This document shows, in pieces, positions 1 through 64,000 of a stretch of 64,000 nt of DNA; the first letter of the stretch is position 1, and the number at the start of each line of letters is the position of its first letter. The notes beneath the pieces are model-generated. The model was given only the letters and a program-made list of their open reading frames with translations, had not been told where the DNA came from and searched no databases. The stretch covers positions 186,001 to 250,000 of the forward strand of contig NZ_JADKYS010000002.1 in NCBI RefSeq assembly GCF_015354345.1, given 5' to 3'. Both the position numbers and the translations under genes were made by a program. The stretch is from Methylophilus sp. 14 (GTDB lineage Bacteria > Pseudomonadota > Gammaproteobacteria > Burkholderiales > Methylophilaceae).

Positions 1-877
1 CGCCGAATGAGCTGCTCTCGTAGCCCAGTTGTGTGGTGTAGCCATTGCCGTGCGAGGTGCCCGCTGAGTTGCCGAACTGGTTGATCACGGCATAATTGAT
101 TTTGTCATGGCTTTCCAGCTCGTAAGTGTTCGCGTACTTGATGGAGTTTTTCATGCGTGAGTTTTCAGACACGCCACCACCACCGCCCACGGTGCCGCTT
201 TCACCCAGTGGTGAAAAGCTGTCGGCCTTACCGTTAGGATCATAAGTCACGGTGATTTCAAAGAACGGGTTGTATTGCGTACCATAAGTCAATTTACCCC
301 ATGAGCCAGCATCAATCCCTGCCCAGGCTTGGCGGGTAAACAACTCACCGTTCATGGAGGAGTTGGCGCTGACGCTGGAGTTGGCATTGGTACCGGAGTT
401 ATCGGCCAGGGTTTGTGCTGCATCATGCAATTTCATATCCAGCGTATTAAAACCCGCTTCGAGTTGGTAGATAAATTTAAAGTCGTGATCCCATGCTTGC
501 AGCTTGGCGACCTCACCTTTAAAGCCCAGACGTGAACCTTGCCAGCCGCCATTCACCCAGTTAGTTCTGGATGTGGTTCTGGCTGTTTTTTTAGCACCGG
601 AATAAGGATAAAAGTTGTTTGCTAACTCATAGTTCTCAGGCAGAGAGTGATTGATATGGGTCAGGCCAATATCCACCAAACCATAGACCTGGAAGTAAGA
701 AGGATGATCACCCAAATCGAAATTGATGCGGAATGGATTATCATCAATCATGAAACGGGATACAAGAGAAGGGGATTCTTGTGAGGTTGTGCTGGCTTGG
801 TCTGCTGCCTGGGCTGCGAATGCCTGGCTAATTGCCAGCGGCAGTAAAGCCAGTTTGAAAAAGTGCGCTATGGTCAT
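1..877 (-). CDS. Gram-negative porin, 3' end outside the window
   Basis: The minus strand reads open from an ATG at 877 to the window edge (about 292 residues), so the C-terminus is missing. The protein starts with a signal peptide (MTIAHFFKLALLPLAISQAFA, cleavage near AQA or FAA). It continues with features of trimeric 16-strand general porins: a YGLVDIGLTH strand, a WQGSRLGFKGE strand, and later RQAWAGIDAGSWGKLTYGTQYNP, which resembles the RQAYVGL...GxxxxGRQ segment of the porin_4 family. Such proteins form diffusion pores in the outer membrane. It lies downstream of fadL on the same strand, with a hairpin between them, so it is probably transcribed separately. Substrate preference cannot be read from sequence. 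The family call is good; the exact porin type is unknown. Confidence 0.8.
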   Translation of the reverse strand, partial: MTIAHFFKLALLPLAISQAFAAQAADQASTTSQESPSLVSRFMIDDNPFRINFDLGDHPSYFQVYGLVDIGLTHINHSLPENYELANNFYPYSGAKKTARTTSRTNWVNGGWQGSRLGFKGEVAKLQAWDHDFKFIYQLEAGFNTLDMKLHDAAQTLADNSGTNANSSVSANSSMNGELFTRQAWAGIDAGSWGKLTYGTQYNPFFEITVTYDPNGKADSFSPLGESGTVGGGGGVSENSRMKNSIKYANTYELESHDKINYAVINQFGNSAGTSHGNGYTTQLGYESSSFG

Positions 878-1011
878 CTTCTATCCTAAAAAGCGGTGTG
901 TCGGTGTGTTTCAAGACAGGCATTTTCAAGGCGTTAGATGAAGATTAAATGACAAGCGGCTTACACGAAACTTACACGCTGAAATAAGTGCGGATAACAG
1001 GCGGGATGAAT

Positions 1012-1041
1012 CAGCCGTGATGCCATCAGCAATCACGGCTG
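1012..1041 (-). terminator. Hairpin between fadL and porin
   Basis: A perfect 10-bp inverted repeat (CAGCCGTGAT / ATCACGGCTG, loop of 10) lies just after the fadL stop. There is no clear U-tract on the minus strand, so this is a weak terminator or an mRNA-stabilising hairpin. Confidence 0.4.
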
Positions 1042-1070
1042 GAGAGAGGTATGGCTAGGCCCGGAGCGGC

Positions 1071-2330
1071 TTAGAACTGGTGTGTGAATTGCATGCTGAA
1101 GATGTCGGCACTGCCGTCATATTTACCGCTAACAAGACCTCTGCTCGGCACCAATGATGTTTGGTCATCATGAATCCTGGCTTCTTTGATAAAAAGATGC
1201 GCATAACCGACGTCAAATTTAGTCTGCGGACTATATTGCCAACTGGCGCCAAAAGAAAGCCAAATACGATCATTGCCAGGGATGCGGGGGGTTCTATGAT
1301 TATTATCAATGGCTTCTTCATCATAAGCGACGCCGGTGCGCAGTTTGATGGTATCTGTGTAACGATAGTTGACCCCTACAGAGTAGCGCAGTGTGTTGTT
1401 CCAGTGCTCTTGGGTCGTGCCTACCGCTGTATTGGAGCCATTGTCACGCATAATGCTGAGTGACTTAAATTGGCTCCAGCGAGTCCAGGTTACGTCTGTC
1501 AGTAAGTCCCAACGATCATTCAGATGGCTAAAGCTGCTGAAAGAAAGTGTTTCTGGCAAGGTGAGGTCGGCAGTAATGTCTGTATTCAAGGTTCTGCCAG
1601 GAATAGCGTTTAATCCGGTAAAAGGTGAGCGCGCATCGCCTTTTAAATGTTGTTCTACTTTTGAGCGAAATGACAAACCTAATCGTGTGTCAGGGGTGAC
1701 TTGATAAATCGCTCCCAAGTTGTACCCAAAACCCCAATCTTTGCCCTTATTGTTTATGGAGGATTCCGTCGCGCCTAAGTTAACTGCGCTGGTGAGTTCG
1801 GCTTGCGCCCACATGGCCGAAACGCCAAAGCCAAATGACCATTGGTCATTCAGTTTCCAGGCCAATGATGGATTAATATTGACTGTTTTCAGTTCTGATT
1901 TGATTGCCTGAAAGCGCCCCAGCCAGTTCTTGTCATACTCGGTTTTGAGGCCAAACGGCGTGCTGATGCCTAGGCCAAACTTGAGTTGTTCGTTGATATC
2001 TTGTTTATAAAACAGGTTAGGGATGGCAGCTAAGCTACCCAAATTCCCACCTTCTGGCCCAGTGGGTGTACTGTCCTTATTATCAAAATCACCATTGGTC
2101 TTGATTAAATGCAAGGCGCCGACGATCTGGCGTCCCTCCAGATAAGTCATGCCAGCTGGATTGAAGAAAATGGTGCTGGCATCTTCTGCGACGGCTGAAG
2201 CCCCTGCGTATGCATTGCCCAGGCCGCTTGCGCCTTGTTCAAACAGGGCAAAGCCCGCTGCTGTGCTGTTGAGGTGATAGCCTGACAGTGCCAGGCCGAC
2301 CAGTAGGTAAGATGGTTTGAAACGTAACAT
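1071..2330 (-). CDS. fadL: FadL/OmpP1/TodX family outer membrane transport protein
   Basis: A 419-residue outer membrane channel for hydrophobic compounds such as long-chain fatty acids. After a signal peptide of about 24 residues, the mature N-terminus reads GFALFEQGASGLGNAYAG followed by DASTIFFNPAGMTYL. This is the hatch segment signature of the FadL/TodX family, which plugs the barrel and carries the NPAGM motif. The rest alternates in beta-barrel fashion (WRYSVGVNYRYTD-like strands) and ends in a terminal Phe (QFTHQF), as expected for BAM recognition. Length is near the family norm of 420-450. An AGGGGA ribosome binding site precedes the ATG at 2330. No beta-oxidation genes are nearby, so the substrate is open; in a methylotroph it may be another hydrophobic molecule. 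Confidence 0.9.
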   Translation of the reverse strand: MLRFKPSYLLVGLALSGYHLNSTAAGFALFEQGASGLGNAYAGASAVAEDASTIFFNPAGMTYLEGRQIVGALHLIKTNGDFDNKDSTPTGPEGGNLGSLAAIPNLFYKQDINEQLKFGLGISTPFGLKTEYDKNWLGRFQAIKSELKTVNINPSLAWKLNDQWSFGFGVSAMWAQAELTSAVNLGATESSINNKGKDWGFGYNLGAIYQVTPDTRLGLSFRSKVEQHLKGDARSPFTGLNAIPGRTLNTDITADLTLPETLSFSSFSHLNDRWDLLTDVTWTRWSQFKSLSIMRDNGSNTAVGTTQEHWNNTLRYSVGVNYRYTDTIKLRTGVAYDEEAIDNNHRTPRIPGNDRIWLSFGASWQYSPQTKFDVGYAHLFIKEARIHDDQTSLVPSRGLVSGKYDGSADIFSMQFTHQF

Positions 2331-2427
2331 GTGTTCCCCTGAACGCTCTCTGTGTGACTTGTTGTTATGTGTGTAATTACAATGCTACTTATCTAGGTTT
2401 TAAGTATCCAGGCTAACTTGATGAGTG

Positions 2428-4503
2428 TTAGCTTTCTGCCCCGGCAATTTTACGAAAAACAGTTGGAATGCTTTCTGGAAATTCGGCCATAAACGCTGTT
2501 GTCTGGCTGGCAGACAAGGCGGCACTAAATAAATAACCTTGTACATGATGGCAAAGTTTGTATTGCAAGTATTCAAACTGAATCGCACTTTCTACGCCTT
2601 CTGCGACGACTTTGAGGTTGAGGCTCACCGCCAGTGCAACCAGGGCATCCACAATAGCAATATCGACCTTGTCTTGCGGAATGCCAGCCGTAAATTGCTT
2701 GTCAATTTTGAGGATATCGACCGGCAATTGTTTCAGGTAGTTCATGGATGAGTGGCCGATGCCAAAATCATCAATGGCAATGCCTATGCCCAATTGCTTG
2801 AGTGAATAGAGAATTTGTTTGGCCGATTCAATGTTGCGCATGACCATGGACTCTGTGATTTCCAGGTTAAGCGTGCGTGGCGAGACCTGATAAAAATCCA
2901 GCGCATGGCGGATGGTGTCCGACAAGCTGTCATCATCCAACTGGCGCGAGGAAATATTCACGTTCATGAACAGGTCAGGGTCAAACATTTCTTGCCACAT
3001 GGACAGTTGCTTGAGCGACTGGTGGATGACCCAGGCGCCTATGCTGATGATGAGTCCTGAGCCTTCTGCCAGGTTGATAAACTGGTCTGGCGTCAGCAAG
3101 CCTTTGCTTGGATGGCGCCATCTGAGTAGTGCCTCAAAACCGATGGTTTTCAGCAACTGGGTATGGATAATCGGCTGGTAATATAACTCCAGCTCCTGAT
3201 TCTGCAAGGCAAAATGCAGCTCTTCACGCAGGTTGCGTAACTCCGAGGTGTTGGCCTCATCCGTTTCGCTATAAAAGCGGTAGGTATTACGCCCGGCATC
3301 TTTGGCCTGGTATAACGCCACGTCGGCATTCTTCATGACTTCGGTTTTGGAGTCAAAGCCGGGCCGCAGCTGTGCAATCCCAATACTGACCCCAATGTGG
3401 ATTTCATGGTCATCGACGATAAACTGTGCAGAAATGGTTTGGATAATGCGTTTGCATACCTGCTCGATCAGATTGCGCGCAGGCGCATCCAGCAGGATGG
3501 CAAACTCATCTCCGCCCAGGCGGAAAATGGCATCTTCCTGTGACATATTGCCGCGCAACCTGTGCGCTACCTGCTGTAATAGCTTGTCGCCGGTGTTATG
3601 GCCAAAGGCATCGTTGACGATTTTGAAGCGGTCCAGGTCCAGCAGCAGCAGGTAAACGTGTTTGCGGTCATCCAGCGGGGCGGTGATCTTGCGCGTGATA
3701 GCTTCTTCAAACGCGTGACGGTTCAATAACTGGGTGTTTTTATCATAGTGTGCTAAAAACTGCAGTTTCTCTTCAATCACCTTGCGGTGTTCCAGTTCGG
3801 CTTGCAACCGGTCATCCCGTTGGCGGATGCTTTCCAGCATGTTGTTGATATCGTGGCTCAGCATGCCGATCTCGTCGGCGCTGGTCACTTTGATGCGCTG
3901 GTCGTAATGGTGATTGCGCGTGATCTTGCTGACGAAGCTTTGTAGCGCGTGAATCGGATCGACAATATTGCGGTTCAGTCGCCACATAATCAGGCAGCCT
4001 GCCAATGCCGCTGCCAGCACAGCAATGGCATTCGACCAGGCAAAGCCGATGAGTACATCGACAATTTGTTCCTGCTTGATGGTGGCATGCAGAGTGCCTA
4101 CGGTTTTCTCATTAACGACAATCGGCGTCGAGACTTCCATGTCGCTAAAGTAGGGATACAGCCATTGCCAGCCTGCCGGGTTTTGCGGGTGCTCAGGATG
4201 CAGGCTTTGCAAGGGTTGTTGTTGCTGATTAAGAATGACGACGCTGCGGATATTCTGGTTATCTGTCAGCGGTTCCAGTGTTTTGGCGGCAGAACTCACC
4301 TCGCCAAACATCACAGCCGGGCCAATCGAGTTTGCCACTACATTCATTTGTACCAGAATGTCACGGATCAGGTGGGAGCGCAGGCTGTGGTAATGGCTGC
4401 CGAATGCAAAGACAATAAATACCAGCAGCATGCTCAATGTCATCACCAGCTCGGTGAGCAGTAGTTTGTGCGCAATCTTGAGGTGTGGAAGTAGTCTTAA
4501 CAT
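2428..4503 (-). CDS. YfiN-like membrane c-di-GMP enzyme with HAMP, GGDEF and EAL domains
   Basis: A membrane sensor predicted to make and/or degrade cyclic di-GMP. There is one membrane helix at residues 10-35, a periplasmic sensor segment of about 110 residues (SIGPAVMFGEVSSAAKTL, typical of the CHASE8 sensor of YfiN/DgcN), a second helix near 155-175, HAMP, a GGDEF domain (intact GGDEF at about 330-334) and an EAL domain (EAL at about 457-459). The EAL catalytic set looks complete: LEITES, DDFG, LKIDK and VAEGVE are all present. Classic YfiN ends after GGDEF, so the EAL tail is a departure. It directly follows a yfiR homologue, which is the known periplasmic repressor partner of YfiN. A TTG at 4509 abuts the yfiR stop; the ATG at 4503 is preferred. 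There is no strong ribosome binding site, so translational coupling is likely. Confidence 0.85.
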   Translation of the reverse strand: MLRLLPHLKIAHKLLLTELVMTLSMLLVFIVFAFGSHYHSLRSHLIRDILVQMNVVANSIGPAVMFGEVSSAAKTLEPLTDNQNIRSVVILNQQQQPLQSLHPEHPQNPAGWQWLYPYFSDMEVSTPIVVNEKTVGTLHATIKQEQIVDVLIGFAWSNAIAVLAAALAGCLIMWRLNRNIVDPIHALQSFVSKITRNHHYDQRIKVTSADEIGMLSHDINNMLESIRQRDDRLQAELEHRKVIEEKLQFLAHYDKNTQLLNRHAFEEAITRKITAPLDDRKHVYLLLLDLDRFKIVNDAFGHNTGDKLLQQVAHRLRGNMSQEDAIFRLGGDEFAILLDAPARNLIEQVCKRIIQTISAQFIVDDHEIHIGVSIGIAQLRPGFDSKTEVMKNADVALYQAKDAGRNTYRFYSETDEANTSELRNLREELHFALQNQELELYYQPIIHTQLLKTIGFEALLRWRHPSKGLLTPDQFINLAEGSGLIISIGAWVIHQSLKQLSMWQEMFDPDLFMNVNISSRQLDDDSLSDTIRHALDFYQVSPRTLNLEITESMVMRNIESAKQILYSLKQLGIGIAIDDFGIGHSSMNYLKQLPVDILKIDKQFTAGIPQDKVDIAIVDALVALAVSLNLKVVAEGVESAIQFEYLQYKLCHHVQGYLFSAALSASQTTAFMAEFPESIPTVFRKIAGAES

Positions 4504-4509
4504 ACACAA

Positions 4510-5037
4510 TCAATTAACAATATTGGTCGCCAGTTTCATCAGTCGCGTGTCAAACACAATGCCTGCCTGTTTGGCCGATGTCAGGTGCAGTGCGAACTGG
4601 TAGCGTTTGTCCTGCTCGCTGATTTCTACATGGCCATACTCAGAAAACTTGTTGCCGTTATAGACAACGGTCAATACCGACTCTTTCTGGATGATCTGTT
4701 GTAATTCTAGCGGCTTTTGTGCGCCGTAGTCCTGAATATATAACAGATTACAGCGCTTGACGTCGGTTGGCGCTTTCACTGTGACCAAAAATATCTGTAA
4801 ATTCTGTAATTTTTGCGATTCCAGTGCGGTAGCCTTCAAATGGCCGATGTCTTCTTCAAAGGCGCAAATAGCATAGGTGTCTTGTGGCTGGCGGTTGGGC
4901 ATCTGGCTCAGCAGGGCCAGGTTGAACAGTAATTCACTCTTTGTTTCACGGGCTTGTTCAAGCCCCGCTTGCGACAGGCCGCTGGTGCCCAGGCCAAGCA
5001 AGGGGAGAAGCAAACAGGTCCGGCGCACTGAAATCAT
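4510..5037 (-). CDS. yfiR: YfiR family periplasmic protein (DUF4154)
   Basis: A 175-residue secreted protein. It has a signal peptide (LLLPLLGLGTSGLSQA), then YfiR/DUF4154 features: the FNLALLSQMPNR region, AICAFEEDIG with a Cys, and CNLLYI with a second Cys, the positions where YfiR proteins form stabilising disulphides. In Pseudomonas aeruginosa YfiR binds the periplasmic domain of YfiN and holds its diguanylate cyclase off. The next gene downstream is a YfiN-type enzyme, with the stop codon at 4510-4512 only 6 bp before its ATG, so the two are surely co-transcribed. No yfiB (the outer-membrane activator) is adjacent. Start is the ATG at 5037 with GGAG about 10 bases upstream. Confidence 0.8.
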   Translation of the reverse strand: MISVRRTCLLLPLLGLGTSGLSQAGLEQARETKSELLFNLALLSQMPNRQPQDTYAICAFEEDIGHLKATALESQKLQNLQIFLVTVKAPTDVKRCNLLYIQDYGAQKPLELQQIIQKESVLTVVYNGNKFSEYGHVEISEQDKRYQFALHLTSAKQAGIVFDTRLMKLATNIVN

Positions 5038-5129
5038 ATTGGTCTGACTCCATCAGGGTTGGTTAGGATGACCTGAGACGAGGTGAACTGCGGCGCGATT
5101 TTTTTTGGGCGATTGCATCGGCAACCCCA

Positions 5130-5169
5130 TGTTTCTATCCCAGTTTAACTTGGTTCTATCCCGGTTTAA
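5130..5169. repeat. Two-copy 19-bp direct repeat, 21-bp period, before yfiR
   Basis: Read on the plus strand, TGTTTCTATCCCAGTTTAA (5130-5148) is followed by TGGTTCTATCCCGGTTTAA (5151-5169): 17 of 19 positions agree. The 21-bp period equals two helical turns, as expected for a protein binding the same face twice. It lies in the 5' leader just downstream of the predicted yfiR promoter. An operator is the natural reading; the binding factor is unknown. Confidence 0.6.
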
Positions 5170-5189
5170 ATAGCGATTCCTCATCAAGT

Positions 5190-5217
5190 ATCATACCTTG
5201 CGCCATGCAATCTACAA
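5190..5217 (-). promoter_or_regulatory. Predicted sigma-70 promoter of yfiR operon
   Basis: On the minus strand TTGTAG (5217-5212) is followed after 16 bp by TATGAT (5195-5190). Transcription would start near 5183, giving a leader of about 145 bases that contains the 21-bp-period repeat. I see nothing else in the rest of the 5038-5303 gap. Confidence 0.4.
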
Positions 5218-5303
5218 TCAGCAATTTTGATAAATTCTGTATCAGTTTGATAAGCCAGGCATAGCCTTGTTGCGGCGGTTAAACGATGGGCGTGTACCTT
5301 GGC

Positions 5304-6809
5304 TTAATATTGGCTGCGGGCCGTTGGCAGGTGTGCGGCTGGTTTTAAATCAAAAGCCACACAAATGCGCTCTGCTTCGGCGTGAAAGGGAATTGTCCTG
5401 TGAAACAGCGACGATGGAAATAGCACAATATCACCTACGGCGGGCTTGATGTAGCGGGTGGGGAAGTTGTTGTGTAATTGCGGGTACTGGTCACCATGTG
5501 TGCCGTATTCGAAAGCACCTTCCTTGGGATCTGCAGTCTCGGGCATGGCCAGGTAAACCGCGCCACTGAGCCAGCCTATTTCATGGATATGGGCATCCAG
5601 GTGGCCGCCTTTCTGCATCTTCACGTACCAGGAGCTGGTGAACTCGAGCGCTTTAGGAAAATGGGAGATTAAGGCGCAGTTGGCCTGCTGGAATTGTGCC
5701 TGGTATTGCAGAAACTCACGTTTGACCAGCTCGCCCAGCGTCCTGAAGGCGGCTTCGGGACGTTTGAATAGATTGCCTGCAGATTGCTTGCCATTGGTTA
5801 GGCGCGCCTGTTTGCGCTCGGCAATATCGGCTTGCGCAATGTTGTCCAGCAGTTCTGTCAATAAAGCACTGCCGGGAGCCAGCTCAGGCAGGCTGCGGTG
5901 GTAAACAAACGACAGGCCATCCGGGCAAAACTGGTAAGGATCTGCCTCGCCGTGATTGAGGCTGTAGTGTGTGGACAAGGTGGCAATGAAGGGGGCGGTA
6001 TGTGGCCCTTGCTTGATAATGTCGTCGCGTAACTGTTTGAACGCCTCGAATTTCTCGGCACGGTATAAACAATAAAGTACCCGGGATTGCCAGTCGTCCA
6101 ATTGTGAAGCCTCGAAGTGAGGAATCGCTTCTTCGAACCGCTTGGCCAGGTATAAAAACTCGCCCATATTGTAATTGGCACCTGGGTGTTGCGGGTTGCG
6201 TTGCAGCGCCTGCTGGTAATGCTGCACTGCTTTGGTCATGTCGCCCTGGTCGCGCCAGGTTTCGCCGAGGTTGTTATAGGCATCGGTGTAATTGGGGAAG
6301 AGTGCGATGGCACGCTCATAACTCTGCACGGCGGCCTGCAGTTGTCCTTTGTCACGCAATGCCGTGCCCAGATTGAAATGGCCGCGCGCATCTTGTGGCT
6401 GGATGCGTAAACCCTGCTGGTAGCTGGCCATGGCTTCATCCAGTTTGCCCTGTTTTTGCAGTACCGTGCCCAGGTTGCCATGCGCCTCAAAAAATTGCGG
6501 ATTCAGCGCGATGGCTTTGCGGTAAGCCTGTTCGGCGGCAGCCAGGGCGCCCAGTTGCGTTTGTACAATCGCGTAGTTAAACCACAGCTCTGCGGCTTGC
6601 GGGTTGAGTTGCAGGGCTGCTTCATAAGCTTGTGCCGCCTGCGGGTATTGCTGGGTTTGGTCCAGCGCCAGCGCCAGCAGGTGATGCAATACAAACTCTC
6701 GCGGGTGTTGCGCCGCTAATGGGCGTGCCCGTTGAATGACAGCAGCAAATTGTCCGTGATTCAGCTGTTGTATCAGCGTGTTGATCTCTTGCGAAAGTGG
6801 GAGTGCCAT
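5304..6809 (-). CDS. TPR protein with C-terminal 2OG-Fe(II) dioxygenase-like domain
   Basis: A 501-residue cytoplasmic protein. Residues 5 to about 250 are tandem tetratricopeptide repeats of 34 residues (AELWFNYAIVQTQLG, FEAHGNLGTVLQKQG, ARGHFNLGTALRDKG, TDAYNNLGETWRDQG). The C-terminal 200 residues match the putative 2-oxoglutarate/Fe(II) oxygenase family (2OG-FeII_Oxy_5 type): a HLDAHIHE segment with candidate metal ligands, then GDIVLFPSSLFHRTIPF with the distal His, and a later Arg (AERICVAFDLKP) that could bind 2-oxoglutarate. The substrate is unknown; the TPR part suggests a protein or peptide target. The ATG at 6809 is used; an upstream in-frame TTG at 6824 is less likely. A perfect palindrome lies just upstream. 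There is a gap to the next gene, so it is probably monocistronic. Confidence 0.8.
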   Translation of the reverse strand: MALPLSQEINTLIQQLNHGQFAAVIQRARPLAAQHPREFVLHHLLALALDQTQQYPQAAQAYEAALQLNPQAAELWFNYAIVQTQLGALAAAEQAYRKAIALNPQFFEAHGNLGTVLQKQGKLDEAMASYQQGLRIQPQDARGHFNLGTALRDKGQLQAAVQSYERAIALFPNYTDAYNNLGETWRDQGDMTKAVQHYQQALQRNPQHPGANYNMGEFLYLAKRFEEAIPHFEASQLDDWQSRVLYCLYRAEKFEAFKQLRDDIIKQGPHTAPFIATLSTHYSLNHGEADPYQFCPDGLSFVYHRSLPELAPGSALLTELLDNIAQADIAERKQARLTNGKQSAGNLFKRPEAAFRTLGELVKREFLQYQAQFQQANCALISHFPKALEFTSSWYVKMQKGGHLDAHIHEIGWLSGAVYLAMPETADPKEGAFEYGTHGDQYPQLHNNFPTRYIKPAVGDIVLFPSSLFHRTIPFHAEAERICVAFDLKPAAHLPTARSQY

Positions 6810-6829
6810 CGTGCGAAATTCCAAAGATA

Positions 6830-6845
6830 GTTACAATTTTGTAAC
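6830..6845. promoter_or_regulatory. Palindromic operator-like site GTTACAA-TT-TTGTAAC
   Basis: A perfect 7-bp inverted repeat with a 2-bp spacer ends 20 bp upstream of the ATG of the TPR-dioxygenase gene. A second TTACAAT occurs 20 bp away at 6851. The core TGTAAC resembles the repeat found upstream of xoxF and fdsG, but here it is arranged as a palindrome. Confidence 0.45.
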
Positions 6846-6954
6846 ACATCTTACAATTCTGCAATGCTTGTGTGACTTGATTTAGCGCAAAACGCTGCGG
6901 ATCTATACTGTTGCCGGGCGGTTTATGCGGTGCTGGATGGCCCAAATGTATTTT

Positions 6955-8235
6955 TTACCTGCCATGATGAGAGAGTTGTTTTAACAGGCGCACGGCAATC
7001 TGTGGGTCTTCCTGTAGCAGGTTTTCCATGCTGTCGGCATAAATCTCAATCACGGATGCTTGCGGCGAGGCGACCACCGCACTGGCGGTCACCGGTTGCG
7101 CCGAGAACAAGGCAATGTCGCCAAAGAAATCGCCATATTGCAAGATGCGCAGGGTTTTTTCACTGCCGTCCGCTTGTTGTTGCGTTAAATGCAAGCTGCC
7201 TTCAACCACCATATAGTAGTGATGGCTGGCATCGCCCTCTTTCAGCACGTAGTGGCCTTGCATATAGGTCTTGCCGTATTTGCCCATCAATGCCTGTAAA
7301 TAGTGCTGCTGGTTAGGAATATCTTCAAACAGGCCTTTCAGCAGCAGCACATCTTTTTGCCTCAGCGTGACCATTAACTCTATTCCTACCAAAAATACGG
7401 CAAAGTTAAGGTAAAGCCAACTGATGGAGACAAACATGGCTTTCATGCTGCCAAACACGGCGCCGAAATTTTTATTCACACTGAGAAACAAGCCGAAGGC
7501 CGGGCGCATTAGCATCCACAAGGTGGCTGTGAGCAGGGCGGATAACATCAAATGTCGCCAGTGCACATTGAGCGGGCAAAAGGTGTGGTAAAAACCGGCA
7601 ATCAACAAAGTAGTTAAGGCGAGCGATAGCAGCGAGCCGACTACATTAATAGAGGCGGATGGCAAATGGTTGGCCAGGAACACAATGATGGATTCCAGCA
7701 CAAACCCTGCCGCGGTGAACAGGAAGAAGACCAGCAATACGCCGAGCACGGCTAGCACATCGCGTAACTTCTTGTGCCAGAAAGAAGACACGTCGTTACG
7801 GCTGGCAATCAAGTGAAAGCTGGCGCGCATATGTGTCGCTAGCGGGGTGATGGTCCACAGCAATACCAAAAAGCCAACTACGCCCCAGGCGGCCTTGGTG
7901 CGCGTGTTTTCGTAGACCTCTACCATGATGCGCTGGCTGAATTCGGGCAGCAGATTACTGGTTAAAATGGCCAGTTTCACAATGGCATAATCAGACGAAT
8001 ACACCAGGTGGCTGATTAAAAAGAAAATCAGCACAATCAGCGGGATCAAGGCAAACAGTGCATAAAAAGACAGCGCGGCTGACAGCCCCATTAACCTGTG
8101 CCTGGCCACACCTTGCCAGGTCGTTTTTAGCACAAACAGCGGCGTGCAATAGCTATAGGCCAGTAATTGCTGCTTCAGGCCTTGCCACTGTGTTTGTAGT
8201 GTCGTCCATAACGTCGGCATACATCCCGCTTTCAT
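6955..8235 (-). CDS. YihY/BrkB family membrane protein fused to a cyclic-nucleotide-binding domain
   Basis: A 426-residue inner membrane protein. Residues 25 to about 290 are a YihY/virulence factor BrkB (formerly annotated RNase BN) domain with six hydrophobic segments, including LSFYALFALIPLIVLIFF, TRTKAAWGVVGFLVLLWT and SVNKNFGAVFGSMKAMFVSISWLY. Residues about 300-425 are a soluble cNMP-binding (CAP-effector) domain: KEGDASHHYYMVVEGSLHL, then ILQYGDFFGDIALFSAQPVTAS. The phosphate-binding cassette normally reads GExA-R-A; here it is GDIALF...TAS without the usual Arg, so cyclic nucleotide binding is doubtful. The molecular role of YihY proteins is not settled. An internal ATG at 8220 preceded by GCGGGATGT is an alternative start. 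It lies 12 bp after the pip stop on the same strand, so the two are likely in one operon. Confidence 0.85.
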   Translation of the reverse strand: MKAGCMPTLWTTLQTQWQGLKQQLLAYSYCTPLFVLKTTWQGVARHRLMGLSAALSFYALFALIPLIVLIFFLISHLVYSSDYAIVKLAILTSNLLPEFSQRIMVEVYENTRTKAAWGVVGFLVLLWTITPLATHMRASFHLIASRNDVSSFWHKKLRDVLAVLGVLLVFFLFTAAGFVLESIIVFLANHLPSASINVVGSLLSLALTTLLIAGFYHTFCPLNVHWRHLMLSALLTATLWMLMRPAFGLFLSVNKNFGAVFGSMKAMFVSISWLYLNFAVFLVGIELMVTLRQKDVLLLKGLFEDIPNQQHYLQALMGKYGKTYMQGHYVLKEGDASHHYYMVVEGSLHLTQQQADGSEKTLRILQYGDFFGDIALFSAQPVTASAVVASPQASVIEIYADSMENLLQEDPQIAVRLLKQLSHHGR

Positions 8236-8247
8236 TGCTGGTGATTG

Positions 8248-9198
8248 CTAGACGCTGAGTTGCTTGTATTGTTCCGTGGCATTCAGTAGGGCCTGGCAAG
8301 TGCCTGGCTCCATGGCCGAATGGCCGGCATCCGGCACCATCACCAATGTGGCATGTGGTAATACCTGGCTTAACTCCCAGGCGGTTTGTGGTGGGCAGAC
8401 CATGTCATAACGACCCTGCACAATGGTCGTCGGGATGGATTGCAGTTGCTGCGCGGCCGCTTGTAACATTTGATCGCCATCGACAAAGCATAAATGCTGA
8501 ATGTAATGAATCTGTACACGTGCACGCGCCAGCTCAACCGCGCCATTCACCTCGGCACTATCGGTTTTGGAGATCAGGCTCATAATGCTGGATTCAAACG
8601 CATTCCAGCGAATGGCCGCTGGAATGCTGATGGCCGTATCGCTGTGAAACACTTGAGTTGCATAGTAATCCAGGACATTTTCCTGATGGCTGGCTGGCAC
8701 CACAGCCAGCAGTGTCTGCCAGGCTTCCGGGAAAAATAATGCGACCTGACCCAAAAACCAATCAATTTCATGCTGTCTGCTCAAGAAAATGCCGCGCAAT
8801 GTCAGGCTGATCACGTGTTGCGGATGGTTGTTTGCGTAAGACAACGCCAGCGTGCTCCCCCATGAGCCGCCAAACACATGCCAGCGGTCAATGTTCAAAT
8901 GCTGGCGTATCGCTTCTATATCTGCAACCAGGTCTTGCGTCGTATTGTCTGTGGTCTCACCTGCTGGCAGGCTGCGGCCACAGCCGCGTTGATCGAACAA
9001 AATAATGTGGTAATGCGCCGGGTCAAAAAAGCGTCTTTGTCCCGGATTGCAACCGCTGCCAGGGCCGCCATGCAAAAAAATAACGGGCACGCCGTGCGGG
9101 TTACCACATTGTTCAACATAGATTGAATGTAACAAATTGACGGCAATATGCGTATTTGTGAACGGCTGGCATTCGGGGTAGAGGCAGAATGTGCTCAT
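8248..9198 (-). CDS. pip: Proline iminopeptidase
   Basis: A 316-residue alpha/beta-hydrolase that releases N-terminal proline from peptides in the cytoplasm. Signatures of the S33 peptidase family are clear: oxyanion motif HGGPGSG, DQRGCGRS, nucleophile elbow GGSWGST with the catalytic Ser, a catalytic Asp in the YDMVCPP region and the catalytic His in DAGHSAMEPG. Length matches the family (310-320). It is the first gene of a leftward unit with the YihY-cNMP protein and is divergent from xoxF. Start is the ATG at 9198. Confidence 0.93.
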   Translation of the reverse strand: MSTFCLYPECQPFTNTHIAVNLLHSIYVEQCGNPHGVPVIFLHGGPGSGCNPGQRRFFDPAHYHIILFDQRGCGRSLPAGETTDNTTQDLVADIEAIRQHLNIDRWHVFGGSWGSTLALSYANNHPQHVISLTLRGIFLSRQHEIDWFLGQVALFFPEAWQTLLAVVPASHQENVLDYYATQVFHSDTAISIPAAIRWNAFESSIMSLISKTDSAEVNGAVELARARVQIHYIQHLCFVDGDQMLQAAAQQLQSIPTTIVQGRYDMVCPPQTAWELSQVLPHATLVMVPDAGHSAMEPGTCQALLNATEQYKQLSV

Positions 9199-9283
9199 GG
9201 ATTGTTTTCTTAACTGTATGATTTTTAATGGTAATTTATTTTATTGCAAGCTTGCGGAAAATTCACAAGAAATATATAGAAAT

Positions 9284-9305
9284 ATTTGTAACTAATTTGT
9301 AACTA
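9284..9305 (+). repeat. Perfect tandem 11-bp repeat ATTTGTAACTA before xoxF promoter
   Basis: ATTTGTAACTA occurs twice head to tail (9284-9294 and 9295-9305), ending 5 bp before the predicted -35. One helical turn per unit and placement around -40 to -60 are what an activator site would show. The core TGTAACTA-N3-TGTAACTA recurs at 23757 before fdsG. Confidence 0.7.
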
Positions 9306-9310
9306 AACTG

Positions 9311-9339
9311 TTGCAATTGAAAACAAATTGTTCTATATT
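9311..9339 (+). promoter_or_regulatory. Predicted sigma-70 promoter of xoxF
   Basis: TTGCAA (9311-9316), a 17-bp spacer and TATATT (9334-9339). Transcription would start near 9346, about 158 bases upstream of the ATG. Confidence 0.55.
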
Positions 9340-9503
9340 GCAATCCTCACATGCGGCAAGTGATAAATTCTAAGTGCAGTCAGGAGTTTTTCCCTTGTCT
9401 CTGGTGTGTATAGTGTGCGTTAAATTTGGTTGTGCTAATCCTGGTGTTGGCGAAATTTACGTGTACTTATATTAAACCCTTAGTATTAACTTTGGAGATC
9501 AAT

Positions 9504-11369
9504 ATGCAAGTTAACAAAATCAAATTGGCCTTGGGTCTGGTGGCAGCATTGCCTATGGTTGCTTTTGCAGCCGCTGACCAAGAAGCCGCAATGAAAGATG
9601 CCAATAACTGGGTTCATCCACGTGGTCAACATGACAACGCTGGTTACAGCTCATTGGCACAAATCAACAAAGGCAACGTTAAAAACCTGAAAGCTGCCTG
9701 GACATTCGCAACCGGTGTAAACCGTGGTCACGAAGGTTCTCCAGTGGTTGTGGGCAACATGATGTATGTTCACACAGCTTTCCCAAACAACGTGTACGCG
9801 TTGGATCTGAACGACAATCAAAAAATCGTTTGGTCCTATTTCCCTAAACAAGACCCAAGCGTTCAAGCAGTTCTGTGCTGTGACAACGTTTCTCGTGGTC
9901 TGGGCTACGGCGACGGTAAAATCTTCCTGCAACAAAACGACGGTATGTTGGTTGCTTTAGATGCAAAAACCGGTGCTAAAGTTTGGGATGTTAAAAACAC
10001 TGATCCAAAAGTTGGTGCAACTAACACTAACGCGCCACACGTGATCAAAGACAAAGTATTGACCGGTTGCTCAGGTGCTGAGTTCGGCGTACGTTGCTTT
10101 ATCGTTGCGTACAACATCAAAGATGGTTCTACTGCATGGAAAGCCTACTCAACAGGCCCAGACAGCGAAATCCTGCATGATGCTAATACCAACAAAGACA
10201 ACCCACAGTACAACGCACTGTCTGTTTATCAAGACGTGAACGGTGGTAACAAACAAGGTGGTTCTTTCAAAAAGATTCCTAACGATCAACTGAAAGTTGG
10301 CGAAAAAGAATTGGGTACACGTACCTGGTTGAAACCACAAGCTGTTAAAGACGGCTGGCAACATGGTGGCGGTTCCGTATGGGGCTGGTGGCCATATGAT
10401 GCACGTACAAACCTGGTTTACTACGGTTCAGGTAACCCATCCGTTTGGAACCCAGATGTACGTCCAGGCGACAACAAATGGTCCATGACTATCACTGCAC
10501 GTGATCTGGATACTGGTGTGGCTCGTTGGGCAATGCAAATGACACCACACGATGAGTGGGACTACGACGGTATTAACGAAGTAATCCTGTTCGACAAAGG
10601 TGGCAAAACATACGCATGGCACCATGACCGTAACGGTTTCATCTACACATGGCAAGCTGGTAACGGTACATTGGTTGCTGCTGAAAAAGTACACCCATTC
10701 GTTAACTGGGCTAACAACGTAGACCTGAAAACAGGTGTGCCAGATAAATTGGCATCTGCTTCTACTCACCAAGACTACAACGCTAAGGGTGTTTGCCCAG
10801 CTGCTTTGGGTACTAAAGACCAACAGCCTGCTGCTTACTCACCAAAAACTGGTTTGATGTACACACCATTGAACCACGTATGTATGACTTACGAGCCAGT
10901 TGAGTCTAAATACGTTGCTGGTCAACCATGGGTTGGTGCGACATTGACTATGTTTGCTGGTCCTGACGGCGTAATGGGTGGCTTCGGCGCTTATGATCCA
11001 ATGACCAACAAAAAAGTGTGGTACAACAAAGAGAAATTCTCTGCATGGGGCGGTGCTCTGACTACAGCTTCTAACATCGTGTTCTACGGTACTTTGGATC
11101 GTTGGTTCAAAGCTGTTGATGCACAAAACGGTAAAGAACTGTGGAAATTCCAAGTTGGTTCCGGCGTGATTGGTAACGCATTCACATACGGTAACAAGGG
11201 TAAACAATACGTTGGCGTACTGTCCGGTATCGGCGGTTGGGCTGGTGTTGCGATGAACTTGGGTATGACCAACGACACAGACGCACTGGGTGCTGCTGGT
11301 GGTTACAAAGAGTTGACCAAGTACAACGCTGCTCCTGGCGGCGGTGCACTGAACGTTTTCTCACTGTAA
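9504..11369 (+). CDS. xoxF: Lanthanide-type PQQ methanol dehydrogenase, XoxF
   Basis: A 621-residue periplasmic quinoprotein that oxidises methanol, passing electrons from PQQ to a c-type cytochrome. The signal peptide spans about residues 1-23 (ending VAFAA). The vicinal Cys125-Cys126 disulphide pair that clamps PQQ is present, as are metal ligands Glu193 (GAEFG) and Asn311 (GSGNP). The catalytic stretch is DEWDYDG: Asp353 is the catalytic base and Asp355 is the extra Asp that marks lanthanide-dependent XoxF; calcium MxaF has Ala there. Tryptophan-docking repeats of the eight-bladed propeller are visible. No mxaI small subunit gene follows, again fitting XoxF; the Methylophilaceae type is usually XoxF4, an inference here. 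Codon use is strongly biased (GGT, AAC, AAA, CCA), as in very highly expressed genes. Downstream are xoxJ and two cytochromes. Confidence 0.95.
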   Translation: MQVNKIKLALGLVAALPMVAFAAADQEAAMKDANNWVHPRGQHDNAGYSSLAQINKGNVKNLKAAWTFATGVNRGHEGSPVVVGNMMYVHTAFPNNVYALDLNDNQKIVWSYFPKQDPSVQAVLCCDNVSRGLGYGDGKIFLQQNDGMLVALDAKTGAKVWDVKNTDPKVGATNTNAPHVIKDKVLTGCSGAEFGVRCFIVAYNIKDGSTAWKAYSTGPDSEILHDANTNKDNPQYNALSVYQDVNGGNKQGGSFKKIPNDQLKVGEKELGTRTWLKPQAVKDGWQHGGGSVWGWWPYDARTNLVYYGSGNPSVWNPDVRPGDNKWSMTITARDLDTGVARWAMQMTPHDEWDYDGINEVILFDKGGKTYAWHHDRNGFIYTWQAGNGTLVAAEKVHPFVNWANNVDLKTGVPDKLASASTHQDYNAKGVCPAALGTKDQQPAAYSPKTGLMYTPLNHVCMTYEPVESKYVAGQPWVGATLTMFAGPDGVMGGFGAYDPMTNKKVWYNKEKFSAWGGALTTASNIVFYGTLDRWFKAVDAQNGKELWKFQVGSGVIGNAFTYGNKGKQYVGVLSGIGGWAGVAMNLGMTNDTDALGAAGGYKELTKYNAAPGGGALNVFSL

Positions 11370-11413
11370 TTTGAGCTAGACTTAAGTTACACGTAGTAAT
11401 ACGTTGACTCCTC

Positions 11414-11443
11414 AACACCCTGCTTCGGCAGGGTGTTTTTTTT
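11414..11443 (+). terminator. Rho-independent terminator of xoxF
   Basis: AACACCCTGC-TTCG-GCAGGGTGTT, a 10-bp stem with a stable UUCG tetraloop followed by a T-run. It sits 45 bp after the xoxF stop, so xoxJ is probably expressed less or separately. Confidence 0.92.
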
Positions 11444-11454
11444 CATGAATATCA

Positions 11455-11474
11455 TGATTCAAAATTATGAATCA
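11455..11474. promoter_or_regulatory. Operator-like palindrome TGATTCA-N6-TGAATCA
   Basis: A perfect 7-bp inverted repeat 140 bp upstream of the xoxJ start, after the xoxF terminator. A further ATGAAT copy lies 10 bp upstream. It could be a dimeric regulator site for xoxJ. Confidence 0.35.
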
Positions 11475-11613
11475 ACAATTAAATAGACTATCTCAACAAA
11501 TGCGTACGTATTCGCGATAAGATTGCTGCGTTTGTCGTGATTTAATCGAACTTTTACCGGTGAACAAGTTCAAAAAACGACAGGAAACAATCACAAATAA
11601 GGATGAAGTTAAA

Positions 11614-12492
11614 ATGAGAACTACATGGAATATACTGGGTGCGTTTGCGATGATGGTAGCCACACAAAGTGTGGTGTTGGCTGAAGAAATTGAAATCCCT
11701 TCTATCAACCCGGATGAAGGCCGCATTGGTGAAGTGCGCCGTGTCGCGGATGAGTCTGAGTTTAAAGTGTGCTCAGACCCTGACAATATGCCTTACTCCA
11801 ACATTAAACTGGAAGGCTTTGAAGATAAAATTGCCAAGGTGCTGGCAGATGACCTTGGTAAAAAGCTGACCTTTCAGTACGCTTATAATCGACAGGGCTT
11901 TTTACGCAATACGATTAATGCCATGCGCTGTGATGTCATCATTGGTATGACTTCCGATTTTGACGGCTTGCGTACCTCTAAACCTTATTATCGCTCAGGC
12001 CATGTGTTTGTCTGGCGTAAAGACAGTAACTACGATATCAGCAACTGGGACTCTCCAGACTTGAAAAAAGGCATTATTGGCATTGTAGGTCAGAGTCCTG
12101 CCACCATTCCTTTGAATGATCACAATTTAATGACCAATGCGCGCCCTTACCGTATGCAGCGTGACCTGAATTTGCCAACCAGTTTTATGATTGATGATCT
12201 GGTGAAAGGTGATATTGATGTCGCCATTATGTGGGGCCCGATTGCAGGTTATTATGCCAAGCAATCTAAAGTGCCATTGGAAGTGCGCATGATTCCAGAG
12301 TACAACAAGGTCAACCTCAAAGGTAAGGAGTACTGGAACATCTCCGTGGCGGTGCGTATGAAAGACAAAGATCGTATTAAGATGATCAATGAGGCGCTGG
12401 AGCGCAATAAAGACAAGATTGATGCGATCCTGAAAGATTACGGTATTCCAACTGTACCGGTGGTTGAAGGCGACAGTGTGTATAAAAAATAA
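11614..12492 (+). CDS. xoxJ: XoxJ/MxaJ-like periplasmic binding protein
   Basis: A 292-residue secreted protein of the quinoprotein-dehydrogenase-associated solute-binding family (the MxaJ/XoxJ group within SBP_bac_3). A signal peptide (residues 1-23, ending VVLA) precedes FKVCSDPDNMPYSN, the characteristic start of the binding-protein fold in this group. Further on are ADDLGKKLTFQYAYNRQGFLRNT and DLVKGDIDVAIMWGPIAGYYA. XoxJ is encoded beside xoxF in most methylotrophs and has been proposed to help activate or assemble the dehydrogenase; it is not known to serve an ABC transporter, and none is nearby. The ATG at 11614 has AAGGA upstream; earlier in-frame codons would put the signal peptide inside the chain. 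Confidence 0.9.
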   Translation: MRTTWNILGAFAMMVATQSVVLAEEIEIPSINPDEGRIGEVRRVADESEFKVCSDPDNMPYSNIKLEGFEDKIAKVLADDLGKKLTFQYAYNRQGFLRNTINAMRCDVIIGMTSDFDGLRTSKPYYRSGHVFVWRKDSNYDISNWDSPDLKKGIIGIVGQSPATIPLNDHNLMTNARPYRMQRDLNLPTSFMIDDLVKGDIDVAIMWGPIAGYYAKQSKVPLEVRMIPEYNKVNLKGKEYWNISVAVRMKDKDRIKMINEALERNKDKIDAILKDYGIPTVPVVEGDSVYKK

Positions 12493-12647
12493 CACTCATG
12501 GTGAAAAAGTTTTAAAAACAGGCAGTTGCTAATGACAAGGTAAAAGAAACACAGTAGAATCGTGGCCTTGTTTTGAGATGGCTCAGTGAATTATTCTGTA
12601 ATTTAATTCGGAAATATTCGTCAACCGTTTCTGGAACGATTCGTTAA

Positions 12648-12695
12648 ATGAGCATACGTTAATATTGGTTGGGTCTTGATGTTAACGTCGCTCAT
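12648..12695 (+). other. Long inverted repeat upstream of the first cytochrome gene
   Basis: ATGAGC-ATA-CGTTAA (12648-12662) pairs with TTAACG-TC-GCTCAT (12682-12695) around a 19-base loop, giving a 12-bp stem with a small internal loop. TTTTGTTT follows, then the ribosome binding site (AGGAG) of the cytochrome gene. It could be an attenuator, an mRNA-stabilising 5' hairpin or a DNA operator. Confidence 0.5.
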
Positions 12696-12718
12696 TTTGT
12701 TTAGGATTAGGAGAAAAC

Positions 12719-13201
12719 ATGTTAGGCAACACATTTAAATCAGCATTGTTGATTTCCTTGATGGCTTTTGCCACAGGTGCGATGGCTGATATCACTTTTT
12801 CAGCTACTCAAGACGGCTCAACCCTCAACATCGACAAAGCAATGTTCGATACAGATGCTTCAAAAGAGTTTTTAGCGACTGGTAAAAACCCTTACATCGG
12901 TAACGAAGAAGCCATTAAAAAAGGCAAAAAAATCTTCAATCTGTACTCTTGCGTTGCCTGTCACGGTGGTAAAGGTGAAGGCGCTGTAGGTCCAGGCTTG
13001 ATCGGTGCAAACTTCCGTTATGCGAAAAACGCAACTAACAAAGGGATGTTTGAAACAATCTGGCACGGTACTAACGGTGGTATGGGTGCTAAAGGCTTTG
13101 GCTTGATGGCTCCAGATGATGGTATCAAACCAGACGAACTGCTGAAAGTGATTGCTTTCATTCGTAGCAATAGCAACGTAGGCATGACAGGTAACGAATA
13201 A
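12719..13201 (+). CDS. xoxG: XoxG-like periplasmic c-type cytochrome
   Basis: A 160-residue soluble cytochrome c, the probable electron acceptor of XoxF. A signal peptide of 23 residues ends in AMA; one haem site Cys78-Val-Ala-Cys81-His82 is present. The later region GGMGAKGFGLMAPDDG offers Met residues for the sixth ligand, as in cytochrome cL. AMFDTDASKEFLATGKNPY before the haem resembles the N-terminal extension of cytochrome cL/XoxG proteins. Position after xoxF and xoxJ supports the role; which of the two tandem cytochromes is the true XoxF partner cannot be told from sequence. The ATG at 12719 has AGGAG 6 bases upstream. A strong terminator follows immediately. Confidence 0.88.
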   Translation: MLGNTFKSALLISLMAFATGAMADITFSATQDGSTLNIDKAMFDTDASKEFLATGKNPYIGNEEAIKKGKKIFNLYSCVACHGGKGEGAVGPGLIGANFRYAKNATNKGMFETIWHGTNGGMGAKGFGLMAPDDGIKPDELLKVIAFIRSNSNVGMTGNE

Positions 13202-13215
13202 TTCGTTACGAATAA

Positions 13216-13248
13216 AAACGGTCACTGAGGTGACCGTTTTTTGTTTTT
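13216..13248 (+). terminator. Rho-independent terminator after first cytochrome gene
   Basis: AAACGGTCAC-TGAG-GTGACCGTTT followed by TTTGTTTTT; a 10-bp stem. The two cytochrome genes are thus separated transcriptionally, at least in part. Confidence 0.92.
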
Positions 13249-13342
13249 GTGGCACAATAAATGCAGTCGGTTTCATTATAAAAAACAATTAAAAACCGTT
13301 TTATTTCAAAGAACATGGATCTTAGGAAAGATGGGGGTAATC

Positions 13343-13855
13343 ATGAGAAGTATGCTTTTAACAACGCTGCTTGCCGCAATGTTGGCAGCCTGTAATAACG
13401 GTGGCCAATCTGGTGCGGCAGCGGATGCCGGCGGTGGTGATATCAAGGCGATTCAGTTTGTGACAACACAAGATGGTCAGCCGATGGAAATTGACCAGAA
13501 AATGTTTGATACACCAGCCGCAAAAGAATTTTTGGCGACGGGTAAAAACCCTTATATCGGCAACGAAGAGGCCATTAAAGAAGGTAAGAAAAGATTTAAC
13601 CTGTTCTCTTGTGTGGCTTGCCACGGTGGTCATGGAGAAGGGGCCGTTGGTCCAGGCTTGATTGGTGAGAATTTCCGCTATGCCAAGAATGCGACTAACA
13701 AAGGCATGTTCGAAACCATTTGGCATGGTACCAATGGTGGGATGGGGGCCAAAGGATTTGGCTTGATGGCGCCGGATGATGGTTTGAAACCGGATGACGT
13801 GTTGAAAGTCATCGCCTTTATTCGTAGTCATGCCAAAATCACTGGTAACGAATAA
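13343..13855 (+). CDS. c-type cytochrome lipoprotein, paralogue of the upstream XoxG-like protein
   Basis: A 170-residue cytochrome c. Residues 1-17 are a lipoprotein signal peptide with lipobox Leu14-Ala-Ala-Cys17, so the protein should be membrane-tethered. After a Gly/Ala-rich linker (residues 18-32), the rest is closely similar to the preceding cytochrome over its full length: KEFLATGKNPYIGNEEAIK, haem site Cys90-Val-Ala-Cys93-His94, then GVGPGLIG-like and GGMGAKGFGLMAPDDG segments. This is a local duplication in which one copy stayed soluble and the other gained an anchor. Asn at +2 does not signal inner-membrane retention, so outer-membrane sorting is possible. Start at 13343 is chosen because GGGGG lies 6-10 bases upstream and it gives a compact lipoprotein signal; the ATG at 13331 is an alternative. 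Confidence 0.87.
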   Translation: MRSMLLTTLLAAMLAACNNGGQSGAAADAGGGDIKAIQFVTTQDGQPMEIDQKMFDTPAAKEFLATGKNPYIGNEEAIKEGKKRFNLFSCVACHGGHGEGAVGPGLIGENFRYAKNATNKGMFETIWHGTNGGMGAKGFGLMAPDDGLKPDDVLKVIAFIRSHAKITGNE

Positions 13856-13875
13856 CGGTATAATTGAGATGTTGT

Positions 13876-13908
13876 GCGCGCTTGGCAGTACGGCAGGCGC
13901 GCTTTTTT
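13876..13908 (+). terminator. Rho-independent terminator between cytochrome and ndh
   Basis: GCGCGCTTG pairs with CAGGCGCGC (one G-U) around a short loop, followed by TTTTTT. It ends 15 bp before the ndh GTG start, so any ndh promoter must lie within or before it, or ndh relies on read-through. Confidence 0.75.
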
Positions 13909-13923
13909 ATTGAAGGATTAAGC

Positions 13924-15255
13924 GTGAGCGTAACAGACGAAAATGATTTGCACCATGTCATCATTGTGGGTGGTGGTGCTGGTGGCCTGGAGTTGGCAAC
14001 CAAACTGGGCGATTCTCTGGGTAAAAAGAAAAAGGCCAGAATTACGCTGATTGATGCTACCAGAACCCATGTATGGAAGCCATTGCTGCATGAGATTGCA
14101 GCGGGCAGCATGGACCCTGATCGTCATGAGCTGGAGTATCTGGCACAAGCGCACTGGCATCATTTCAAGTTCCGTCTGGGCCGCATGGATGGCCTGAACC
14201 GTAGCACACGTGAAGTGCTGCTGGCGCCCGTGCATGATGAAGATGGTAACGAGATTATTGCACGTCGTTCCTTCAAGTACGATACCTTGATTATTGCCGT
14301 CGGTAGTACGACCAATGACTTTGGGATCAAGGGTGCACGCGAGTTCTCAATTGCGCTGGACACCCAGTCACAAGCACAGAAGTTCCACCGTTATCTGCAC
14401 AATGCCCTGTTGCGTGCACAAACGCAGCCTGAGCCACTCAAACCAGGTCAACTGGAAGTGGCGATTGTGGGTGCAGGTGCCACCGGGGTTGAGCTGGCTG
14501 CAGAATTGCATAATACGACGCGTGAATTGGCGGCGTATGGCCTGGATAAGATTGACGCGGACCGCGATGTGAAAATCTCGCTGATCGAAGCCAGTGACCG
14601 CATTTTGCCTGCGTTACCGCCTAAATTGTCCTATGCCGTAGACGTTGAGTTGCGTAAGCTGCGTGTCAATGTGTTTACCGGGGAACGTGTGACTGAGGTG
14701 TCGTCCAAAGGCATTACGACGCACAGTGGTCGTACCATTCCCGCTGAATTGGTGGTGTGGGCTGCAGGCATTAAGGCGCCAGATTTCCTGAAGGATATTG
14801 ATGGCCTGGAAACTAACCGTATCAACCAGTTGGTGGTGAATCAGCACTTGCAAACCACACGTGACGAGAACATTTTCGCCTTTGGTGACTGTGCAGCTTG
14901 CCCATGGTTGGGACACGATACAACCGTGCCACCACGCGCACAAGCTGCGCACCAGCAGTCTTCGTTGCTGGTTAAAACGGTTAAGGCACGTGTGGCTGGT
15001 AAAGCACAGTTGCCAGAGTTCCACTATACCGATTACGGTTCATTGGTGAACCTGGGTAAATACTCTACCGTTGGTAGCCTGATGGGCGCTGTCGCCGGTG
15101 GCAGCATGTATATTCAGGGCCTGTTTGCACGCGTGATGTATCGTTCGTTGTACAAAATGCACTTGATGGCCTTGCACGGCATCATGGCGGTGATTGTGCA
15201 TACGATTGGACGCATTATCTCCAGACGTACTGAGCCGCATGTGAAACTGCACTAA
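13924..15255 (+). CDS. ndh: Type II NADH dehydrogenase (NDH-2)
   Basis: A 443-residue FAD enzyme that oxidises NADH and reduces quinone at the inner membrane without pumping protons. The FAD-binding motif GGGAGGLELATKLG is near residue 15 and the NAD-binding motif GAGATGVELAAEL is near 185. FAFGDCAACP is the second FAD contact. The C-terminal 60 residues (GSLMGAVAGGS, YRSLYKMHLMALHG) match the amphipathic membrane-binding end of NDH-2. The start is GTG 13924 with AAGGA 7 bases upstream; extending to 13864 would run through the terminator hairpin. Placing it next to the xox genes suggests a role in balancing NADH made by formate oxidation. Confidence 0.92.
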   Translation: MSVTDENDLHHVIIVGGGAGGLELATKLGDSLGKKKKARITLIDATRTHVWKPLLHEIAAGSMDPDRHELEYLAQAHWHHFKFRLGRMDGLNRSTREVLLAPVHDEDGNEIIARRSFKYDTLIIAVGSTTNDFGIKGAREFSIALDTQSQAQKFHRYLHNALLRAQTQPEPLKPGQLEVAIVGAGATGVELAAELHNTTRELAAYGLDKIDADRDVKISLIEASDRILPALPPKLSYAVDVELRKLRVNVFTGERVTEVSSKGITTHSGRTIPAELVVWAAGIKAPDFLKDIDGLETNRINQLVVNQHLQTTRDENIFAFGDCAACPWLGHDTTVPPRAQAAHQQSSLLVKTVKARVAGKAQLPEFHYTDYGSLVNLGKYSTVGSLMGAVAGGSMYIQGLFARVMYRSLYKMHLMALHGIMAVIVHTIGRIISRRTEPHVKLH

Positions 15256-15266
15256 GTGATGGCAAT

Positions 15267-15293
15267 AAAAAAGGCGCTTCAAGCGCCTTTTTT
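15267..15293. terminator. Bidirectional terminator between ndh and lplT
   Basis: AAAAAAGGCGC-TTCAA-GCGCCTTTTTT: the stem is flanked by an A-run and a T-run, so it can end transcription of the convergent genes on both strands. Confidence 0.92.
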
Positions 15294-15312
15294 ATTGGGA
15301 GTGTGTTTAAGA

Positions 15313-16479
15313 TTATTGCTGAATTTGTTTGCGGTAAACCAGGGTAATCAAAGACATGCTCACGATGATGAATACACCAAAAATAGCCACAATCGTGTTG
15401 ATCTCGAGCTTCGCACCGACCATCCAGGTGTAGGCACCCAGCAATAACAAGATACCGATGTTCTCGTTAAAGTTTTGCACGGCGATCGAGTGTCCTGCGC
15501 CAAGCAAATGATGCCCTCTATGCTGTAACAACGAGTTAAGCGGTACCAGGAAATAACCTGACAGTACACCAATCACAAACAGCAGAATACCCGCCAGTAT
15601 GGGGCTGTGGATCACCATCATGCTGATGACCAGGATGCCCATATAGATGCCGGCGGGCAGTACTTTTACCGCGTTCTCAAGCTCTACATAGCGTGAGGCC
15701 ACGATTGAGCCCACCGCGATACCCACCGCCAGGATGGCGATCAAATAGGTGGCTTGCTGCTGTGAGAATCCCAGCCTGACATCTGCCCATTGCAATACTA
15801 CAAACTGCAGGGTGGCGCCTGCTCCCCAGAAAAGCGTGGTCACGGCCAGCGAGACTTGCCCTTGCGGATCTTTCCATAGCGTAATAAAGGCGTGCCAGAA
15901 GTCCTTGAGCAAGAAACGCAGCGTTTTTTGCTCAACCTTGTGGTCAATCGGCACCTTGGGGATGTAATAGTTAAAGCCTGCCGCCAGCAAATATAGCAGC
16001 ATGATGCAGGCAATGCCGATATAGGGATTGTTGATGGAGAGCGTGGAGCCGAGAACCGGGCCGAGGATGATGGCGGTCACGGTGGTGCCTTCCATCCAGG
16101 CGTTGGCCTTGATCAGCAGTTTTGACGGCAGCATCTCGGTCAGGATGCCGTATTTTGCCGGAGAGTAGGCAGCCGCGCCGACGCCGACAATGGCATAAGC
16201 ATACAGGGGCGGGACGCCGACCAACGCCATTAAACAGCCGATAAACTTCAGGCCGTTACTTAGGAACATCACGCGACCTTTGGGCAGTGCATCGGCAAAT
16301 GGGCCGACAAAAGGCGCCAGCACAATATAGGAAATGACAAAGAACTCCCGCAGCAGCGGTTCGTGCCAGCTTGGTGCGTTCAGCTGGGCCAGCAGCGCAA
16401 TGGCTGCAAACAGGAGTGCATTGTCGGCGATTGCCGATAAAAACTGGGCAATCAGTAAGGTGTAAAAGCCTTTAACCAT
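15313..16479 (-). CDS. lplT: Lysophospholipid transporter LplT-like MFS protein
   Basis: A major facilitator protein of about 388 residues with 11-12 hydrophobic segments. The start, GFYTLLIAQFLSAIADNALLFAAIALL, closely resembles LplT of enterobacteria, which flips lysophospholipids across the inner membrane for reacylation. FADALPKGRVMFLSNGLK is the MFS loop 2-3 signature, and YSPAKYGILTEMLP is the conserved LplT segment. In E. coli lplT is next to aas (the acyltransferase); here aas is not adjacent and the gene is the last of a bcp-phoH-lplT row with short gaps of 12-20 bp. The ATG at 16479 is preferred over the TTG at 16488. Confidence 0.85.
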   Translation of the reverse strand: MVKGFYTLLIAQFLSAIADNALLFAAIALLAQLNAPSWHEPLLREFFVISYIVLAPFVGPFADALPKGRVMFLSNGLKFIGCLMALVGVPPLYAYAIVGVGAAAYSPAKYGILTEMLPSKLLIKANAWMEGTTVTAIILGPVLGSTLSINNPYIGIACIMLLYLLAAGFNYYIPKVPIDHKVEQKTLRFLLKDFWHAFITLWKDPQGQVSLAVTTLFWGAGATLQFVVLQWADVRLGFSQQQATYLIAILAVGIAVGSIVASRYVELENAVKVLPAGIYMGILVISMMVIHSPILAGILLFVIGVLSGYFLVPLNSLLQHRGHHLLGAGHSIAVQNFNENIGILLLLGAYTWMVGAKLEINTIVAIFGVFIIVSMSLITLVYRKQIQQ

Positions 16480-16499
16480 CACATTCAAGCAGACTGCGT

Positions 16500-17894
16500 C
16501 TACAGGACCTCGGCTGCAAAATCTGCCAGGCGTGAGCGTTCGCCACGCACCAGGGTGATATGGCCATTATGCGACCAGTTCTTGAAGCGATCGACCACAT
16601 ACGTCAGGCCTGAGCTACCCTCGGTCAGGTAGGGGGTATCGATCTGCGCGATGTTGCCTAAACAAACGACTTTGGTGCCTGGGCCTGCGCGTGTAATCAA
16701 GGTCTTCATTTGTTTGGGTGTAAGGTTTTGCGCTTCATCAATAATTAAAAACTTGTTGAGGAAGGTGCGGCCGCGCATAAAGTTCAGTGACTTGATTTTA
16801 ATGCGTGTGCGGATTAAGTCCTGGGTCGCTGCGCGTCCCCACTCGCCCACATCCTCATCCGTTTTATTCAACACATCCAGGTTATCTTCCAGCGCGCCCA
16901 TCCATGGCGCCATTTTCTCTTCTTCAGTGCCTGGCAAAAAGCCGATGTCTTCACCGACCGGCACGGTGACGCGCGTCATGATGATTTCCGAGTAGCGCTT
17001 TTTATCCAGTGTTTGTGTCAGCGCGGCAGCCAGTGTCAGCAGGGTTTTACCAGTACCCGCCTGGCCGAGCAACGTGACAAAATCAATGTCAGGATCCATC
17101 AGCAAGTTCAAGGCAAAGTTCTGCTCACGGTTACGTGCCGTAATGCCCCACACGCTGTGTTTGGGGTTCTGGTGATCATGCACCACTTCCAGCACGGCGG
17201 AATTATCTTCTATTTTGCGTACGATGGCATGGAACGGTTTGTTATATTCATAAAACACAAATTCGTTCACCAGCAGGGATTTGACAACTGGGCCGCTGAT
17301 TTTATAAAACATGCGTCCTGACTCTTGCCAGGAGTCCATGTCCTTGCTGTGTGTTTCCCAAAAGTCTTCCGGCAGTTCGCGCAGGCCGGTGTACAGCATG
17401 TCGCTGTCTTCCAGCACCTTGTCATTGAAGTAGTCTTCAGATGGCACGCCCATGGCACGGGCTTTAATGCGGATATTGATATCCTTGCTGACCAGGATGA
17501 CGTTGCGTTTGGCAAACTGTTTTTTCAGGGACAGGGCGACGCTGATGATCTGGTTATCCGCCTTGCTGCCTGCCAGGCCCGGCAGGTCCGTTGGCACATG
17601 TTCCATCTGGAAAAACAGCTTGCCGGTCAGGTGGCGATTGCCCTGAATGCCCAGTGGACAGCCTTCTTCCAGTTTGTCGGTATCTATGCTGCCGATGATT
17701 TCTTCCAGAAAGCGGCTGGCCTGACGGGCATTGCGGGCGACTTCAGTCAGCCCTTTTTTGTTGTTGTCTAGTTCCTCCAGTGTCACCATTGGCAAATAGA
17801 CATCGTGCTCTTCAAATCTGAACAGCGACGACGGGTCGTGCATCAGAACGTTGGTATCAAGAACAAACAGCTTGGTGTGTGGAGCACGGGCCAT
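16500..17894 (-). CDS. PhoH family ATPase with N-terminal PIN domain
   Basis: A 464-residue cytoplasmic protein of the PhoH2 (YlaK) type. Residues 8 to about 150 are a PIN ribonuclease domain with acidic residues in place (VLDTNVLMHDP, LEELD, SKADNQII, SKDINIR). Residues about 250-460 are the PhoH ATPase with Walker A GQAGTGKT and Walker B FLIIDEAQN. PIN-PhoH proteins act as RNA helicase/ribonucleases, some as toxins of toxin-antitoxin pairs, but no antitoxin-sized gene adjoins this one. It stands between bcp and lplT, 12 bp from bcp. Length and domain order are normal. Confidence 0.92.
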   Translation of the reverse strand: MARAPHTKLFVLDTNVLMHDPSSLFRFEEHDVYLPMVTLEELDNNKKGLTEVARNARQASRFLEEIIGSIDTDKLEEGCPLGIQGNRHLTGKLFFQMEHVPTDLPGLAGSKADNQIISVALSLKKQFAKRNVILVSKDINIRIKARAMGVPSEDYFNDKVLEDSDMLYTGLRELPEDFWETHSKDMDSWQESGRMFYKISGPVVKSLLVNEFVFYEYNKPFHAIVRKIEDNSAVLEVVHDHQNPKHSVWGITARNREQNFALNLLMDPDIDFVTLLGQAGTGKTLLTLAAALTQTLDKKRYSEIIMTRVTVPVGEDIGFLPGTEEEKMAPWMGALEDNLDVLNKTDEDVGEWGRAATQDLIRTRIKIKSLNFMRGRTFLNKFLIIDEAQNLTPKQMKTLITRAGPGTKVVCLGNIAQIDTPYLTEGSSGLTYVVDRFKNWSHNGHITLVRGERSRLADFAAEVL

Positions 17895-17906
17895 AGAAAA
17901 TCACTT

Positions 17907-18377
17907 TTATGAGTGGGAAGACTGAATGCTGGCATATACCTCAGCGGCATGACCATCCACTTTGACACCACGCCATTCACGGACAATGATGCCTTGTGGA
18001 TTGACCAGGAATGTACTGCGTTCAATGCCACGTACCTGTTTTCCGTACATGTTTTTCATTTTAATGACGTTGAATGCCTGACAGGCGATTTCTTCACTGT
18101 CAGAAATCAGCTCAAATGGAAACGTGTACTTGGCTTTGAAATTTTCGTGTGATTTCAGGCTGTCGCGTGAAATGCCAAAGACCACGGCATTGGCTGCAGC
18201 AAACTGTTCATGCATATCGCGAAACTGCATGCCTTGGGTCGTACAGCCGGGCGTGGCGTCTTTGGGGTAAAAATAGAGAACGAGAAACTTACCTAAATAG
18301 TCTTTGCTATTAAATTGCAGGCCGGAGGTGGCCGGTAAGGAGAGTTCTGGAACAGGTGAATTCAACATAGTAGTCAT
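17907..18377 (-). CDS. bcp: Thioredoxin-dependent peroxiredoxin, BCP family
   Basis: A 156-residue cytoplasmic peroxidase that reduces hydrogen peroxide and organic peroxides. The BCP/PrxQ active site YFYPKDATPGCTTQGMQFRD is clear, with the peroxidatic Cys in PGCT. The usual resolving Cys five residues later (PGCTxEAxxFRD-C in many members) is absent: the residue is Gln/Gly here, so it may work as a 1-Cys type or resolve via another Cys (Cys in EEIACQAFNV). ERSTFLVNPQGII is also typical. The ATG at 18377 is chosen; GTG 18386 and ATG 18368 are alternatives. First gene of bcp-phoH-lplT. Confidence 0.9.
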   Translation of the reverse strand: MTTMLNSPVPELSLPATSGLQFNSKDYLGKFLVLYFYPKDATPGCTTQGMQFRDMHEQFAAANAVVFGISRDSLKSHENFKAKYTFPFELISDSEEIACQAFNVIKMKNMYGKQVRGIERSTFLVNPQGIIVREWRGVKVDGHAAEVYASIQSSHS

Positions 18378-18438
18378 GACAATCACTTAATCACATTGTT
18401 GATAAAAATACAAAATTAAGCAAGCACAAAAACGCAAA

Positions 18439-19920
18439 TTACTGCGGTAATGTAATGGTGATGCGGGTGCCTGCCCCTGCTTTGCTGTCAAAGGTCATGG
18501 CGCCGCCAAGTTCTTCGCAAACCTTAAAGGCAAACGGGATGCCCAGGCCAGTGCCAAAGCGTTTGGTGGTTGGCCCTGGGGTTAATGCATGTGGGTCTGG
18601 TTTAAACGGCATGCCAGGCCCCTGATCCGTGATGACCAGGGTCAGCAGGTTGTTCGCCAATCCACATTGAAGATGAATCTCCTCGCCTTTTGGTGAGGCT
18701 TCCGAAGCGTTTAGAAGCAGGTTGTACAGCATTTGTTCCAGCAAGTGTTCATCCGTCAGCACTAAACGTTTGATGACCGCGCTATTTTCAATCACCCTGA
18801 TCTGTTTTTCATCCAGTTTGGGCTGCAAGGTTGAGATCGCGCCCTGCACAATAGATGAAAGCAATAACTGGTTGAGCATGGGCTTGATCGGGTGCAGATA
18901 AGACAGCAGGCTGCCTGTCCAACGCTCCAGCCTGTCCACTGTGTGGATAATGCCTTGAATTGACTCTAATGTGTCTTTGTCTAGCAGCGGGTCATCAATC
19001 ACTTGTGCGGTGGCGCGTATGCTGGCCAGCGGATTACGGATATTATGCGCCAGCATGGGCACCAGCAGGCCGAGCGCTGCCTGCTTTTCACTTTTAACCA
19101 GCGCATCGCGGCTGGCGGCCAGGTCTTCGGCCATTTTATTAATTTCTCTCGACAGCACCGCTAACTCTTCTGCGCCAGCCTCAGGTACCTGATGGATCAG
19201 GTTGCCAGTACTGATGGCATTGGTGGCCTGCATGATGTCATTAATGGGTCGCACGATAGAGTCTTTGAGGATGCGACGTGAATATACAATCAGAATACAG
19301 GCCAGCAACAACGGCAGAGAAAGCACGGCAATCGAGTTGCTTCTGGCATCGTCCAGCCGATGTTTGATTTCGCCCTGTTTGATCATGAGCAAGAGCTCGG
19401 CACGCTTGGAGACCTCTTCATAATGCCTGAAAATGCCGGTTTCAATGTCCTGGTAGATGGATTTTTGCGCTTTGCGATCCGGGTTGTTTTGGTAGCGGTA
19501 AAACAGGGCGGGTGCTTCATTGACCAGGCTGCGGTATTTACGCTCAATCTCCATCAGCGCTTCACGTTCTTCCTGGTCGATGGCAATTTTCTGCAGGCGA
19601 TCCAGATGTTCCAGAATGGCAGAGGTATATTGATTGTATTCGTATAACGCATTTTCTTCCTGTAGAAAAAACGCATCGAACAATTCTTTGGTTTGGCGGT
19701 AGAGATCGCCGCGAACCAGATAAATTTCCTGAATCACAAAATTAATCCGTTGTGATTGCTTGGAGGCCTTGTCCCACAGATAAATGCCATAAGCACCACT
19801 GGCCACAGCGAGGACTATGAGGGCAATAAAGTACAAGTCATGAAACAGCAGCAGTAGCCTGAGCGGCTTGTCGTGGGCACTTTGAGCAGATGCCGCAGAT
19901 GATGAGCGCTTGAACAGCAT
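18439..19920 (-). CDS. Membrane sensor histidine kinase, orphan
   Basis: A 493-residue two-component kinase. The first membrane helix is at about 28-48, followed by a helical periplasmic region of about 145 residues and a second helix near 195-215. Then come HAMP, a HisKA domain with the phospho-acceptor His292 in LAHNIRNPLASIRAT, and HATPase_c with N-box NLLLNASEASP, G1 DQGPGMPF and G2 GTGLGIPFAF. This resembles the NtrB-like HisKA group. No response regulator gene adjoins it. The ATG lies only 2 bp after the tonB stop, so the two are co-transcribed, an unusual pair that hints the kinase senses something linked to TonB-dependent uptake or envelope state (inference). Confidence 0.9.
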   Translation of the reverse strand: MLFKRSSSAASAQSAHDKPLRLLLLFHDLYFIALIVLAVASGAYGIYLWDKASKQSQRINFVIQEIYLVRGDLYRQTKELFDAFFLQEENALYEYNQYTSAILEHLDRLQKIAIDQEEREALMEIERKYRSLVNEAPALFYRYQNNPDRKAQKSIYQDIETGIFRHYEEVSKRAELLLMIKQGEIKHRLDDARSNSIAVLSLPLLLACILIVYSRRILKDSIVRPINDIMQATNAISTGNLIHQVPEAGAEELAVLSREINKMAEDLAASRDALVKSEKQAALGLLVPMLAHNIRNPLASIRATAQVIDDPLLDKDTLESIQGIIHTVDRLERWTGSLLSYLHPIKPMLNQLLLSSIVQGAISTLQPKLDEKQIRVIENSAVIKRLVLTDEHLLEQMLYNLLLNASEASPKGEEIHLQCGLANNLLTLVITDQGPGMPFKPDPHALTPGPTTKRFGTGLGIPFAFKVCEELGGAMTFDSKAGAGTRITITLPQ

Positions 19921-19922
19921 CG

Positions 19923-20738
19923 CTAGTTACTGACCAGTTTGAAACTGACCGGGACATTGGTGGATTTTAACCTGCCACGCAAAATATCGTTAAACAGCGA
20001 TTTTAGCTGCGATTTGGTGACCGTGGCGATGGCGGCATCATCCAGCGCCTTGTTGCCACTGGATTCGATGACTTCGATGCTGATCACATTGCCATGGTCA
20101 TCAAAGGTAATGTGCAGATTGGTGACCCCTTCAATCCCGCGGTCCATGGCGATCCTGGGGTAGCGCAGATTTTTTTGGATTTCACGCTGGGCTGCGGCTT
20201 TAAATGCATTGCGCGCCGCTTCAATATCGCCCTCACTCGGGCCGCTAGGCTTGGCTGGTTCTGCTGGCGGCGCTGGCGGAGCGGGGGGCACAACTACCTC
20301 GGGTTTGGCTTCACTGGCCGATGGTTTAGCTGCAATCACCGGGGGCGCTGGGGACTCAACGACCGGGTGAGGTGATTCTGTCGCGTGCTCAGGCTTTTGC
20401 GGCACGACGGGCTTGGGTTCCAGCGGTTTTTGTTCTATGGGCCTGGGCTCAGCTTTTGGCTGAACAGGTTGCTGCTTGGGGGGCTGTGGTGTTGGTGGGG
20501 CTGGCTCCGGCGGCGTTGGCGCAGGCACGGTGACGGCGGGAGGCTCTTCTTTCACCAGTTCAATCTGGATTTCCTGCTTTTTTGGTGGCGGCAGGTCGTA
20601 GTCAGGTTTGGGGAGCGTAAACATGATCGCAGCATGTATCAGCAGCGATGCGATCAGGCACCACTCTATGACATGATTGAACTGTTTAGACTCTTTTAAC
20701 ACGGCTTGCACGCCAACACCTTTATGATTAACGCCCAC
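19923..20738 (-). CDS. tonB: TonB family energy-transducing protein
   Basis: A 271-residue inner-membrane-anchored protein. There is one N-terminal helix at about 25-45 (VIEWCLIASLLIHAAIMF), with the SxxxH-like SLLIH motif used for contact with ExbB/ExbD. A long Pro-rich spacer follows (residues 50-175, many PEP, PKP and PPAPPA). The C-terminal TonB domain reads NLRYPRIAMDRGIEGVTNLHITFDDHGNVISIEVIESSG with the YP motif. It links the proton motive force to outer-membrane receptors. exbB/exbD are not adjacent. A histidine kinase follows at 2 bp. No TonB-dependent receptor is in the window. Confidence 0.9.
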   Translation of the reverse strand: MGVNHKGVGVQAVLKESKQFNHVIEWCLIASLLIHAAIMFTLPKPDYDLPPPKKQEIQIELVKEEPPAVTVPAPTPPEPAPPTPQPPKQQPVQPKAEPRPIEQKPLEPKPVVPQKPEHATESPHPVVESPAPPVIAAKPSASEAKPEVVVPPAPPAPPAEPAKPSGPSEGDIEAARNAFKAAAQREIQKNLRYPRIAMDRGIEGVTNLHITFDDHGNVISIEVIESSGNKALDDAAIATVTKSQLKSLFNDILRGRLKSTNVPVSFKLVSN

Positions 20739-20798
20739 TGCGAGCCGACACTATAAGCTATTTTTTATGATTCATGCCAGCGTGCGCAGAAGGTGAGG

Positions 20799-22064
20799 TT
20801 AGCAAATACCGCTAAATGGTTGTACTTCAACCAATGTGCCAGCGGCCAGTGCGCTGGTTTTGTCATCCAGCACAATAAAGCAATTGGCCTGGCTCATGCT
20901 GCTCAAAATCCCCGAGCCTTGCTCGCCGGTGGTTTTCACTTTCCAGGCGTCACCTTCTTTGAATAAGATGCCACGCTGGAACTCAGTCCGCCCCGGGGCC
21001 TTTTTAATCGGGCTGACACACTCGACCTTGAAGCAGGGTTGTGCCAGTGTATTCGTTCCCATCAGGTGTTTGAGCGCCGTTTGGACAAACTGGTAAAAGG
21101 TCACCATGGTAGAGACCGGGTTGCCGGGTAAGCCAAAATAATGCGCCTGGCCGATTTTGCCATAGGCCAGCGGGCGGCCCGGTTTCATATTGATTTTCCA
21201 GAATAAAACCTGGCCGTGTGTGGCCAGCAGTTGTTTCATAAAGTCAGCCTCGCCTACCGAAACGCCGCCACTGGTAATCACCACGTCATGTTCTGCTGCC
21301 GCTGCTAGCAAGGTTTTTTCAAGCGCAGCGGGGTCATCGGCGACATTGCCCAGATCATGCATGTCTACACCCAAGGCTTGTAACATGCCCCACAGGCTAT
21401 AGCGGTTGCTGTCGTAAATCTGGCCAGTCTGCAATGGCTGCCCCACACTGACCAGCTCATCGCCGGTGCTGAAAAAAGCCACTTTCAGGCGGCGGTAGAC
21501 TTGAATCTCGGCAATGCCTAACGATGCGAGCAGGCCCATGTCTGCCGGTTGTATTTGGTGGCCGCGCGCCAGCACGGTTTGCCCGGTGGCGATGTCTTCA
21601 CCAGTCAGGCGGATATTAGCTCCCAGTGCCGGGATTTTGAGCAGGCTGACACTTTCGCCCTCAACCGCGGTATGTTCCTGCATGACGACGGTATCCACAC
21701 CGGCTGGAATCACTGCGCCGGTCATGATTTTGACGCAAGCGCCTGCCGGTAACTCACCTGTAAATGGATTGCCCGCAAATGCGGTGCCGATGATTTTCAA
21801 CGGTTGCGTGGCTTCTGCATGTCTAAAAGCAAAGCCGTCCATGGCCGAGTTGTCGTGCCCTGGCACATTCATGCCTGAGGTCACCGAAGTTGATAATATG
21901 CGTCCCAGCGCGTGCCTGATGTGAGTGGTCTCGGTGTCTTGGACCGGCGACAAGAATTGCTGGATATACTGGCGCGCTTGCGTCACCGACATGGCATTCG
22001 GGTCATAGTCATCTGCGCAGGAAGGATTGCTGGCCAGTTGTTGCAAAAGGGCTTGGTTAGTCAT
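20799..22064 (-). CDS. moeA: Molybdopterin molybdenumtransferase MoeA
   Basis: A 421-residue cytoplasmic enzyme that inserts molybdate into adenylylated molybdopterin. Typical MoeA features: RILSTSVTSGMNVPGHDNSAMDGFA near the start, TGAVIPAGVDTVVMQEH, FFSTGDELV, VITSGGVSVGEADFMK and GLPGNPVSTMVTF. Third gene of the moaA-mobA-moeA unit. The ATG at 22064 overlaps the mobA end by 8 bp (ATGACTAA); the upstream in-frame start at 22112 would overlap mobA by 56 bp and is less likely. Confidence 0.93.
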   Translation of the reverse strand: MTNQALLQQLASNPSCADDYDPNAMSVTQARQYIQQFLSPVQDTETTHIRHALGRILSTSVTSGMNVPGHDNSAMDGFAFRHAEATQPLKIIGTAFAGNPFTGELPAGACVKIMTGAVIPAGVDTVVMQEHTAVEGESVSLLKIPALGANIRLTGEDIATGQTVLARGHQIQPADMGLLASLGIAEIQVYRRLKVAFFSTGDELVSVGQPLQTGQIYDSNRYSLWGMLQALGVDMHDLGNVADDPAALEKTLLAAAAEHDVVITSGGVSVGEADFMKQLLATHGQVLFWKINMKPGRPLAYGKIGQAHYFGLPGNPVSTMVTFYQFVQTALKHLMGTNTLAQPCFKVECVSPIKKAPGRTEFQRGILFKEGDAWKVKTTGEQGSGILSSMSQANCFIVLDDKTSALAAGTLVEVQPFSGIC

Positions 22065-22653
22065 GATGGCTGGGGTGATGGTTGATGTTAGTAAATGCTT
22101 GCTCATCTTCAAAGCTCACAAATACGTGGGGGTGCTGCGCTTGCCAGGCGCTGACTTTGCGCTGGCCTTGTGCCAGGAATGCATCAAGGTCTGCGCTTAA
22201 TTGTCGTGGCATTAGGCAAAATACCGGATGCGTGGCACCGTCGCTGCGTGCAATAGCCAGCATGGTGAGGGTGTTGTTAATCGCCGCGGCGTCACGGATT
22301 GCATGGCACAGCCGACTCACCAAATCCAGTGGCAGCAATGGTGAGTCGCAAGGGACGCTGAGTATCCAGTCTGTGGTGGCGTGATGCATGCCTGCTTGCA
22401 TGCCAGCCAGCGGGCCGTCAAAATGGTCGTTGGCATCTGTGATCACCGGCACGCCAAACTGCTGGTATTGTTCCAGATGGCGGTTTGCATTGATGATGAC
22501 ATGATCCACTTGTGGTTGTATGCGCTCCAGCACATGCGCGACCATAGGTTTATGCGGCTCATTGGGCTTGTCTTGATAATTGACCAGGCCTTTGTCAGCA
22601 CCGCCCATGCGCATGCCGCGCCCACCGGCCAGTATCACTGCGGTAATCTGCAT
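22057..22653 (-). CDS. mobA: Molybdenum cofactor guanylyltransferase MobA
   Basis: A 198-residue nucleotidyltransferase that adds GMP to Mo-molybdopterin, giving the MGD form that the DMSO-reductase family needs, including the formate dehydrogenase encoded next door. The GTP-binding signature LAGGRGMRMGGADKGL is at the N-terminus, with VPCDSPLLP (metal-binding Asp) later. Its ATG overlaps the moaA stop by one base (TAATG). Confidence 0.93.
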   Translation of the reverse strand: MQITAVILAGGRGMRMGGADKGLVNYQDKPNEPHKPMVAHVLERIQPQVDHVIINANRHLEQYQQFGVPVITDANDHFDGPLAGMQAGMHHATTDWILSVPCDSPLLPLDLVSRLCHAIRDAAAINNTLTMLAIARSDGATHPVFCLMPRQLSADLDAFLAQGQRKVSAWQAQHPHVFVSFEDEQAFTNINHHPSHHD

Positions 22654-23663
22654 TAACCACCCGTATGCGACATAAAGCGCACGACCGCCGGTGCCGCACG
22701 CCTTAAATCAAAGTCGTGCCCTTCGGGTTTGATGCGCATACCATGCAAAATAGCATCGACCAAAGGCTGGTCGTCGTCAGGATGCGCGCGCAGGAGTGGC
22801 AGCAAATTGACTTGATGGTCTTGCCCCAGGCACAGGAAGAGTTCGCCCTGGCAGGTGATGCGCACGCGGTTGCAGCTCTCACAGAAATTATGGCTGTGGG
22901 GTGAGATAAAGCCAATTCTGGTTCGCGCGCCATTGACCTGCCAATAACGCGCAGGACCGCCTGTCCTGTGCGTGCTAGGCGTGAGTGAGAACTTACTTTT
23001 TAGCAAGGCGAGTGTTTCGGTATTGCTGACACAGCTTTGTTCGCGGTTATGATCGACAGCGCCTAGCGGCATCTCTTCAATAAAGCTGATGTCGACCTGT
23101 TTTTCAATCGCAAAGTTCACCAGGGCTTCGGCTTCATCGTCGTTGATGCCACGCATCAGCACCGTATTGATCTTAATATTGTCAAAGCCTGCAGACCTGG
23201 CTGCATCCAACCCGGTGAGCACTTTTGATAATTCGCCCACGCGGGTGATGGTTTTAAAACGGTGTTCTTGCAGGCTGTCGATAGAGATATTGATGCGTTT
23301 GACGCCTGCCGTTTTCAGTGCCACGGCATATTTATCCAGTTGGCTGCCATTGGTGGTGAGTACGCACTCATCCAGCCCTGGCAAATGGCCGATTTCTTCG
23401 AACAGCCACATGGCGTTTTTGCGTACCAAAGGTTCACCACCGGTAATGCGAACTTTACGCACGCCCATACGGACAAATAGTTTAACGAGGCGTGCACATT
23501 CTTCCAGTGACAACACGGCATCGCGCGGCAGGAAAGTCATGTCTTCTGCCATGCAGTATTGGCAACGGAAATCACAACGATCAGTGATCGACAGGCGAAT
23601 ATAGTCCACCCGCCGACCAAACTGGTCGATCAATTGTGAAGGAATGTTCGCAATGGTTTGCAT
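22653..23663 (-). CDS. moaA: GTP 3',8-cyclase MoaA
   Basis: A 336-residue radical SAM enzyme catalysing the first step of molybdopterin synthesis. The N-terminal radical SAM cluster site CDFRCQYCM and SAM-binding TGGEPLV are clear. The C-terminal second [4Fe-4S] site starts with CESCNRVRITCQGELFLC, and the chain ends in Gly-Gly, which MoaA needs for activity with MoaC. First gene of a leftward moaA-mobA-moeA operon. It is divergent from fdsG, with 130 bp holding both promoters. Confidence 0.95.
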   Translation of the reverse strand: MQTIANIPSQLIDQFGRRVDYIRLSITDRCDFRCQYCMAEDMTFLPRDAVLSLEECARLVKLFVRMGVRKVRITGGEPLVRKNAMWLFEEIGHLPGLDECVLTTNGSQLDKYAVALKTAGVKRINISIDSLQEHRFKTITRVGELSKVLTGLDAARSAGFDNIKINTVLMRGINDDEAEALVNFAIEKQVDISFIEEMPLGAVDHNREQSCVSNTETLALLKSKFSLTPSTHRTGGPARYWQVNGARTRIGFISPHSHNFCESCNRVRITCQGELFLCLGQDHQVNLLPLLRAHPDDDQPLVDAILHGMRIKPEGHDFDLRRAAPAVVRFMSHTGG

Positions 23664-23692
23664 GACGGTATCAAGGTCTAAAAGTAATTCGT

Positions 23693-23720
23693 ATTTTATG
23701 CCCTTTTTAGGCTTTCACAA
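23693..23720 (-). promoter_or_regulatory. Predicted moaA promoter
   Basis: On the minus strand TTGTGA (23720-23715), a 16-bp spacer and TAAAAT (23698-23693). The -35 element overlaps that of the divergent fds promoter. Confidence 0.5.
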
Positions 23721-23728
23721 GGCATAAA
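23695..23728. promoter_or_regulatory. Inverted repeat TTTATGCC-N18-GGCATAAA
   Basis: Perfect 8-bp arms (23695-23702 and 23721-23728) span the shared -35 region of the divergent moaA and fds promoters, a natural place for one regulator controlling both. Confidence 0.45.
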
Positions 23729-23741
23729 TAGAGGATATGAT
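23714..23741 (+). promoter_or_regulatory. Predicted fds operon promoter
   Basis: TTCACA (23714-23719), a 16-bp spacer and TATGAT (23736-23741); start near 23748. Confidence 0.45.
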
Positions 23742-23756
23742 TCGAGGGTGATGGAA

Positions 23757-23775
23757 TGTAACTAAATTGTAACTA
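23757..23775 (+). repeat. TGTAACTA direct repeat (11-bp period) before fdsG
   Basis: TGTAACTA at 23757-23764 and again at 23768-23775, the same spacing and core as the repeat upstream of xoxF at 9284-9305. Here it falls just after the predicted transcription start and 18 bp before the fdsG start codon. Confidence 0.65.
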
Positions 23776-23793
23776 GTTAAATGTGAGGTCGGT

Positions 23794-24273
23794 TTGGATA
23801 ACACATTAAGCCATAAGCAACACGCGCAAATTCAGGCGCATATTCAAGCACACCAGCATGTGCCTGGCGGGCTGATGCCTTTGTTGCATGCGATTCAGGA
23901 CGATATCGGCTATGTGCCGGAAACCGTTTATCCGGAGATCGCCAAAGCCCTGGCCCTGTCGGTGGCCGAGGTGCATGGTGTCGTCTCTTTTTACCATCAT
24001 TTCCGTACGCATCCCATCGGCAAGCATGTGCTGCAAATCTGTCGCGCTGAGTCTTGTCAATCCATGGGGTCTGCCAATCTCGAAGCTGATTTGAAAGCAA
24101 AGTTAGGCGTGGATTACCATCAAACCACTGCCGACGGTAACGTGACCTTATTGCCGGTGTATTGTCTGGGCAACTGTGGCTGTTCGCCAGCCGTCATGCT
24201 CGATGATGAAGTCTATGGACGCATGAGTGCCGAAAAAGTCGCTGATTTAATCACCGAGGTGTGCCATGGTTAA
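23794..24273 (+). CDS. fdsG: NAD-dependent formate dehydrogenase gamma subunit FdsG
   Basis: A 159-residue [2Fe-2S] protein of the NuoE/complex I 24-kDa family. The four cluster ligands lie in [10 protein letters not shown] and CLGNCGCSP. It passes electrons within the cytoplasmic FdsABG complex. Translation most likely starts at the TTG at 23794, with GAGG 6 bases upstream; no in-frame ATG lies nearby upstream. Its end overlaps fdsB by 8 bp. First gene of fdsGBA-fdhD-fdsD, divergent from the molybdenum cofactor operon. Confidence 0.93.
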
Positions 24274-25831
24274 AATCTATGTGCCAATTGACTCGACCGC
24301 GCTGTCATTGGGGGCTGAACGCACCGCGAAAAAAATCATGCAAGAGGCGCAGGCGCGCGGTATCGAAATCACGCTGGTGCGTAACGGTTCACGCGGCTTG
24401 TTCTGGCTGGAACCGCTGGTGGAAGTTGAAACGGCGCAAGGTCGTGTCGCCTTTGGCCCGGTGCAGCCCTCCGATGTGGCTGGCTTGTTTGATGCAGAGT
24501 TTACCCAAGCGCAAGCTGATCAAGCCAAAGCGCATCCCTTGTATCTTGGCTTGACCGATGAACTGGCCTGGCTGAAAAAACAGCAACGTTTAACCTTCGC
24601 CCGCGTCGGCATCACTGACCCGCTTTCACTCGAAGATTATCTGGCGCATGACGGTTACCAAGGCCTTAAAAATGCTTTGGCCATGTCCGGCACCGATATT
24701 GTTAAAGCGGTGACCGACTCAGGGTTGCGTGGTCGTGGCGGCGCTGCTTTCCCGACCGGTATCAAGTGGAATACCGTACTCAACGCACCGGCTGAGCAGA
24801 AGTATGTGGTGTGTAACGCCGATGAAGGCGATTCCGGCACCTATTCTGACCGCATGATCATGGAAGATGATCCTTTTGTGTTGATTGAGGGCATGACCAT
24901 TGCCGGGATTGCAGTGGGGGCGACGCAAGGCTATATCTATTTGCGCAGCGAGTATCCGCATGCGCTGAAAACACTCAACGAAGCCATCCGTAAAGCCAAC
25001 CTGGCAGGCTATTTGGGCGACAATATCCAAGGCTCTGGCCACACTTTTCATCTGGAGGTACGTCGTGCTGCGGGCGCTTATGTGTGTGGTGAAGAAACCT
25101 CCTTGCTGGAAAGTCTGGAAGGTAAGCGCGGTCTGGTGCGCTTTAAACCACCATTGCCTGCGATTGAAGGCTTGTTTGGCAAACCGACCATTGTCAATAA
25201 TGTGATTTCCCTGGCGACCGTGCCGATTATCCTGGACAAGGGCGCGCAATATTATGCTGATTACGGCATGGGCCGTTCGCGCGGCACGCTGCCTATCCAG
25301 TTGGCAGGCAATTTAAAACAGACTGGCCTGGTCGAGTTGGCATTTGGGGCGACCTTGCGCGAGCTACTGTATGACTATGGCGGTGGTTCTGCATCCGGGC
25401 GTCCGATTCGTGCCGTGCAAGTGGGCGGCCCATTAGGGGCTTACCTGCCGGAGAGCCAGTTTGATACGCCGCTGGATTACGAAGCATTCACCAAGATTTG
25501 GGCCGTACTCGGCCATGGCGGCATTGTGGCGTTTGATGACAGTGTCGATATGGCCAAAATGGCGCGCTACGCCTTTGAGTTTTGTGCCGTTGAAAGTTGC
25601 GGCAAATGCACGCCGTGCCGCATTGGTTCGACGCGCGGCGTTGAGGTGATGGACAAGATTGTGCTGGGTAAAAATCACCCGCAAAATGTGCAGTTACTGC
25701 GCGATTTGTCCGACACCATGCTCAATGGTTCTTTGTGCGCACTAGGCGGCATGACGCCTTACCCGGTGCTCAGTGCCTTGAATCATTTCCCTGAAGATTT
25801 TGGTCTAAGTAATAAAGAAGCTGCTGCCTAA
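24266..25831 (+). CDS. fdsB: NAD-dependent formate dehydrogenase beta subunit FdsB
   Basis: A 521-residue flavoprotein, the NADH-generating subunit, of the NuoF family. A thioredoxin-like N-terminal domain of about 100 residues precedes the NuoF core: [16 protein letters not shown] (NAD/FMN binding), [27 protein letters not shown]-like segment ([21 protein letters not shown]). The C-terminal [4Fe-4S] site reads [12 protein letters not shown] with a fourth Cys in SLCALGG. FMN binds here and reduces NAD+. Translationally coupled to fdsG by overlap; fdsA follows after 20 bp. Confidence 0.95.
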
Positions 25832-25851
25832 GGGCAGCAAAGGATGACGTT

Positions 25852-28773
25852 ATGGATGACATCAAATATACCTCTGCACAGCCGCAAGTCCCTAAGTACA
25901 ATGCGGATACCGATTACGGCACGCCCAAGTCTGACAGCACCACCATGGTGACGTTGAACATAGACGGTATAGACGTGACCGTGCCTGACGGCACTTCTAT
26001 CATGCATGCCGCGCAACTGGGCGGTGTGACTGTGCCCAAACTGTGTGCGACGGACTCATTGGAGCCGTTTGGCTCCTGTCGTTTGTGTCTGGTCGAGATT
26101 GAAGGCCGCCGTGGCTATCCGGCCTCCTGTACTACACCGGTGGCGCCAGGGCTCAAGGTCAAAACACAAACGCCTAAACTGGCCGATGTGCGCCGTGGCG
26201 TGATGGAGTTGTATATTTCTGATCACCCACTGGATTGTCTGACCTGTGCTGCCAATGGCGATTGCGAGCTGCAAGACATGGCGGGCGCGGTGGGGCTGCG
26301 CGAAGTACGTTATGGTTATGACGGTGAAAACCACCTCGGCCAGGCGAAAGACGAGTCTAATCCTTATTTCACCTTTGATGCGTCCAAATGTATTGTGTGC
26401 TCGCGCTGTGTACGCGCCTGTGAAGAAACCCAAGGCACATTCGCCCTGACGATTCAGGGCCGTGGCTTTGACAGCAAGGTCTCTGCCGGTGGCAAAGATT
26501 TCCTTGAGTCCGAGTGTGTGTCTTGCGGTGCCTGTGTGCAAGCCTGTCCGACCGCGACCTTGATGGAAAAAACCGTGATTGAAGCCGGTACGCCGGAGCA
26601 CAAAATCACCACCACGTGTGCGTATTGTGGCGTGGGTTGCAGTTTTGATGCCGAAATGAAAGGCGAGCAGGTTGTGCGTATGACACCGAGTAAAGAAGGT
26701 GGCGCCAACCATGGTCATAGTTGTGTAAAGGGCCGTTTTGCCTGGGGATATGCTACCCATGCTGACCGTATCATCACGCCTATGATCCGTAAAAGTATTC
26801 ATGACCCCTGGCAAAAAGTGGGTTGGGATGAGGCGTTTAATTATGCTGCCAGCGAAATCCAGCGCATTCAAGCCAAATATGGCAAAGCGTCCGTGGGCGG
26901 TATTACCTCAAGCCGCTGTACCAATGAAGAGGTATATGTCACACAAAAGCTGATTCGTGCGGTGTTTGGCACTAACAACGTAGATACTTGCGCCCGGGTT
27001 TGCCATAGCCCGACCGGTTATGGCTTGAAGCAAACCCTGGGGGAATCTGCCGGTACGCAAACGTTTGATTCCGTGATGAAGTCTGATGTTATTTTCGTGA
27101 TGGGGGCAAACCCTACCGATGGTCACCCTGTTTTTGGCTCCCTCATGAAACGCCGTCTGCGTGAAGGTGCCAAGCTGATCGTGGTCGACCCGCGTGAAAT
27201 TGACCTGGTGTCTAATTCAGCGCATGTGCGTGCCGATTACCATTTGAAGCTGCGTCCTGGCACCAATGTGGCCATGATCTCTGCCATTGCCCATGTGATT
27301 GTGACTGAGGGGTTGGTGCAGGAAGACTTTGTCAAAACGCGTTGTGAGTGGGATTCTTTCGTCGCCTGGCGTGACTTTGTCGCCAAGCCGGAAAACTCTC
27401 CTGAAGCACTGGAAAAAGAGTTGGGCGTGCCAGCGCAAGCGGTACGCGAAGCTGCACGCTTGTATGCCACCGGCGGCAACGCTGCCATTTACTACGGCTT
27501 GGGTGTCACTGAGCACAGCCAGGGCTCTACCACCGTGATGGGGATTGCCAACCTTGCCATGGCGACGGCCAACATTGGCCGCGAAGGCGTGGGTGTTAAC
27601 CCGTTACGCGGCCAAAACAACGTGCAAGGTTCTTGTGATATGGGTTCCATGCCGCATGAATTCCCAGGCTACCGCCATGTGTCTGATGACGCGACGCGCG
27701 CGCAGTTTGAGCAGGCCTGGGGTGTGAAATTAAGTGCCGACCCTGGTTTGCGTATTCCTAATATGCTGGACCTGGCGGCTGAAGGCAGTTTCAAAGCCGT
27801 GTATTGTGTCGGTGAAGATATTGCCCAGTCAGACCCAGATACCCAGCACGTGACACATGCACTGGAAAGTATGGAGTGCGTGATTGTGCAGGACTTGTTC
27901 CTCAACGAAACCGCCAAGTTTGCCCATGTGTTCTTCCCTGGCGCTTCTTTCCTTGAGAAAAATGGTACCTTTACCAATGCCGAACGCCGGATTTCACCCG
28001 TGCGTAAAGTGATGACGCCTAAGAATGGTCTCAGAGACCATGGTAATCATGAGGCTGGGATGGAAGACTGGGAAATTACAGCTAAATTCTCAGAAGCGTT
28101 GGGTTACCCTATGCATTATGCGCATGCCAGCGAAATCATGGACGAGATTGCGGCACTGACACCGACCTTCACCGGTGTCAGCTTCAAAAAACTCGATGAA
28201 CTGGGCAGTATCCAATGGCCATGTAATGAGGAAGCACCGACAGGCACGCCGACCATGCATGTCGATGAATTTGTGCGCGGTAAGGGCAAGTTCTTTATTA
28301 CCCAATATGTGCCGACCACTGAGCGCGTGAACCTGAAATATCCGTTGATCCTCACCACTGGTCGTATCTTGTCGCAATACAATGTGGGCGCACAAACCCG
28401 CCGTACCCAAAACGTGGCCTGGCATCATGAGGATGTGATTGAAATCCATCCGCACGATGCTGAAGACCGTGGCATTGCAGAAGGCGATTGGGTTGGGATT
28501 AGCAGCCGTGCAGGTCAAACCGTATTGCGTGCCAAGATTACCGAGCGTGTGCAGCCTGGTGTGGTCTATACCACCTTCCATCATCCAGAATCAGGCGCGA
28601 ATGTGATTACCACCGACAACTCAGACTGGGCAACCAATTGCCCTGAATACAAAGTCACAGCTGTACAAGTGTCCAAGGTGAATCAGTTATCTGATTGGCA
28701 GCAACATTACCGTGCATTTAGTGACACGCAAGTTGAATTGTCGGGAATGGATCCGAATACAGTTGTTTCTTGA
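25852..28773 (+). CDS. fdsA: NAD-dependent formate dehydrogenase alpha (molybdenum) subunit FdsA
   Basis: The 973-residue catalytic subunit oxidising formate to CO2. In order: an N-terminal [2Fe-2S] ferredoxin domain (Cys65, then CRLC), a His-ligated [4Fe-4S] site (HPLDCLTCAANGDCEL), two ferredoxin-type [4Fe-4S] motifs (CIVCSRCVRAC, CVSCGACVQACP), then the bis-MGD oxidoreductase with CAYCGVGC as its own [4Fe-4S] site. The molybdenum ligand is Cys384 with the catalytic His385 (ARVCHSP), so it is a Cys, not selenocysteine, enzyme. A C-terminal molydopterin dinucleotide-binding domain is complete. It needs FdhD-dependent sulfuration and MGD from MobA, both encoded beside it. Confidence 0.96.
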   Translation: MDDIKYTSAQPQVPKYNADTDYGTPKSDSTTMVTLNIDGIDVTVPDGTSIMHAAQLGGVTVPKLCATDSLEPFGSCRLCLVEIEGRRGYPASCTTPVAPGLKVKTQTPKLADVRRGVMELYISDHPLDCLTCAANGDCELQDMAGAVGLREVRYGYDGENHLGQAKDESNPYFTFDASKCIVCSRCVRACEETQGTFALTIQGRGFDSKVSAGGKDFLESECVSCGACVQACPTATLMEKTVIEAGTPEHKITTTCAYCGVGCSFDAEMKGEQVVRMTPSKEGGANHGHSCVKGRFAWGYATHADRIITPMIRKSIHDPWQKVGWDEAFNYAASEIQRIQAKYGKASVGGITSSRCTNEEVYVTQKLIRAVFGTNNVDTCARVCHSPTGYGLKQTLGESAGTQTFDSVMKSDVIFVMGANPTDGHPVFGSLMKRRLREGAKLIVVDPREIDLVSNSAHVRADYHLKLRPGTNVAMISAIAHVIVTEGLVQEDFVKTRCEWDSFVAWRDFVAKPENSPEALEKELGVPAQAVREAARLYATGGNAAIYYGLGVTEHSQGSTTVMGIANLAMATANIGREGVGVNPLRGQNNVQGSCDMGSMPHEFPGYRHVSDDATRAQFEQAWGVKLSADPGLRIPNMLDLAAEGSFKAVYCVGEDIAQSDPDTQHVTHALESMECVIVQDLFLNETAKFAHVFFPGASFLEKNGTFTNAERRISPVRKVMTPKNGLRDHGNHEAGMEDWEITAKFSEALGYPMHYAHASEIMDEIAALTPTFTGVSFKKLDELGSIQWPCNEEAPTGTPTMHVDEFVRGKGKFFITQYVPTTERVNLKYPLILTTGRILSQYNVGAQTRRTQNVAWHHEDVIEIHPHDAEDRGIAEGDWVGISSRAGQTVLRAKITERVQPGVVYTTFHHPESGANVITTDNSDWATNCPEYKVTAVQVSKVNQLSDWQQHYRAFSDTQVELSGMDPNTVVS

Positions 28774-28788
28774 TGGCAGTTGAACTTG

Positions 28789-29700
28789 ATGACCGTTGAA
28801 GTGGATGTGAAGGATTGTCCGTTGCCTGTGAGTGACGAGTGGCCGCCGATGGCCGCCGAGCAGGCAGTGAGTACACTGACGGTGACCCGTTGGCGCCAGG
28901 GCCAGTCATCTGGTTTGCTGGATGCCGTGGCAGAAGAAGTGCCAATTGCGCTGGTGTATAACGGCATTTCGCATGTGGTGATGCTGGCGACACCGGCTGA
29001 CCTTGAGGATTTTGCCTATGGTTTTTCGTTTACTGAGGGCATTATCACGCATCGTAGCCAGATTTACGGCGTGGATGCCCAAGCCTTGTTTCATGCGAAT
29101 GGACAATTGCAAGGCATAGAGTTACATATTGAATTGGCGACCGAGCAGTTTGCAGCGCTCAAGGCGCAGCGCCGCAATTTGACCGGGCGCACTGGCTGTG
29201 GTTTGTGTGGTGCCGAGAGTTTGCAACAAGTGTTTAAACAGCCCAAGTCAGCGACCAGTCCGTTGGTGACGGTGTCATCGTCAGCCATTGATGCAGCGCT
29301 GCTGGGGTTGAAATCACAGCAACGATTGCAGCAACTGACGGGTGCTACCCACGCCAGTGCGATTGCAGATGCCAGTGGGCGGGTGGTATGCGTGCGCGAG
29401 GATGTCGGCAGGCATAATGCACTGGATAAGCTGATTGGCAGCTTGTTGCGGCAGGGATGTGATTTTTCAACGTTTTGGGCCCAGCACTGGGTGTTAACCA
29501 CCAGCCGGGCCAGTTACGAAATGGTGCAAAAAGTGGCGATGTGTGGCGGGCAGACATTGATTGCCCTGTCTGCGCCCACCGCACTGGCTGTCAATCTGGC
29601 GCAGGAGTATGGATTTTTGCTGGTTGGCTTTGCCAAAATCGGGCAGTGCGTGGTGTATAGCGGCGCTTTGTCAGAAACTGACGCATGTGCGTCTTGCTAG
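28789..29700 (+). CDS. fdhD: Formate dehydrogenase accessory sulfurtransferase FdhD (FdsC)
   Basis: A protein of about 303 residues that transfers sulfur from a cysteine desulfurase to the Mo-bis-MGD cofactor before insertion in FdsA. The FdhD signature is present: PCGL-type loop GRTGCGLCGAESL with the Cys-X2-Cys pair, then GATHASAIAD, CVREDVGRHNALDKLIG, SRASYEMVQK and SAPTALAV. Start at the ATG 28789; a TTG at 28780 is in frame. It sits in the usual fdsC place between fdsA and fdsD. Confidence 0.93.
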   Translation: MTVEVDVKDCPLPVSDEWPPMAAEQAVSTLTVTRWRQGQSSGLLDAVAEEVPIALVYNGISHVVMLATPADLEDFAYGFSFTEGIITHRSQIYGVDAQALFHANGQLQGIELHIELATEQFAALKAQRRNLTGRTGCGLCGAESLQQVFKQPKSATSPLVTVSSSAIDAALLGLKSQQRLQQLTGATHASAIADASGRVVCVREDVGRHNALDKLIGSLLRQGCDFSTFWAQHWVLTTSRASYEMVQKVAMCGGQTLIALSAPTALAVNLAQEYGFLLVGFAKIGQCVVYSGALSETDACASC

Positions 29701-29715
29701 AAAGAGTGTAAGCCT

Positions 29716-29934
29716 ATGGAAGTGGAAAAACTAATCAAAATGGCCAACCAGATTGGCGACTTTTTCGAGGCGAATCCAGATGTGGAAGAGGCCAAGCTGG
29801 AGATTGCCAGCCACCTTAAAAAATTCTGGAATTCAGTGATGATTAAATCGCTGGTTGCGCATGTGCAGCAACATCAAGGGCAGGGGCTGCATCCGCGGGT
29901 GATTGCGGCTATTCAGCAACACGTACAGGCATAA
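29716..29934 (+). CDS. fdsD: Formate dehydrogenase delta subunit FdsD
   Basis: A 72-residue protein of the FdsD family, found only with the soluble NAD-dependent formate dehydrogenases. Typical sequence: KLIKMANQIGDFFEA near the start, IASHLKKFWNSVMI in the middle and HPRVIAAI at the end. In Rhodobacter and Cupriavidus it supports assembly or stability of the complex, and it is not part of the electron path. Last gene of the operon, 15 bp after fdhD. Confidence 0.92.
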   Translation: MEVEKLIKMANQIGDFFEANPDVEEAKLEIASHLKKFWNSVMIKSLVAHVQQHQGQGLHPRVIAAIQQHVQA

Positions 29935-29949
29935 ACGTTTTCAGCATGT

Positions 29950-29967
29950 GCCCATCACATGATGGGC
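29950..29967. terminator. Hairpin after fdsD
   Basis: GCCCATC-ACAT-GATGGGC, a perfect 7-bp stem between the convergent fdsD and glycosyltransferase genes, without a clear T-run on either side. Possible weak terminator. Confidence 0.4.
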
Positions 29968-30004
29968 GCTAGACAAACAGTACTGCCGAACCCCTACAGC
30001 GCTT

Positions 30005-31702
30005 TTAATGGCGTTGCAATAACCTGAAGGATTCCCGGTTCTGGCGGGTTTGCTCACCTTCCCAAATCACTCGCCATTCATCCCCTGGTAGTACATGACG
30101 CTTACCTGGCTGGTCTTCAATCAGGTATAAATCACATTGCGTAGACTTGGCTTGTTCGTGGTCTCTTGGAGGTATGACCGCATGCAGGTGTATGCCCGCA
30201 TGATAGTGCAGCAAGTCCTCTTGCGACGCGCCGATATTTTGTGCGTGGATGCAGTTGTAATGCGCTGGCAAGTGTTTGCGTAGGTCTTCAAACAGCGGCT
30301 GGTAGGTACGTGCGGCTTCTATCATTGGTAGCCACAAGCTCATGAATACCGTCCAGGCACAAGTCATGCCGATGGCCCAGTTGGTAGCGCTGGAGCGGTT
30401 GGAATGCTTGGCGCGCAACACGATGGATAGCCAAATGAGCGTTACCGCAACGGCAATTGCACCATAAAGCAGGCTGAAGCTGATGGTTTCCAGCCCCGAC
30501 AAGTAACTCAGGCGCTGATAAAGCTTCACTGGCGAGCCGTTGAGCATGGCCCACCAGCCTAGCCAGGCGATGGCAATTAAAATGCCAAACAAAATCAGGC
30601 CAAACCAGTTTAAAGCACCGGCGGCGCCGCGTTTCAGTGTTTCTATGCTGCCCGCAGCCAGCACGGTTAATGGCACTAGCAGCGGCAGTGCGCTGACCTC
30701 GCTGCGGTCACTCATGAAGCCGATCAAGATAAAAGCGATGCCGAAGAAAATCAGACCCAATTGAAAGCGGTAGGTACTGAGCACTGATTGCCTGAAGCGC
30801 CAAACGCCCCACATGGCAAACGGCAAGGCTGGCCAGGCATACCAGGCCAGCGTCCTTAAAAAGTAGCCATGATTGCCAGGCAACTGGAATTGCCATTGCG
30901 ATTGCCACCAGGCATGCCACAGGCCGGGCGCCCATTGCTGGCATAGCCAGCACCATAAGCAGATGCCGGGCATGGCCAGTAAGGTGCCCGCCAGCATGGC
31001 CCGGTAGGTGGGTTTGTGTTGACGAATGGCGGGCACGAGCAGCAGGCCAAGCACAGACAATATAATGGTGAGTGCAGGGACGACACCGCCTGCCAGAAAG
31101 GCTGTTAATAGGCCGGTGCATAGCAACCACATGGCGCGTATTGGTTTGCGCATCACCAGTGCCAGCGCGTAAAAAGCCATGGTGATGCCGCTGAGCGCAG
31201 CGACGGCAGGCATCATGGTGTGGGCACTGACGACCAGCCCCAGGCAGCCGATAAAAATAAAATTGGTTTGACGACCTACGCCCAGGTTCCATAATTCACG
31301 ACCACTGAGCCCGGTCATGATCAGGGTGACCAGCATCCAGAGGCCTACGCTGAGCCTGGCGGCATCATGCGTTGGCAGCAAAGGTGAGAGTAAATGGGCA
31401 AAACCGGTGGCTGCCCAGTAAAACAAAGGCGGTGTTTCCAGCAAGGGATGTCCGGCTGAGACCGGGGCAATCCAGTCGCCTTGCGTCCAGCTGGCAGCAG
31501 ACAGGAATGGGTGGTCGATCAGGGTTTGAATGATGCTGGCAGATTGCGATTCAAATGGCTTCCATGGCGAGTGGCCGATTAATCCGACGCATAGCCAGAT
31601 GGCGCATAGCAAAATCAGCAGATGCGTTTTTGCGCGCTCGCCGACCTTGGCGCGCGGAGTGGCCATGTTTTCTTGCCAGTCGTGATCAATGTAAAACTGC
31701 AT
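30005..31702 (-). CDS. ArnT/PMT-family membrane glycosyltransferase
   Basis: A 565-residue inner membrane protein with about 11-12 hydrophobic segments through residue 440 and a periplasmic C-terminal part of about 100 residues. After the first helix comes GLIGHSPWKPFE, which matches the WxxDE-like first periplasmic loop of GT39/GT83 enzymes (ArnT, dolichyl-phosphate mannosyltransferases) that use polyprenyl-phosphate sugars. LLETPPLFYWAATGFAHLLSPL is the following family segment. The acceptor (lipid A, protein or polysaccharide) is unknown. The ATG at 31702 is used, though an ATG at 31666 (MATPRAK) preceded by AAGAAA is equally possible. Monocistronic. Confidence 0.8.
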   Translation of the reverse strand: MQFYIDHDWQENMATPRAKVGERAKTHLLILLCAIWLCVGLIGHSPWKPFESQSASIIQTLIDHPFLSAASWTQGDWIAPVSAGHPLLETPPLFYWAATGFAHLLSPLLPTHDAARLSVGLWMLVTLIMTGLSGRELWNLGVGRQTNFIFIGCLGLVVSAHTMMPAVAALSGITMAFYALALVMRKPIRAMWLLCTGLLTAFLAGGVVPALTIILSVLGLLLVPAIRQHKPTYRAMLAGTLLAMPGICLWCWLCQQWAPGLWHAWWQSQWQFQLPGNHGYFLRTLAWYAWPALPFAMWGVWRFRQSVLSTYRFQLGLIFFGIAFILIGFMSDRSEVSALPLLVPLTVLAAGSIETLKRGAAGALNWFGLILFGILIAIAWLGWWAMLNGSPVKLYQRLSYLSGLETISFSLLYGAIAVAVTLIWLSIVLRAKHSNRSSATNWAIGMTCAWTVFMSLWLPMIEAARTYQPLFEDLRKHLPAHYNCIHAQNIGASQEDLLHYHAGIHLHAVIPPRDHEQAKSTQCDLYLIEDQPGKRHVLPGDEWRVIWEGEQTRQNRESFRLLQRH

Positions 31703-31771
31703 GGGTGAGTTGTGGGTCGCTGGATAAACGCATTCTCAGAGTGTGATATTACCCCTGAAATGCCTAGCTAT

Positions 31772-31801
31772 AAAAACAAAAAAGGCAGCCATGCTGCCTT
31801 T
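31772..31801 (-). terminator. Rho-independent terminator of rpmE
   Basis: On the minus strand AAAGGCAGC-ATG-GCTGCCTTT is followed by TTTGTTTTT, 20 bp after the rpmE stop. Confidence 0.9.
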
Positions 31802-31821
31802 CTGGACCATATTCGCCGAAA

Positions 31822-32022
31822 TTACATGCCGTATTTTTGGCGGAATTTCTCAACGCGACCAGCAGTATCCACGATCTTCTGTTTGCCAGTGTAGAACGGG
31901 TGGCATTGTGAACATACTTCAATGTTCAGGTCTTTGCCTGTGGTTGAACGGGTTTGGAATTTGTTGCCACAGCTACATGTGACGTTGATTTCCGGGTAAT
32001 TTGGGTGAATATCAGCTTTCAT
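31822..32022 (-). CDS. rpmE: 50S ribosomal protein L31
   Basis: A 66-residue ribosomal protein of the zinc-binding (C+) type. It starts [19 protein letters not shown], with Cys residues in TCSCG and [12 protein letters not shown] providing the zinc site. It sits upstream of rho in the same orientation's next block, but a terminator follows it, so it is a single-gene unit. Ribosome binding site AGAGAG precedes the ATG. Confidence 0.97.
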
Positions 32023-32126
32023 GCTTTCTCTCTAATCTTTAAGCAGTTGCAGTAAACGCGCGATTATCTATGATTTTTATTGATTTATCAATAGCTGGGT
32101 GATAAATAATTGCGTCCAGGACAGTA

Positions 32127-33386
32127 TTAGCCGCGACGCATACTGTCGAAGAAGTCGTTGTTGCTCTTGGTTGCCTTGATCTTGTCGAGTAAGAACTCCA
32201 TCGCCTCGAGGTCGTCCATTGGGTAGAGCAGTTTGCGCAATACCCAGATTTTTTGCAGCACGTCTTTGTCCAACAGCAGCTCTTCGCGGCGAGTGCCAGA
32301 TTTGTTGACGTTGATGGCTGGGTAGGTACGTTTCTCGGCCATACGTCTATCCAGATGGATTTCCATGTTGCCGGTACCTTTAAATTCTTCGTAAATCACG
32401 TCATCCATACGCGAGCCGGTATCCACCAGCGCGGTGGCGATAATCGTCAGTGAACCGCCTTCTTCCACGTTACGGGCGGCACCAAAGAAACGCTTGGGTT
32501 TTTGCAGGGCGTTAGCATCCACACCACCAGTCAATACCTTGCCGGATGATGGGATCACCGTGTTGTAAGCACGTGCCAGGCGCGTAATCGAATCCAGCAG
32601 GATCACCACGTCTTTTTTGTGCTCTACCAGGCGCTTGGCTTTCTCCAGTACCATTTCAGCCACTTGTACGTGACGGGTCGCTGGCTCATCAAACGTGGAT
32701 GCCACGACTTCACCACGTACGGAGCGTGTCATTTCTGTCACTTCTTCCGGGCGCTCGTCAATCAGCAGTACGATCATGATACAGTCAGGGTGATTGGCGG
32801 TAATCGCATGCGCAATATTCTGCAGCATGACGGTTTTACCGCTTTTCGGGCTGGCCACCAGCAGTGCGCGCTGACCTTTACCAATTGGCGCAATCATGTC
32901 GATGACGCGGCTGGTAATGTTCTCTTCGCCACGGATTTCACGTTCAAGGGTCAGTGGTACGGTTGGAAACAGCGGTGTCAGGTTTTCAAACAGGATCTTG
33001 TGCTTGGTGTTCTCAGGCGCTTCGTTGTTGACGCTATCCACTTTCACCAGGGCAAAGTAGCGCTCGCCATCTTTAGGCGTGCGGATTTCACCTTGAATAC
33101 TGTCACCCGTATGCAGGTTGAAGCGGCGGATTTGCGACGGCGACACGTAAATGTCGTCCGGGCCAGCCAGGTATGACGTATCTGGGGAGCGCAAAAAGCC
33201 GAACCCATCTGGCAATACTTCCAGCGTGCCGTCGCCAAAAATGCTGTCGCCTTTTTTTGCCTTGTTTTTCAGGATGGCAAAAATAAGGTCTTGCTTGCGC
33301 ATGCGGCTAGCATTCTCAATATCATTGGCAATGGCCATTTCGACCAGTTCGGTCACGGGGAGATGTTTAAGGTCGGATAAGTGCAT
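32127..33386 (-). CDS. rho: Transcription termination factor Rho
   Basis: A 419-residue hexameric RNA helicase that ends transcription. N-terminal Rho-N region ([13 protein letters not shown]), the RNA-binding cold-shock-like domain ([18 protein letters not shown]), Walker [12 protein letters not shown], Walker [17 protein letters not shown], and the Q/R-loop regions ([21 protein letters not shown]) are all standard. It follows trxA on the minus strand with a terminator-like hairpin between them, the typical betaproteobacterial trxA-rho order. Confidence 0.97.
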
Positions 33387-33422
33387 GAGTAACTCGCTAG
33401 ACTGAGAAACGTCGGAGTGATT

Positions 33423-33459
33423 GAAAAGAAAACCCGGTTTCGCAGACTGGAAACCGGGT
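33423..33459 (-). terminator. Terminator between trxA and rho
   Basis: On the minus strand ACCCGGTTTC-N8-GAAACCGGGT is followed by TTTCTTTTC; a 10-bp stem 8 bp after the trxA stop. Rho would need read-through or its own promoter in the 36 bp that remain. Confidence 0.85.
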
Positions 33460-33466
33460 GGATAGA

Positions 33467-33793
33467 TTAAATGTTGCTGTCAATAAATGCGCTGAGTTGT
33501 GACTTGGACAGCGCACCGACTTTAGTCGCTTCTACGTTGCCATTTTTGAACAACATCAGGGTAGGAATACCACGAATACCGTATTTTGGCGGTGTATTTT
33601 GGTTATCATCAATGTTCAGTTTAGCCACTTTCAGGCGACCAGCGTATTCTTTGCTGATATCGTCCAGGATAGGTGCAATCATCTTACAAGGACCACACCA
33701 CTCTGCCCAGTAATCAACCAGGACCGGGACCGGGGATTGCAATACTTCTTGTTCAAAGCTGGCGTCGCTTAAATGGGTAATGTTATCGCTCAT
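33467..33793 (-). CDS. trxA: Thioredoxin 1
   Basis: A 108-residue cytoplasmic disulphide reductase with the standard active site [13 protein letters not shown], the buried Asp before it (LVDYWAEW) and the cis-Pro in [11 protein letters not shown]. Length is exactly the family norm. Divergent from a TlpA-like gene. Confidence 0.96.
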
Positions 33794-33984
33794 TATTGCC
33801 TCGTAAGAATGGTGGAGAATTTAAATCAAATCGTAGATGGATTTAAACAGAAATTTTTTGAAAGTGTGGCTAAAAATTGTTTGAATTAGTAATTTGCTGA
33901 AAGATGAAATTACCAAACGAGATAACAACTAGTATAGCAACAGTTTTCCAGCATAATCAAGTTTTTCCTTCTACGTTATTCAAT

Positions 33985-34500
33985 ATGGGGCGTATTTTGA
34001 CTAAAAACAAGGGGTCTGGCCTGCGGTCAAGGTTGTTCATGGTCATTGTGGCCTGGGTGTTGACGAGCACGATTTGGGCAGCGGCGCCGGTAGCAGGCTG
34101 GACGATGCATGATATGGCAGGTCATGTACATCAGTTGTCACAGTATTCGGGGCGTTGGGTGGTAGTCAATTACTGGGCGCCATGGTGTCCGCCTTGCCTG
34201 GAGGAAATGCCTGAACTGGTGACTTTTTATGATGCGCATGCCAAAGCGGGCGTGGTGGTGCTAGGCGTGGCTGTGCAATACGAATCCGTGCAAAGCGTGA
34301 AAAAGTATGCCGATGATATGCTGATTTCTTATCCGATCGTGCTGGGGGAGGCGCAAAAAATTGCGATACCACCCCCGGAGGTGTTGCCGACGACCTATAT
34401 TTATGCGCCGGATGGCTCGCTTTATAAAGTAAAACGCGGCGCCTTAAGCAGGCAGTGGTTGGAAAACCTGCTTAAGGAGGCCGCGTCTGCGCCTAAATAA
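33985..34500 (+). CDS. TlpA-like exported thioredoxin-fold protein
   Basis: About 171 residues with an N-terminal signal anchor (LFMVIVAWVLTSTIWAAA) and a thioredoxin/redoxin domain facing the periplasm. Active site YWAPWCPPCLEEMPEL has the CPPC-type pair seen in TlpA/ResA/CcmG proteins that reduce disulphides, for example in cytochrome c maturation. PEVLPTTYIYAPDGSLY holds the cis-Pro. Start is unsure: ATG 33985 gives a basic N-terminus before the helix, ATG 34039 has AAGG upstream, and ATG 33904 is also in frame. No ccm genes adjoin it. Confidence 0.82.
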   Translation: MGRILTKNKGSGLRSRLFMVIVAWVLTSTIWAAAPVAGWTMHDMAGHVHQLSQYSGRWVVVNYWAPWCPPCLEEMPELVTFYDAHAKAGVVVLGVAVQYESVQSVKKYADDMLISYPIVLGEAQKIAIPPPEVLPTTYIYAPDGSLYKVKRGALSRQWLENLLKEAASAPK

Positions 34501-34509
34501 GGTTTAAAA

Positions 34510-34797
34510 TTAAATAGTGACCGCTTCGCCAGCTGGATTGATCACGCTGAGCTGGTTCTCTTTGGCAAATTGAATCAGTTGCTCAAAACCGGCTGGATTG
34601 ACGTCTTTCAGTTTCATGTCCACAGACAGGCTGCGCACGTTATTCACCAGCTTTGGCTTCAGATAGGGCGAGTAGCGCAATTTTTTGTCATCGCCAAACG
34701 TGGCGTAGGTGCTGCACATACGGTCCACCCAGTCGCTGGGGCGAAAAGGCTTTCCAGCCAATGTAATGCCCTGAATAATGATTTCCTGATTTTCCAT
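34510..34797 (-). CDS. DUF3579 family protein
   Basis: A 95-residue soluble protein conserved in betaproteobacteria as DUF3579. Recognisable parts are IIIQGITLAGKPFRPSDWVDRM, FGDDKKLRYSPYLKP and VRSLSVDMKL. Function is unknown. No signal peptide or membrane segment. It follows the BON lipoprotein gene on the same strand after 29 bp. Confidence 0.8.
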   Translation of the reverse strand: MENQEIIIQGITLAGKPFRPSDWVDRMCSTYATFGDDKKLRYSPYLKPKLVNNVRSLSVDMKLKDVNPAGFEQLIQFAKENQLSVINPAGEAVTI

Positions 34798-34826
34798 TCA
34801 AATTCCTTGAGAACGAAGTTAATAAT

Positions 34827-35411
34827 TTAGTTGGTGTATTCGAAAACCTTGACGACTTTAGTCACGCCTTCTGTGGTTCTGGCGATTTCCACGGCGTCAT
34901 TGGCTTCTTTTTCAGAGACGATGCCCATCAGGTAAACCACGCTTGCTTCGGTGACAACTTTTACCACGTTGGCCGGGAACAGGTTTTCACTGACAAAGCG
35001 TGCTTTTACTTTGGTGGTTAAATAAGTGTCATTGCTGCGGTCGCCAATCGATGAAGCGGGACCTACCGTCAACCCGTTGTGGATGTTGCGCACATTGGAG
35101 ATTTCACGTGTGAGTGTTTCTGCTTGTGTCAGTTGGCCTGCGTTGGGCACTTCGCCAGACAGCAGCACAATACGGTTGTAGCTGGTGACATTGATGTGTG
35201 AGGCCTTATCCATATATTGAGACAGGCGTTTCAGTGTTTTCAGTTCGATATTTTCATCTTCGACATAAATGCCTGAAGTACGGCGATCTGCTGCCATCGC
35301 GCCACCAGCGGCTGCGCCGCCCACCACTGCTGGAAAGCAGCCACTCAATTGGGTGCTGATTAATAACAAAGCAATAGCCGAGGCTTTTCTGGTGAAAATG
35401 TGTTGAGTCAT
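34827..35411 (-). CDS. dolP: BON-domain outer membrane lipoprotein (DolP/YraP-like)
   Basis: A 194-residue lipoprotein. The signal peptide ends in lipobox LSGC (Cys at about 25). AAGGAAAGGAMAADRRTSGIYVEDENIELK is the usual DolP N-terminal run, followed by two BON domains (about 50-118 with NVTSYNRIVLLSGEVPN, and 128-192 with VVTEASVVYLMGIVSEKEAN). In E. coli DolP supports outer membrane integrity. It is near yraN and rsmI, as in many proteobacteria, which supports the identification. Confidence 0.9.
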   Translation of the reverse strand: MTQHIFTRKASAIALLLISTQLSGCFPAVVGGAAAGGAMAADRRTSGIYVEDENIELKTLKRLSQYMDKASHINVTSYNRIVLLSGEVPNAGQLTQAETLTREISNVRNIHNGLTVGPASSIGDRSNDTYLTTKVKARFVSENLFPANVVKVVTEASVVYLMGIVSEKEANDAVEIARTTEGVTKVVKVFEYTN

Positions 35412-35486
35412 GAAACTTCCTTGATCTACGAGAAAAACTAAAGATGTTGGGTGTGACAGCGGATGATAAATAAAATTCTACGCTTT

Positions 35487-35843
35487 TTATGTGTCGATTG
35501 CATTACGAATCCAGTTGGGTGACTGGTAATGAGTGTTGTCGAACAGGATGGCATCGAAGCGACAGGGGCAATTGAGGTCGTGGTGTTGCAGGTAATACTG
35601 GGCGGCACGTATCAGTTTTTGTTGCTTGCGCTGGTCTATGCTGTCAGCTGCGCTGGCGAATGCCTGGTTGCTGCGTAAACGCACTTCGATAAACACCAAT
35701 GTGACGCCATCGCGCATGATAAGGTCGATTTCGCCATGGCGACAACTGTAGTTTTGTGCCACCAGTGACAAGCCTTGCTGTTGCAGAAAGCGCACAGCGG
35801 CACTTTCTGCAGCCAAACCCTGATTGTTTTGATTCAGTTTCAT
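35487..35843 (-). CDS. yraN: UPF0102 protein YraN, endonuclease-like fold
   Basis: A 118-residue protein of the YraN family with a Holliday-junction-resolvase-like nuclease core: GLAAESAAVRFLQQQG, then NYSCRHGEIDLIMRDGVTLVFIEVR with the E-x-D...E-x-R pattern of the fold. Its cellular job is unproven. The ATG at 35843 gives the standard N-terminus; an in-frame extension to 35897 lacks family similarity. Divergent from rsmI by 95 bp. Confidence 0.9.
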   Translation of the reverse strand: MKLNQNNQGLAAESAAVRFLQQQGLSLVAQNYSCRHGEIDLIMRDGVTLVFIEVRLRSNQAFASAADSIDQRKQQKLIRAAQYYLQHHDLNCPCRFDAILFDNTHYQSPNWIRNAIDT

Positions 35844-35938
35844 GATGCGTTGTCGGCTACTCGCTCTCGCCAGTCTGCGAAATAATACTCTACGCAATAA
35901 TACTTAGCGAAACCAGTGTGATGACATAAAATGCCAGC

Positions 35939-36799
35939 ATGAACGAAATCGGTACATTATATGTGGTGGCGACTCCTATCGGTAACCTGGAGGATATTAC
36001 CCAGCGCGCCCTGGACACTTTGCAACAGGTCGATGCCATTGCCGCTGAAGATACGCGGCATAGCGTTGGTTTGCTGCGGCATTTTGGCATTAGCAAGCCA
36101 TTGCTGGCAGTGCATGAGCATAATGAGCAGCAGTCTGCACAGGGCTTGATTAAGCGTTTATTGGCGGGTGAGTCGATTGCGTTGATTACGGATGCCGGTA
36201 CGCCAGCAGTCAGTGACCCCGGTGCCGTGGTGGTGCAGGCGGTGCGACAGGCAGGCATCAAAATCGTGCCGGTGCCTGGGGTGAGTGCGGTGATTACCGC
36301 GTTGTCGGCGGCGGGTATCACCCAGTCAGGCTTTTATTTTGAGGGGTTTTTGCCTGCCAGTGGCTCACAGCGCCGCAAGCGTTTGCAAGTGCTTAAAGCG
36401 ATCCCGTCTACGCTGGTGTTTTACGAGGCACCGCACCGTATTGTTGAATGCGTGCAAGACTTGCATGATGTGTTGGGCGGTGGTCGACAACTGACGTTGG
36501 CACGCGAGCTGACCAAAACCTTTGAGACCATCCATACCTGCCCCTTGACAGGCGCGGTAGACTGGTTAAAAGCTGATTTAAATCAGCAGCGTGGTGAGTT
36601 TGTGGTGCTGGTGCATCCAGACACGCAGGAAAAAGCCGAAGGCCTGGATGAGGAAACATTAAGAGTCTTGCAACGATTGTTGCAAGAGTTGCCGCTCAAG
36701 CAGGCTGTGGCATTGGCGACCGATATTACCGGCCACAAGAAAAACGAATTATATGATGCAGCGCTTGCACTCAAGGCTGCGCATTCCAGTGAAACATAA
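35939..36799 (+). CDS. rsmI: 16S rRNA 2'-O-methyltransferase RsmI (C1402)
   Basis: A 286-residue SAM-dependent methyltransferase of the tetrapyrrole-methylase fold. [21 protein letters not shown] at the start, [46 protein letters not shown] and [10 protein letters not shown] are all hallmark segments. It modifies the ribosomal decoding centre with RsmH, also encoded in this window. No good ribosome binding site precedes the ATG at 35939, suggesting a leaderless or weakly translated message. pyrC follows after 11 bp. Confidence 0.95.
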
Positions 36800-36810
36800 A
36801 GGTAGCGATA

Positions 36811-37845
36811 ATGAGTACTGAAATCACCCTGACCCGTCCTGACGACTGGCATTTGCACCTCAGAGATGGTGCAGGTCTGCAGTCGGTGTTACCGGACACC
36901 GCCAAACAATTTGCGCGTGCAATCGTCATGCCGAATTTACGGCCACCGGTGACTACCGCGGAACTGGCGATGGCGTATTACCAACGTATCAAGCAAGCCT
37001 TGCCCGCCGGGCTCAGCTTTGAGCCGTTGATGACCTTGTATTTAACCGACAATACGCCCGCGCAGGAAATTGCAGCCGCCCGCGCCAGTGGTGTGGTGCA
37101 GGCGGTGAAGTTGTATCCCGCTGGCGCGACCACCAACAGTGACTCTGGTGTGACCAGTTTGCATAAATGTGCTGTTGCATTGGCCGAGATGGAAAAACAA
37201 GGCATGCCTTTGCTGATTCACGGTGAAGTGACAGATGGCGATGTAGATGTGTTCGACCGTGAGAAAGTGTTTATCGAGCGTCATTTGCAGCCGCTGTTAA
37301 AAGATTTTCCTGGACTTAAAGTGGTGTTCGAACATATCACGACCAAAGATGCGGCGGAGTTTGTGGCCGCTGGCCCGGCCAATCTGGCGGCAACGATTAC
37401 TGCGCACCATTTGCTGATGAACCGTAATGCCATGTTCACTGGCGGTATCCGCCCACATCATTATTGTTTGCCGGTGCTCAAGCGCGAAACACATCGTGAG
37501 GCCTTGGTGAAAGCGGCGATTTCCGGATCCAGCAAGTTTTTCCTGGGCACGGACAGTGCGCCGCATCCAAAATCGGCTAAAGAAGCCAGTTGTGGTTGCG
37601 CGGGCATGTATACCGCCCACGCGGCGATTGAGTTGTATGCTGAAGCCTTTGAAGAGGCGGGTGCGCTGGATAAACTGGAAGGCTTTGCCAGCTTTTATGG
37701 CGCAGACTTTTACGGTTTGCCGCGCAACACTGATACAGTGACCTTGCGCAAAGAAAGCTGGCTGGTGCCGGAGAGCATTCCGTTTGCCGATGATGTGCTG
37801 GTGCCATTGCGCGCCGGTCAAACGATTGCATGGAAGTTGGTGTAA
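36811..37845 (+). CDS. pyrC: Dihydroorotase PyrC
   Basis: A 344-residue zinc amidohydrolase in de novo pyrimidine synthesis, closing carbamoyl aspartate to dihydroorotate. Zinc-binding [10 protein letters not shown] is at the N-terminus, [12 protein letters not shown] carries the carboxylated Lys, and [14 protein letters not shown] and [10 protein letters not shown] complete the site. Length matches class II PyrC of E. coli (348). It follows rsmI closely and may be co-transcribed. Confidence 0.96.
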
Positions 37846-37871
37846 CACTTTAAAGCATTGGAGAATAAGCG

Positions 37872-38366
37872 ATGAACAACACATGGTTGGTTGCAGTATT
37901 CGGTGTCATGTTAAGTACTCAGGCTTTTGCGGTCACGATTGATGAGATGCATGGTGAGCAAGCGCCGTATGCGCAAGCGTTTAAAGCACTTGATAGTGAT
38001 GGCAATGGCAAGCTGTCCAAAAAGGAGGCCACTAAAGATAAAGACATCAAAAATGCTTTTTCCAAGGCGGACAAAAACCATAATGGCAGCCTGGATCAAG
38101 ACGAGTTTGCCGCTTATAAATCCAAGGTGGATGGTGCGGAAAATAAACAGGCCGCGGCGGATAGTGCCATCACCGCCAAAATCAAATCCAAATACCTGGT
38201 GGAGAAGAATCTCAGCAGTTTCAAAATCAGTGTGGAAACCAAAGACAATACGGTGATTCTGAGCGGTTTTGTCGATAGTGCCGAACAAAAGGCGCGCGCT
38301 GAAAAGATTGCCACCAGTGTGGATGGTGTGAAGTCGGTCAAAAACGCCCTGGTGGTTAAACCTTAA
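37872..38366 (+). CDS. Exported protein with two EF-hands and a BON domain
   Basis: A 164-residue secreted protein. The signal peptide covers residues 1-20 (ending QAFA). Two canonical 12-residue EF-hand loops follow: D41-S-D-G-N-G...E52 and D67-K-N-H-N-G...E78, with all acidic metal ligands in place. Only 14 residues separate the loops, much shorter than in calmodulin. Residues about 100-163 are a BON domain (SGFVDSAEQKARAEKIATSVDGV), a fold that binds phospholipid or peptidoglycan. Its function is not known; a calcium- or lanthanide-responsive envelope protein is a guess. It lies 26 bp after pyrC. Its stop codon abuts that of the convergent ung gene. Confidence 0.8.
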   Translation: MNNTWLVAVFGVMLSTQAFAVTIDEMHGEQAPYAQAFKALDSDGNGKLSKKEATKDKDIKNAFSKADKNHNGSLDQDEFAAYKSKVDGAENKQAAADSAITAKIKSKYLVEKNLSSFKISVETKDNTVILSGFVDSAEQKARAEKIATSVDGVKSVKNALVVKP

Positions 38367-39053
38367 TTAAAGCTGCCAGTGAATGGGCGCCTGCCCGCGT
38401 GAAGCCAGGTAGTCATTAATCTGCGAAAACTGGCGAGTACCAAAAAAACCACGGTGCGCTGACAATGGCGACGGGTGTACGGATTTAAGAACAAGATGTT
38501 TATTGGGGTCGATCACGGCCCCTTTTTTTTGCGCATAACTTCCCCACAGCACAAACACCAGGCCTTCGCGCTGCGCGTTGAGTGCGGCAATGGCGGCGTC
38601 GGTGAAGGTTTCCCAGCCGCGGTTCTGGTGCGAGCCTGCATTTGCCATTTGCACGGTCAGGGTGGCGTTCAATAGCAATACGCCCTGGTCTGCCCAGGGC
38701 GTTAAATCACCACTGCCGCTCATGCGGATGTTGAGGTCCGCTTGAATCTCTTTAAAAATATTCATCAGTGATGGTGGCAATGCCACGCCAGCCTGCACCG
38801 AGAAACTCAAGCCATGCGCCTGTCCGGGGCCGTGGTAAGGGTCCTGGCCGATAATCACTACGCGCACTTTGTCGAAAGGGGTGTGATTAAACGCATTGAA
38901 AATCAGGTGGCCTGGCGGAAAAATGGTTTTGCCTGCGCTTTTTTCCTGTTGCAAGAATGCTTTGAGCGAATGCATATAAGGCTTGTCAAACTCTGCGCCA
39001 AGCACGGCTTGCCAGGAAGGGTCTAATTGGCCAGGTTTTTCTTGTGTGGTCAT
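38367..39053 (-). CDS. ung: Uracil-DNA glycosylase, family 1
   Basis: A 228-residue DNA repair enzyme removing uracil. Active-site motif [22 protein letters not shown] with the catalytic Asp, [10 protein letters not shown] with the Asn that reads uracil, and [13 protein letters not shown] with the catalytic His and minor-groove loop. Normal length. Convergent with the EF-hand/BON gene, with no bases between the two stop codons. Confidence 0.96.
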
Positions 39054-39107
39054 GGTGGGTCAATCAATAAAGACGTTGCACATTATAGGGTGTTACGGTC
39101 GACGTGG

Positions 39108-39113
39108 TAAAAT
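39108..39113 (+). promoter_or_regulatory. Predicted -10 of rnpB
   Basis: TAAAAT placed 7 bases before the first base of the RNA; no good -35 is visible. Confidence 0.4.
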
Positions 39114-39119
39114 GGCATT

Positions 39120-39480
39120 GAAGCCAACCAGACAGTCGCCGCCTGTGTAAACGGGGGGAGGAAAGTCCGGGCTGCACAGAGCGGGATGACGGCTAACGGC
39201 CGTACGCTGAAAGCTGGTAACAGTATAAGGTGAGGAATAGGGCCACAGAGACGAGTCGGTTCGACCAGTGAGCAACTTGTTGCGAACTTGCGTCGAAACG
39301 GGTGAAACGCGGTAACCTCCATCTGCAGCAATATCAAATAGGCTGGCACTTTACGCAAGTAATAAGGCGTGGCTCGCGCTGCCAGCGGGTAGATAGCTTG
39401 AGCGTGTGAGCAATTGCACGCCTAGATGAATGACTGTCGCCACGCAAGTGGATACAGAACCCGGCTTACCGGTTGGCTTT
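39120..39480 (+). ncRNA. rnpB: RNase P RNA, bacterial class A
   Basis: The catalytic RNA that trims tRNA 5' leaders. The 5' end GAAGCCAACC pairs with the 3' end GGTTGGCTTT to form helix P1, which defines the ends. Between them lie the universal elements: CAGACAGTCGCCGC, GGGGAGGAAAGTCCGGGCT, ACAGGGT-like CACAGAGCGGGATG, GGTAACAGTATAAGGTGAG, GGGTGAAACGCGGTAACCTCC and, near the 3' end, the AGATGAATGACTGTC and ACAGAACCCGGCTTA blocks. About 361 nt, normal for a betaproteobacterium. Confidence 0.97.
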
Positions 39481-39654
39481 ACTTTCTCTCACCTCAAAGT
39501 CTTTGCCAGAGGCTGCTTGCCAAACTTGAATCAGCTGGCGCATGTTGCCTCGAACATTTGCGTGGTTCGGGTTGGCGGGCAGTTGCGCTGGGCGATGGCG
39601 TGACTTTCTTGTATAGTTGCTGCGTTTAATAGCTAAATAAGCGGTGACTTTATC

Positions 39655-41280
39655 ATGGGGATGTTGAGTAGCTTGGGCAGGGTGTTGGTGGCGGTCATGA
39701 TCGCTTTGCTGTCCGTTGGCTTGGTGCAAGCCTCCCCTCAGTCTATAGAGGGTGATTGGTCTCTTGTGCACCCGTATGACGGCGCGCAAAGCCACCAGCA
39801 ATTTCTTGCTGATCCGCTGCATAAAAAATACTCCCCCGTTGACGCGGTCAGCCTGACAGGCGGCCATTATCTTTATAGTGCCTCTTTTGACATCAACAAG
39901 CAGCAGGCGTACGTTTTTGATTTCAAGAATACCAGCACCATAGAATATTTCCGGCATCAGGTGTATGACCAGCAAGGGCGTGAAGTGGCGCGCCTCGAGG
40001 GCGGCATTGGTCGTCACATAGAGAATCCTTTTTTCTTGCGGCATGGCCGCAGTGTCAGTTTGGCGCCAGGCAAATACGTCCTGGCCACGCAAGTGATTTC
40101 TACCAATTACCTGGCAATTCCTGAGCCTTATCTGCAAGACCAGGCAAGTTATATGCAAGCGATCAAGCGTGGCAATGCCCTGACGCTGTTTGCCCTGGGC
40201 ATCTTTTGTGGGCTGGGCATCTATTATGCGGTGCTCGCGACGAGTCGTAATCGTAGTGTGGAAGCCATGTATGCCATTTTTATTGCCGGTAATTTTATTT
40301 ACAACAGTGCGGCGCTGCTTGTCCTCTCGGACTTGTTCAATTTGCACGCCATCTATTGGGTGTCGATGCCTGTGCTGGTGTCCAGCATGGCTTACATGTT
40401 GTTTGTGATACATCTGCTGGAAATCAATCGTTATCAGCACAGGCGGCTTTATTACACCGGCGTGGCCATTCTAGTGGTAATGGGGGTGTTTCTGTTGCTG
40501 GCAATGGCCTACCCCAATTGGGCATTGCAGCTTTGCCGCTATGAGGTTGGACTGTTTTTATGTTTCGGACTGGCCGCGGCAATCCGGCTCAGCCAACGCA
40601 ACAATCCAACCGCCAAACGCTATTTCATCGCGATTAGCCTGTTTTTTGTCTGTGGCATTGTTACCATTAGCCTCAGCAAGCTGCATGAGCAATTTGATTT
40701 GTATATCGAACATCTGGGGCTGCTGAGTGTTGCCATTGAGGTGGTGTTGCTGGCATTGGTGCTTTCCTTTCAGTTCTCCCAATTGCGTAAAGAAAAAGAA
40801 GAGGCCCTGGAGGCGCTGGGTATGACAGAGAAGGTGGCGAATTCGGATGCCTTAACCAGCCTGCCGAATCGCTATGCTTTTGTCAAAGCGCTGGAGCAGA
40901 TGCCCATGCATGGCAGTATGACCTTTATTGATCTGGATGGACTCAAGTTTTACAACGATCATTATGGTCATGCGCGTGGTGACGCGTTACTGGTAAGTTT
41001 CGCAAAACACTATCAACACTATTTGGGCAGCCATCTCGTCTTATATCGACTGGGAGGGGATGAGTTTGCCGTGTTGGCACACAAAGGCGAGGTGCGGGTG
41101 GTTGAGCAGGCGCTGCAAAAAACCATTGAAAGCGTACGCCTGGAGGGGTTTGAGTTTTCTGGTGCCAGCGCAGGGTCTGCCTATTACTATGAGGCTGAGA
41201 ACATCACCGAACTCATGCAGTTGGCAGATGAGCGCATGTATGAAAATAAGCGGTCGCGCCAGTCAGCTGTGACGGCCTGA
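39655..41280 (+). CDS. 7TM-DISM diguanylate cyclase
   Basis: A 541-residue membrane protein. The signal peptide ends near VQA (residue 25). A periplasmic 7TMR-DISMED2-like beta domain covers about 30-170, seven hydrophobic helices about 180-385 (LFALGIFCGLGIYYAVL and following), and a C-terminal GGDEF domain with DALTSLPNR, FIDLDGLKFYNDHYGH and intact GGDEF at 467-471. No RxxD inhibitory site precedes GGDEF, so product inhibition is unlikely. Predicted to make c-di-GMP in response to an extracellular ligand. ATG at 39655; a second ATG follows two codons later. It lies 175 bp after rnpB. Confidence 0.9.
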   Translation: MGMLSSLGRVLVAVMIALLSVGLVQASPQSIEGDWSLVHPYDGAQSHQQFLADPLHKKYSPVDAVSLTGGHYLYSASFDINKQQAYVFDFKNTSTIEYFRHQVYDQQGREVARLEGGIGRHIENPFFLRHGRSVSLAPGKYVLATQVISTNYLAIPEPYLQDQASYMQAIKRGNALTLFALGIFCGLGIYYAVLATSRNRSVEAMYAIFIAGNFIYNSAALLVLSDLFNLHAIYWVSMPVLVSSMAYMLFVIHLLEINRYQHRRLYYTGVAILVVMGVFLLLAMAYPNWALQLCRYEVGLFLCFGLAAAIRLSQRNNPTAKRYFIAISLFFVCGIVTISLSKLHEQFDLYIEHLGLLSVAIEVVLLALVLSFQFSQLRKEKEEALEALGMTEKVANSDALTSLPNRYAFVKALEQMPMHGSMTFIDLDGLKFYNDHYGHARGDALLVSFAKHYQHYLGSHLVLYRLGGDEFAVLAHKGEVRVVEQALQKTIESVRLEGFEFSGASAGSAYYYEAENITELMQLADERMYENKRSRQSAVTA

Positions 41281-41296
41281 CTGTGATGTTTACTCG

Positions 41297-41665
41297 CTAT
41301 TTAGCTGGGCTGGCTGCTTGTCGTTGCCAGTGATCCAGTACAGTTTCCATCTTTTTCTGCTGATAACCTCGCACTGCTTCCCCTGCCACCAGTAATACCG
41401 GGATCCCGTTCGCGGCCAGCCGTTGGTATTGGCTGCGCGCTTCTGCTGAGGTTTCGATATTCATTTCCTGATATGGAATCCCTTTGGCTGCCAGCAGCGC
41501 CCGTGTTTTTTCGCAATACGGGCACCAGTCGGTGGCGTAGAGCACCACTTGCCCGTGGCTAAAGTCTGGCGGTGGACTCAGGTAGAGCCACCAGGTGCGC
41601 CATTCCATGGCCAGCAAAATCACGGTGCCTATGATCAGGAATTTCAATCGTGGAGAAAGCTGCAT
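41297..41665 (-). CDS. Membrane-anchored glutaredoxin-like protein
   Basis: A 122-residue protein with one N-terminal membrane helix (about 8-30) and a glutaredoxin domain: VVLYATDWCPYCEKTRALLAAKG with the CPYC active site, YQEMNIE, and NGIPVLLVAGEAVRGY with the cis-Pro and glutathione-binding Gly. The N-in helix with few basic residues at the start makes a periplasmic location likely, though not certain. It converges on the 7TM-GGDEF gene (16 bp between stops). Confidence 0.85.
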   Translation of the reverse strand: MQLSPRLKFLIIGTVILLAMEWRTWWLYLSPPPDFSHGQVVLYATDWCPYCEKTRALLAAKGIPYQEMNIETSAEARSQYQRLAANGIPVLLVAGEAVRGYQQKKMETVLDHWQRQAASPAK

Positions 41666-41713
41666 CTTAATCGTCTATGAAGCGTGAGGGGGATGTTGAA
41701 GTTGACCTATTTT

Positions 41714-41742
41714 TTGCACAAAGAATCATCAAAAAATAACAT
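41714..41742 (+). promoter_or_regulatory. Candidate promoter of a short transcript before mraZ
   Basis: TTGCAC (41714-41719), a 17-bp spacer and TAACAT (41737-41742). Transcription from here would end at the terminator at 41881-41907, giving an RNA of about 160 nt. Confidence 0.3.
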
Positions 41743-41880
41743 TTTTTAATTATTCAATATTTTCAATGAGATAGCTATTTTTATTAAACAACTTTATGTG
41801 TTTATTGCGCCAATATGTTGATTTGAATTGCTTTGTTAAAATGCTCTAAGTCGTTGTCTTTAAAAGGGATTTTTTCTCCC

Positions 41881-41907
41881 AAAGTGCTTGCCAAGCACTT
41901 TTTTTTT
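41881..41907 (+). terminator. Orphan rho-independent terminator upstream of mraZ
   Basis: AAAGTGCTT-GCC-AAGCACTTT followed by a run of nine T. It is oriented for plus-strand transcription, yet no plus-strand gene lies between 41280 and mraZ, so it ends a non-coding RNA, late read-through from the 7TM-GGDEF gene, or acts in a leader. Confidence 0.85.
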
Positions 41908-41916
41908 ATCTATAGT
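41888..41916 (+). promoter_or_regulatory. Predicted mraZ/dcw promoter
   Basis: TTGCCA (41888-41893), exactly 17 bp, then TATAGT (41911-41916). The -35 lies inside the terminator stem, so the two elements overlap. Confidence 0.55.
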
Positions 41917-41923
41917 GTGCAAA

Positions 41924-41986
41924 AGGGTAATTTTGTGTTGAATTGTGGGAAATTTATCCCGCTTTTAAACAAAATGAATGGGTAAA
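41924..41986 (+). promoter_or_regulatory. Three helically phased WGGGWAAW boxes, candidate MraZ sites
   Basis: AGGGTAAT (41924-41931), TGGGAAAT (41946-41953) and TGGGTAAA (41979-41986) are spaced 22 and 33 bp, exact multiples of 11. E. coli MraZ binds TGGG-type direct repeats by its own promoter, so autoregulation is the likely meaning. Confidence 0.5.
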
Positions 41987-41997
41987 GGTCAATATTG

Positions 41998-42444
41998 ATG
42001 TTTCGCGGGGCGGTACAGTTAAGTTTGGATGCTAAAGGACGGCTCAGTGTGCCGGCCAAGCATCGTGACGCCCTGACGGCTGGCGGGCAGGGCGAAGTCG
42101 TGCTCACGGCCCATCCGCACCGCTGCCTGATTTTGTATCCACAAGCAGCTTGGGAGCCGATTGAGTCCAAGCTGACCAGTTTGTCCAGTTTTAATCCTCA
42201 AACCAGTGGTATTCAACGCATGATCGTCGGTCAGGCGGATGTGATGCATCTGGATTCTGCCGGTCGTTTGCTGGTGAATGCCGTACTGCGCAAGTTTGCC
42301 AAGCTCGATAAAGACGTGATGATGGTCGGGCAAGGTAGTCATTTTGAGTTGTGGGATCTGGCGGCATGGGATCAGCAGCTGGAGAGCCTGATGGCGACCG
42401 ACCAGTTGCAGATACCGCAAGAGCTAGAAGGATTCTCGCTATGA
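41998..42444 (+). CDS. mraZ: Transcriptional regulator MraZ
   Basis: A 148-residue regulator with two SpoVT-AbrB-like domains that form a ring-shaped oligomer and repress the dcw cluster. [23 protein letters not shown] (first DXXXR motif) and [23 protein letters not shown] (second motif) are both present. The ATG at 41998 is used (AAAGG upstream); a TTG lies directly before it. It overlaps rsmH by ATGA. First gene of a 17-gene cluster. Confidence 0.95.
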
Positions 42445-43430
42445 CGCGGGGCGCGAAGTCAGCGCCCGCGTCCTTGACGGAAACGTCAGTGTCACCAGTC
42501 GCCGCCAGTCATATCACCGTGTTGTTACATGAAGCGGTGGATGCTTTGAACGTGCAGGCCGATGGGGTGTATGTCGATGGCACCTTTGGGCGTGGTGGAC
42601 ACAGTCGACTCATTCTTTCCAAATTAGGTAGCAAAGGGCGTTTGATCGGCTTGGATCGCGATCTGGCGGCAGTGGCGCATGGGCAAACGATTGCCGATGC
42701 GCGTTTTACGATGGTGCATGCGCATTTTTCAGCCATGGCAACAGTGTTGGCTGAGCTGGGCGTGCAGGCGGTAGACGGGATATTGCTCGATTTGGGTATT
42801 TCGTCGCCGCAAATTGATGAGGGTGTGCGCGGGTTCAGTTTCCGTTTTGACGGGCCGCTGGATATGCGCATGGATCAAAGTCGGGGCAAGACCGCCGCAG
42901 AGTGGTTGGCGGCGATGTCTGAAAAACAATTGGGTGAGGTGATTAGGGATTATGGTGAAGAACGGTTTGCTAAGCAGGTTGCAAGGGCGATTGTTAAAGA
43001 GCGCGAAGATGGGCATGCCATCACCACTACAGGGCAACTTGCCAAGATCGTGGCAGGCGCCATCCCCAAGAATGAGCCGGGCCAGAACCCTGCAACGCGC
43101 ACATTTCAAGCTTTACGGATTTTCGTCAATCAAGAGCTTGAGGAACTCTCGCTAGTGCTGCCAGATTGTTTGCAGTTGCTGCGTCCGCAAGGCCGGTTGT
43201 CGGTGATTAGTTTCCACTCGCTGGAAGACCGCATCGTAAAACGCTTTATCCAGTCAGAAGTGGATAGAGACAACTTGCCAGCCGGGTTGCCGGTGCGTGC
43301 CAGTGAATTGCCACAGCCGCGCATGTTGTCTGTCGGGCGTGCGATCAAGCCAAGTGCGGCCGAAGTGAAGGCAAATGTGCGTTCACGCAGTGCGGTGTTG
43401 CGCGTGGCTGAACGTACCAGTGTGCAGTAA
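42441..43430 (+). CDS. rsmH: 16S rRNA m4C1402 methyltransferase RsmH
   Basis: A 329-residue SAM-dependent enzyme that N4-methylates C1402. [27 protein letters not shown] (SAM binding), [28 protein letters not shown] and [13 protein letters not shown] are family signatures. The start ATG overlaps the mraZ stop (ATGA). The N-terminus is about 20 residues longer than in E. coli, with a low-complexity segment. Confidence 0.95.
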
Positions 43431-43441
43431 TTGATTGCAAG

Positions 43442-43720
43442 ATGATTCGGCTGAATTTGATTTTGTTTGCGTTGACGATTGCCATGGCTCTGGGTGTGGT
43501 GACGGCGCAATACAAGGCGCGCAAATTGTATTTTGAGCTGGATAGGCAAGAAGTGTTGACCAAGCAGTATATGACGGAATATGACCAGTTGCAGATTGAG
43601 CAGAGCACCTGGGCCATGCATTCACGGCTGGAAGATTTTGCCACCACGCGTTTGCATATGCACAGCCCAAGCATGCAACAGACGCAAGTGATCATGGTTG
43701 ATGTGCCGCCAGCGCCATAA
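43442..43720 (+). CDS. ftsL: Cell division protein FtsL
   Basis: A 92-residue bitopic membrane protein: a membrane helix at about 3-22 followed by a coiled coil (KARKLYFELDRQEVLTKQYMTEYDQLQIEQS). It works with FtsB and FtsQ to activate FtsWI at the septum. FtsL sequences are poorly conserved; position between rsmH and ftsI supports the call. Confidence 0.88.
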   Translation: MIRLNLILFALTIAMALGVVTAQYKARKLYFELDRQEVLTKQYMTEYDQLQIEQSTWAMHSRLEDFATTRLHMHSPSMQQTQVIMVDVPPAP

Positions 43721-43739
43721 CCGGAATCGTTGCGAGTGA

Positions 43740-45473
43740 ATGGTTATGCTGCTTAAGGAGAGTCAACACAAGCTGGTGAAATTGCCGGCCTGGCGCAGAA
43801 GAACGCTGCTGGTGTTGCTGCTGTTGAGTTTTGTCTTGCTGCTGGGGCGCGGGTTTTACCTGCAAACCTTGCATAAAGATTACCTGATTAAAAAGGGTGA
43901 AGCATTTTCGCGGCGCAAAGTGGTGTTGATGCCGCATCGCGGCAAGATTTATGACCGTAATTTCAAGCCATTGGCGATCAGTTTGCCGGTGGAGTCAGTG
44001 TGGGCAAACCCGACTGACGTGCAGGTGACGGCTGCGCAGTTAAAGCAAATGTCCAAGTTGCTGGAAATGCCAGCCAAGGAATTGCAGCAAAAGCTGCAAA
44101 AAAAGAAAAAAGAATTTGTGTATATCAAACGGAGAGTGGCGCCCGATGTGGCAAAACAGGTGATGGCGATGAAAGTGCCCGGCGTATTCAGTCAAAAGGA
44201 ATACAAACGCTTCTACCCGGCGGCAGAAGTGACGGCGCATATCGTCGGTTTCACTGGCGTGGATGATACCGGTGTTGAAGGCATGGAGCTTTACCGTAAC
44301 AACGTATTGTCCGGCAGTGCGGGCAAGCGTGACTTTGTGCGTGACCGCAAAGGCCATGTGGTGGAAGATCTGGTGGCGGTGAAGTTGCCACACGATGGCC
44401 AGGACCTGGTATTGAGCATAGACCGCACGGTGCAATATGTGGTGCACCGCGAACTTTCGCGTGCCGTTGAAAAACACAAGGCCAAAGCAGCGGCAGCAGT
44501 GGTGCTGGATGCTAAAACCGGCGAAGTGCTGGCGCTGGTGAATATCCCAACCTATAACCCGAACAATCCGGTCAATGTGGCCAGCAAGTTACGCAACTCG
44601 GCGATTGTGAATATTTTTGAACCAGGCTCGACCATGAAACCGGTGACTGCGGCAGCAGCCATGGAGTTTGGCCCTTACCAGCCTGATACCAAAATCCAGA
44701 CCGCACCGGGCTACTTACGTATAGGCACGGCCACCATTCATGACGCACACCCGAACCAGGTGCTGACGGTGTCGCAAGTAATCCAGAAATCCTCCAACGT
44801 TGGCTCGGCCAAGATGGCGCTCGATTTAAACCGCGAGCAACTATGGAATACCTATGTGCAACTGGGGTTTGGTTCAGCCACCAAAATTGGATTCCCTGGT
44901 GAGGCCTCTGGCAAGGTGCGCGATTACAAAACCTGGCGCCCGATTGAGCAGGCCACCATGTCCTACGGTCACGGCATTAGCGTGACCTTATTGCAATTGG
45001 CGCGCGCCTACACTGTGTTTGCCAATGAAGGTGAGTTGCTCCCTGTCACGCTGACCAAGTTGTCTGAACCACCAGTTGGTCGCCAGGTGTTTTCGGCCAA
45101 AGTGGCTAATTCAGTCAAAGACATGCTGGAACTGGTTGTTCAACCAGGCGGCACCGCTTTGAAGGCTCAAGTCACCGGCTATCGCGTTGCGGGCAAAACC
45201 GGCACCGCGCACAAGCTGGGCGATCATGGTTACGAGCATGACAAATACGTCGGTTCTTTTGTTGGCATGGTGCCTGCATCCAATCCACGCCTGATTATGG
45301 CGGTGATGATTGATGAGCCGAGCAATGGCGAATACTACGGTGGCAGCGTCGCTGCGCCGGTCTTTAGCGCCGTGATGAATGATGTGCTGCGTATGCTGGT
45401 GATTCCGCAAGATGGAAATGCATTGCCAGTGGCGGCCCCAGCAGACGCGGCTGAAGTGAAGGAGGCGATGTGA
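43740..45473 (+). CDS. ftsI: Septal peptidoglycan transpeptidase FtsI (PBP3)
   Basis: A 577-residue class B penicillin-binding protein. A membrane anchor at about 21-40, a PBP dimer domain (RGKIYDRNFKPLAIS near 62), and the transpeptidase domain with nucleophile Ser297 in GSTMKP, SSN in QKSSNVGS and Lys486 in KTGTA. It crosslinks septal wall as partner of FtsW. An internal ATG at 43746 is an alternative start. Its TGA overlaps the murE GTG. Confidence 0.96.
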   Translation: MVMLLKESQHKLVKLPAWRRRTLLVLLLLSFVLLLGRGFYLQTLHKDYLIKKGEAFSRRKVVLMPHRGKIYDRNFKPLAISLPVESVWANPTDVQVTAAQLKQMSKLLEMPAKELQQKLQKKKKEFVYIKRRVAPDVAKQVMAMKVPGVFSQKEYKRFYPAAEVTAHIVGFTGVDDTGVEGMELYRNNVLSGSAGKRDFVRDRKGHVVEDLVAVKLPHDGQDLVLSIDRTVQYVVHRELSRAVEKHKAKAAAAVVLDAKTGEVLALVNIPTYNPNNPVNVASKLRNSAIVNIFEPGSTMKPVTAAAAMEFGPYQPDTKIQTAPGYLRIGTATIHDAHPNQVLTVSQVIQKSSNVGSAKMALDLNREQLWNTYVQLGFGSATKIGFPGEASGKVRDYKTWRPIEQATMSYGHGISVTLLQLARAYTVFANEGELLPVTLTKLSEPPVGRQVFSAKVANSVKDMLELVVQPGGTALKAQVTGYRVAGKTGTAHKLGDHGYEHDKYVGSFVGMVPASNPRLIMAVMIDEPSNGEYYGGSVAAPVFSAVMNDVLRMLVIPQDGNALPVAAPADAAEVKEAM

Positions 45474-46930
45474 GTAAATACATTATTCCAGCGCCGGTAC
45501 ACGGCATTACTGCTGATAGCCGCCAGGTCGAAAAGCATGGCTTGTTCCTGGCCTATCCAGGTCAGCACAGCGATGGCCGCGATTACATTGAAGATGCGAT
45601 TGCCAAGGGCGCCAATACGGTGATCTGGGATAGCCAGGGCTTTGACTGGAAACCTGAATGGCAGGTGCATAACATCGCCATTGCTGACTTGAAGTCCCAG
45701 GTCGGCCATATCGCCAGCCAGTTTTACAAGGACCCTTCCGAGCAGATGTGGTGCGTGGGTGTGACTGGTACCAACGGGAAAACCACGGTGACGCATTGGC
45801 TGGCCCAGGCGTATCGCTTTTTGCAGCAAAAATCTGCCGTCATCGGCACCTTGGGTAATGGTGCGCTGGAAGATTTGCAAGCGACACAAAACACCACGCC
45901 TGGCCCGGTAGAGCTGCAAAAAATGCTGGCGACATTTGTGCTAGATGACGTACGCATGGTGGCCATGGAGGTTTCTTCCCACGGCCTGGACCAAGGCCGT
46001 GTCAATGGCGTGGCTTTTGATGTTGCCGTGCTGACCAACATCACGCGCGATCATCTTGATTACCACCTGACCATGGAAGCCTACCAGGCAGCCAAACGCA
46101 AACTGTTTGACTGGCAAACCCTGTCAGCAGCAGTCGTCAATGCGGATGATCCGTTTGGCCTGGCGTTGATTGAAGACTTGCGCAAGCAAGGTAAAAAAGT
46201 ATTGAGCTATGGCTTGCATGCGCAGGCCGATGTGTGTGCAACGGCGGTGACCATGCATGCTACCGGTTTTGAAATTCAGGTGCGCACCGCGCAAGGCACT
46301 GGCGATATCCAATTACACGCCCTGGGGCAGTTCAATGTGTATAACGCCCTGGCGGTGCTGACTTGCCTGCTGGTGAACGAAGTGGCGCTACCTGCTGCCC
46401 TGCAAGCTGTGTCTGGGCTAGTGCCGGTGGCTGGTCGTATGCAGATGTTTGGCGGCGGTGACTTGCCGCTGGTGGTGGTGGATTATGCCCATACGCCAGA
46501 TGCGCTGGAAAAGGCCTTGCATACCCTGCGTAGCCAGGCACGCGGCAAACTGGCGTGCGTCTTTGGCTGTGGCGGTGACCGCGACAGTGGCAAGCGTAGC
46601 GAAATGGGCCGTATTGCTGACGAGTTGGCCGATAGCGTCATCATCACCAATGACAATCCACGCAGTGAAAACCCTTACGCCATTATCGCGGCGATTGCTG
46701 AAGGCATGGCGCGTGAGGCGACGGTGGAAACAGACCGCGCCAAGGCGATTGCGCTCGCTGTGAGTCAGGCCGGTAAGGGCGATGTGGTGCTGGTGGCAGG
46801 CAAAGGCCATGAAGATTACCAGGAAATACATGGTATCCGTTATCCATTCAGCGATGCCGATTGGGTACAAAACGCGTTGAAAAAAAGCGCATTGAATCAA
46901 GATGCTTCGAATCGGAAGGCGCAGGCATGA
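45470..46930 (+). CDS. murE: UDP-MurNAc-tripeptide synthetase MurE
   Basis: A 486-residue ATP-dependent ligase adding meso-diaminopimelate to UDP-MurNAc-L-Ala-D-Glu. Walker-type GVTGTNGKTTVTHW and the DNPR specificity motif (ITNDNPRSENP), which marks meso-DAP enzymes, are both present. Start is GTG 45470 with AAGGAGG upstream. Overlaps murF by ATGA. Confidence 0.95.
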   Translation: MSKYIIPAPVHGITADSRQVEKHGLFLAYPGQHSDGRDYIEDAIAKGANTVIWDSQGFDWKPEWQVHNIAIADLKSQVGHIASQFYKDPSEQMWCVGVTGTNGKTTVTHWLAQAYRFLQQKSAVIGTLGNGALEDLQATQNTTPGPVELQKMLATFVLDDVRMVAMEVSSHGLDQGRVNGVAFDVAVLTNITRDHLDYHLTMEAYQAAKRKLFDWQTLSAAVVNADDPFGLALIEDLRKQGKKVLSYGLHAQADVCATAVTMHATGFEIQVRTAQGTGDIQLHALGQFNVYNALAVLTCLLVNEVALPAALQAVSGLVPVAGRMQMFGGGDLPLVVVDYAHTPDALEKALHTLRSQARGKLACVFGCGGDRDSGKRSEMGRIADELADSVIITNDNPRSENPYAIIAAIAEGMAREATVETDRAKAIALAVSQAGKGDVVLVAGKGHEDYQEIHGIRYPFSDADWVQNALKKSALNQDASNRKAQA

Positions 46931-48294
46931 TCGCGCTCAAAATCATCGCTGACGTTTTACAAGGCACTTTGCAGCAGGGCGCAGACGTGACTGTGACTTC
47001 GGTAGATACCGATAGCCGCCGTGTGTTGCCAGGTCAGTTATTCGTGGCGTTGCCGGGCGAAAAGTTTGACGGCCATGACTTCCTGCCGCAAGTGGCTGAT
47101 CAAGGTGCCGTCGCGGCGCTGGTGAGCAAACCGGTAACGAGTCGCTTGCCCACAGTGCTGGTGAAAGATACGCGGCTGGCTTTGGGGCAATTGGCGAGCT
47201 GGTGGCGCCAGCAACTGGCGTTGCCACTGATTGCCGTCACCGGTAGCAATGGCAAGACCACCACCAAGGAAATGATCGCGGCCATCATGCAGGCGCATGT
47301 CGGTGGCGCAGACAAGGTGTTAGCCACCGCTGGTAACTTTAACAACGATATTGGCATGCCGCTCACCTTGCTGCGTTTGCGTGCCACACATCGCTGCGCC
47401 GTGATCGAGATGGGCATGAATCACCTGGGCGAGATTGATTACCTGACCCGCCTTGCGCGCCCGAATGTGGCGGTGATTAACAACGCGGGCACAGCGCATA
47501 TTGGTGAACTAGGCTCACGCGAAAACATTGCTAAAGCCAAAGGCGAAATCTTCGCTGGATTAAGCCAGGATGGCATCGCCGTCATCAATGCTGACAGTGA
47601 GTTTGCCGACTACTGGCGCGGGTTGAACGCCGGTCGTCAGGTGCTGACGTTTGGCTTGCATCCGGCCGCTGATATTCGCGGTGAAGTGTTGGGCGATGCG
47701 TCCAGTTTCACGCTGCATTATCAGGGCGAGGCGGTGACGTTAACGCTGGCGGTGCCTGGTGCGCACAACGTGATGAATGCATTGGCGGCAGCCGCTGCGA
47801 GTTTAGCCGCAGGTGCCAGCCTGGCCGATGTGGCCCAGGGGCTGCAAGGTTTCGCCGGTGTTAAAGGGCGCTTGCAGGTGAAACAAGCGGCCAATGGCGC
47901 CAAGGTGATTGATGACACCTATAACGCCAACCCGGATTCGATGAAGGCGGCGCTGGATGTGTTGCAGCATGCCGGTACAAACACGGTGTTTGTGATGGGT
48001 GATATGGGTGAGCTGGGCGCAGATGCCGAGGCCATGCATATGCAAATCGGCCGTTATGCCAAAGAACACGGCATTAGCAAACTGTATGCGTTGGGTAATT
48101 TCACGCAGGCAGCGGTGCAGGCGTTTGGTACTCAGGCACAGCATTTTGCTTCGGTGGAGGCTTTGGTGGCCGCTTTGCAGGCAGACACAACGGCCAACAA
48201 CGTGGTGTTGGTCAAAGGCTCGCGCTTTATGCAAATGGAACGCGTGGTCAATGCGTTAGTTGAATCGCAAGCCACTGAATTAGTGGGGAAATAG
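46927..48294 (+). CDS. murF: UDP-MurNAc-tripeptide-D-alanyl-D-alanine ligase MurF
   Basis: A 455-residue Mur ligase that adds D-Ala-D-Ala, completing the UDP-MurNAc-pentapeptide. [18 protein letters not shown] (uridine-binding), [15 protein letters not shown] (ATP), [16 protein letters not shown] and [17 protein letters not shown] are typical. The ATG at 46927 overlaps the murE stop; an upstream in-frame codon at 46861 would lie deep in murE. Confidence 0.95.
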
Positions 48295-48302
48295 GGAAGC
48301 AT

Positions 48303-49406
48303 ATGTTATTAGAACTGACCAAATGGCTGGCATCAGATGTACACGGATTTCATGTATTCAATTACATCACCTTCCGTGCCGTCCTGGCGACGCTGACAGC
48401 GCTGGCTATCTCGTTCCTGGTCGGGCCAGCCATGATCCGCAAACTGACTGAATACAAAGTTGGCCAGGCGGTGCGTGATGATGGTCCGCAAACACATCTG
48501 GTCAAGGCCGGGACGCCAACCATGGGTGGCGCCCTGATCCTGGTCGCGATTGCGATTTCTACCTTGCTGTGGGGCAACCTGCATAACCGCTTTATCTGGG
48601 TGGTATTGATTACAACACTGGGTTTCGGCGCGGTGGGCTGGGTCGATGATTACCGCAAAGTGGTCTACAAAAATCCTAAAGGCTTGTCAGCCAAAGCTAA
48701 ATATTTCTGGCAAAGCCTGGTTGGTTTGGGAGTGGCAGGGTTTTTATATGCCACGTCGACCACACCGGTTGAAACGACGTTGATCGTGCCTTTCTTTAAG
48801 CACCTGGTATTCCCGCTGGGCGCGGTGGGTTTCATTGTGCTGACCTACTTGGTGATTGTGGGTAGCAGCAATGCCGTCAATCTGACTGATGGCCTGGATG
48901 GCCTGGCGACCTTGCCTACGGTGATGGTAGGCAGCGCGCTGGCGATTTTTTCTTATGTGGCCGGGCATGCGGTGTTTTCTAAATACCTGGGCATTCCATA
49001 TGTGGCAGGGGCCAGCGAGCTGATGGTGTTTTGTGCGGCGATGGCTGGTGCTGGCCTGGGTTTCCTGTGGTTTAACGCTTATCCGGCAGAAGTATTTATG
49101 GGCGATGTTGGTGCGTTGGCGCTGGGAGCTGCACTGGGAGTGGTGGCAGTGATTGTGCGCCAGGAAATCGTGCTGTTCATCATGGGCGGCGTGTTTGTGG
49201 TGGAAACCTTCTCGGTGGCTGCACAAGTCCTGTATTTCAAATACACCAAAAAAATGACCGGGACCGGTAAACGTATTTTCCTCATGGCGCCTTTGCATCA
49301 TCACTATGAGCAAAAAGGCTGGAAAGAGACACAGGTGGTGGTGCGTTTCTGGATTATCACCATGATGCTGGTGCTGGTCGGTTTATCTACCCTGAAATTG
49401 CGATAA
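48303..49406 (+). CDS. mraY: Phospho-MurNAc-pentapeptide transferase MraY
   Basis: A 367-residue polytopic enzyme making lipid I from UDP-MurNAc-pentapeptide and undecaprenyl phosphate. About ten membrane helices; hallmark segments are [22 protein letters not shown] with the catalytic Asp pair, [26 protein letters not shown] and [13 protein letters not shown]. Confidence 0.96.
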
Positions 49407-49433
49407 GGCACGGAACAGTCGTCGGGCGTGAAC

Positions 49434-50804
49434 ATGAAAAAACAGTTTGAACAACAGCGGATTGCAGTACTGGGACTGGGTGATACCGGCTTCTCAGCCT
49501 TGCGCTGGCTGCGCCATATGGGCGCAGACGTCGTGATGTTCGACTCACGCCTGCACCCGGCGGGGCAAGATCGTTTGCATACAGAGTTTCCTGAGGTGGA
49601 GTGCCACCTGGGTCCGTTTAATCATGCATTGTTAGCTGGCATGGATTTAATTGTGGCCAGCCCTGGCGTCTCATTAAACGAGCCAGTCATCGCGCAACTC
49701 ATGGCGGAAGGCAAAGCGGTGGTCGGCGATGTTGAGCTGTTTGCACGCTTTCGCGCCCCTTATGCCAAGGTGATTGCGATTACGGGGTCTAATGGTAAAA
49801 CGACGGTGACCTCGTTGGTGGGTGAAATCTGCAAACAGGCCGGGTTGAACACCATTGTGGCAGGCAATATCGGCTTGCCGGTGCTGGATACCTTGCAGAT
49901 GACAGCACCAGATGTCTATGTGTTGGAGTTATCCAGTTTTCAATTGGAAGCCCTGCATCAACTGCAAGTGGATGCGGCCACGGTCCTGAATCTGTCTGAA
50001 GATCATATGGATCGCTACGATGGCATGGAAGGCTATGCACAGGCCAAAGCACGTATTTACCAGCACGCCCGCATTGCCGTGGTGAATCGTGACGATCCTG
50101 CCAGTGCAGCCCTGGCAGGTCAGCTACCACAGGTGTCGTTCGGTGTGAATCCGGCACCCTCCATCAATGATTACGGCCTCAATGATGCGGGCTGGTTATG
50201 TGCAGGCAACCGTCATTACATTGAAGCGGACAGCTTGCAGATTCGCGGCAAACATAACATTGCCAACGCCCTGGCGGCCATTGCACTGACGCAAGCGATT
50301 GGTATCGACAAAGTGTCTATCCTGCACACCGTACAGGCGTTTGCCGGTTTGCCGCACCGCGTGGAGTGGGTAGCGAATATCGATGACGTGGATTTTTACG
50401 ATGATTCCAAAGGCACCAATGTGGGTGCGACCTGCGCGGCCATCAGTGGCATGCTCAAGCAGGGCAAGCCGCAAAAAGTGGTATTGATTGCTGGTGGTGA
50501 TGGCAAGGGCCAGGATTTCAGCCCGCTGCGTGAAGCCATTCTGCATCACGCCAGGGCTGTGGTGCTTATCGGTCGCGATGCGCCAAAAATTCAGCAAGTC
50601 CTTCATAACCTGCAATTGCCGGTGGTCGATGCAGTCGATTTAACGGCTGCCGTCCATATTGCCAAAACGCTGGCTGAAGAAGGCGATGCCGTCCTGCTGT
50701 CACCGGCGTGCGCCAGCTTTGATATGTTCCGTAATTACGAACACAGGGCCGAGGTTTTTGTTGAGGCTGTCAAAGCCATGGAGGCCGTATGCTTGGGCCG
50801 TTAA
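49434..50804 (+). CDS. murD: UDP-MurNAc-L-alanine:D-glutamate ligase MurD
   Basis: A 456-residue Mur ligase adding D-glutamate. [15 protein letters not shown] (uridine-binding), [15 protein letters not shown] (ATP), [18 protein letters not shown] and [11 protein letters not shown] are standard. The ATG at 49434 is used; GTG 49428 is an alternative. The 3' end overlaps ftsW by 16 bp if ftsW starts at 50789. Confidence 0.95.
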
Positions 50805-51952
50805 TGATGAACCGCGAGCGTTACAACTCCCCAAACTACGATGTGTCGCTGTTGTGGGTGGTGTTGTCCTTGCTGGCGTTTGGCATGGTCATGGTCTATT
50901 CCGCTTCAATTGCCTATGCCGATTCGAGCAAGATGTTTGGCCATAACAGCACCTATTTCCTGGTGCGTCAGGCTCTGTATATCGTGGTCGGCCTGGTGGC
51001 AGCCGTGATTGTGTTCCAGATCCCCATGGCCTGGTGGCAAAAAATGTCGCCTTACCTGTTCATTATGGGCATTGTGCTGCTCATCATGGTGCTGATTCCA
51101 GGCATCGGCAAAGTGGTGAACGGTAGCCGCCGCTGGATTTCTCTGCTGGTGATGAACCTGCAACCTTCAGAGCTCATGAAGTTGTTTATTGCCATGTACG
51201 CCTCCGACTATGTGGTGCGCAAGGCCAGCAATATGCACAGTTTTCAAAAAGGATTCTTGCCCATGCTGGGCGTGATGGCGTTTGTGGGTGTGCTCTTGTT
51301 GCGCGAGCCAGATTTTGGCGCCTTTGCCGTGACGGCATCTATTGCGTTTGCGATTATGTGGCTGGGCGGCGTAGACCTGAAAATCTTCCTGGGTCTGCTG
51401 GGCGCATTGCCATTGGCCGTGATCGGCCTGGTGGTGATGGAGCCATATCGTCTTGAACGTATGAAAGGCTTTTTGAACCCGTTTGATGACCCGTTTGATA
51501 CTGGTTACCAGTTGTCGCATGCACTGATCGCCTTTGGCCGTGGTGAGTTCTGGGGGGTAGGCCTGGGTGGCAGCGTCGAAAAATTATTGTACTTGCCAGA
51601 AGCGCATACCGACTTCCTGCTGGCAGTGGTGGCAGAAGAGTTGGGCTATGTCGGCGTGCTAGTCGTGGTGTTGCTGTTTGCCTGGCTGGTGATTCGCGCC
51701 TTCAGTATCGCCAAAGAGGCGGTGGCCAATGAACGTTACTACTCTGCCTTGCTGGCACAAGGCATTGGTGTCTGGATGGGCGTGCAGGGGTTTATCAATA
51801 TGGGTGTGAATATGGGTCTGTTGCCAACCAAAGGCCTGACCCTGCCCTTGCTGTCTTACGGTGGTAGCGGCATTTTGGCGAATTGCATTGCATTGTCTGT
51901 GTTGCTGCGTATCGATTTTGAGAATCGCCGTCTGCAGAAAGGCTTGAACTGA
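50789..51952 (+). CDS. ftsW: Septal peptidoglycan polymerase FtsW
   Basis: A 387-residue SEDS-family membrane protein that polymerises lipid II at the septum with FtsI. About ten helices; [25 protein letters not shown] and the late [19 protein letters not shown] block are signatures, and [16 protein letters not shown] holds the functional Asp. ATG 50789 has GGAGG upstream; ATG 50804 (TAATG with the murD stop) is an alternative. Confidence 0.95.
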
Positions 51953-53052
51953 TGAGCCGATCATACACATTAATGGTGATGGCAGGTGGTACCGGCGGGC
52001 ATGTATATCCAGCCATGGCGGTGGCCGACGCGCTACAGGCGCAAGGCTGGAAAATTGTCTGGCTGGCCACTGAAGGCGGTATGGAAAACCGTTTAATTGC
52101 TGACAAGCCTTATGACAAAACAATGATGACCATGCGCGGTGTGCGTGGCAAAGGCCTGCTCGGTTGGCTGACGTTGCCTGTGAAGCTGGCACGCGCCTTT
52201 GCACAAGCCAGGCAGGCGATTCGTCAACATCAGCCGGATGTGGTGTTGGGCATGGGCGGCTTTGCCGCGTTCCCGGGCGGTGTGATGGCCAAACTGGCAG
52301 GTATTCCGCTGGTGATACACGAGCAAAACTCCATTGCTGGCCTGACCAATAAAGTGCTGGCCAAAATCGCTAGCCGTGTATTAACCGGTTTCCCAGGTGC
52401 TTTGGGCGCAAAAGGCGAGATGGTCGGGAATCCTGTGCGTGAAGGCATTACGACCTTGCCCACACCAGAACAACGTTTTGCCGAGCATCACGGCGTGCTG
52501 CGCGTGTTAGTGGTGGGTGGCAGTCTGGGCGCGGTAGCCTTGAATACCTTGTTGCCACAGGCTTTTGCCCAGTTACCGGTCAATGCTCGTCCGCAGATCA
52601 TTCACCAGGCCGGTGAAAAACAGTTTGAGGCGCTGAAAAAAGCCTATGCCGATGCTGGCGTGGCCGCAGATTGCCGTGCCTTTATACACGATATGGCAGA
52701 AGTCTATGCCTGGGCTGATTTAGTGATTTGCCGTTCTGGTGCTTTGACCGTGGCTGAACTGGCTAACGTGGGCGCTGCCAGTATTTTAGTGCCGTTTCCG
52801 TTTGCGGTGGATGACCACCAGACAACGAATGCCGCTTACTTGCAGCAGGCGGGTGCTGCCTTGCTGATACAGCAGCGCGACATGGAGGTTGCCCAATTGG
52901 CCGCGACGTTGCAAACACTGGATAGACCAACTTGTTTGATGATGGCGCAAAAAGCGCGGGCACTGGCCAAACCGCAAGCGACTCAACAAGTCGCAGATAT
53001 TTGCCAGCAACTGGCGGCAGGCAATAAAAAAGGAACAACGGGTTCAGTATGA
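51952..53052 (+). CDS. murG: UDP-GlcNAc transferase MurG (lipid II synthase)
   Basis: A 366-residue peripheral membrane GT28 enzyme that adds GlcNAc to lipid [17 protein letters not shown] (first G-loop), [12 protein letters not shown] (second), [24 protein letters not shown] (third), and [15 protein letters not shown] near the UDP-GlcNAc site. TGATG junction with ftsW. Confidence 0.95.
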
Positions 53053-54443
53053 AACATAAAGTTAAAAAAATTCACTTTATCGGCATCGGCGGCTCAGGCA
53101 TGAGCGGCATTGCTGAGGTGTTGCTGAACCTGGACTTTGAAGTCAGTGGGTCTGACCTGGCCAGCAATGCCACCACCAAGCGTTTGCAAGGCTTTGGTGC
53201 CACCGTGTTTCAAGGCCACGCCACCGAGCATCTGAATGATGCCGACGTGGTGGTGGTCTCCAGCGCGATTAACGAAGAAAACCCGGAAATCATTGCTGCG
53301 CGTGCGCGCAAAGTGCCAGTGATTCCACGGGCAGTGATGCTGGCCGAGTTGATGCGTTTCAAGCAGGGCATTGCCGTAGCGGGTACCCATGGCAAAACCA
53401 CCACCACCAGCCTGATCGCCAGCATTTTGGCCGAAGCAGACATGGACCCGACTTTTGTCATTGGTGGCAAGCTGGAAGCTGCCAGCGCCAATGCACGTCT
53501 GGGCACCGGCGAGTGGATTGTGGTGGAAGCCGATGAGTCAGATGCGTCCTTTTTGCACCTGACGCCGATCATGGCGGTGGTGACCAATATCGACCAGGAC
53601 CACATGGATACCTATGAACACAGTTTTGAAAAGCTCAAAACTGCGTTCGTTGAATTTTTGCAGCAAATTCCATTCTGGGGCATGGCGGTGTTGTGCATTG
53701 ATGATGCCAATGTGCGTGAAATCTTGCCGCGCGTGACGCGTCCTGTGACGACCTATGGCACCCATGAAGAGGCCGCGATTCGCGCCGAGAATATTGTGGC
53801 TGACAACGGCAAGATGCATTTCACGCTGGTGCGCAAAAACGGTACCACCGTGCGCAACGAAGTGACGCTGAACCTGCCAGGTCATCACTATGTGCTGAAT
53901 GCGCTGGCGGCGATTGCGATTGCGACTGAGTTGAATGTACCGGATGCAGCCATCCTGAAAGCGCTCGCTGAGTTCAGGGGTGTGGGACGCCGCTTCGAGC
54001 GTTATGGCGAAATCCCGGTCAACGGTGGCTACTTCACGCTGGTGGATGATTACGGCCATCACCCGATTGAAATGCAGGCGGTGATTGCTGCCGCGCGTGG
54101 CGCTTTCCCTGATCGCAGGCTGGTGCTAGCGTTTCAGCCACACCGCTATACCCGTACGCGTGACTGCTTTGAAGACTTCGTCAAAGTGTTATCTACCGTC
54201 GATGCATTGCTGCTAACCGAAGTGTATAGCGCAGGCGAAGCGCCGATTGTGGCCGCCGATACACGTAGCCTGATTCGTGCCATTCGCGTCAATGGCAAGG
54301 TGGAACCACGTTTTGTGGAAACGACCGATGAATTGCCAGCAACCATACTGGAAAGCGTACAGCCAGGTGATGTCGTCGTGGTGATGGGCGCAGGCAGTAT
54401 CGGTAGCGTCGCCGCCAAAACCAGGGAGTTGGCCAGCATATGA
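53049..54443 (+). CDS. murC: UDP-MurNAc-L-alanine ligase MurC
   Basis: A 464-residue Mur ligase adding L-alanine to UDP-MurNAc. [26 protein letters not shown] is the uridine-binding domain, [12 protein letters not shown] the ATP site, and [22 protein letters not shown] and DDYGHHPIE follow. ATGA overlaps at both ends tie it to murG and murB. Confidence 0.96.
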
Positions 54444-55345
54444 GCGCCTCAGGATTAAAAGCGACGGGCCTGCAAGTGCTGAACAACGAGCCATTGGCCC
54501 GCTATACCAGCTGGCGCGTCGGTGGTCCGGCTGATCGTCTGGTGCTGGCGGATAGCGTCGCGCATTTGCAGCAGTTTTTGCAGCAATTGCCAACTAGTGA
54601 ACCGCTGACATTTATAGGCCTGGGTAGCAACTTGCTGGTGCGTGATGGCGGTGTGCGCGGCACGGTGGTGGTCATGCATCAGGCACTGCAAGCGCTGGAA
54701 ATGCAAGGTGAGCGTGTGTATGCCGATGCTGGTGTCACCTGCGCCAAGCTGGCACGTTTTGCCGCCAGCCACAATCGTGCAGGTGCCGAGTTTATGGCAG
54801 GCATTCCAGGCACGGTCGGTGGTGCGCTGGCCATGAATGCAGGCTGCTACGGTGGCGAAACCTGGCAATGGGTTGATGAGGTGAAAACGATTAATCGCTC
54901 CGGTGACGTGCAAGTGCGTGCACGGGCCGAGTACCAGCCGACTTATCGCCATGTGGAACATCCGGCGGCCGATGAGTGGTTTTTGGGCGGCTGGTTTACG
55001 GTACCTGCTGGTGATGGCAAGGCATCTGCCGAACAGATTAAACAGTTGCTGGCAAAACGCCTGGCGAGTCAGCCACTGAATATGCCGAGCGCAGGGTCGA
55101 CGTTCAGGAATCCCGAAGGTGATTTTGCGGCGCGTTTGATTGAAGCGTCTGGCTTGAAAGGCACCACCATTGGTGGTGCACAGGTGTCTGAAAAGCATGC
55201 CAACTTTATTGTGAATTTGGGCAACGCCAGCGCTGCCGATATTGAAGCCTTGATTGAGCATGTGAAAACGACGGTGCGCACCAAGCAGGGCGTGGCATTA
55301 ATACAGGAAGTGAAAGTCATTGGGGAAGGTGTTTTAAAGGTATGA
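54440..55345 (+). CDS. murB: UDP-N-acetylenolpyruvoylglucosamine reductase MurB
   Basis: A 301-residue FAD enzyme that reduces the enolpyruvyl group with [36 protein letters not shown] (FAD), [20 protein letters not shown] and [24 protein letters not shown] with the catalytic Ser in GSTFRNP. Type I MurB by length. ATGA overlaps with murC and ddlB. Confidence 0.95.
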
Positions 55346-56262
55346 GTGCAGGTCAACTCTCATTTGGCAAGGTCGCGGTATTGTTCGGTGGCCGTTCTGG
55401 CGAGCGCGAAGTGTCGCTCAAGAGTGGTTCGGCTGTGTTGGCCGCGTTGCAGCGTCAGGGCGTGGATGCGCATGCGTTTGACCCTGCGACCCAGGATTTG
55501 TCTGCATTAAAAGCGTTTGACCGTGCCTTTATTGCCTTGCATGGCCGCTACGGCGAAGACGGCACCATTCAAGGTGCGCTGGAACTGATGGATATCCCTT
55601 ATACCGGTAGCGGCGTGATGGCTTCTGCGCTGGGCATGGATAAATGGCGTACCAAATTGTTGTGGACTGCCGCTGGTGTCACCACGCCTAACTATGTGCT
55701 CATGGATGACAGCACGCATGCCGAGAATGTGGTCACCGCACTTGGTTTGCCGCTGTTTGTGAAACCGGCCAATGAAGGCTCCAGCATCGGCGTGAGCAAG
55801 GTCAAGCAGGCGGGCGATTTAATGGCGGCTTACAGCCTGGCCAAACAGTCAGACCCGCTGGTGATTGCCGAGCAGTTTGTCGGTGGTGGCGAATACACCG
55901 TGGGTATTTTGGGCGACACCGCACTGCCTATCGTACGCATTGTGCCGAAAAACGAATATTACGATTACGAAGCCAAGTACCTGCGTGACGACACCGAATA
56001 TCGCTGCCCGAGCGGCTTGTCTACCGAGCAGGAAAAGCAGATTCAGGCAGAAGCCTTGCAGGCGTTTAAGGTGCTGGGTTGCCGTGGCTGGGGCCGGGTC
56101 GACTTTTTGATGGATGACGCTGGTAAACATTACTTTTTAGAGGTGAATACCAGCCCGGGCATGACTGATCACAGCCTGGTGCCAATGGCCGCCAAAGCCG
56201 CTGGCCTGGATTTTGAGGCGCTGGTGATTCGTATTTTGCAACAAACCTTGCGTGACGCATAA
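55342..56262 (+). CDS. ddlB: D-alanine-D-alanine ligase
   Basis: A 306-residue ATP-grasp enzyme making the D-Ala-D-Ala dipeptide used by Mur[61 protein letters not shown] and [17 protein letters not shown] are signatures; the latter has the metal-binding Glu and Asn. The ligase keeps the Tyr-Asp region typical of dipeptide rather than depsipeptide enzymes (not fully checked). Confidence 0.95.
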
Positions 56263-56279
56263 AGAGGAAAACGGACTCG

Positions 56280-56984
56280 ATGTGGGATAGACCAACATTG
56301 CTGAACTGGATCGCCAACCTGCTGTTTTCACTGGCAGTGGTGATGCTGCTTTACGCCATGTTGTTTGTGGTGCTGCATTTGCCTATCTTCCCGGTCAAGC
56401 AGGTACAGGTCGAAGGCAATCTGGATCACGTCAATCACGAGCAGATTCAGTTGATCGTGAGCAAGTACCTCAAAGGTAATTTTTACACGCTGGATTTGCA
56501 GCGTACGCGGGCGGCGTTTGAAAAGTTGCCCTGGGCGCGCAAGGTCAGTGTGCGCCGCCAATGGCCAGACACCATTGTGGTACAGATTGAAGAGCATCAG
56601 GCCTTGGGTCGCTGGGGCGGCGTGGCACTGGTAAATCGTCATGGCGAGTTGTTCCAGGCCGCCTCTGACGAACAATTACCGACTTTTTACGGCCCGGGCG
56701 ATGCGATTAAAGAAGTGGCACAAGGCTATGCCAGTTTTGCCCAGATGCTGGCCGACACGCCACTGCAAATTCAGCAGCTAAGCCTGTCTTCCCGTCGCGC
56801 CTGGGAGATCAAGACCGTGGATGGCCGACAAATGATGCTGGGGCGCGAAGCGGCCAAGCAGCGATTACAACAGTTTGTGGCGGCGTATCGCCAGCAGGCA
56901 AGTATCGCGGAAAGTGACTGGCGTTATGCCGATTTGCGTTACCCCAACGGTTTTGCCTTGCGCATGCCGCGCGGCGGTGCTTGA
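56280..56984 (+). CDS. ftsQ: Cell division protein FtsQ
   Basis: A 234-residue bitopic protein. Membrane helix at about 12-37, then a POTRA domain starting FPVKQVQVEGNLDHVNHEQIQ and a beta domain with LPWARKVSVRRQWPDTIVVQIEEHQALGRWG. It scaffolds FtsB/FtsL at the divisome. GAGG lies 11 bases upstream of the ATG. Position between ddlB and ftsA is canonical. Confidence 0.94.
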   Translation: MWDRPTLLNWIANLLFSLAVVMLLYAMLFVVLHLPIFPVKQVQVEGNLDHVNHEQIQLIVSKYLKGNFYTLDLQRTRAAFEKLPWARKVSVRRQWPDTIVVQIEEHQALGRWGGVALVNRHGELFQAASDEQLPTFYGPGDAIKEVAQGYASFAQMLADTPLQIQQLSLSSRRAWEIKTVDGRQMMLGREAAKQRLQQFVAAYRQQASIAESDWRYADLRYPNGFALRMPRGGA

Positions 56985-57040
56985 GAACGTGCGGTAGCGC
57001 CTAAGAATAAGACTGCCAGAAAAAAGGTCAAGGAAGAGAC

Positions 57041-58279
57041 ATGAGTAGAGTCAGAGAAGATAAAAATTTAATTGTGGGCCTGGATATCGGCACCTCCAAA
57101 ATTGTTGCCATTGCGGCTGAAATATTGCCGGAAGGTACATTGAAGGTGATTGGTGTCGGCCAACATGCTTCCCGTGGCTTGAAAAAGGGCGTGGTGGTGA
57201 ATATCGACTCCACCATGCAGGCGATTCAGCGCGCGATTGAAGAAGTCGAGCTCATGGCGGATTGCAAAATTAATACTGTGTATTCAGGCATTGCCGGTAG
57301 CCATATCAAGAGCCTGAATTCGCATGGCATGGTGAAGATTAAAGAGAGCGAAGTCTCACAAATGGACATCGACCGTGTGGTGGAAACCGCGCGTGCGATT
57401 GCCTTGCCGGCCGACCAGCAGATTCTGCATATTCTGACCCAGGAATTCATTATCGACGGTCAGGAAGATGTGCGCGAGCCATTGGGCATGAGCGGCATCC
57501 GTCTTGAGGTGCGCGTGCATATTGTGACTGGTGCGATTGCGGCGGCGCAAAACATCGTCAAGTGCATCAAGCGCTGCGGCCTGGAGGTGAGTGACCTGAT
57601 TTTACAACCGTTGGCTTCCAGTGAGTCTGTGCTGACCGATGACGAGAAAGAACTGGGCGTGTGCCTGGTGGATATCGGTGGTGGCACGACTGATCTGGCG
57701 GTATTCAAAAATGGCGCCATTCGTCATACGGCCGTGATCCCGATTGCCGGTGACCAGATCACCAATGATATTGCGGTGGCGTTGCGTACGCCGACGCAGT
57801 CGGCTGAGGAAATTAAAGTGAAGCATGGCTGTGCCTTGCGCCAGTTGGCGGACCCGCGTGAAGTGGTGGAAGTGCCTGCGGTCGATGGTCGTGAGCCGCG
57901 TCAGTTATCTTGCCAGGCCTTGACTGAAGTGATTGAAGACCGCGTGGAAGAGATTTATGAGTTTGTGCAGCAAGAGCTGCGCCGCAGTGGCATGGAATCG
58001 ATGATTGCCTCCGGCATCGTGATTACCGGCGGCGCGGCACAGATGCGCGGCATGGTTGAGTTGGGCGAAGAAATTTTCCACACCCCGGTGCGCCTGGGCG
58101 TGCCCAGGGGTGTGGAAGGGTTGTCTGAAGTCGTAGGCAATCCACGTTATGCCACCGGCATAGGCTTGTTGCTGATGGCCAAGCAGCAGGTAGAAAAACA
58201 AATGGTGGGTAACTTGCAATCTGGGTCAGTGGGCAGATTGCTAGAGCGAATGAAGAGTTGGTTTACCGGTAATTTCTAG
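57041..58279 (+). CDS. ftsA: Cell division protein FtsA
   Basis: A 412-residue actin-like protein that anchors FtsZ to the membrane. GLDIGTSKIVAIAAEI (phosphate 1), the 1C domain, VDIGGGTTDLAVFKNG (phosphate 2), GIVITGGAAQMRG (adenosine) and the C-terminal amphipathic helix VGRLLERMKSWFTGNF are all present. GGAAGAG precedes the ATG. Confidence 0.96.
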   Translation: MSRVREDKNLIVGLDIGTSKIVAIAAEILPEGTLKVIGVGQHASRGLKKGVVVNIDSTMQAIQRAIEEVELMADCKINTVYSGIAGSHIKSLNSHGMVKIKESEVSQMDIDRVVETARAIALPADQQILHILTQEFIIDGQEDVREPLGMSGIRLEVRVHIVTGAIAAAQNIVKCIKRCGLEVSDLILQPLASSESVLTDDEKELGVCLVDIGGGTTDLAVFKNGAIRHTAVIPIAGDQITNDIAVALRTPTQSAEEIKVKHGCALRQLADPREVVEVPAVDGREPRQLSCQALTEVIEDRVEEIYEFVQQELRRSGMESMIASGIVITGGAAQMRGMVELGEEIFHTPVRLGVPRGVEGLSEVVGNPRYATGIGLLLMAKQQVEKQMVGNLQSGSVGRLLERMKSWFTGNF

Positions 58280-58361
58280 GTTTTTGTTGTTTTTTAAACT
58301 GTTTTAGGGCGAGTGTGCGGGGCAAACCAAGCACTCAAATAATAGGCAATGGAGGGTTAGT

Positions 58362-59522
58362 ATGATTGAGATTTTTGACAAAGAGAATGACGGCGCCGTA
58401 ATCAAGGTAATTGGTGTCGGTGGTTGCGGTGGTAACGCCGTGGAACACATGATGACCAAGAGCGTGACTGGCGTTGAGTTTATTTGCGCCAACACGGATA
58501 TGCAGGCACTGAAAAAGAGCCATGCCAAAGTGGTGCTGCAAATTGGTTCTGACATCACTAAAGGCCTGGGTGCTGGCGCTAAACCAGAAATCGGCCGCGA
58601 AGCTGCGCTGGAAGACCGCGACAGCATTGCAGAAACCATTGATGGTGCTGACATGCTGTTTATTACTGCCGGTATGGGCGGTGGTACGGGTACTGGTGCT
58701 GCACCGATTATTGCTGAGGTCGCGCGTGAAATGGGTATCCTGACCGTGGCGGTCGTGACCAAGCCATTCGCGTTTGAAGGCAAACGTGCCAAAGTGGCGC
58801 AAGAGGGCCTGGAAGAACTTTCACAGTATGTCGACTCTCTTATCGTTATCCCTAACGAAAAATTGATGGATGTATTGGGCGAAGACGTGACCGTGGTAGA
58901 AGCTTACCGTGCGGCCAACGATGTGTTGCATAACGCCGTGTCTGGGATTGCTGAAATCATCAATTGCCCAGGTATGGTCAACGTCGACTTTGCTGACGTA
59001 CGCACCGTGATGTCTGAAATGGGCATGGCGATGATGGGTTCTGCTGAAGCCAGCGGCCCTAACCGTGCACGTATCGCGGCTGAACAAGCGGTTGCCAGCC
59101 CGTTGCTGGAAGACGTTAACCTGGCGAATGCACGTGGTGTGTTGGTCAATATCAGCGCCAGTGGTAGCTTCAAAATGCGTGAATACTATGATGTGATGAA
59201 CACCATCAAAGAATTCACCGCAGAAGATGCGACGGTGATCGTGGGTAATGTGATGGACGAAAGCATGGGTGACAACCTGCGCGTCACCATGGTGGCGACC
59301 GGTTTGAACGGTTCACTGGGTAAACGCCAGGCCAAACCTGAGCTGAAAGTCATGACGACATTACGTGATGGTACGACTAACCAGCCTATCTTCACTGCAG
59401 TTGAAGAAGATGAGCCAGCCGTATTTACCAGCAATAGCCGTCGTGCCCAGGTGGAAGCCATGAAAAATTCCGGGATTGAAGAATACGATATCCCAGCGTT
59501 TTTGCGTAAACAGGCTGACTAA
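58362..59522 (+). CDS. ftsZ: Cell division GTPase FtsZ
   Basis: A 386-residue tubulin homologue forming the Z ring. GTP-binding GVGGCGGNAVEHM and GMGGGTGTGAAP, the T7 loop NVDFADVRTVM, a short linker, and the C-terminal peptide EEYDIPAFLRKQAD that binds FtsA and ZipA. An 82-bp gap after ftsA with GGAGGG before the ATG allows strong independent translation. Confidence 0.97.
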   Translation: MIEIFDKENDGAVIKVIGVGGCGGNAVEHMMTKSVTGVEFICANTDMQALKKSHAKVVLQIGSDITKGLGAGAKPEIGREAALEDRDSIAETIDGADMLFITAGMGGGTGTGAAPIIAEVAREMGILTVAVVTKPFAFEGKRAKVAQEGLEELSQYVDSLIVIPNEKLMDVLGEDVTVVEAYRAANDVLHNAVSGIAEIINCPGMVNVDFADVRTVMSEMGMAMMGSAEASGPNRARIAAEQAVASPLLEDVNLANARGVLVNISASGSFKMREYYDVMNTIKEFTAEDATVIVGNVMDESMGDNLRVTMVATGLNGSLGKRQAKPELKVMTTLRDGTTNQPIFTAVEEDEPAVFTSNSRRAQVEAMKNSGIEEYDIPAFLRKQAD

Positions 59523-59534
59523 TCGTTGCGGTTG

Positions 59535-59565
59535 GATTGCCAGACCAGCAAAGGCTGGTGCAATC
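59535..59565 (+). terminator. Hairpin after ftsZ
   Basis: GATTGC-CAG-ACCAGC-AAAG-GCTGGT-GCAATC: a 12-bp stem with a 3-base bulge, no T-run. Possibly an mRNA 3' stabiliser or weak terminator. Confidence 0.4.
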
Positions 59566-59601
59566 TCGCCATGCGATTAAATGGCTGGTAACGGATTGGC
59601 T

Positions 59602-59607
59602 TATAAT
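59602..59607 (+). promoter_or_regulatory. Predicted lpxC -10 element
   Basis: A perfect TATAAT 30 bp before the lpxC ATG; no good -35 at the usual distance. Confidence 0.4.
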
Positions 59608-59636
59608 AATAGTGATTCATTAACACAGAGAAAACC

Positions 59637-60572
59637 ATGTTAAAGCAACGCACGCTTAAACAATCGATCAGCGCCACGGGCGTTGGGCTGCACAGCGGTG
59701 AAAAAGTCACGCTAACGCTCAAGCCTGCGCCCGCTGATCACGGAGTGGTGTTCCAGCGTGTCGATTTGCCCGATACGCCTGCCATGCGGGTCGCCCCGAC
59801 GGCAGTGAATGACACTCGCCTGAGCTCCGCCCTAGAGTTTTCAGGTGCGCGCGTTGCTACCGTGGAGCATTTGATGTCTGCCCTCGCCGGTTTGGGGGTA
59901 GATAATGTGCTGATAGAACTGACGGCCGCTGAAGTGCCCATCATGGATGGCAGTTCAGGGCCGTTTATCTATTTGCTGCAGACTGCCGGTCTGCAAGAAC
60001 TGGAAGTGCCCAAGAAGTTTGTGCGCATCCTGAAACCGGTAGAAGTGATTGATGGCGATAAATGGGCAAAATTTACGCCGCACCATGGCTTTAAAGCCGA
60101 ATTTACCATTGATTTTGCGCACCCCGTATTCGAGTTCTCCGGCAAAACCGTGACCATTGATTACGATAGCCAGAGTTATGTTGACGAAATCAGCCGTGCG
60201 CGCACGTTTGGGTTTATGCACGAGGTGGAATACTTGCGCGCCAACGGTTTAGCTAAAGGCGGCAGCCTGGATAACGCCATTGTGCTGGATGAATATAAGG
60301 TCCTCAATGGCGGTGGTTTGCGCTATGACGACGAGTTCGCCAAACACAAGGTGCTGGATGCGATTGGCGACCTGTATATCCTGGGTTACCCGATTATTGG
60401 CCAGTTTACGGCCTTTAAGTCTGGCCATGCCCTGAATAACCAGTTGTTGCGTGCCTTGTTGGCAGATGAAAGCGCTTGGGAATATTGCACGTTTGATAAC
60501 GATGCGCAGGCACCGGTAGGCTTTCTCAAGCAGCGCGACTACTTTAGCCCCGCCCCTTTGTTGCCCGCATAA
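59637..60572 (+). CDS. lpxC: UDP-3-O-acyl-N-acetylglucosamine deacetylase LpxC
   Basis: A 311-residue zinc deacetylase, the committed step of lipid A synthesis. [21 protein letters not shown] at the start, zinc-ligand His in [19 protein letters not shown], and the His/Asp pair in [15 protein letters not shown]. Length and position at the end of the dcw cluster are canonical. Confidence 0.97.
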
Positions 60573-60590
60573 TGCGCCAGGCAGATTAAT

Positions 60591-60773
60591 ATGTGGTGGA
60601 TACGTATTTTATTTACTGTGCTGGTGATCAGCACCCTGGTATTGGTGCTGTTAGGCTGGCAAACCGGGCAAGCACGTTACTGGCGCTGGCTGAAAACGGT
60701 CTGGCGTGGTGGCTTTATTGTATTACTGCTGCTGTTGCTGTTTTTCTTTCTGAGTCGCTTGGCCAGAATTTGA
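60591..60773 (+). CDS. Small two-helix membrane protein, function unknown
   Basis: A 60-residue protein with two hydrophobic helices (about 4-22 and 42-57) joined by a basic loop (RYWRWLKTVWRG), ending in RLARI. It lies 18 bp after lpxC and 33 bp before the transglycosylase gene, filling the space exactly. I do not recognise a named family. The overlapping frame at 60593-60787 looks less like a membrane protein and is not called. Confidence 0.65.
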   Translation: MWWIRILFTVLVISTLVLVLLGWQTGQARYWRWLKTVWRGGFIVLLLLLLFFFLSRLARI

Positions 60774-60806
60774 TTGTCATCACGTGATGCACGTGATTGT
60801 TGACGC

Positions 60807-62786
60807 ATGAAGACTAGATTCCTTTCCCTCCTCTTTTTTGCTGCCTGTCTGCTGGGCACATCCACGTCAGTTTTTGCGGGGGATGCTGAAGTGTATCTGC
60901 AGGCCAAGCAGGCCTACCAGACGCGTAACTTGCCGCAATTGGCGGAGGCGACCGAAACCTTAAAACAGCGCCGCTCACCGTTACTCCCTTACCTGCAATA
61001 CTGGCAAATGATCCTGACCATGGATCAATTGTCTTACTATCAGGTACAGGCGTTCTTGCAGGAAAACAACGAATCCCTGTTGTCGCAGCGCGTACGCGAG
61101 CTATGGCTCAAACGACTGGGCCGTGTGCAGTTCTGGGACCAGTTTGTTGAAATGAGGGCGCAAATGCCCATGTATTACAGCATCAGTGATACGGGTAATC
61201 AGTGTTACCAGGTGCAGGCAGGCATTGCGCTGGATGACCCCAATGCCTATGAGGATGGCAAGAAATTATTGCTGGCGGGTAAGGATCTGCCAACTGATTG
61301 CCAGGGCATGATGGAAGCCTTGCAGCAAGTCGGCGTGCTGGATGAAAAGCTGCTGCTGACTTTGTATCGTGATGCCTTGTTTAGCAATAAAACCGGCCTG
61401 GCAAAAGTGCTGGCCAAGCGTAGCAGCAAAACCGATAACAGCCTGTCCAGGCAGATTGACGATGTGGCCCAGAACCCGGCGCTGGCTTTGAAAAAAGGCA
61501 GCATACAGGAGCGTTCAGGCTATGGCCGTGCGCTGTATATGTATGCGATACACCGGCAAGCCAAGGCAGACCTGGCCGTGGCCAAAACCAGCTACCAGAA
61601 ATACAGCGGCTATCTCGATAACGATGAAAAACAACTGGTACAAGCTTATATGGCCCTGGAGGCAGCACGCAAACATGAACCGGAAGCCATGCAGGGCTTT
61701 GCCAAGGTCAACACTGCCTTGTTAAGCAGCGAGCAATGGGAGTGGTATGCACGCAGCGCCTTGCGCCAGCAGGACTGGCATCAGGTGCTTAAAGTGATTA
61801 ACGAGATGCCCGCAGCATTGGCGGAAGAGTCTGCCTGGCGTTACTGGAAGGCGCGGGCGCTCATCGCCAAAGGCCAGGTGGCCGAGGCGAACCAGATTCT
61901 GGCGAAACTCTCGCAGGAGCGTCATTTTTATGGCTGGCTGGCGGCAGAAGACTTAGGCCCGGTGGCCGGTGAGCCCATGGCGACTTACCAGCCGGGTGAT
62001 GATGAAGTACGCCAGTTTGCCAAACAACCGGCAGTGAAACGTATGGAGGCCTTGTTTGATGTGGAGGCCCGCTACGAAGCCAGGCTGGAGTGGATGTATC
62101 TGCTGGAGGCGCTGGATGACCCGACCCGCATCGTCGCCGCACAATATGCCTTACTCAAGGGCTGGTATGACCTGGCGGTGCTGGCGGCAGATAAAACCAG
62201 CCGCACGCACAATTTTGAATTACGTTACCCGACACCTTATCGGGATTATTTGCAAAAAGCCTCACGTAGCCGCGCGATTGATGAGGCCTGGGTGTATGGC
62301 ATTATCCGCCAGGAAAGCCGCTTTATGCATTATGCCAAGTCGTCGGTAGGCGCGGGTGGCTTGATGCAGGTGATGCCTGCGACGGCCAAGTGGATCGCAA
62401 AGAAACTGGGGCTGAACGGCTATCATGATGGCATGTTGCATGATATTGATACCAACGTGAACCTGGGTACCTATTACATGCGCTATACCCTGGATACGTT
62501 TAACGGCCAGGAAGTGATGGCGACTGCGGCCTATAATGCAGGCCCTAGCCGCGCCAGGCGCTGGGCCGCCAATGCGCCGCTGGAAGGGGCTATTTATGCC
62601 GAAACCATCCCGTTTAGCGAAACGCGCAATTATGTCAAAAAAGTATTGGCCAATGCGCATATGTACGCGCCCAGGCTGGGTTTGCCCATGTTGACGCTTA
62701 AAAAGCGCCTGGGCACGATCCCGGCCCGCAGCACAGCAGATGCCGAGAATGTCTCGACGACAATCAGCATTTCAGAGCAAGAGTAA
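60807..62786 (+). CDS. slt: Soluble lytic transglycosylase, Slt70 family
   Basis: A 659-residue periplasmic enzyme that cleaves glycan strands with 1,6-anhydro product formation. The signal peptide ends near VFA (residue 24). The long alpha-superhelical U and L domains cover about 30-470, and the family 1 SLT domain about 480-610 has catalytic Glu503 in RQESRFM, then GAGGLMQVMPATAKW, NVNLGTYYM and ATAAYNAGPSRARRW. Length is near E. coli Slt70 (645). It may be co-transcribed with the small membrane protein. Confidence 0.94.
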   Translation: MKTRFLSLLFFAACLLGTSTSVFAGDAEVYLQAKQAYQTRNLPQLAEATETLKQRRSPLLPYLQYWQMILTMDQLSYYQVQAFLQENNESLLSQRVRELWLKRLGRVQFWDQFVEMRAQMPMYYSISDTGNQCYQVQAGIALDDPNAYEDGKKLLLAGKDLPTDCQGMMEALQQVGVLDEKLLLTLYRDALFSNKTGLAKVLAKRSSKTDNSLSRQIDDVAQNPALALKKGSIQERSGYGRALYMYAIHRQAKADLAVAKTSYQKYSGYLDNDEKQLVQAYMALEAARKHEPEAMQGFAKVNTALLSSEQWEWYARSALRQQDWHQVLKVINEMPAALAEESAWRYWKARALIAKGQVAEANQILAKLSQERHFYGWLAAEDLGPVAGEPMATYQPGDDEVRQFAKQPAVKRMEALFDVEARYEARLEWMYLLEALDDPTRIVAAQYALLKGWYDLAVLAADKTSRTHNFELRYPTPYRDYLQKASRSRAIDEAWVYGIIRQESRFMHYAKSSVGAGGLMQVMPATAKWIAKKLGLNGYHDGMLHDIDTNVNLGTYYMRYTLDTFNGQEVMATAAYNAGPSRARRWAANAPLEGAIYAETIPFSETRNYVKKVLANAHMYAPRLGLPMLTLKKRLGTIPARSTADAENVSTTISISEQE

Positions 62787-62805
62787 ACCCTTGGTTTAAG
62801 CAAGA

Positions 62806-62836
62806 TTGAAGTGTCGTCGCCATTTTTCGGTACAAT
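62806..62836 (+). promoter_or_regulatory. Candidate promoter for the NDUFA9-like gene
   Basis: TTGAAG (62806-62811), a 19-bp spacer and TACAAT (62831-62836), 35 bp before the ATG. The spacer is long. Confidence 0.35.
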
Positions 62837-62870
62837 ACGGTTCAACGCAAGACGTACTCAGGAATAAAGC

Positions 62871-63833
62871 ATGATGAAGACAGTGACTGTATTAGGTGGT
62901 AGCGGTTTTGTAGGCAGTAGTGTGGTTGCCAGGCTGGACCAGGCTGGCTATCAGGTGAAAGTGCTGACGCGCCGCCGCGAGCAGGCCAAGCACCTTATTT
63001 TGTTGCCGAATGTGCAAGTGGTCGAGTGTGATATTCATGACGAAGCGGCCTTAAAAACCCATCTGCAGGGGAGTGATGCCGTGATTAACCTGGTGGGTGT
63101 TTTGCATCAGACACGCACCAACACCTTTGAACAAATGCATCATCAGTTTCCGCGCCAGATTGCACAGTTATGCGAACAGTTGGCTATTCCGCGCCTGTTG
63201 CATATGAGTGCCTTGCAAGCCTCGGCCAATGCCCCTAGCGAATACCTGCGCACGAAAGCGGCGGGTGATCAGGCAGTCATGGCGTTTAGCAAAAAACTGC
63301 ACGTCACGATTTTCCGGCCATCGGTCATTTTTGGTACGCGCGACCGCTTTATTAACCTGTTTGCCAAACTGATTCAATGGATTCCCGTCTTGGCGCTGGC
63401 GATGCCGCAAGCCAAATTCCAGCCCATCTGGGTAGAGGATGTTGCCGCAGCCATGGTCAATGCCGTGAATGAACCTGCCACCTATGGCAGAACCTATGAA
63501 CTGGGTGGCCCGGCCATCATGACCTTGCAGCAAATCATGGAAGCGGTGATGAAAACCATTCATGTGCAACGTCCCATCATGGGCCTCAGCCTCAATATGT
63601 CCTTGTTGCAAGGCAGCTTTATGCAGTTGTTGCCGATCAAGCTCCTCTCACGTGACAACGTCAAATCCATGCAGGTCGATAATGTCTGTCAGCAACCCAT
63701 GGCTAATGAACTGGGTGTGGTGCCGACCGATATGTTTGCCGTCATTTCTGGCTATCTGGTCAAAAACAACCCGCGTGGCGCTTACGACCAGTTTCGTGCT
63801 GCCGCGGGTCGCGTCATCAACGCCAGGCGTTAA
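62871..63833 (+). CDS. NDUFA9-like NAD(P)-binding protein (atypical SDR)
   Basis: A 320-residue extended/atypical short-chain dehydrogenase. The Rossmann motif [16 protein letters not shown] is at residue 6, with [10 protein letters not shown] and [10 protein letters not shown] following. It then reads [28 protein letters not shown], where the YxxxK pair is replaced by a Y...K pattern, and [20 protein letters not shown]. This group resembles the mitochondrial complex I assembly subunit NDUFA9 and is common next to cca and slt in betaproteobacteria. Substrate unknown. Confidence 0.88.
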
Positions 63834-63856
63834 TGCCTGGCTGTGAATATTCCGCC

Positions 63857-64000
63857 ATGCAGATTTATCAGGTAGGAGGCGCGGTCCGCGATCGCCTGCT
63901 TGGCCTGCCGGTCAAGGATAGGGATTATGTCGTGGTTGGCGCCACGCCCGAGCAGATGCTGGCAGCGGGCTACCGTGCGGTTGGCAAAGACTTTCCGGTA
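63857..64000 (+). CDS. cca: CCA-adding enzyme, 5' end only
   Basis: The first 48 codons run off the window edge. [34 protein letters not shown] is the N-terminal nucleotidyltransferase motif (GGAVRD, with metal-binding DRDYVV) of bacterial tRNA nucleotidyltransferases, which build or repair the 3' CCA end of tRNAs. VGKDFPV follows. ATG at 63857, 23 bp after the NDUFA9-like gene. Confidence 0.93.

Follow-up and report, generated by a model that had tools for sequence, protein, structure and literature searches.

Tandem TGTAAC repeats as candidate OmpR boxes at methanol oxidation and respiration genes of Methylophilaceae

Two direct repeats of the same half-site, located upstream of genes for methanol and formate oxidation in a 64,000-nucleotide stretch of Methylophilus sp. 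14 DNA (hereafter, the window), are candidate OmpR boxes, and the OmpR/EnvZ system (RisA/RisS) probably controls methanol oxidation and respiration genes in Methylophilaceae; based on comparative sequence evidence, we assign this reading a probability of roughly 85%. Under the proposed mechanism, OmpR would bind as a tandem dimer to a pair of TGTAAC half-sites separated by one helical turn, activating xoxF and ompR, where the box sits just upstream of the promoter, and repressing or roadblocking fds and cox, where it sits just downstream of the predicted -10. Alternatively, OmpR bound at the fds box may act on the divergent moaA. An earlier note on this DNA allowed for a regulator that had not been described; the motif, an autoregulatory site, genome content and spacing all indicate that it is most probably OmpR/RisA. 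The new part is the regulon, not the protein.

Occurrence and conservation of the repeat

Direct reading and a motif scan both located exact copies of TGTAACTA-N3-TGTAACTA upstream of xoxF and upstream of fdsG, where the earlier note had placed them (Table 1). In the 3.0 Mb genome of the same strain, the 19-mer is exact at these two places only; one site carries one mismatch and two sites carry two. The claim that the window contains no other pair is correct for exact copies but overlooks a weaker one, with two mismatches, in front of a TPR/2OG-Fe(II) gene. Allowing up to three mismatches, the window yielded four matches; 100 dinucleotide shuffles averaged 0.19, and no shuffle had as many as four.

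Table 1. Features of the window discussed in the text
Feature	Position	Strand	Basis and remarks
TPR and 2OG-Fe(II) oxygenase gene under the third box	5304..6809	-	Pfam; start codon read
Third box, TGTTACAAAATTGTAACTA, 18 bp ahead of the ATG of the TPR/2OG-Fe(II) gene	6828..6846	-	Motif scan
xoxF box, TGTAACTAATTTGTAACTA, two TGTAAC half-sites, 11-bp period	9287..9305	+	Read directly; motif scan
Third, degenerate half-site TGTTGC, same 11-bp register, overlapping the -35	9309..9314	+	Read directly
Predicted xoxF promoter, TTGCAA-N17-TATATT	9311..9339	+	Promoter scan
xoxF, lanthanide-type PQQ methanol dehydrogenase	9504..11369	+	Pfam PQQ; 80 named relatives, best 97% identical
moaA, divergent from fdsG, followed by mobA- and moeA-like genes	22653..23663	-	Pfam
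Predicted divergent moaA promoter, TTGTGA-N16-TAAAAT	23693..23720	-	Promoter scan
Predicted promoter of fds, preceding the box: TTCACA-N16-TATGAT	23714..23741	+	Promoter scan
fdsG/moaA box, TGTAACTAAATTGTAACTA	23757..23775	+	Read directly; motif scan; site in 9/9 Methylophilus genomes
fdsG, NAD-dependent formate dehydrogenase gamma subunit	23794..24273	+	Pfam
fdsB, downstream of fdsG	24266-25831		Pfam
fdsA, downstream of fdsB	25852-28773		Pfam
fdhD-like gene, downstream of fdsA	28780-29700		Pfam
The fds gene names were assigned from domain order.

The reversed motif served as a control for the genome-wide counts. With up to three mismatches, the 19-mer has 29 matches in the strain's own genome compared to 34 for the control, i.e., no excess. 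Chance frequency, which the earlier note had named as a ground for rejection, is confined to this loose search: the core TGTAACNNANTTGTAAC, with at most one mismatch, occurs nine times versus once for the control in the same genome, and 146 versus 30 times in 22 genomes of the genus (hand sums). A mere chance likeness of two AT-rich intergenic stretches would fit the loose 19-mer result; however, the shuffles, the reversed control in 22 genomes and the conservation before orthologous genes are all contrary to it, and the conservation across genomes effectively rules out a chance origin.

To define recurrent targets, we compared the strain's own genome with eight selected Methylophilus genomes; seven further Methylophilus genomes with core matches lie outside these counts. 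Orthologous sites were found at xoxF, fdsG/moaA and an ABC transporter gene in all nine genomes, at cox (cytochrome oxidase), fabA/moxR and dnaJ in eight, and at ompR and the TPR gene in seven. Thus, the box is conserved before both xoxF and fds in Methylophilus, and before xoxF across the family. A regulator shared by these two loci, as the earlier note proposed, is well supported by this conservation, but describing it as a regulator for the two ends of the pathway understates its range because of the sites at the other six genes, and a restriction of the box to only two genes is ruled out by the core counts together with these site classes. The site at hppA in the strain's own genome (C1:283785) was left out of the conserved classes because none of the regions compared across the nine genomes matched it. 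Among the 77 regions read in these genomes, 14 sites were flagged inside an open frame of at least 60 codons, seven of them belonging to conserved classes with intergenic orthologues and seven to none. The two other grounds for rejection named in the earlier note, missing conservation and a coding location, did not hold.

At the family level, the 19-mer with at most one mismatch is present in 44 of 150 genomes, representing 8 of 24 genera. All eight OM43-type genomes retain the xoxF box, six have a box at cox and two at ompR, and 7 of their 25 matches are at other genes. In HTCC2181, the four matches (versus one for the control) are at xoxF, moaA/fdsG, ompR and proteorhodopsin. Proteorhodopsin was rejected as a general target given that the box precedes it in HTCC2181 only: a rhodopsin match was obtained in 25 of the 31 genomes searched, and among the loci fetched, all other rhodopsin genes whose upstream sequence was long enough had at least 4 mismatches of 14.

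The half-sites have an 11-bp period in the window, as they mostly do in Methylophilus proper, and mostly a 10-bp period in the sister clade. In six sister-clade genomes, the N5 core shows no excess (11 matches versus 12 in the control), and neither does it in genome G125 (5 versus 5). Among the exact sister-clade pairs listed, 18 of 34 have the N4 spacing, as in E. coli, and one has N5; the 15 N4 sites that were read comprise four before ompR, three before cox, four before rpoB and four elsewhere. Among 111 pairs listed, the most frequent spacings are close to one helical turn (59 pairs with N5 and 14 with N4). It should be noted that single spacings alone stand out, the pattern pooled over all spacings being no more frequent than its reversed control (pooled only; at least 145 matches listed). 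Among the ompR loci sampled, 13 that belong to the sister clade or to other genera lack an upstream N5 pair with fewer than three hexamer mismatches; in one of them (G057), an exact N4 pair precedes ompR. Three other family genomes (G010, G030 and G017) lack the exact core, and the core with at most one mismatch is absent from all four g14 genomes. These gaps in the distribution, like the 11-bp period of Methylophilus proper, are points against the OmpR reading.

Box position and predicted promoters

The promoter scan agrees with the placement given in the earlier note, with the repeat directly upstream of the predicted -35 at xoxF and directly downstream of the predicted promoter at fds. The scan alone is weak because its counts are near chance (one site versus 1.4 expected at xoxF, and two versus 0.5 at fds/moaA); conservation is the better evidence. 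We found that 48 of 50 pip-syntenic xoxF loci of the family contain TGT[AT]A-N6-TGT[AT]A with a TTGCAA -35 at an offset of exactly 24 bp. Within a distance window fixed after an earlier look at xoxF upstream regions, 47 of these 50 promoters have at most two mismatches in 12 bases; with the reversed pattern, a single promoter of the 50 does. Both promoter hexamers fall within conserved blocks of an alignment of 48 xoxF loci, which lends fair support to the -35 and -10. It is not such evidence for the pair, because these loci were chosen as already showing one. The third half-site, which is part of a three-mismatch match at 9298-9316 in the window scan, reads TGTTGC or TATTGC in most of the 50 pip-syntenic loci. 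One pip-syntenic locus (L195) has no box. The 28 xoxF copies classed as not beside pip (two too-short loci were dropped) mostly lack the box, 21 of them having at least three mismatches. Five of the remaining seven have the full box and TTGCAA; in these five, pip may have been missed by the synteny test.

In nine aligned genomes, TATGAT of the fds promoter is invariant, and the first hexamer is TTCACA in seven and TTAACA in two. At cox and ompR, the promoter hexamers were assigned by eye from alignments, and the cox box, so judged, lies downstream of the predicted -10. The activator geometry at xoxF is conserved, and the position of the box would fit activation; at fds, a repressor geometry is conserved in position, and repression may be suggested by that position.

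The fixed distance to the -35 in 48 of 50 xoxF loci is also what would be seen if the repeat were simply part of the promoter, i.e., a UP-like or extended -35 element without a dedicated regulator. We consider this very improbable, given that the box takes other positions at fds and cox, is found in either orientation in the cox cluster, and favors spacings near one helical turn among the pairs listed.

Probable identity of the regulator

The half-site TGTAAC matches the published OmpR/RisA half-site because GTTACA, found in 391 of 430 peaks of B. pertussis RisA ChIP-seq (available part of PMC11019879), is the same hexamer on the other strand; the E. coli OmpR motif is given as GTTACATTTTGTTACAT (available part of PMC5438342). 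A box with exact hexamers precedes ompR itself in seven Methylophilus genomes, as well as in two of the OM43 type, HTCC2181 and G080. In the sister clade, ompR and cox keep the same half-sites at N4, which points to OmpR.

The strain's own response regulator scores 384.8 bits on the NCBIfam OmpR model NF007005 (cut-off 331). The closest PDB matches of its DNA-binding domain are E. coli OmpR, including 6lxl/m/n, which we take to be OmpR-DNA complexes, and the recognition helix is near-identical. The sensor encoded beside ompR has a RisS_PPD periplasmic domain (E 5.7e-35), and its PDB matches are RisS/sensor chains; its EnvZ equivalog score is 45.7 versus 415, on a 202-residue fragment. A further comparison is provided by the OM43-type genomes, each of which (8/8) encodes exactly two Trans_reg_C regulators, compared to ten in the strain's own genome. 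Their OmpR is 58-63% identical to that of the strain and has OmpR as the best model in all four proteins scanned, with scores just under the cut-off of 331 (330.1, 324.6, 319.2 and 318.4). The best model for the second regulator is PhoB in all eight, three being over the cut-off and five under it by 10-17 bits.

Another OmpR-family regulator could use the boxes in Methylophilus, such as the OmpR-like C1:975926 (208 bits, OmpR model) or the CpxR-like C12:84484 (196 bits, CpxR model), the latter with a weak pair (two hexamer mismatches) 116 bp upstream of its gene; moreover, WalR/VicR of Firmicutes uses a site of the same form, TGTWAH-N5-TGTWAH (available part of PMC4168254). This appears improbable because all eight OM43-type genomes retain the xoxF box with just OmpR and the PhoB-like regulator, and because ompR has an autoregulatory box and retains its half-sites when the spacing changes. 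PhoB was rejected as the binder since the boxes read TGTAAC, not the PHO-box half-site TGTCAT; pairs such as TGTCATTAAAATGTCATAT instead precede several of the family's phoB-like genes (L199, L206, L202 and L211). WalR appears unlikely as the binder among the 3 of 10 own regulators scanned: on the YycF/WalR model (cut-off 340), the strain's OmpR reaches 189.8, a long way short of it, and two further own regulators also score under it. The WalR/VicR system resembles the one proposed here in half-site form, spacing and response-regulator family, and differs in that the strain's OmpR scores low on its model.

OmpR/RisA, the preferred reading, also departs from its known relatives. Escherichia and Salmonella OmpR/EnvZ share the near-identical recognition helix, the half-site and the tandem arrangement, but have a 10-bp period, unlike Methylophilus proper; many sites here are at energy-metabolism genes. 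Bordetella RisA/RisS shares the sensor domain and the hexamer; however, the RisA motif is, in the available part of the published description, one hexamer whose copies are separated by 5 to 180 bp rather than a 10- or 11-bp tandem pair, and the putative targets here are genes for methanol oxidation and respiration. Word searches of the main texts of PMC11019879 and one other RisA paper found no occurrence of "cytochrome". Two-component control of xoxF/mxaF is itself known, through MxbDM, MxcQE and MxaYB, although from other methylotrophs; the available part of PMC11845868, which describes these systems, reports two two-component systems of M. flagellatus as unchanged with La and gives no xoxF regulator for Methylophilaceae.

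In the open-licence literature searched, we found no named xoxF regulator in Methylophilaceae, and no report that connects OmpR with xoxF, or the box motif with a Methylophilaceae regulon. Two papers contain both names; in their available parts, OmpR is mentioned just as the family to which a kinase listed in a mutation table belongs (PMC5874918), and EnvZ/OmpR just in E. coli methanol sensors engineered as chimeras (PMC8879981). As a separate observation, formate dehydrogenase transcripts of OM43 strain NB0046 were approximately constant while xoxF changed 20-fold (available part of PMC5120137), which we count against shared OmpR control.

The EF-hand neighbor and the proposed family regulon

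The gene for a secreted EF-hand protein lies divergent to ompR-envZ in Methylophilaceae. Among 200 genomes drawn from across the order, it adjoins ompR in all six family genomes with a match, and none of the 24 EF-hand loci fetched from outside the family has an OmpR helix nearby. In 10 of 10 aligned sequences, position 9 of the first loop is Asp and position 12 is Glu; in four of the six family genomes, the first loop is off the canonical pattern. Pro at position 2 of the loop is a lanmodulin feature, and it is seen in the first loop of 1 of the 10. It is conceivable, though we regard it as improbable, that this protein informs the RisS-type sensor of calcium or lanthanide, and that OmpR then increases expression of the lanthanide-dependent xoxF and adjusts that of formate dehydrogenase and the terminal oxidase, in a family-specific metal-sensing circuit that sets methanol flux.

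Transcripts of xoxF were always the most abundant in a marine OM43 methylotroph (available part of PMC5120137). If OmpR/RisA drives xoxF, formate dehydrogenase and cytochrome oxidase, a regulator known best for osmolarity control would have been rewired into the burning of methanol. The shift from 11-bp to 10-bp spacing between neighboring clades, at the same target genes, also represents a natural experiment in the evolution of regulatory sites.

Box pairs in the window and their promoter geometry

A reading of the sequence bore out the positions of the two direct repeats of the earlier note, on the xoxF and the fdsG side. Each is a box of tandem TGTAAC half-sites with five bases between them (N5; 11-bp period). 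The claim that the window holds no other such pair did not survive, because a further pair with two mismatches precedes a TPR/2OG-Fe(II) gene. With up to three mismatches, the 19-base pattern has four matches in the window, compared to 0.19 expected from shuffles. In the 3,015,369-base genome, exact matches are limited to the two noted places, and the near-exact sites comprise one with one mismatch and two with two mismatches; at up to three mismatches, there are 29 matches in all, compared to 34 for the reversed pattern, i.e., no excess. Therefore, only the close matches are informative. The possibility, raised in the note, that the motif occurs at chance frequency genome-wide thus applies to the loose 19-mer, which is at control level, and not to the core TGTAACNNANTTGTAAC with at most one mismatch, which is above it (9 matches versus 1 reversed). 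Downstream of the one-mismatch site come a DUF2244-like gene and coxB, for subunit II of cytochrome c oxidase. The second two-mismatch site lies approximately 145 bp ahead of a gene for a response regulator of the OmpR type, which an EnvZ-type kinase gene follows. The names DUF2244, coxB, fabA, moxR, hppA, dnaJ, rplL, rpoB, pip and ABC transporter are putative assignments from reading of the sequence.

Coordinates of boxes and associated features (window positions unless a locus, L, or own-genome contig, C, is named)
Feature	Position	Strand	Remark
TPR/2OG-Fe(II) box	6828-6846	-	2 mismatches; 18 bp ahead of the gene's ATG
xoxF box	9287-9305		
Predicted xoxF promoter, TTGCAA-N17-TATATT	9311-9339		promoter scan; sole promoter-like match there
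Histidine kinase gene	18439-19920	-	
Inverted repeat TTTATGCC-N18-GGCATAAA	23695-23702 and 23721-23728		
fdsG/moaA box	23757-23775		
Secreted EF-hand protein gene	L256:1647-2264 (own genome C8, about 569670-570221)		divergent from ompR
TGTAAC-N4-TGTAAC, phoB-like/permease	L458 (own C8:354242-354257)		

The XoxF loci of the best 80 of 258 relatives, named genomes of Methylophilus, Methylotenera, Methylopumilus and OM43-clade bacteria among others, comprised 50 classed as adjoining pip, the proline iminopeptidase gene that also neighbors xoxF in the window, 28 classed as elsewhere, and 2 that were too short. Among the pip-side loci of these best 80, the pair, with at most two mismatches of 12 bases, was found at the expected distance in 47 of 50 and the reversed pattern in 1 of 50, the distance window having been fixed after a first look at the loci. 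TTGCAA lies exactly 24 bp from the pair start in 48 of these 50, which agrees with the earlier description of this repeat as standing just ahead of a predicted -35, in the manner of an activator site. Of the 28 loci classed away from pip, seven carry the pair, and five of the seven resemble the same promoter. When the xoxF upstream region of the window was aligned with those of 48 loci selected for carrying the pair (49 in all), TGTTGCAATT and TATA were conspicuous besides the pair; a degenerate third half-site at xoxF, TGTTGC, keeps the same 11-bp register. In such an arrangement, beside a poor -35, an activator of the OmpR/PhoB type is expected, and the layout of the xoxF box with its weak -35 would match this expectation. 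Five non-syntenic xoxF paralogues (L156, L157, L165, L169, L170) have another common upstream element, roughly AGTTACAT, TTAACA or similar, and ATTGAAACA.

In the fds/moaA spacer of nine genomes, TTCACA (seven) or TTAACA (two), N16 and TATGAT are followed by the box approximately 15 bp further on and then by the fdsG start, so that this repeat does lie downstream of the predicted promoter, as first proposed; the predicted moaA promoter runs in the opposite direction. The cox box is invariant in eight genomes, in which no conserved -10 was found at a xoxF-like distance after it. At both fds and cox, this position would suit a repressor or roadblock, and we infer that the box may act in this way. 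At ompR, TATAAT follows the box by 29 bp, a spacing kept within about a base in seven genomes; the corresponding distance at xoxF is 28 bp, which suggests that OmpR might activate its own gene. An inverted repeat extends across the divergent promoters of fds and moaA, which overlap; most of the nine aligned genomes keep it exactly or almost exactly, and it is perhaps the site of a second regulator. The histidine kinase gene belongs to the moaA-mobA-moeA-tonB cluster, divergent from fds; no response regulator was found beside it among the neighboring genes scanned.

Conservation and half-site spacing

Across 22 genomes of the genus, the core with at most one mismatch has 146 matches, compared to 30 for the reversed pattern; the excess is confined to the 16 genomes of Methylophilus proper, and the sister clade (6 genomes) shows none (11 versus 12). 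When match regions of eight further Methylophilus genomes were compared with the loci of our own, the site was kept in 9/9 genomes ahead of xoxF, fdsG/moaA and the ABC transporter gene, in 8/9 ahead of cox, fabA/moxR and dnaJ, and in 7/9 ahead of ompR and the TPR gene; conservation before orthologous xoxF and fds genes, on which the earlier proposal depended, is therefore complete in this set. Among 150 genomes of the family, 44 contain the 19-mer within one mismatch, and these belong to 8 of the 24 genera. In a draw of genomes from the order, two of 116 non-family genomes (G155, G221) carried the exact core and none of three other family genomes did, a sparseness indicating that the putative regulon is chiefly one of Methylophilus and its relatives. 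In five genomes (L335, L360, L370, L386, L388), a box-like pair lies approximately 9 to 37 bp beside a small conserved gene whose protein begins with MQIQVQH or similar; where read, it follows the stop codon and is thus downstream of the gene, unlike the other boxes.

The spacing of half-sites was compared in 145 exact TGTAAC pairs among the matches listed, genus-wide. Among these, N5 accounts for 59/111 and N4 (10-bp period) for 14/111 pairs in Methylophilus proper, versus 1/34 and 18/34, respectively, in the sister clade. Fifteen of these 18 listed N4 sites were read, and they lie at ompR (4 genomes), cox (3), rplL-rpoB (4) and elsewhere (4); M. aquaticus (G036) likewise has an N4 pair ahead of ompR.

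The candidate regulator

On the opposite strand, the half-site TGTAAC reads GTTACA, the ChIP-seq motif of Bordetella pertussis RisA, the betaproteobacterial counterpart of OmpR, reported in 391 of 430 peaks (PMC11019879); it is likewise the published half-site of E. coli OmpR (PMC5438342). The response regulator of our genome scores over the cut-off of the NCBIfam OmpR model, the solved structure nearest to its DNA-binding domain is that of E. coli OmpR, and the adjacent kinase has a RisS-type periplasmic domain. The box with exact hexamers precedes ompR in seven Methylophilus genomes, HTCC2181 and G080; of the ompR loci sampled in the sister clade and in further genera, 13 showed no good N5 pair upstream, though G057, which is among them, has a pair at N4. 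Eight OM43-type genomes, so labeled because HTCC2181 and LSUCC0665 belong to the group, have exactly two regulators of the OmpR family each: one is OmpR, and PhoB is the best model for the other in 8/8, of which three exceed the cut-off and five miss it by 10-17 bits. The box is present in these genomes at xoxF in 8/8, at cox in 6/8 and at ompR in 2/8, with 25 matches, compared to 9 in the control, and 7 of the 25 at other genes. The N4 spacing of the sister-clade pairs, which at ompR and cox share their targets with those of Methylophilus, is that of E. coli OmpR. The same half-sites and targets, together with this spacing, would be hard to explain unless the protein binding the box is OmpR.

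The first loop of the EF-hand protein is often flanked by conserved cysteines. Its gene adjoins ompR in 6/6 family genomes with a match in a separate order-wide draw of 200, in four of which the first loop is non-canonical by the pattern used, and in many further Methylophilaceae loci; the ompR loci without a visible EF-hand gene cover at most 671 bases on that side. At 24 non-family loci fetched from this draw, no OmpR helix was found near the EF-hand gene. A conceivable, though improbable, role of this protein would be to signal calcium or lanthanide to the RisS-type sensor.

Extent of the putative regulon

In the OM43 strain NB0046, formate dehydrogenase transcripts are reported to have stayed almost constant over a 20-fold variation of xoxF, and transcripts of xoxF and of proteorhodopsin to have been lower in the nutrient-deplete regime (PMC5120137); the pattern is consistent with common control of xoxF and proteorhodopsin, and not of fds. 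A proteorhodopsin box was seen in HTCC2181 only, with TTGCAA after the box as at xoxF, one base closer.

Several N4 pairs of TGTAAC lie at other genes. Four sister-clade genomes (L445, L450, L453, L457) have one between an rplL-like and an rpoB-like gene, which makes an OmpR link to RNA polymerase genes possible. Another, at L447 (G048), stands between what appear from sequence to be cbb3-oxidase accessory genes, perhaps a further respiratory target. Pairs between phoB-like and divergent permease genes in three genomes (L443, L444 and our own) suggest that OmpR may provide input to phosphate control. The xoxF box is the most widespread part of the putative regulon.
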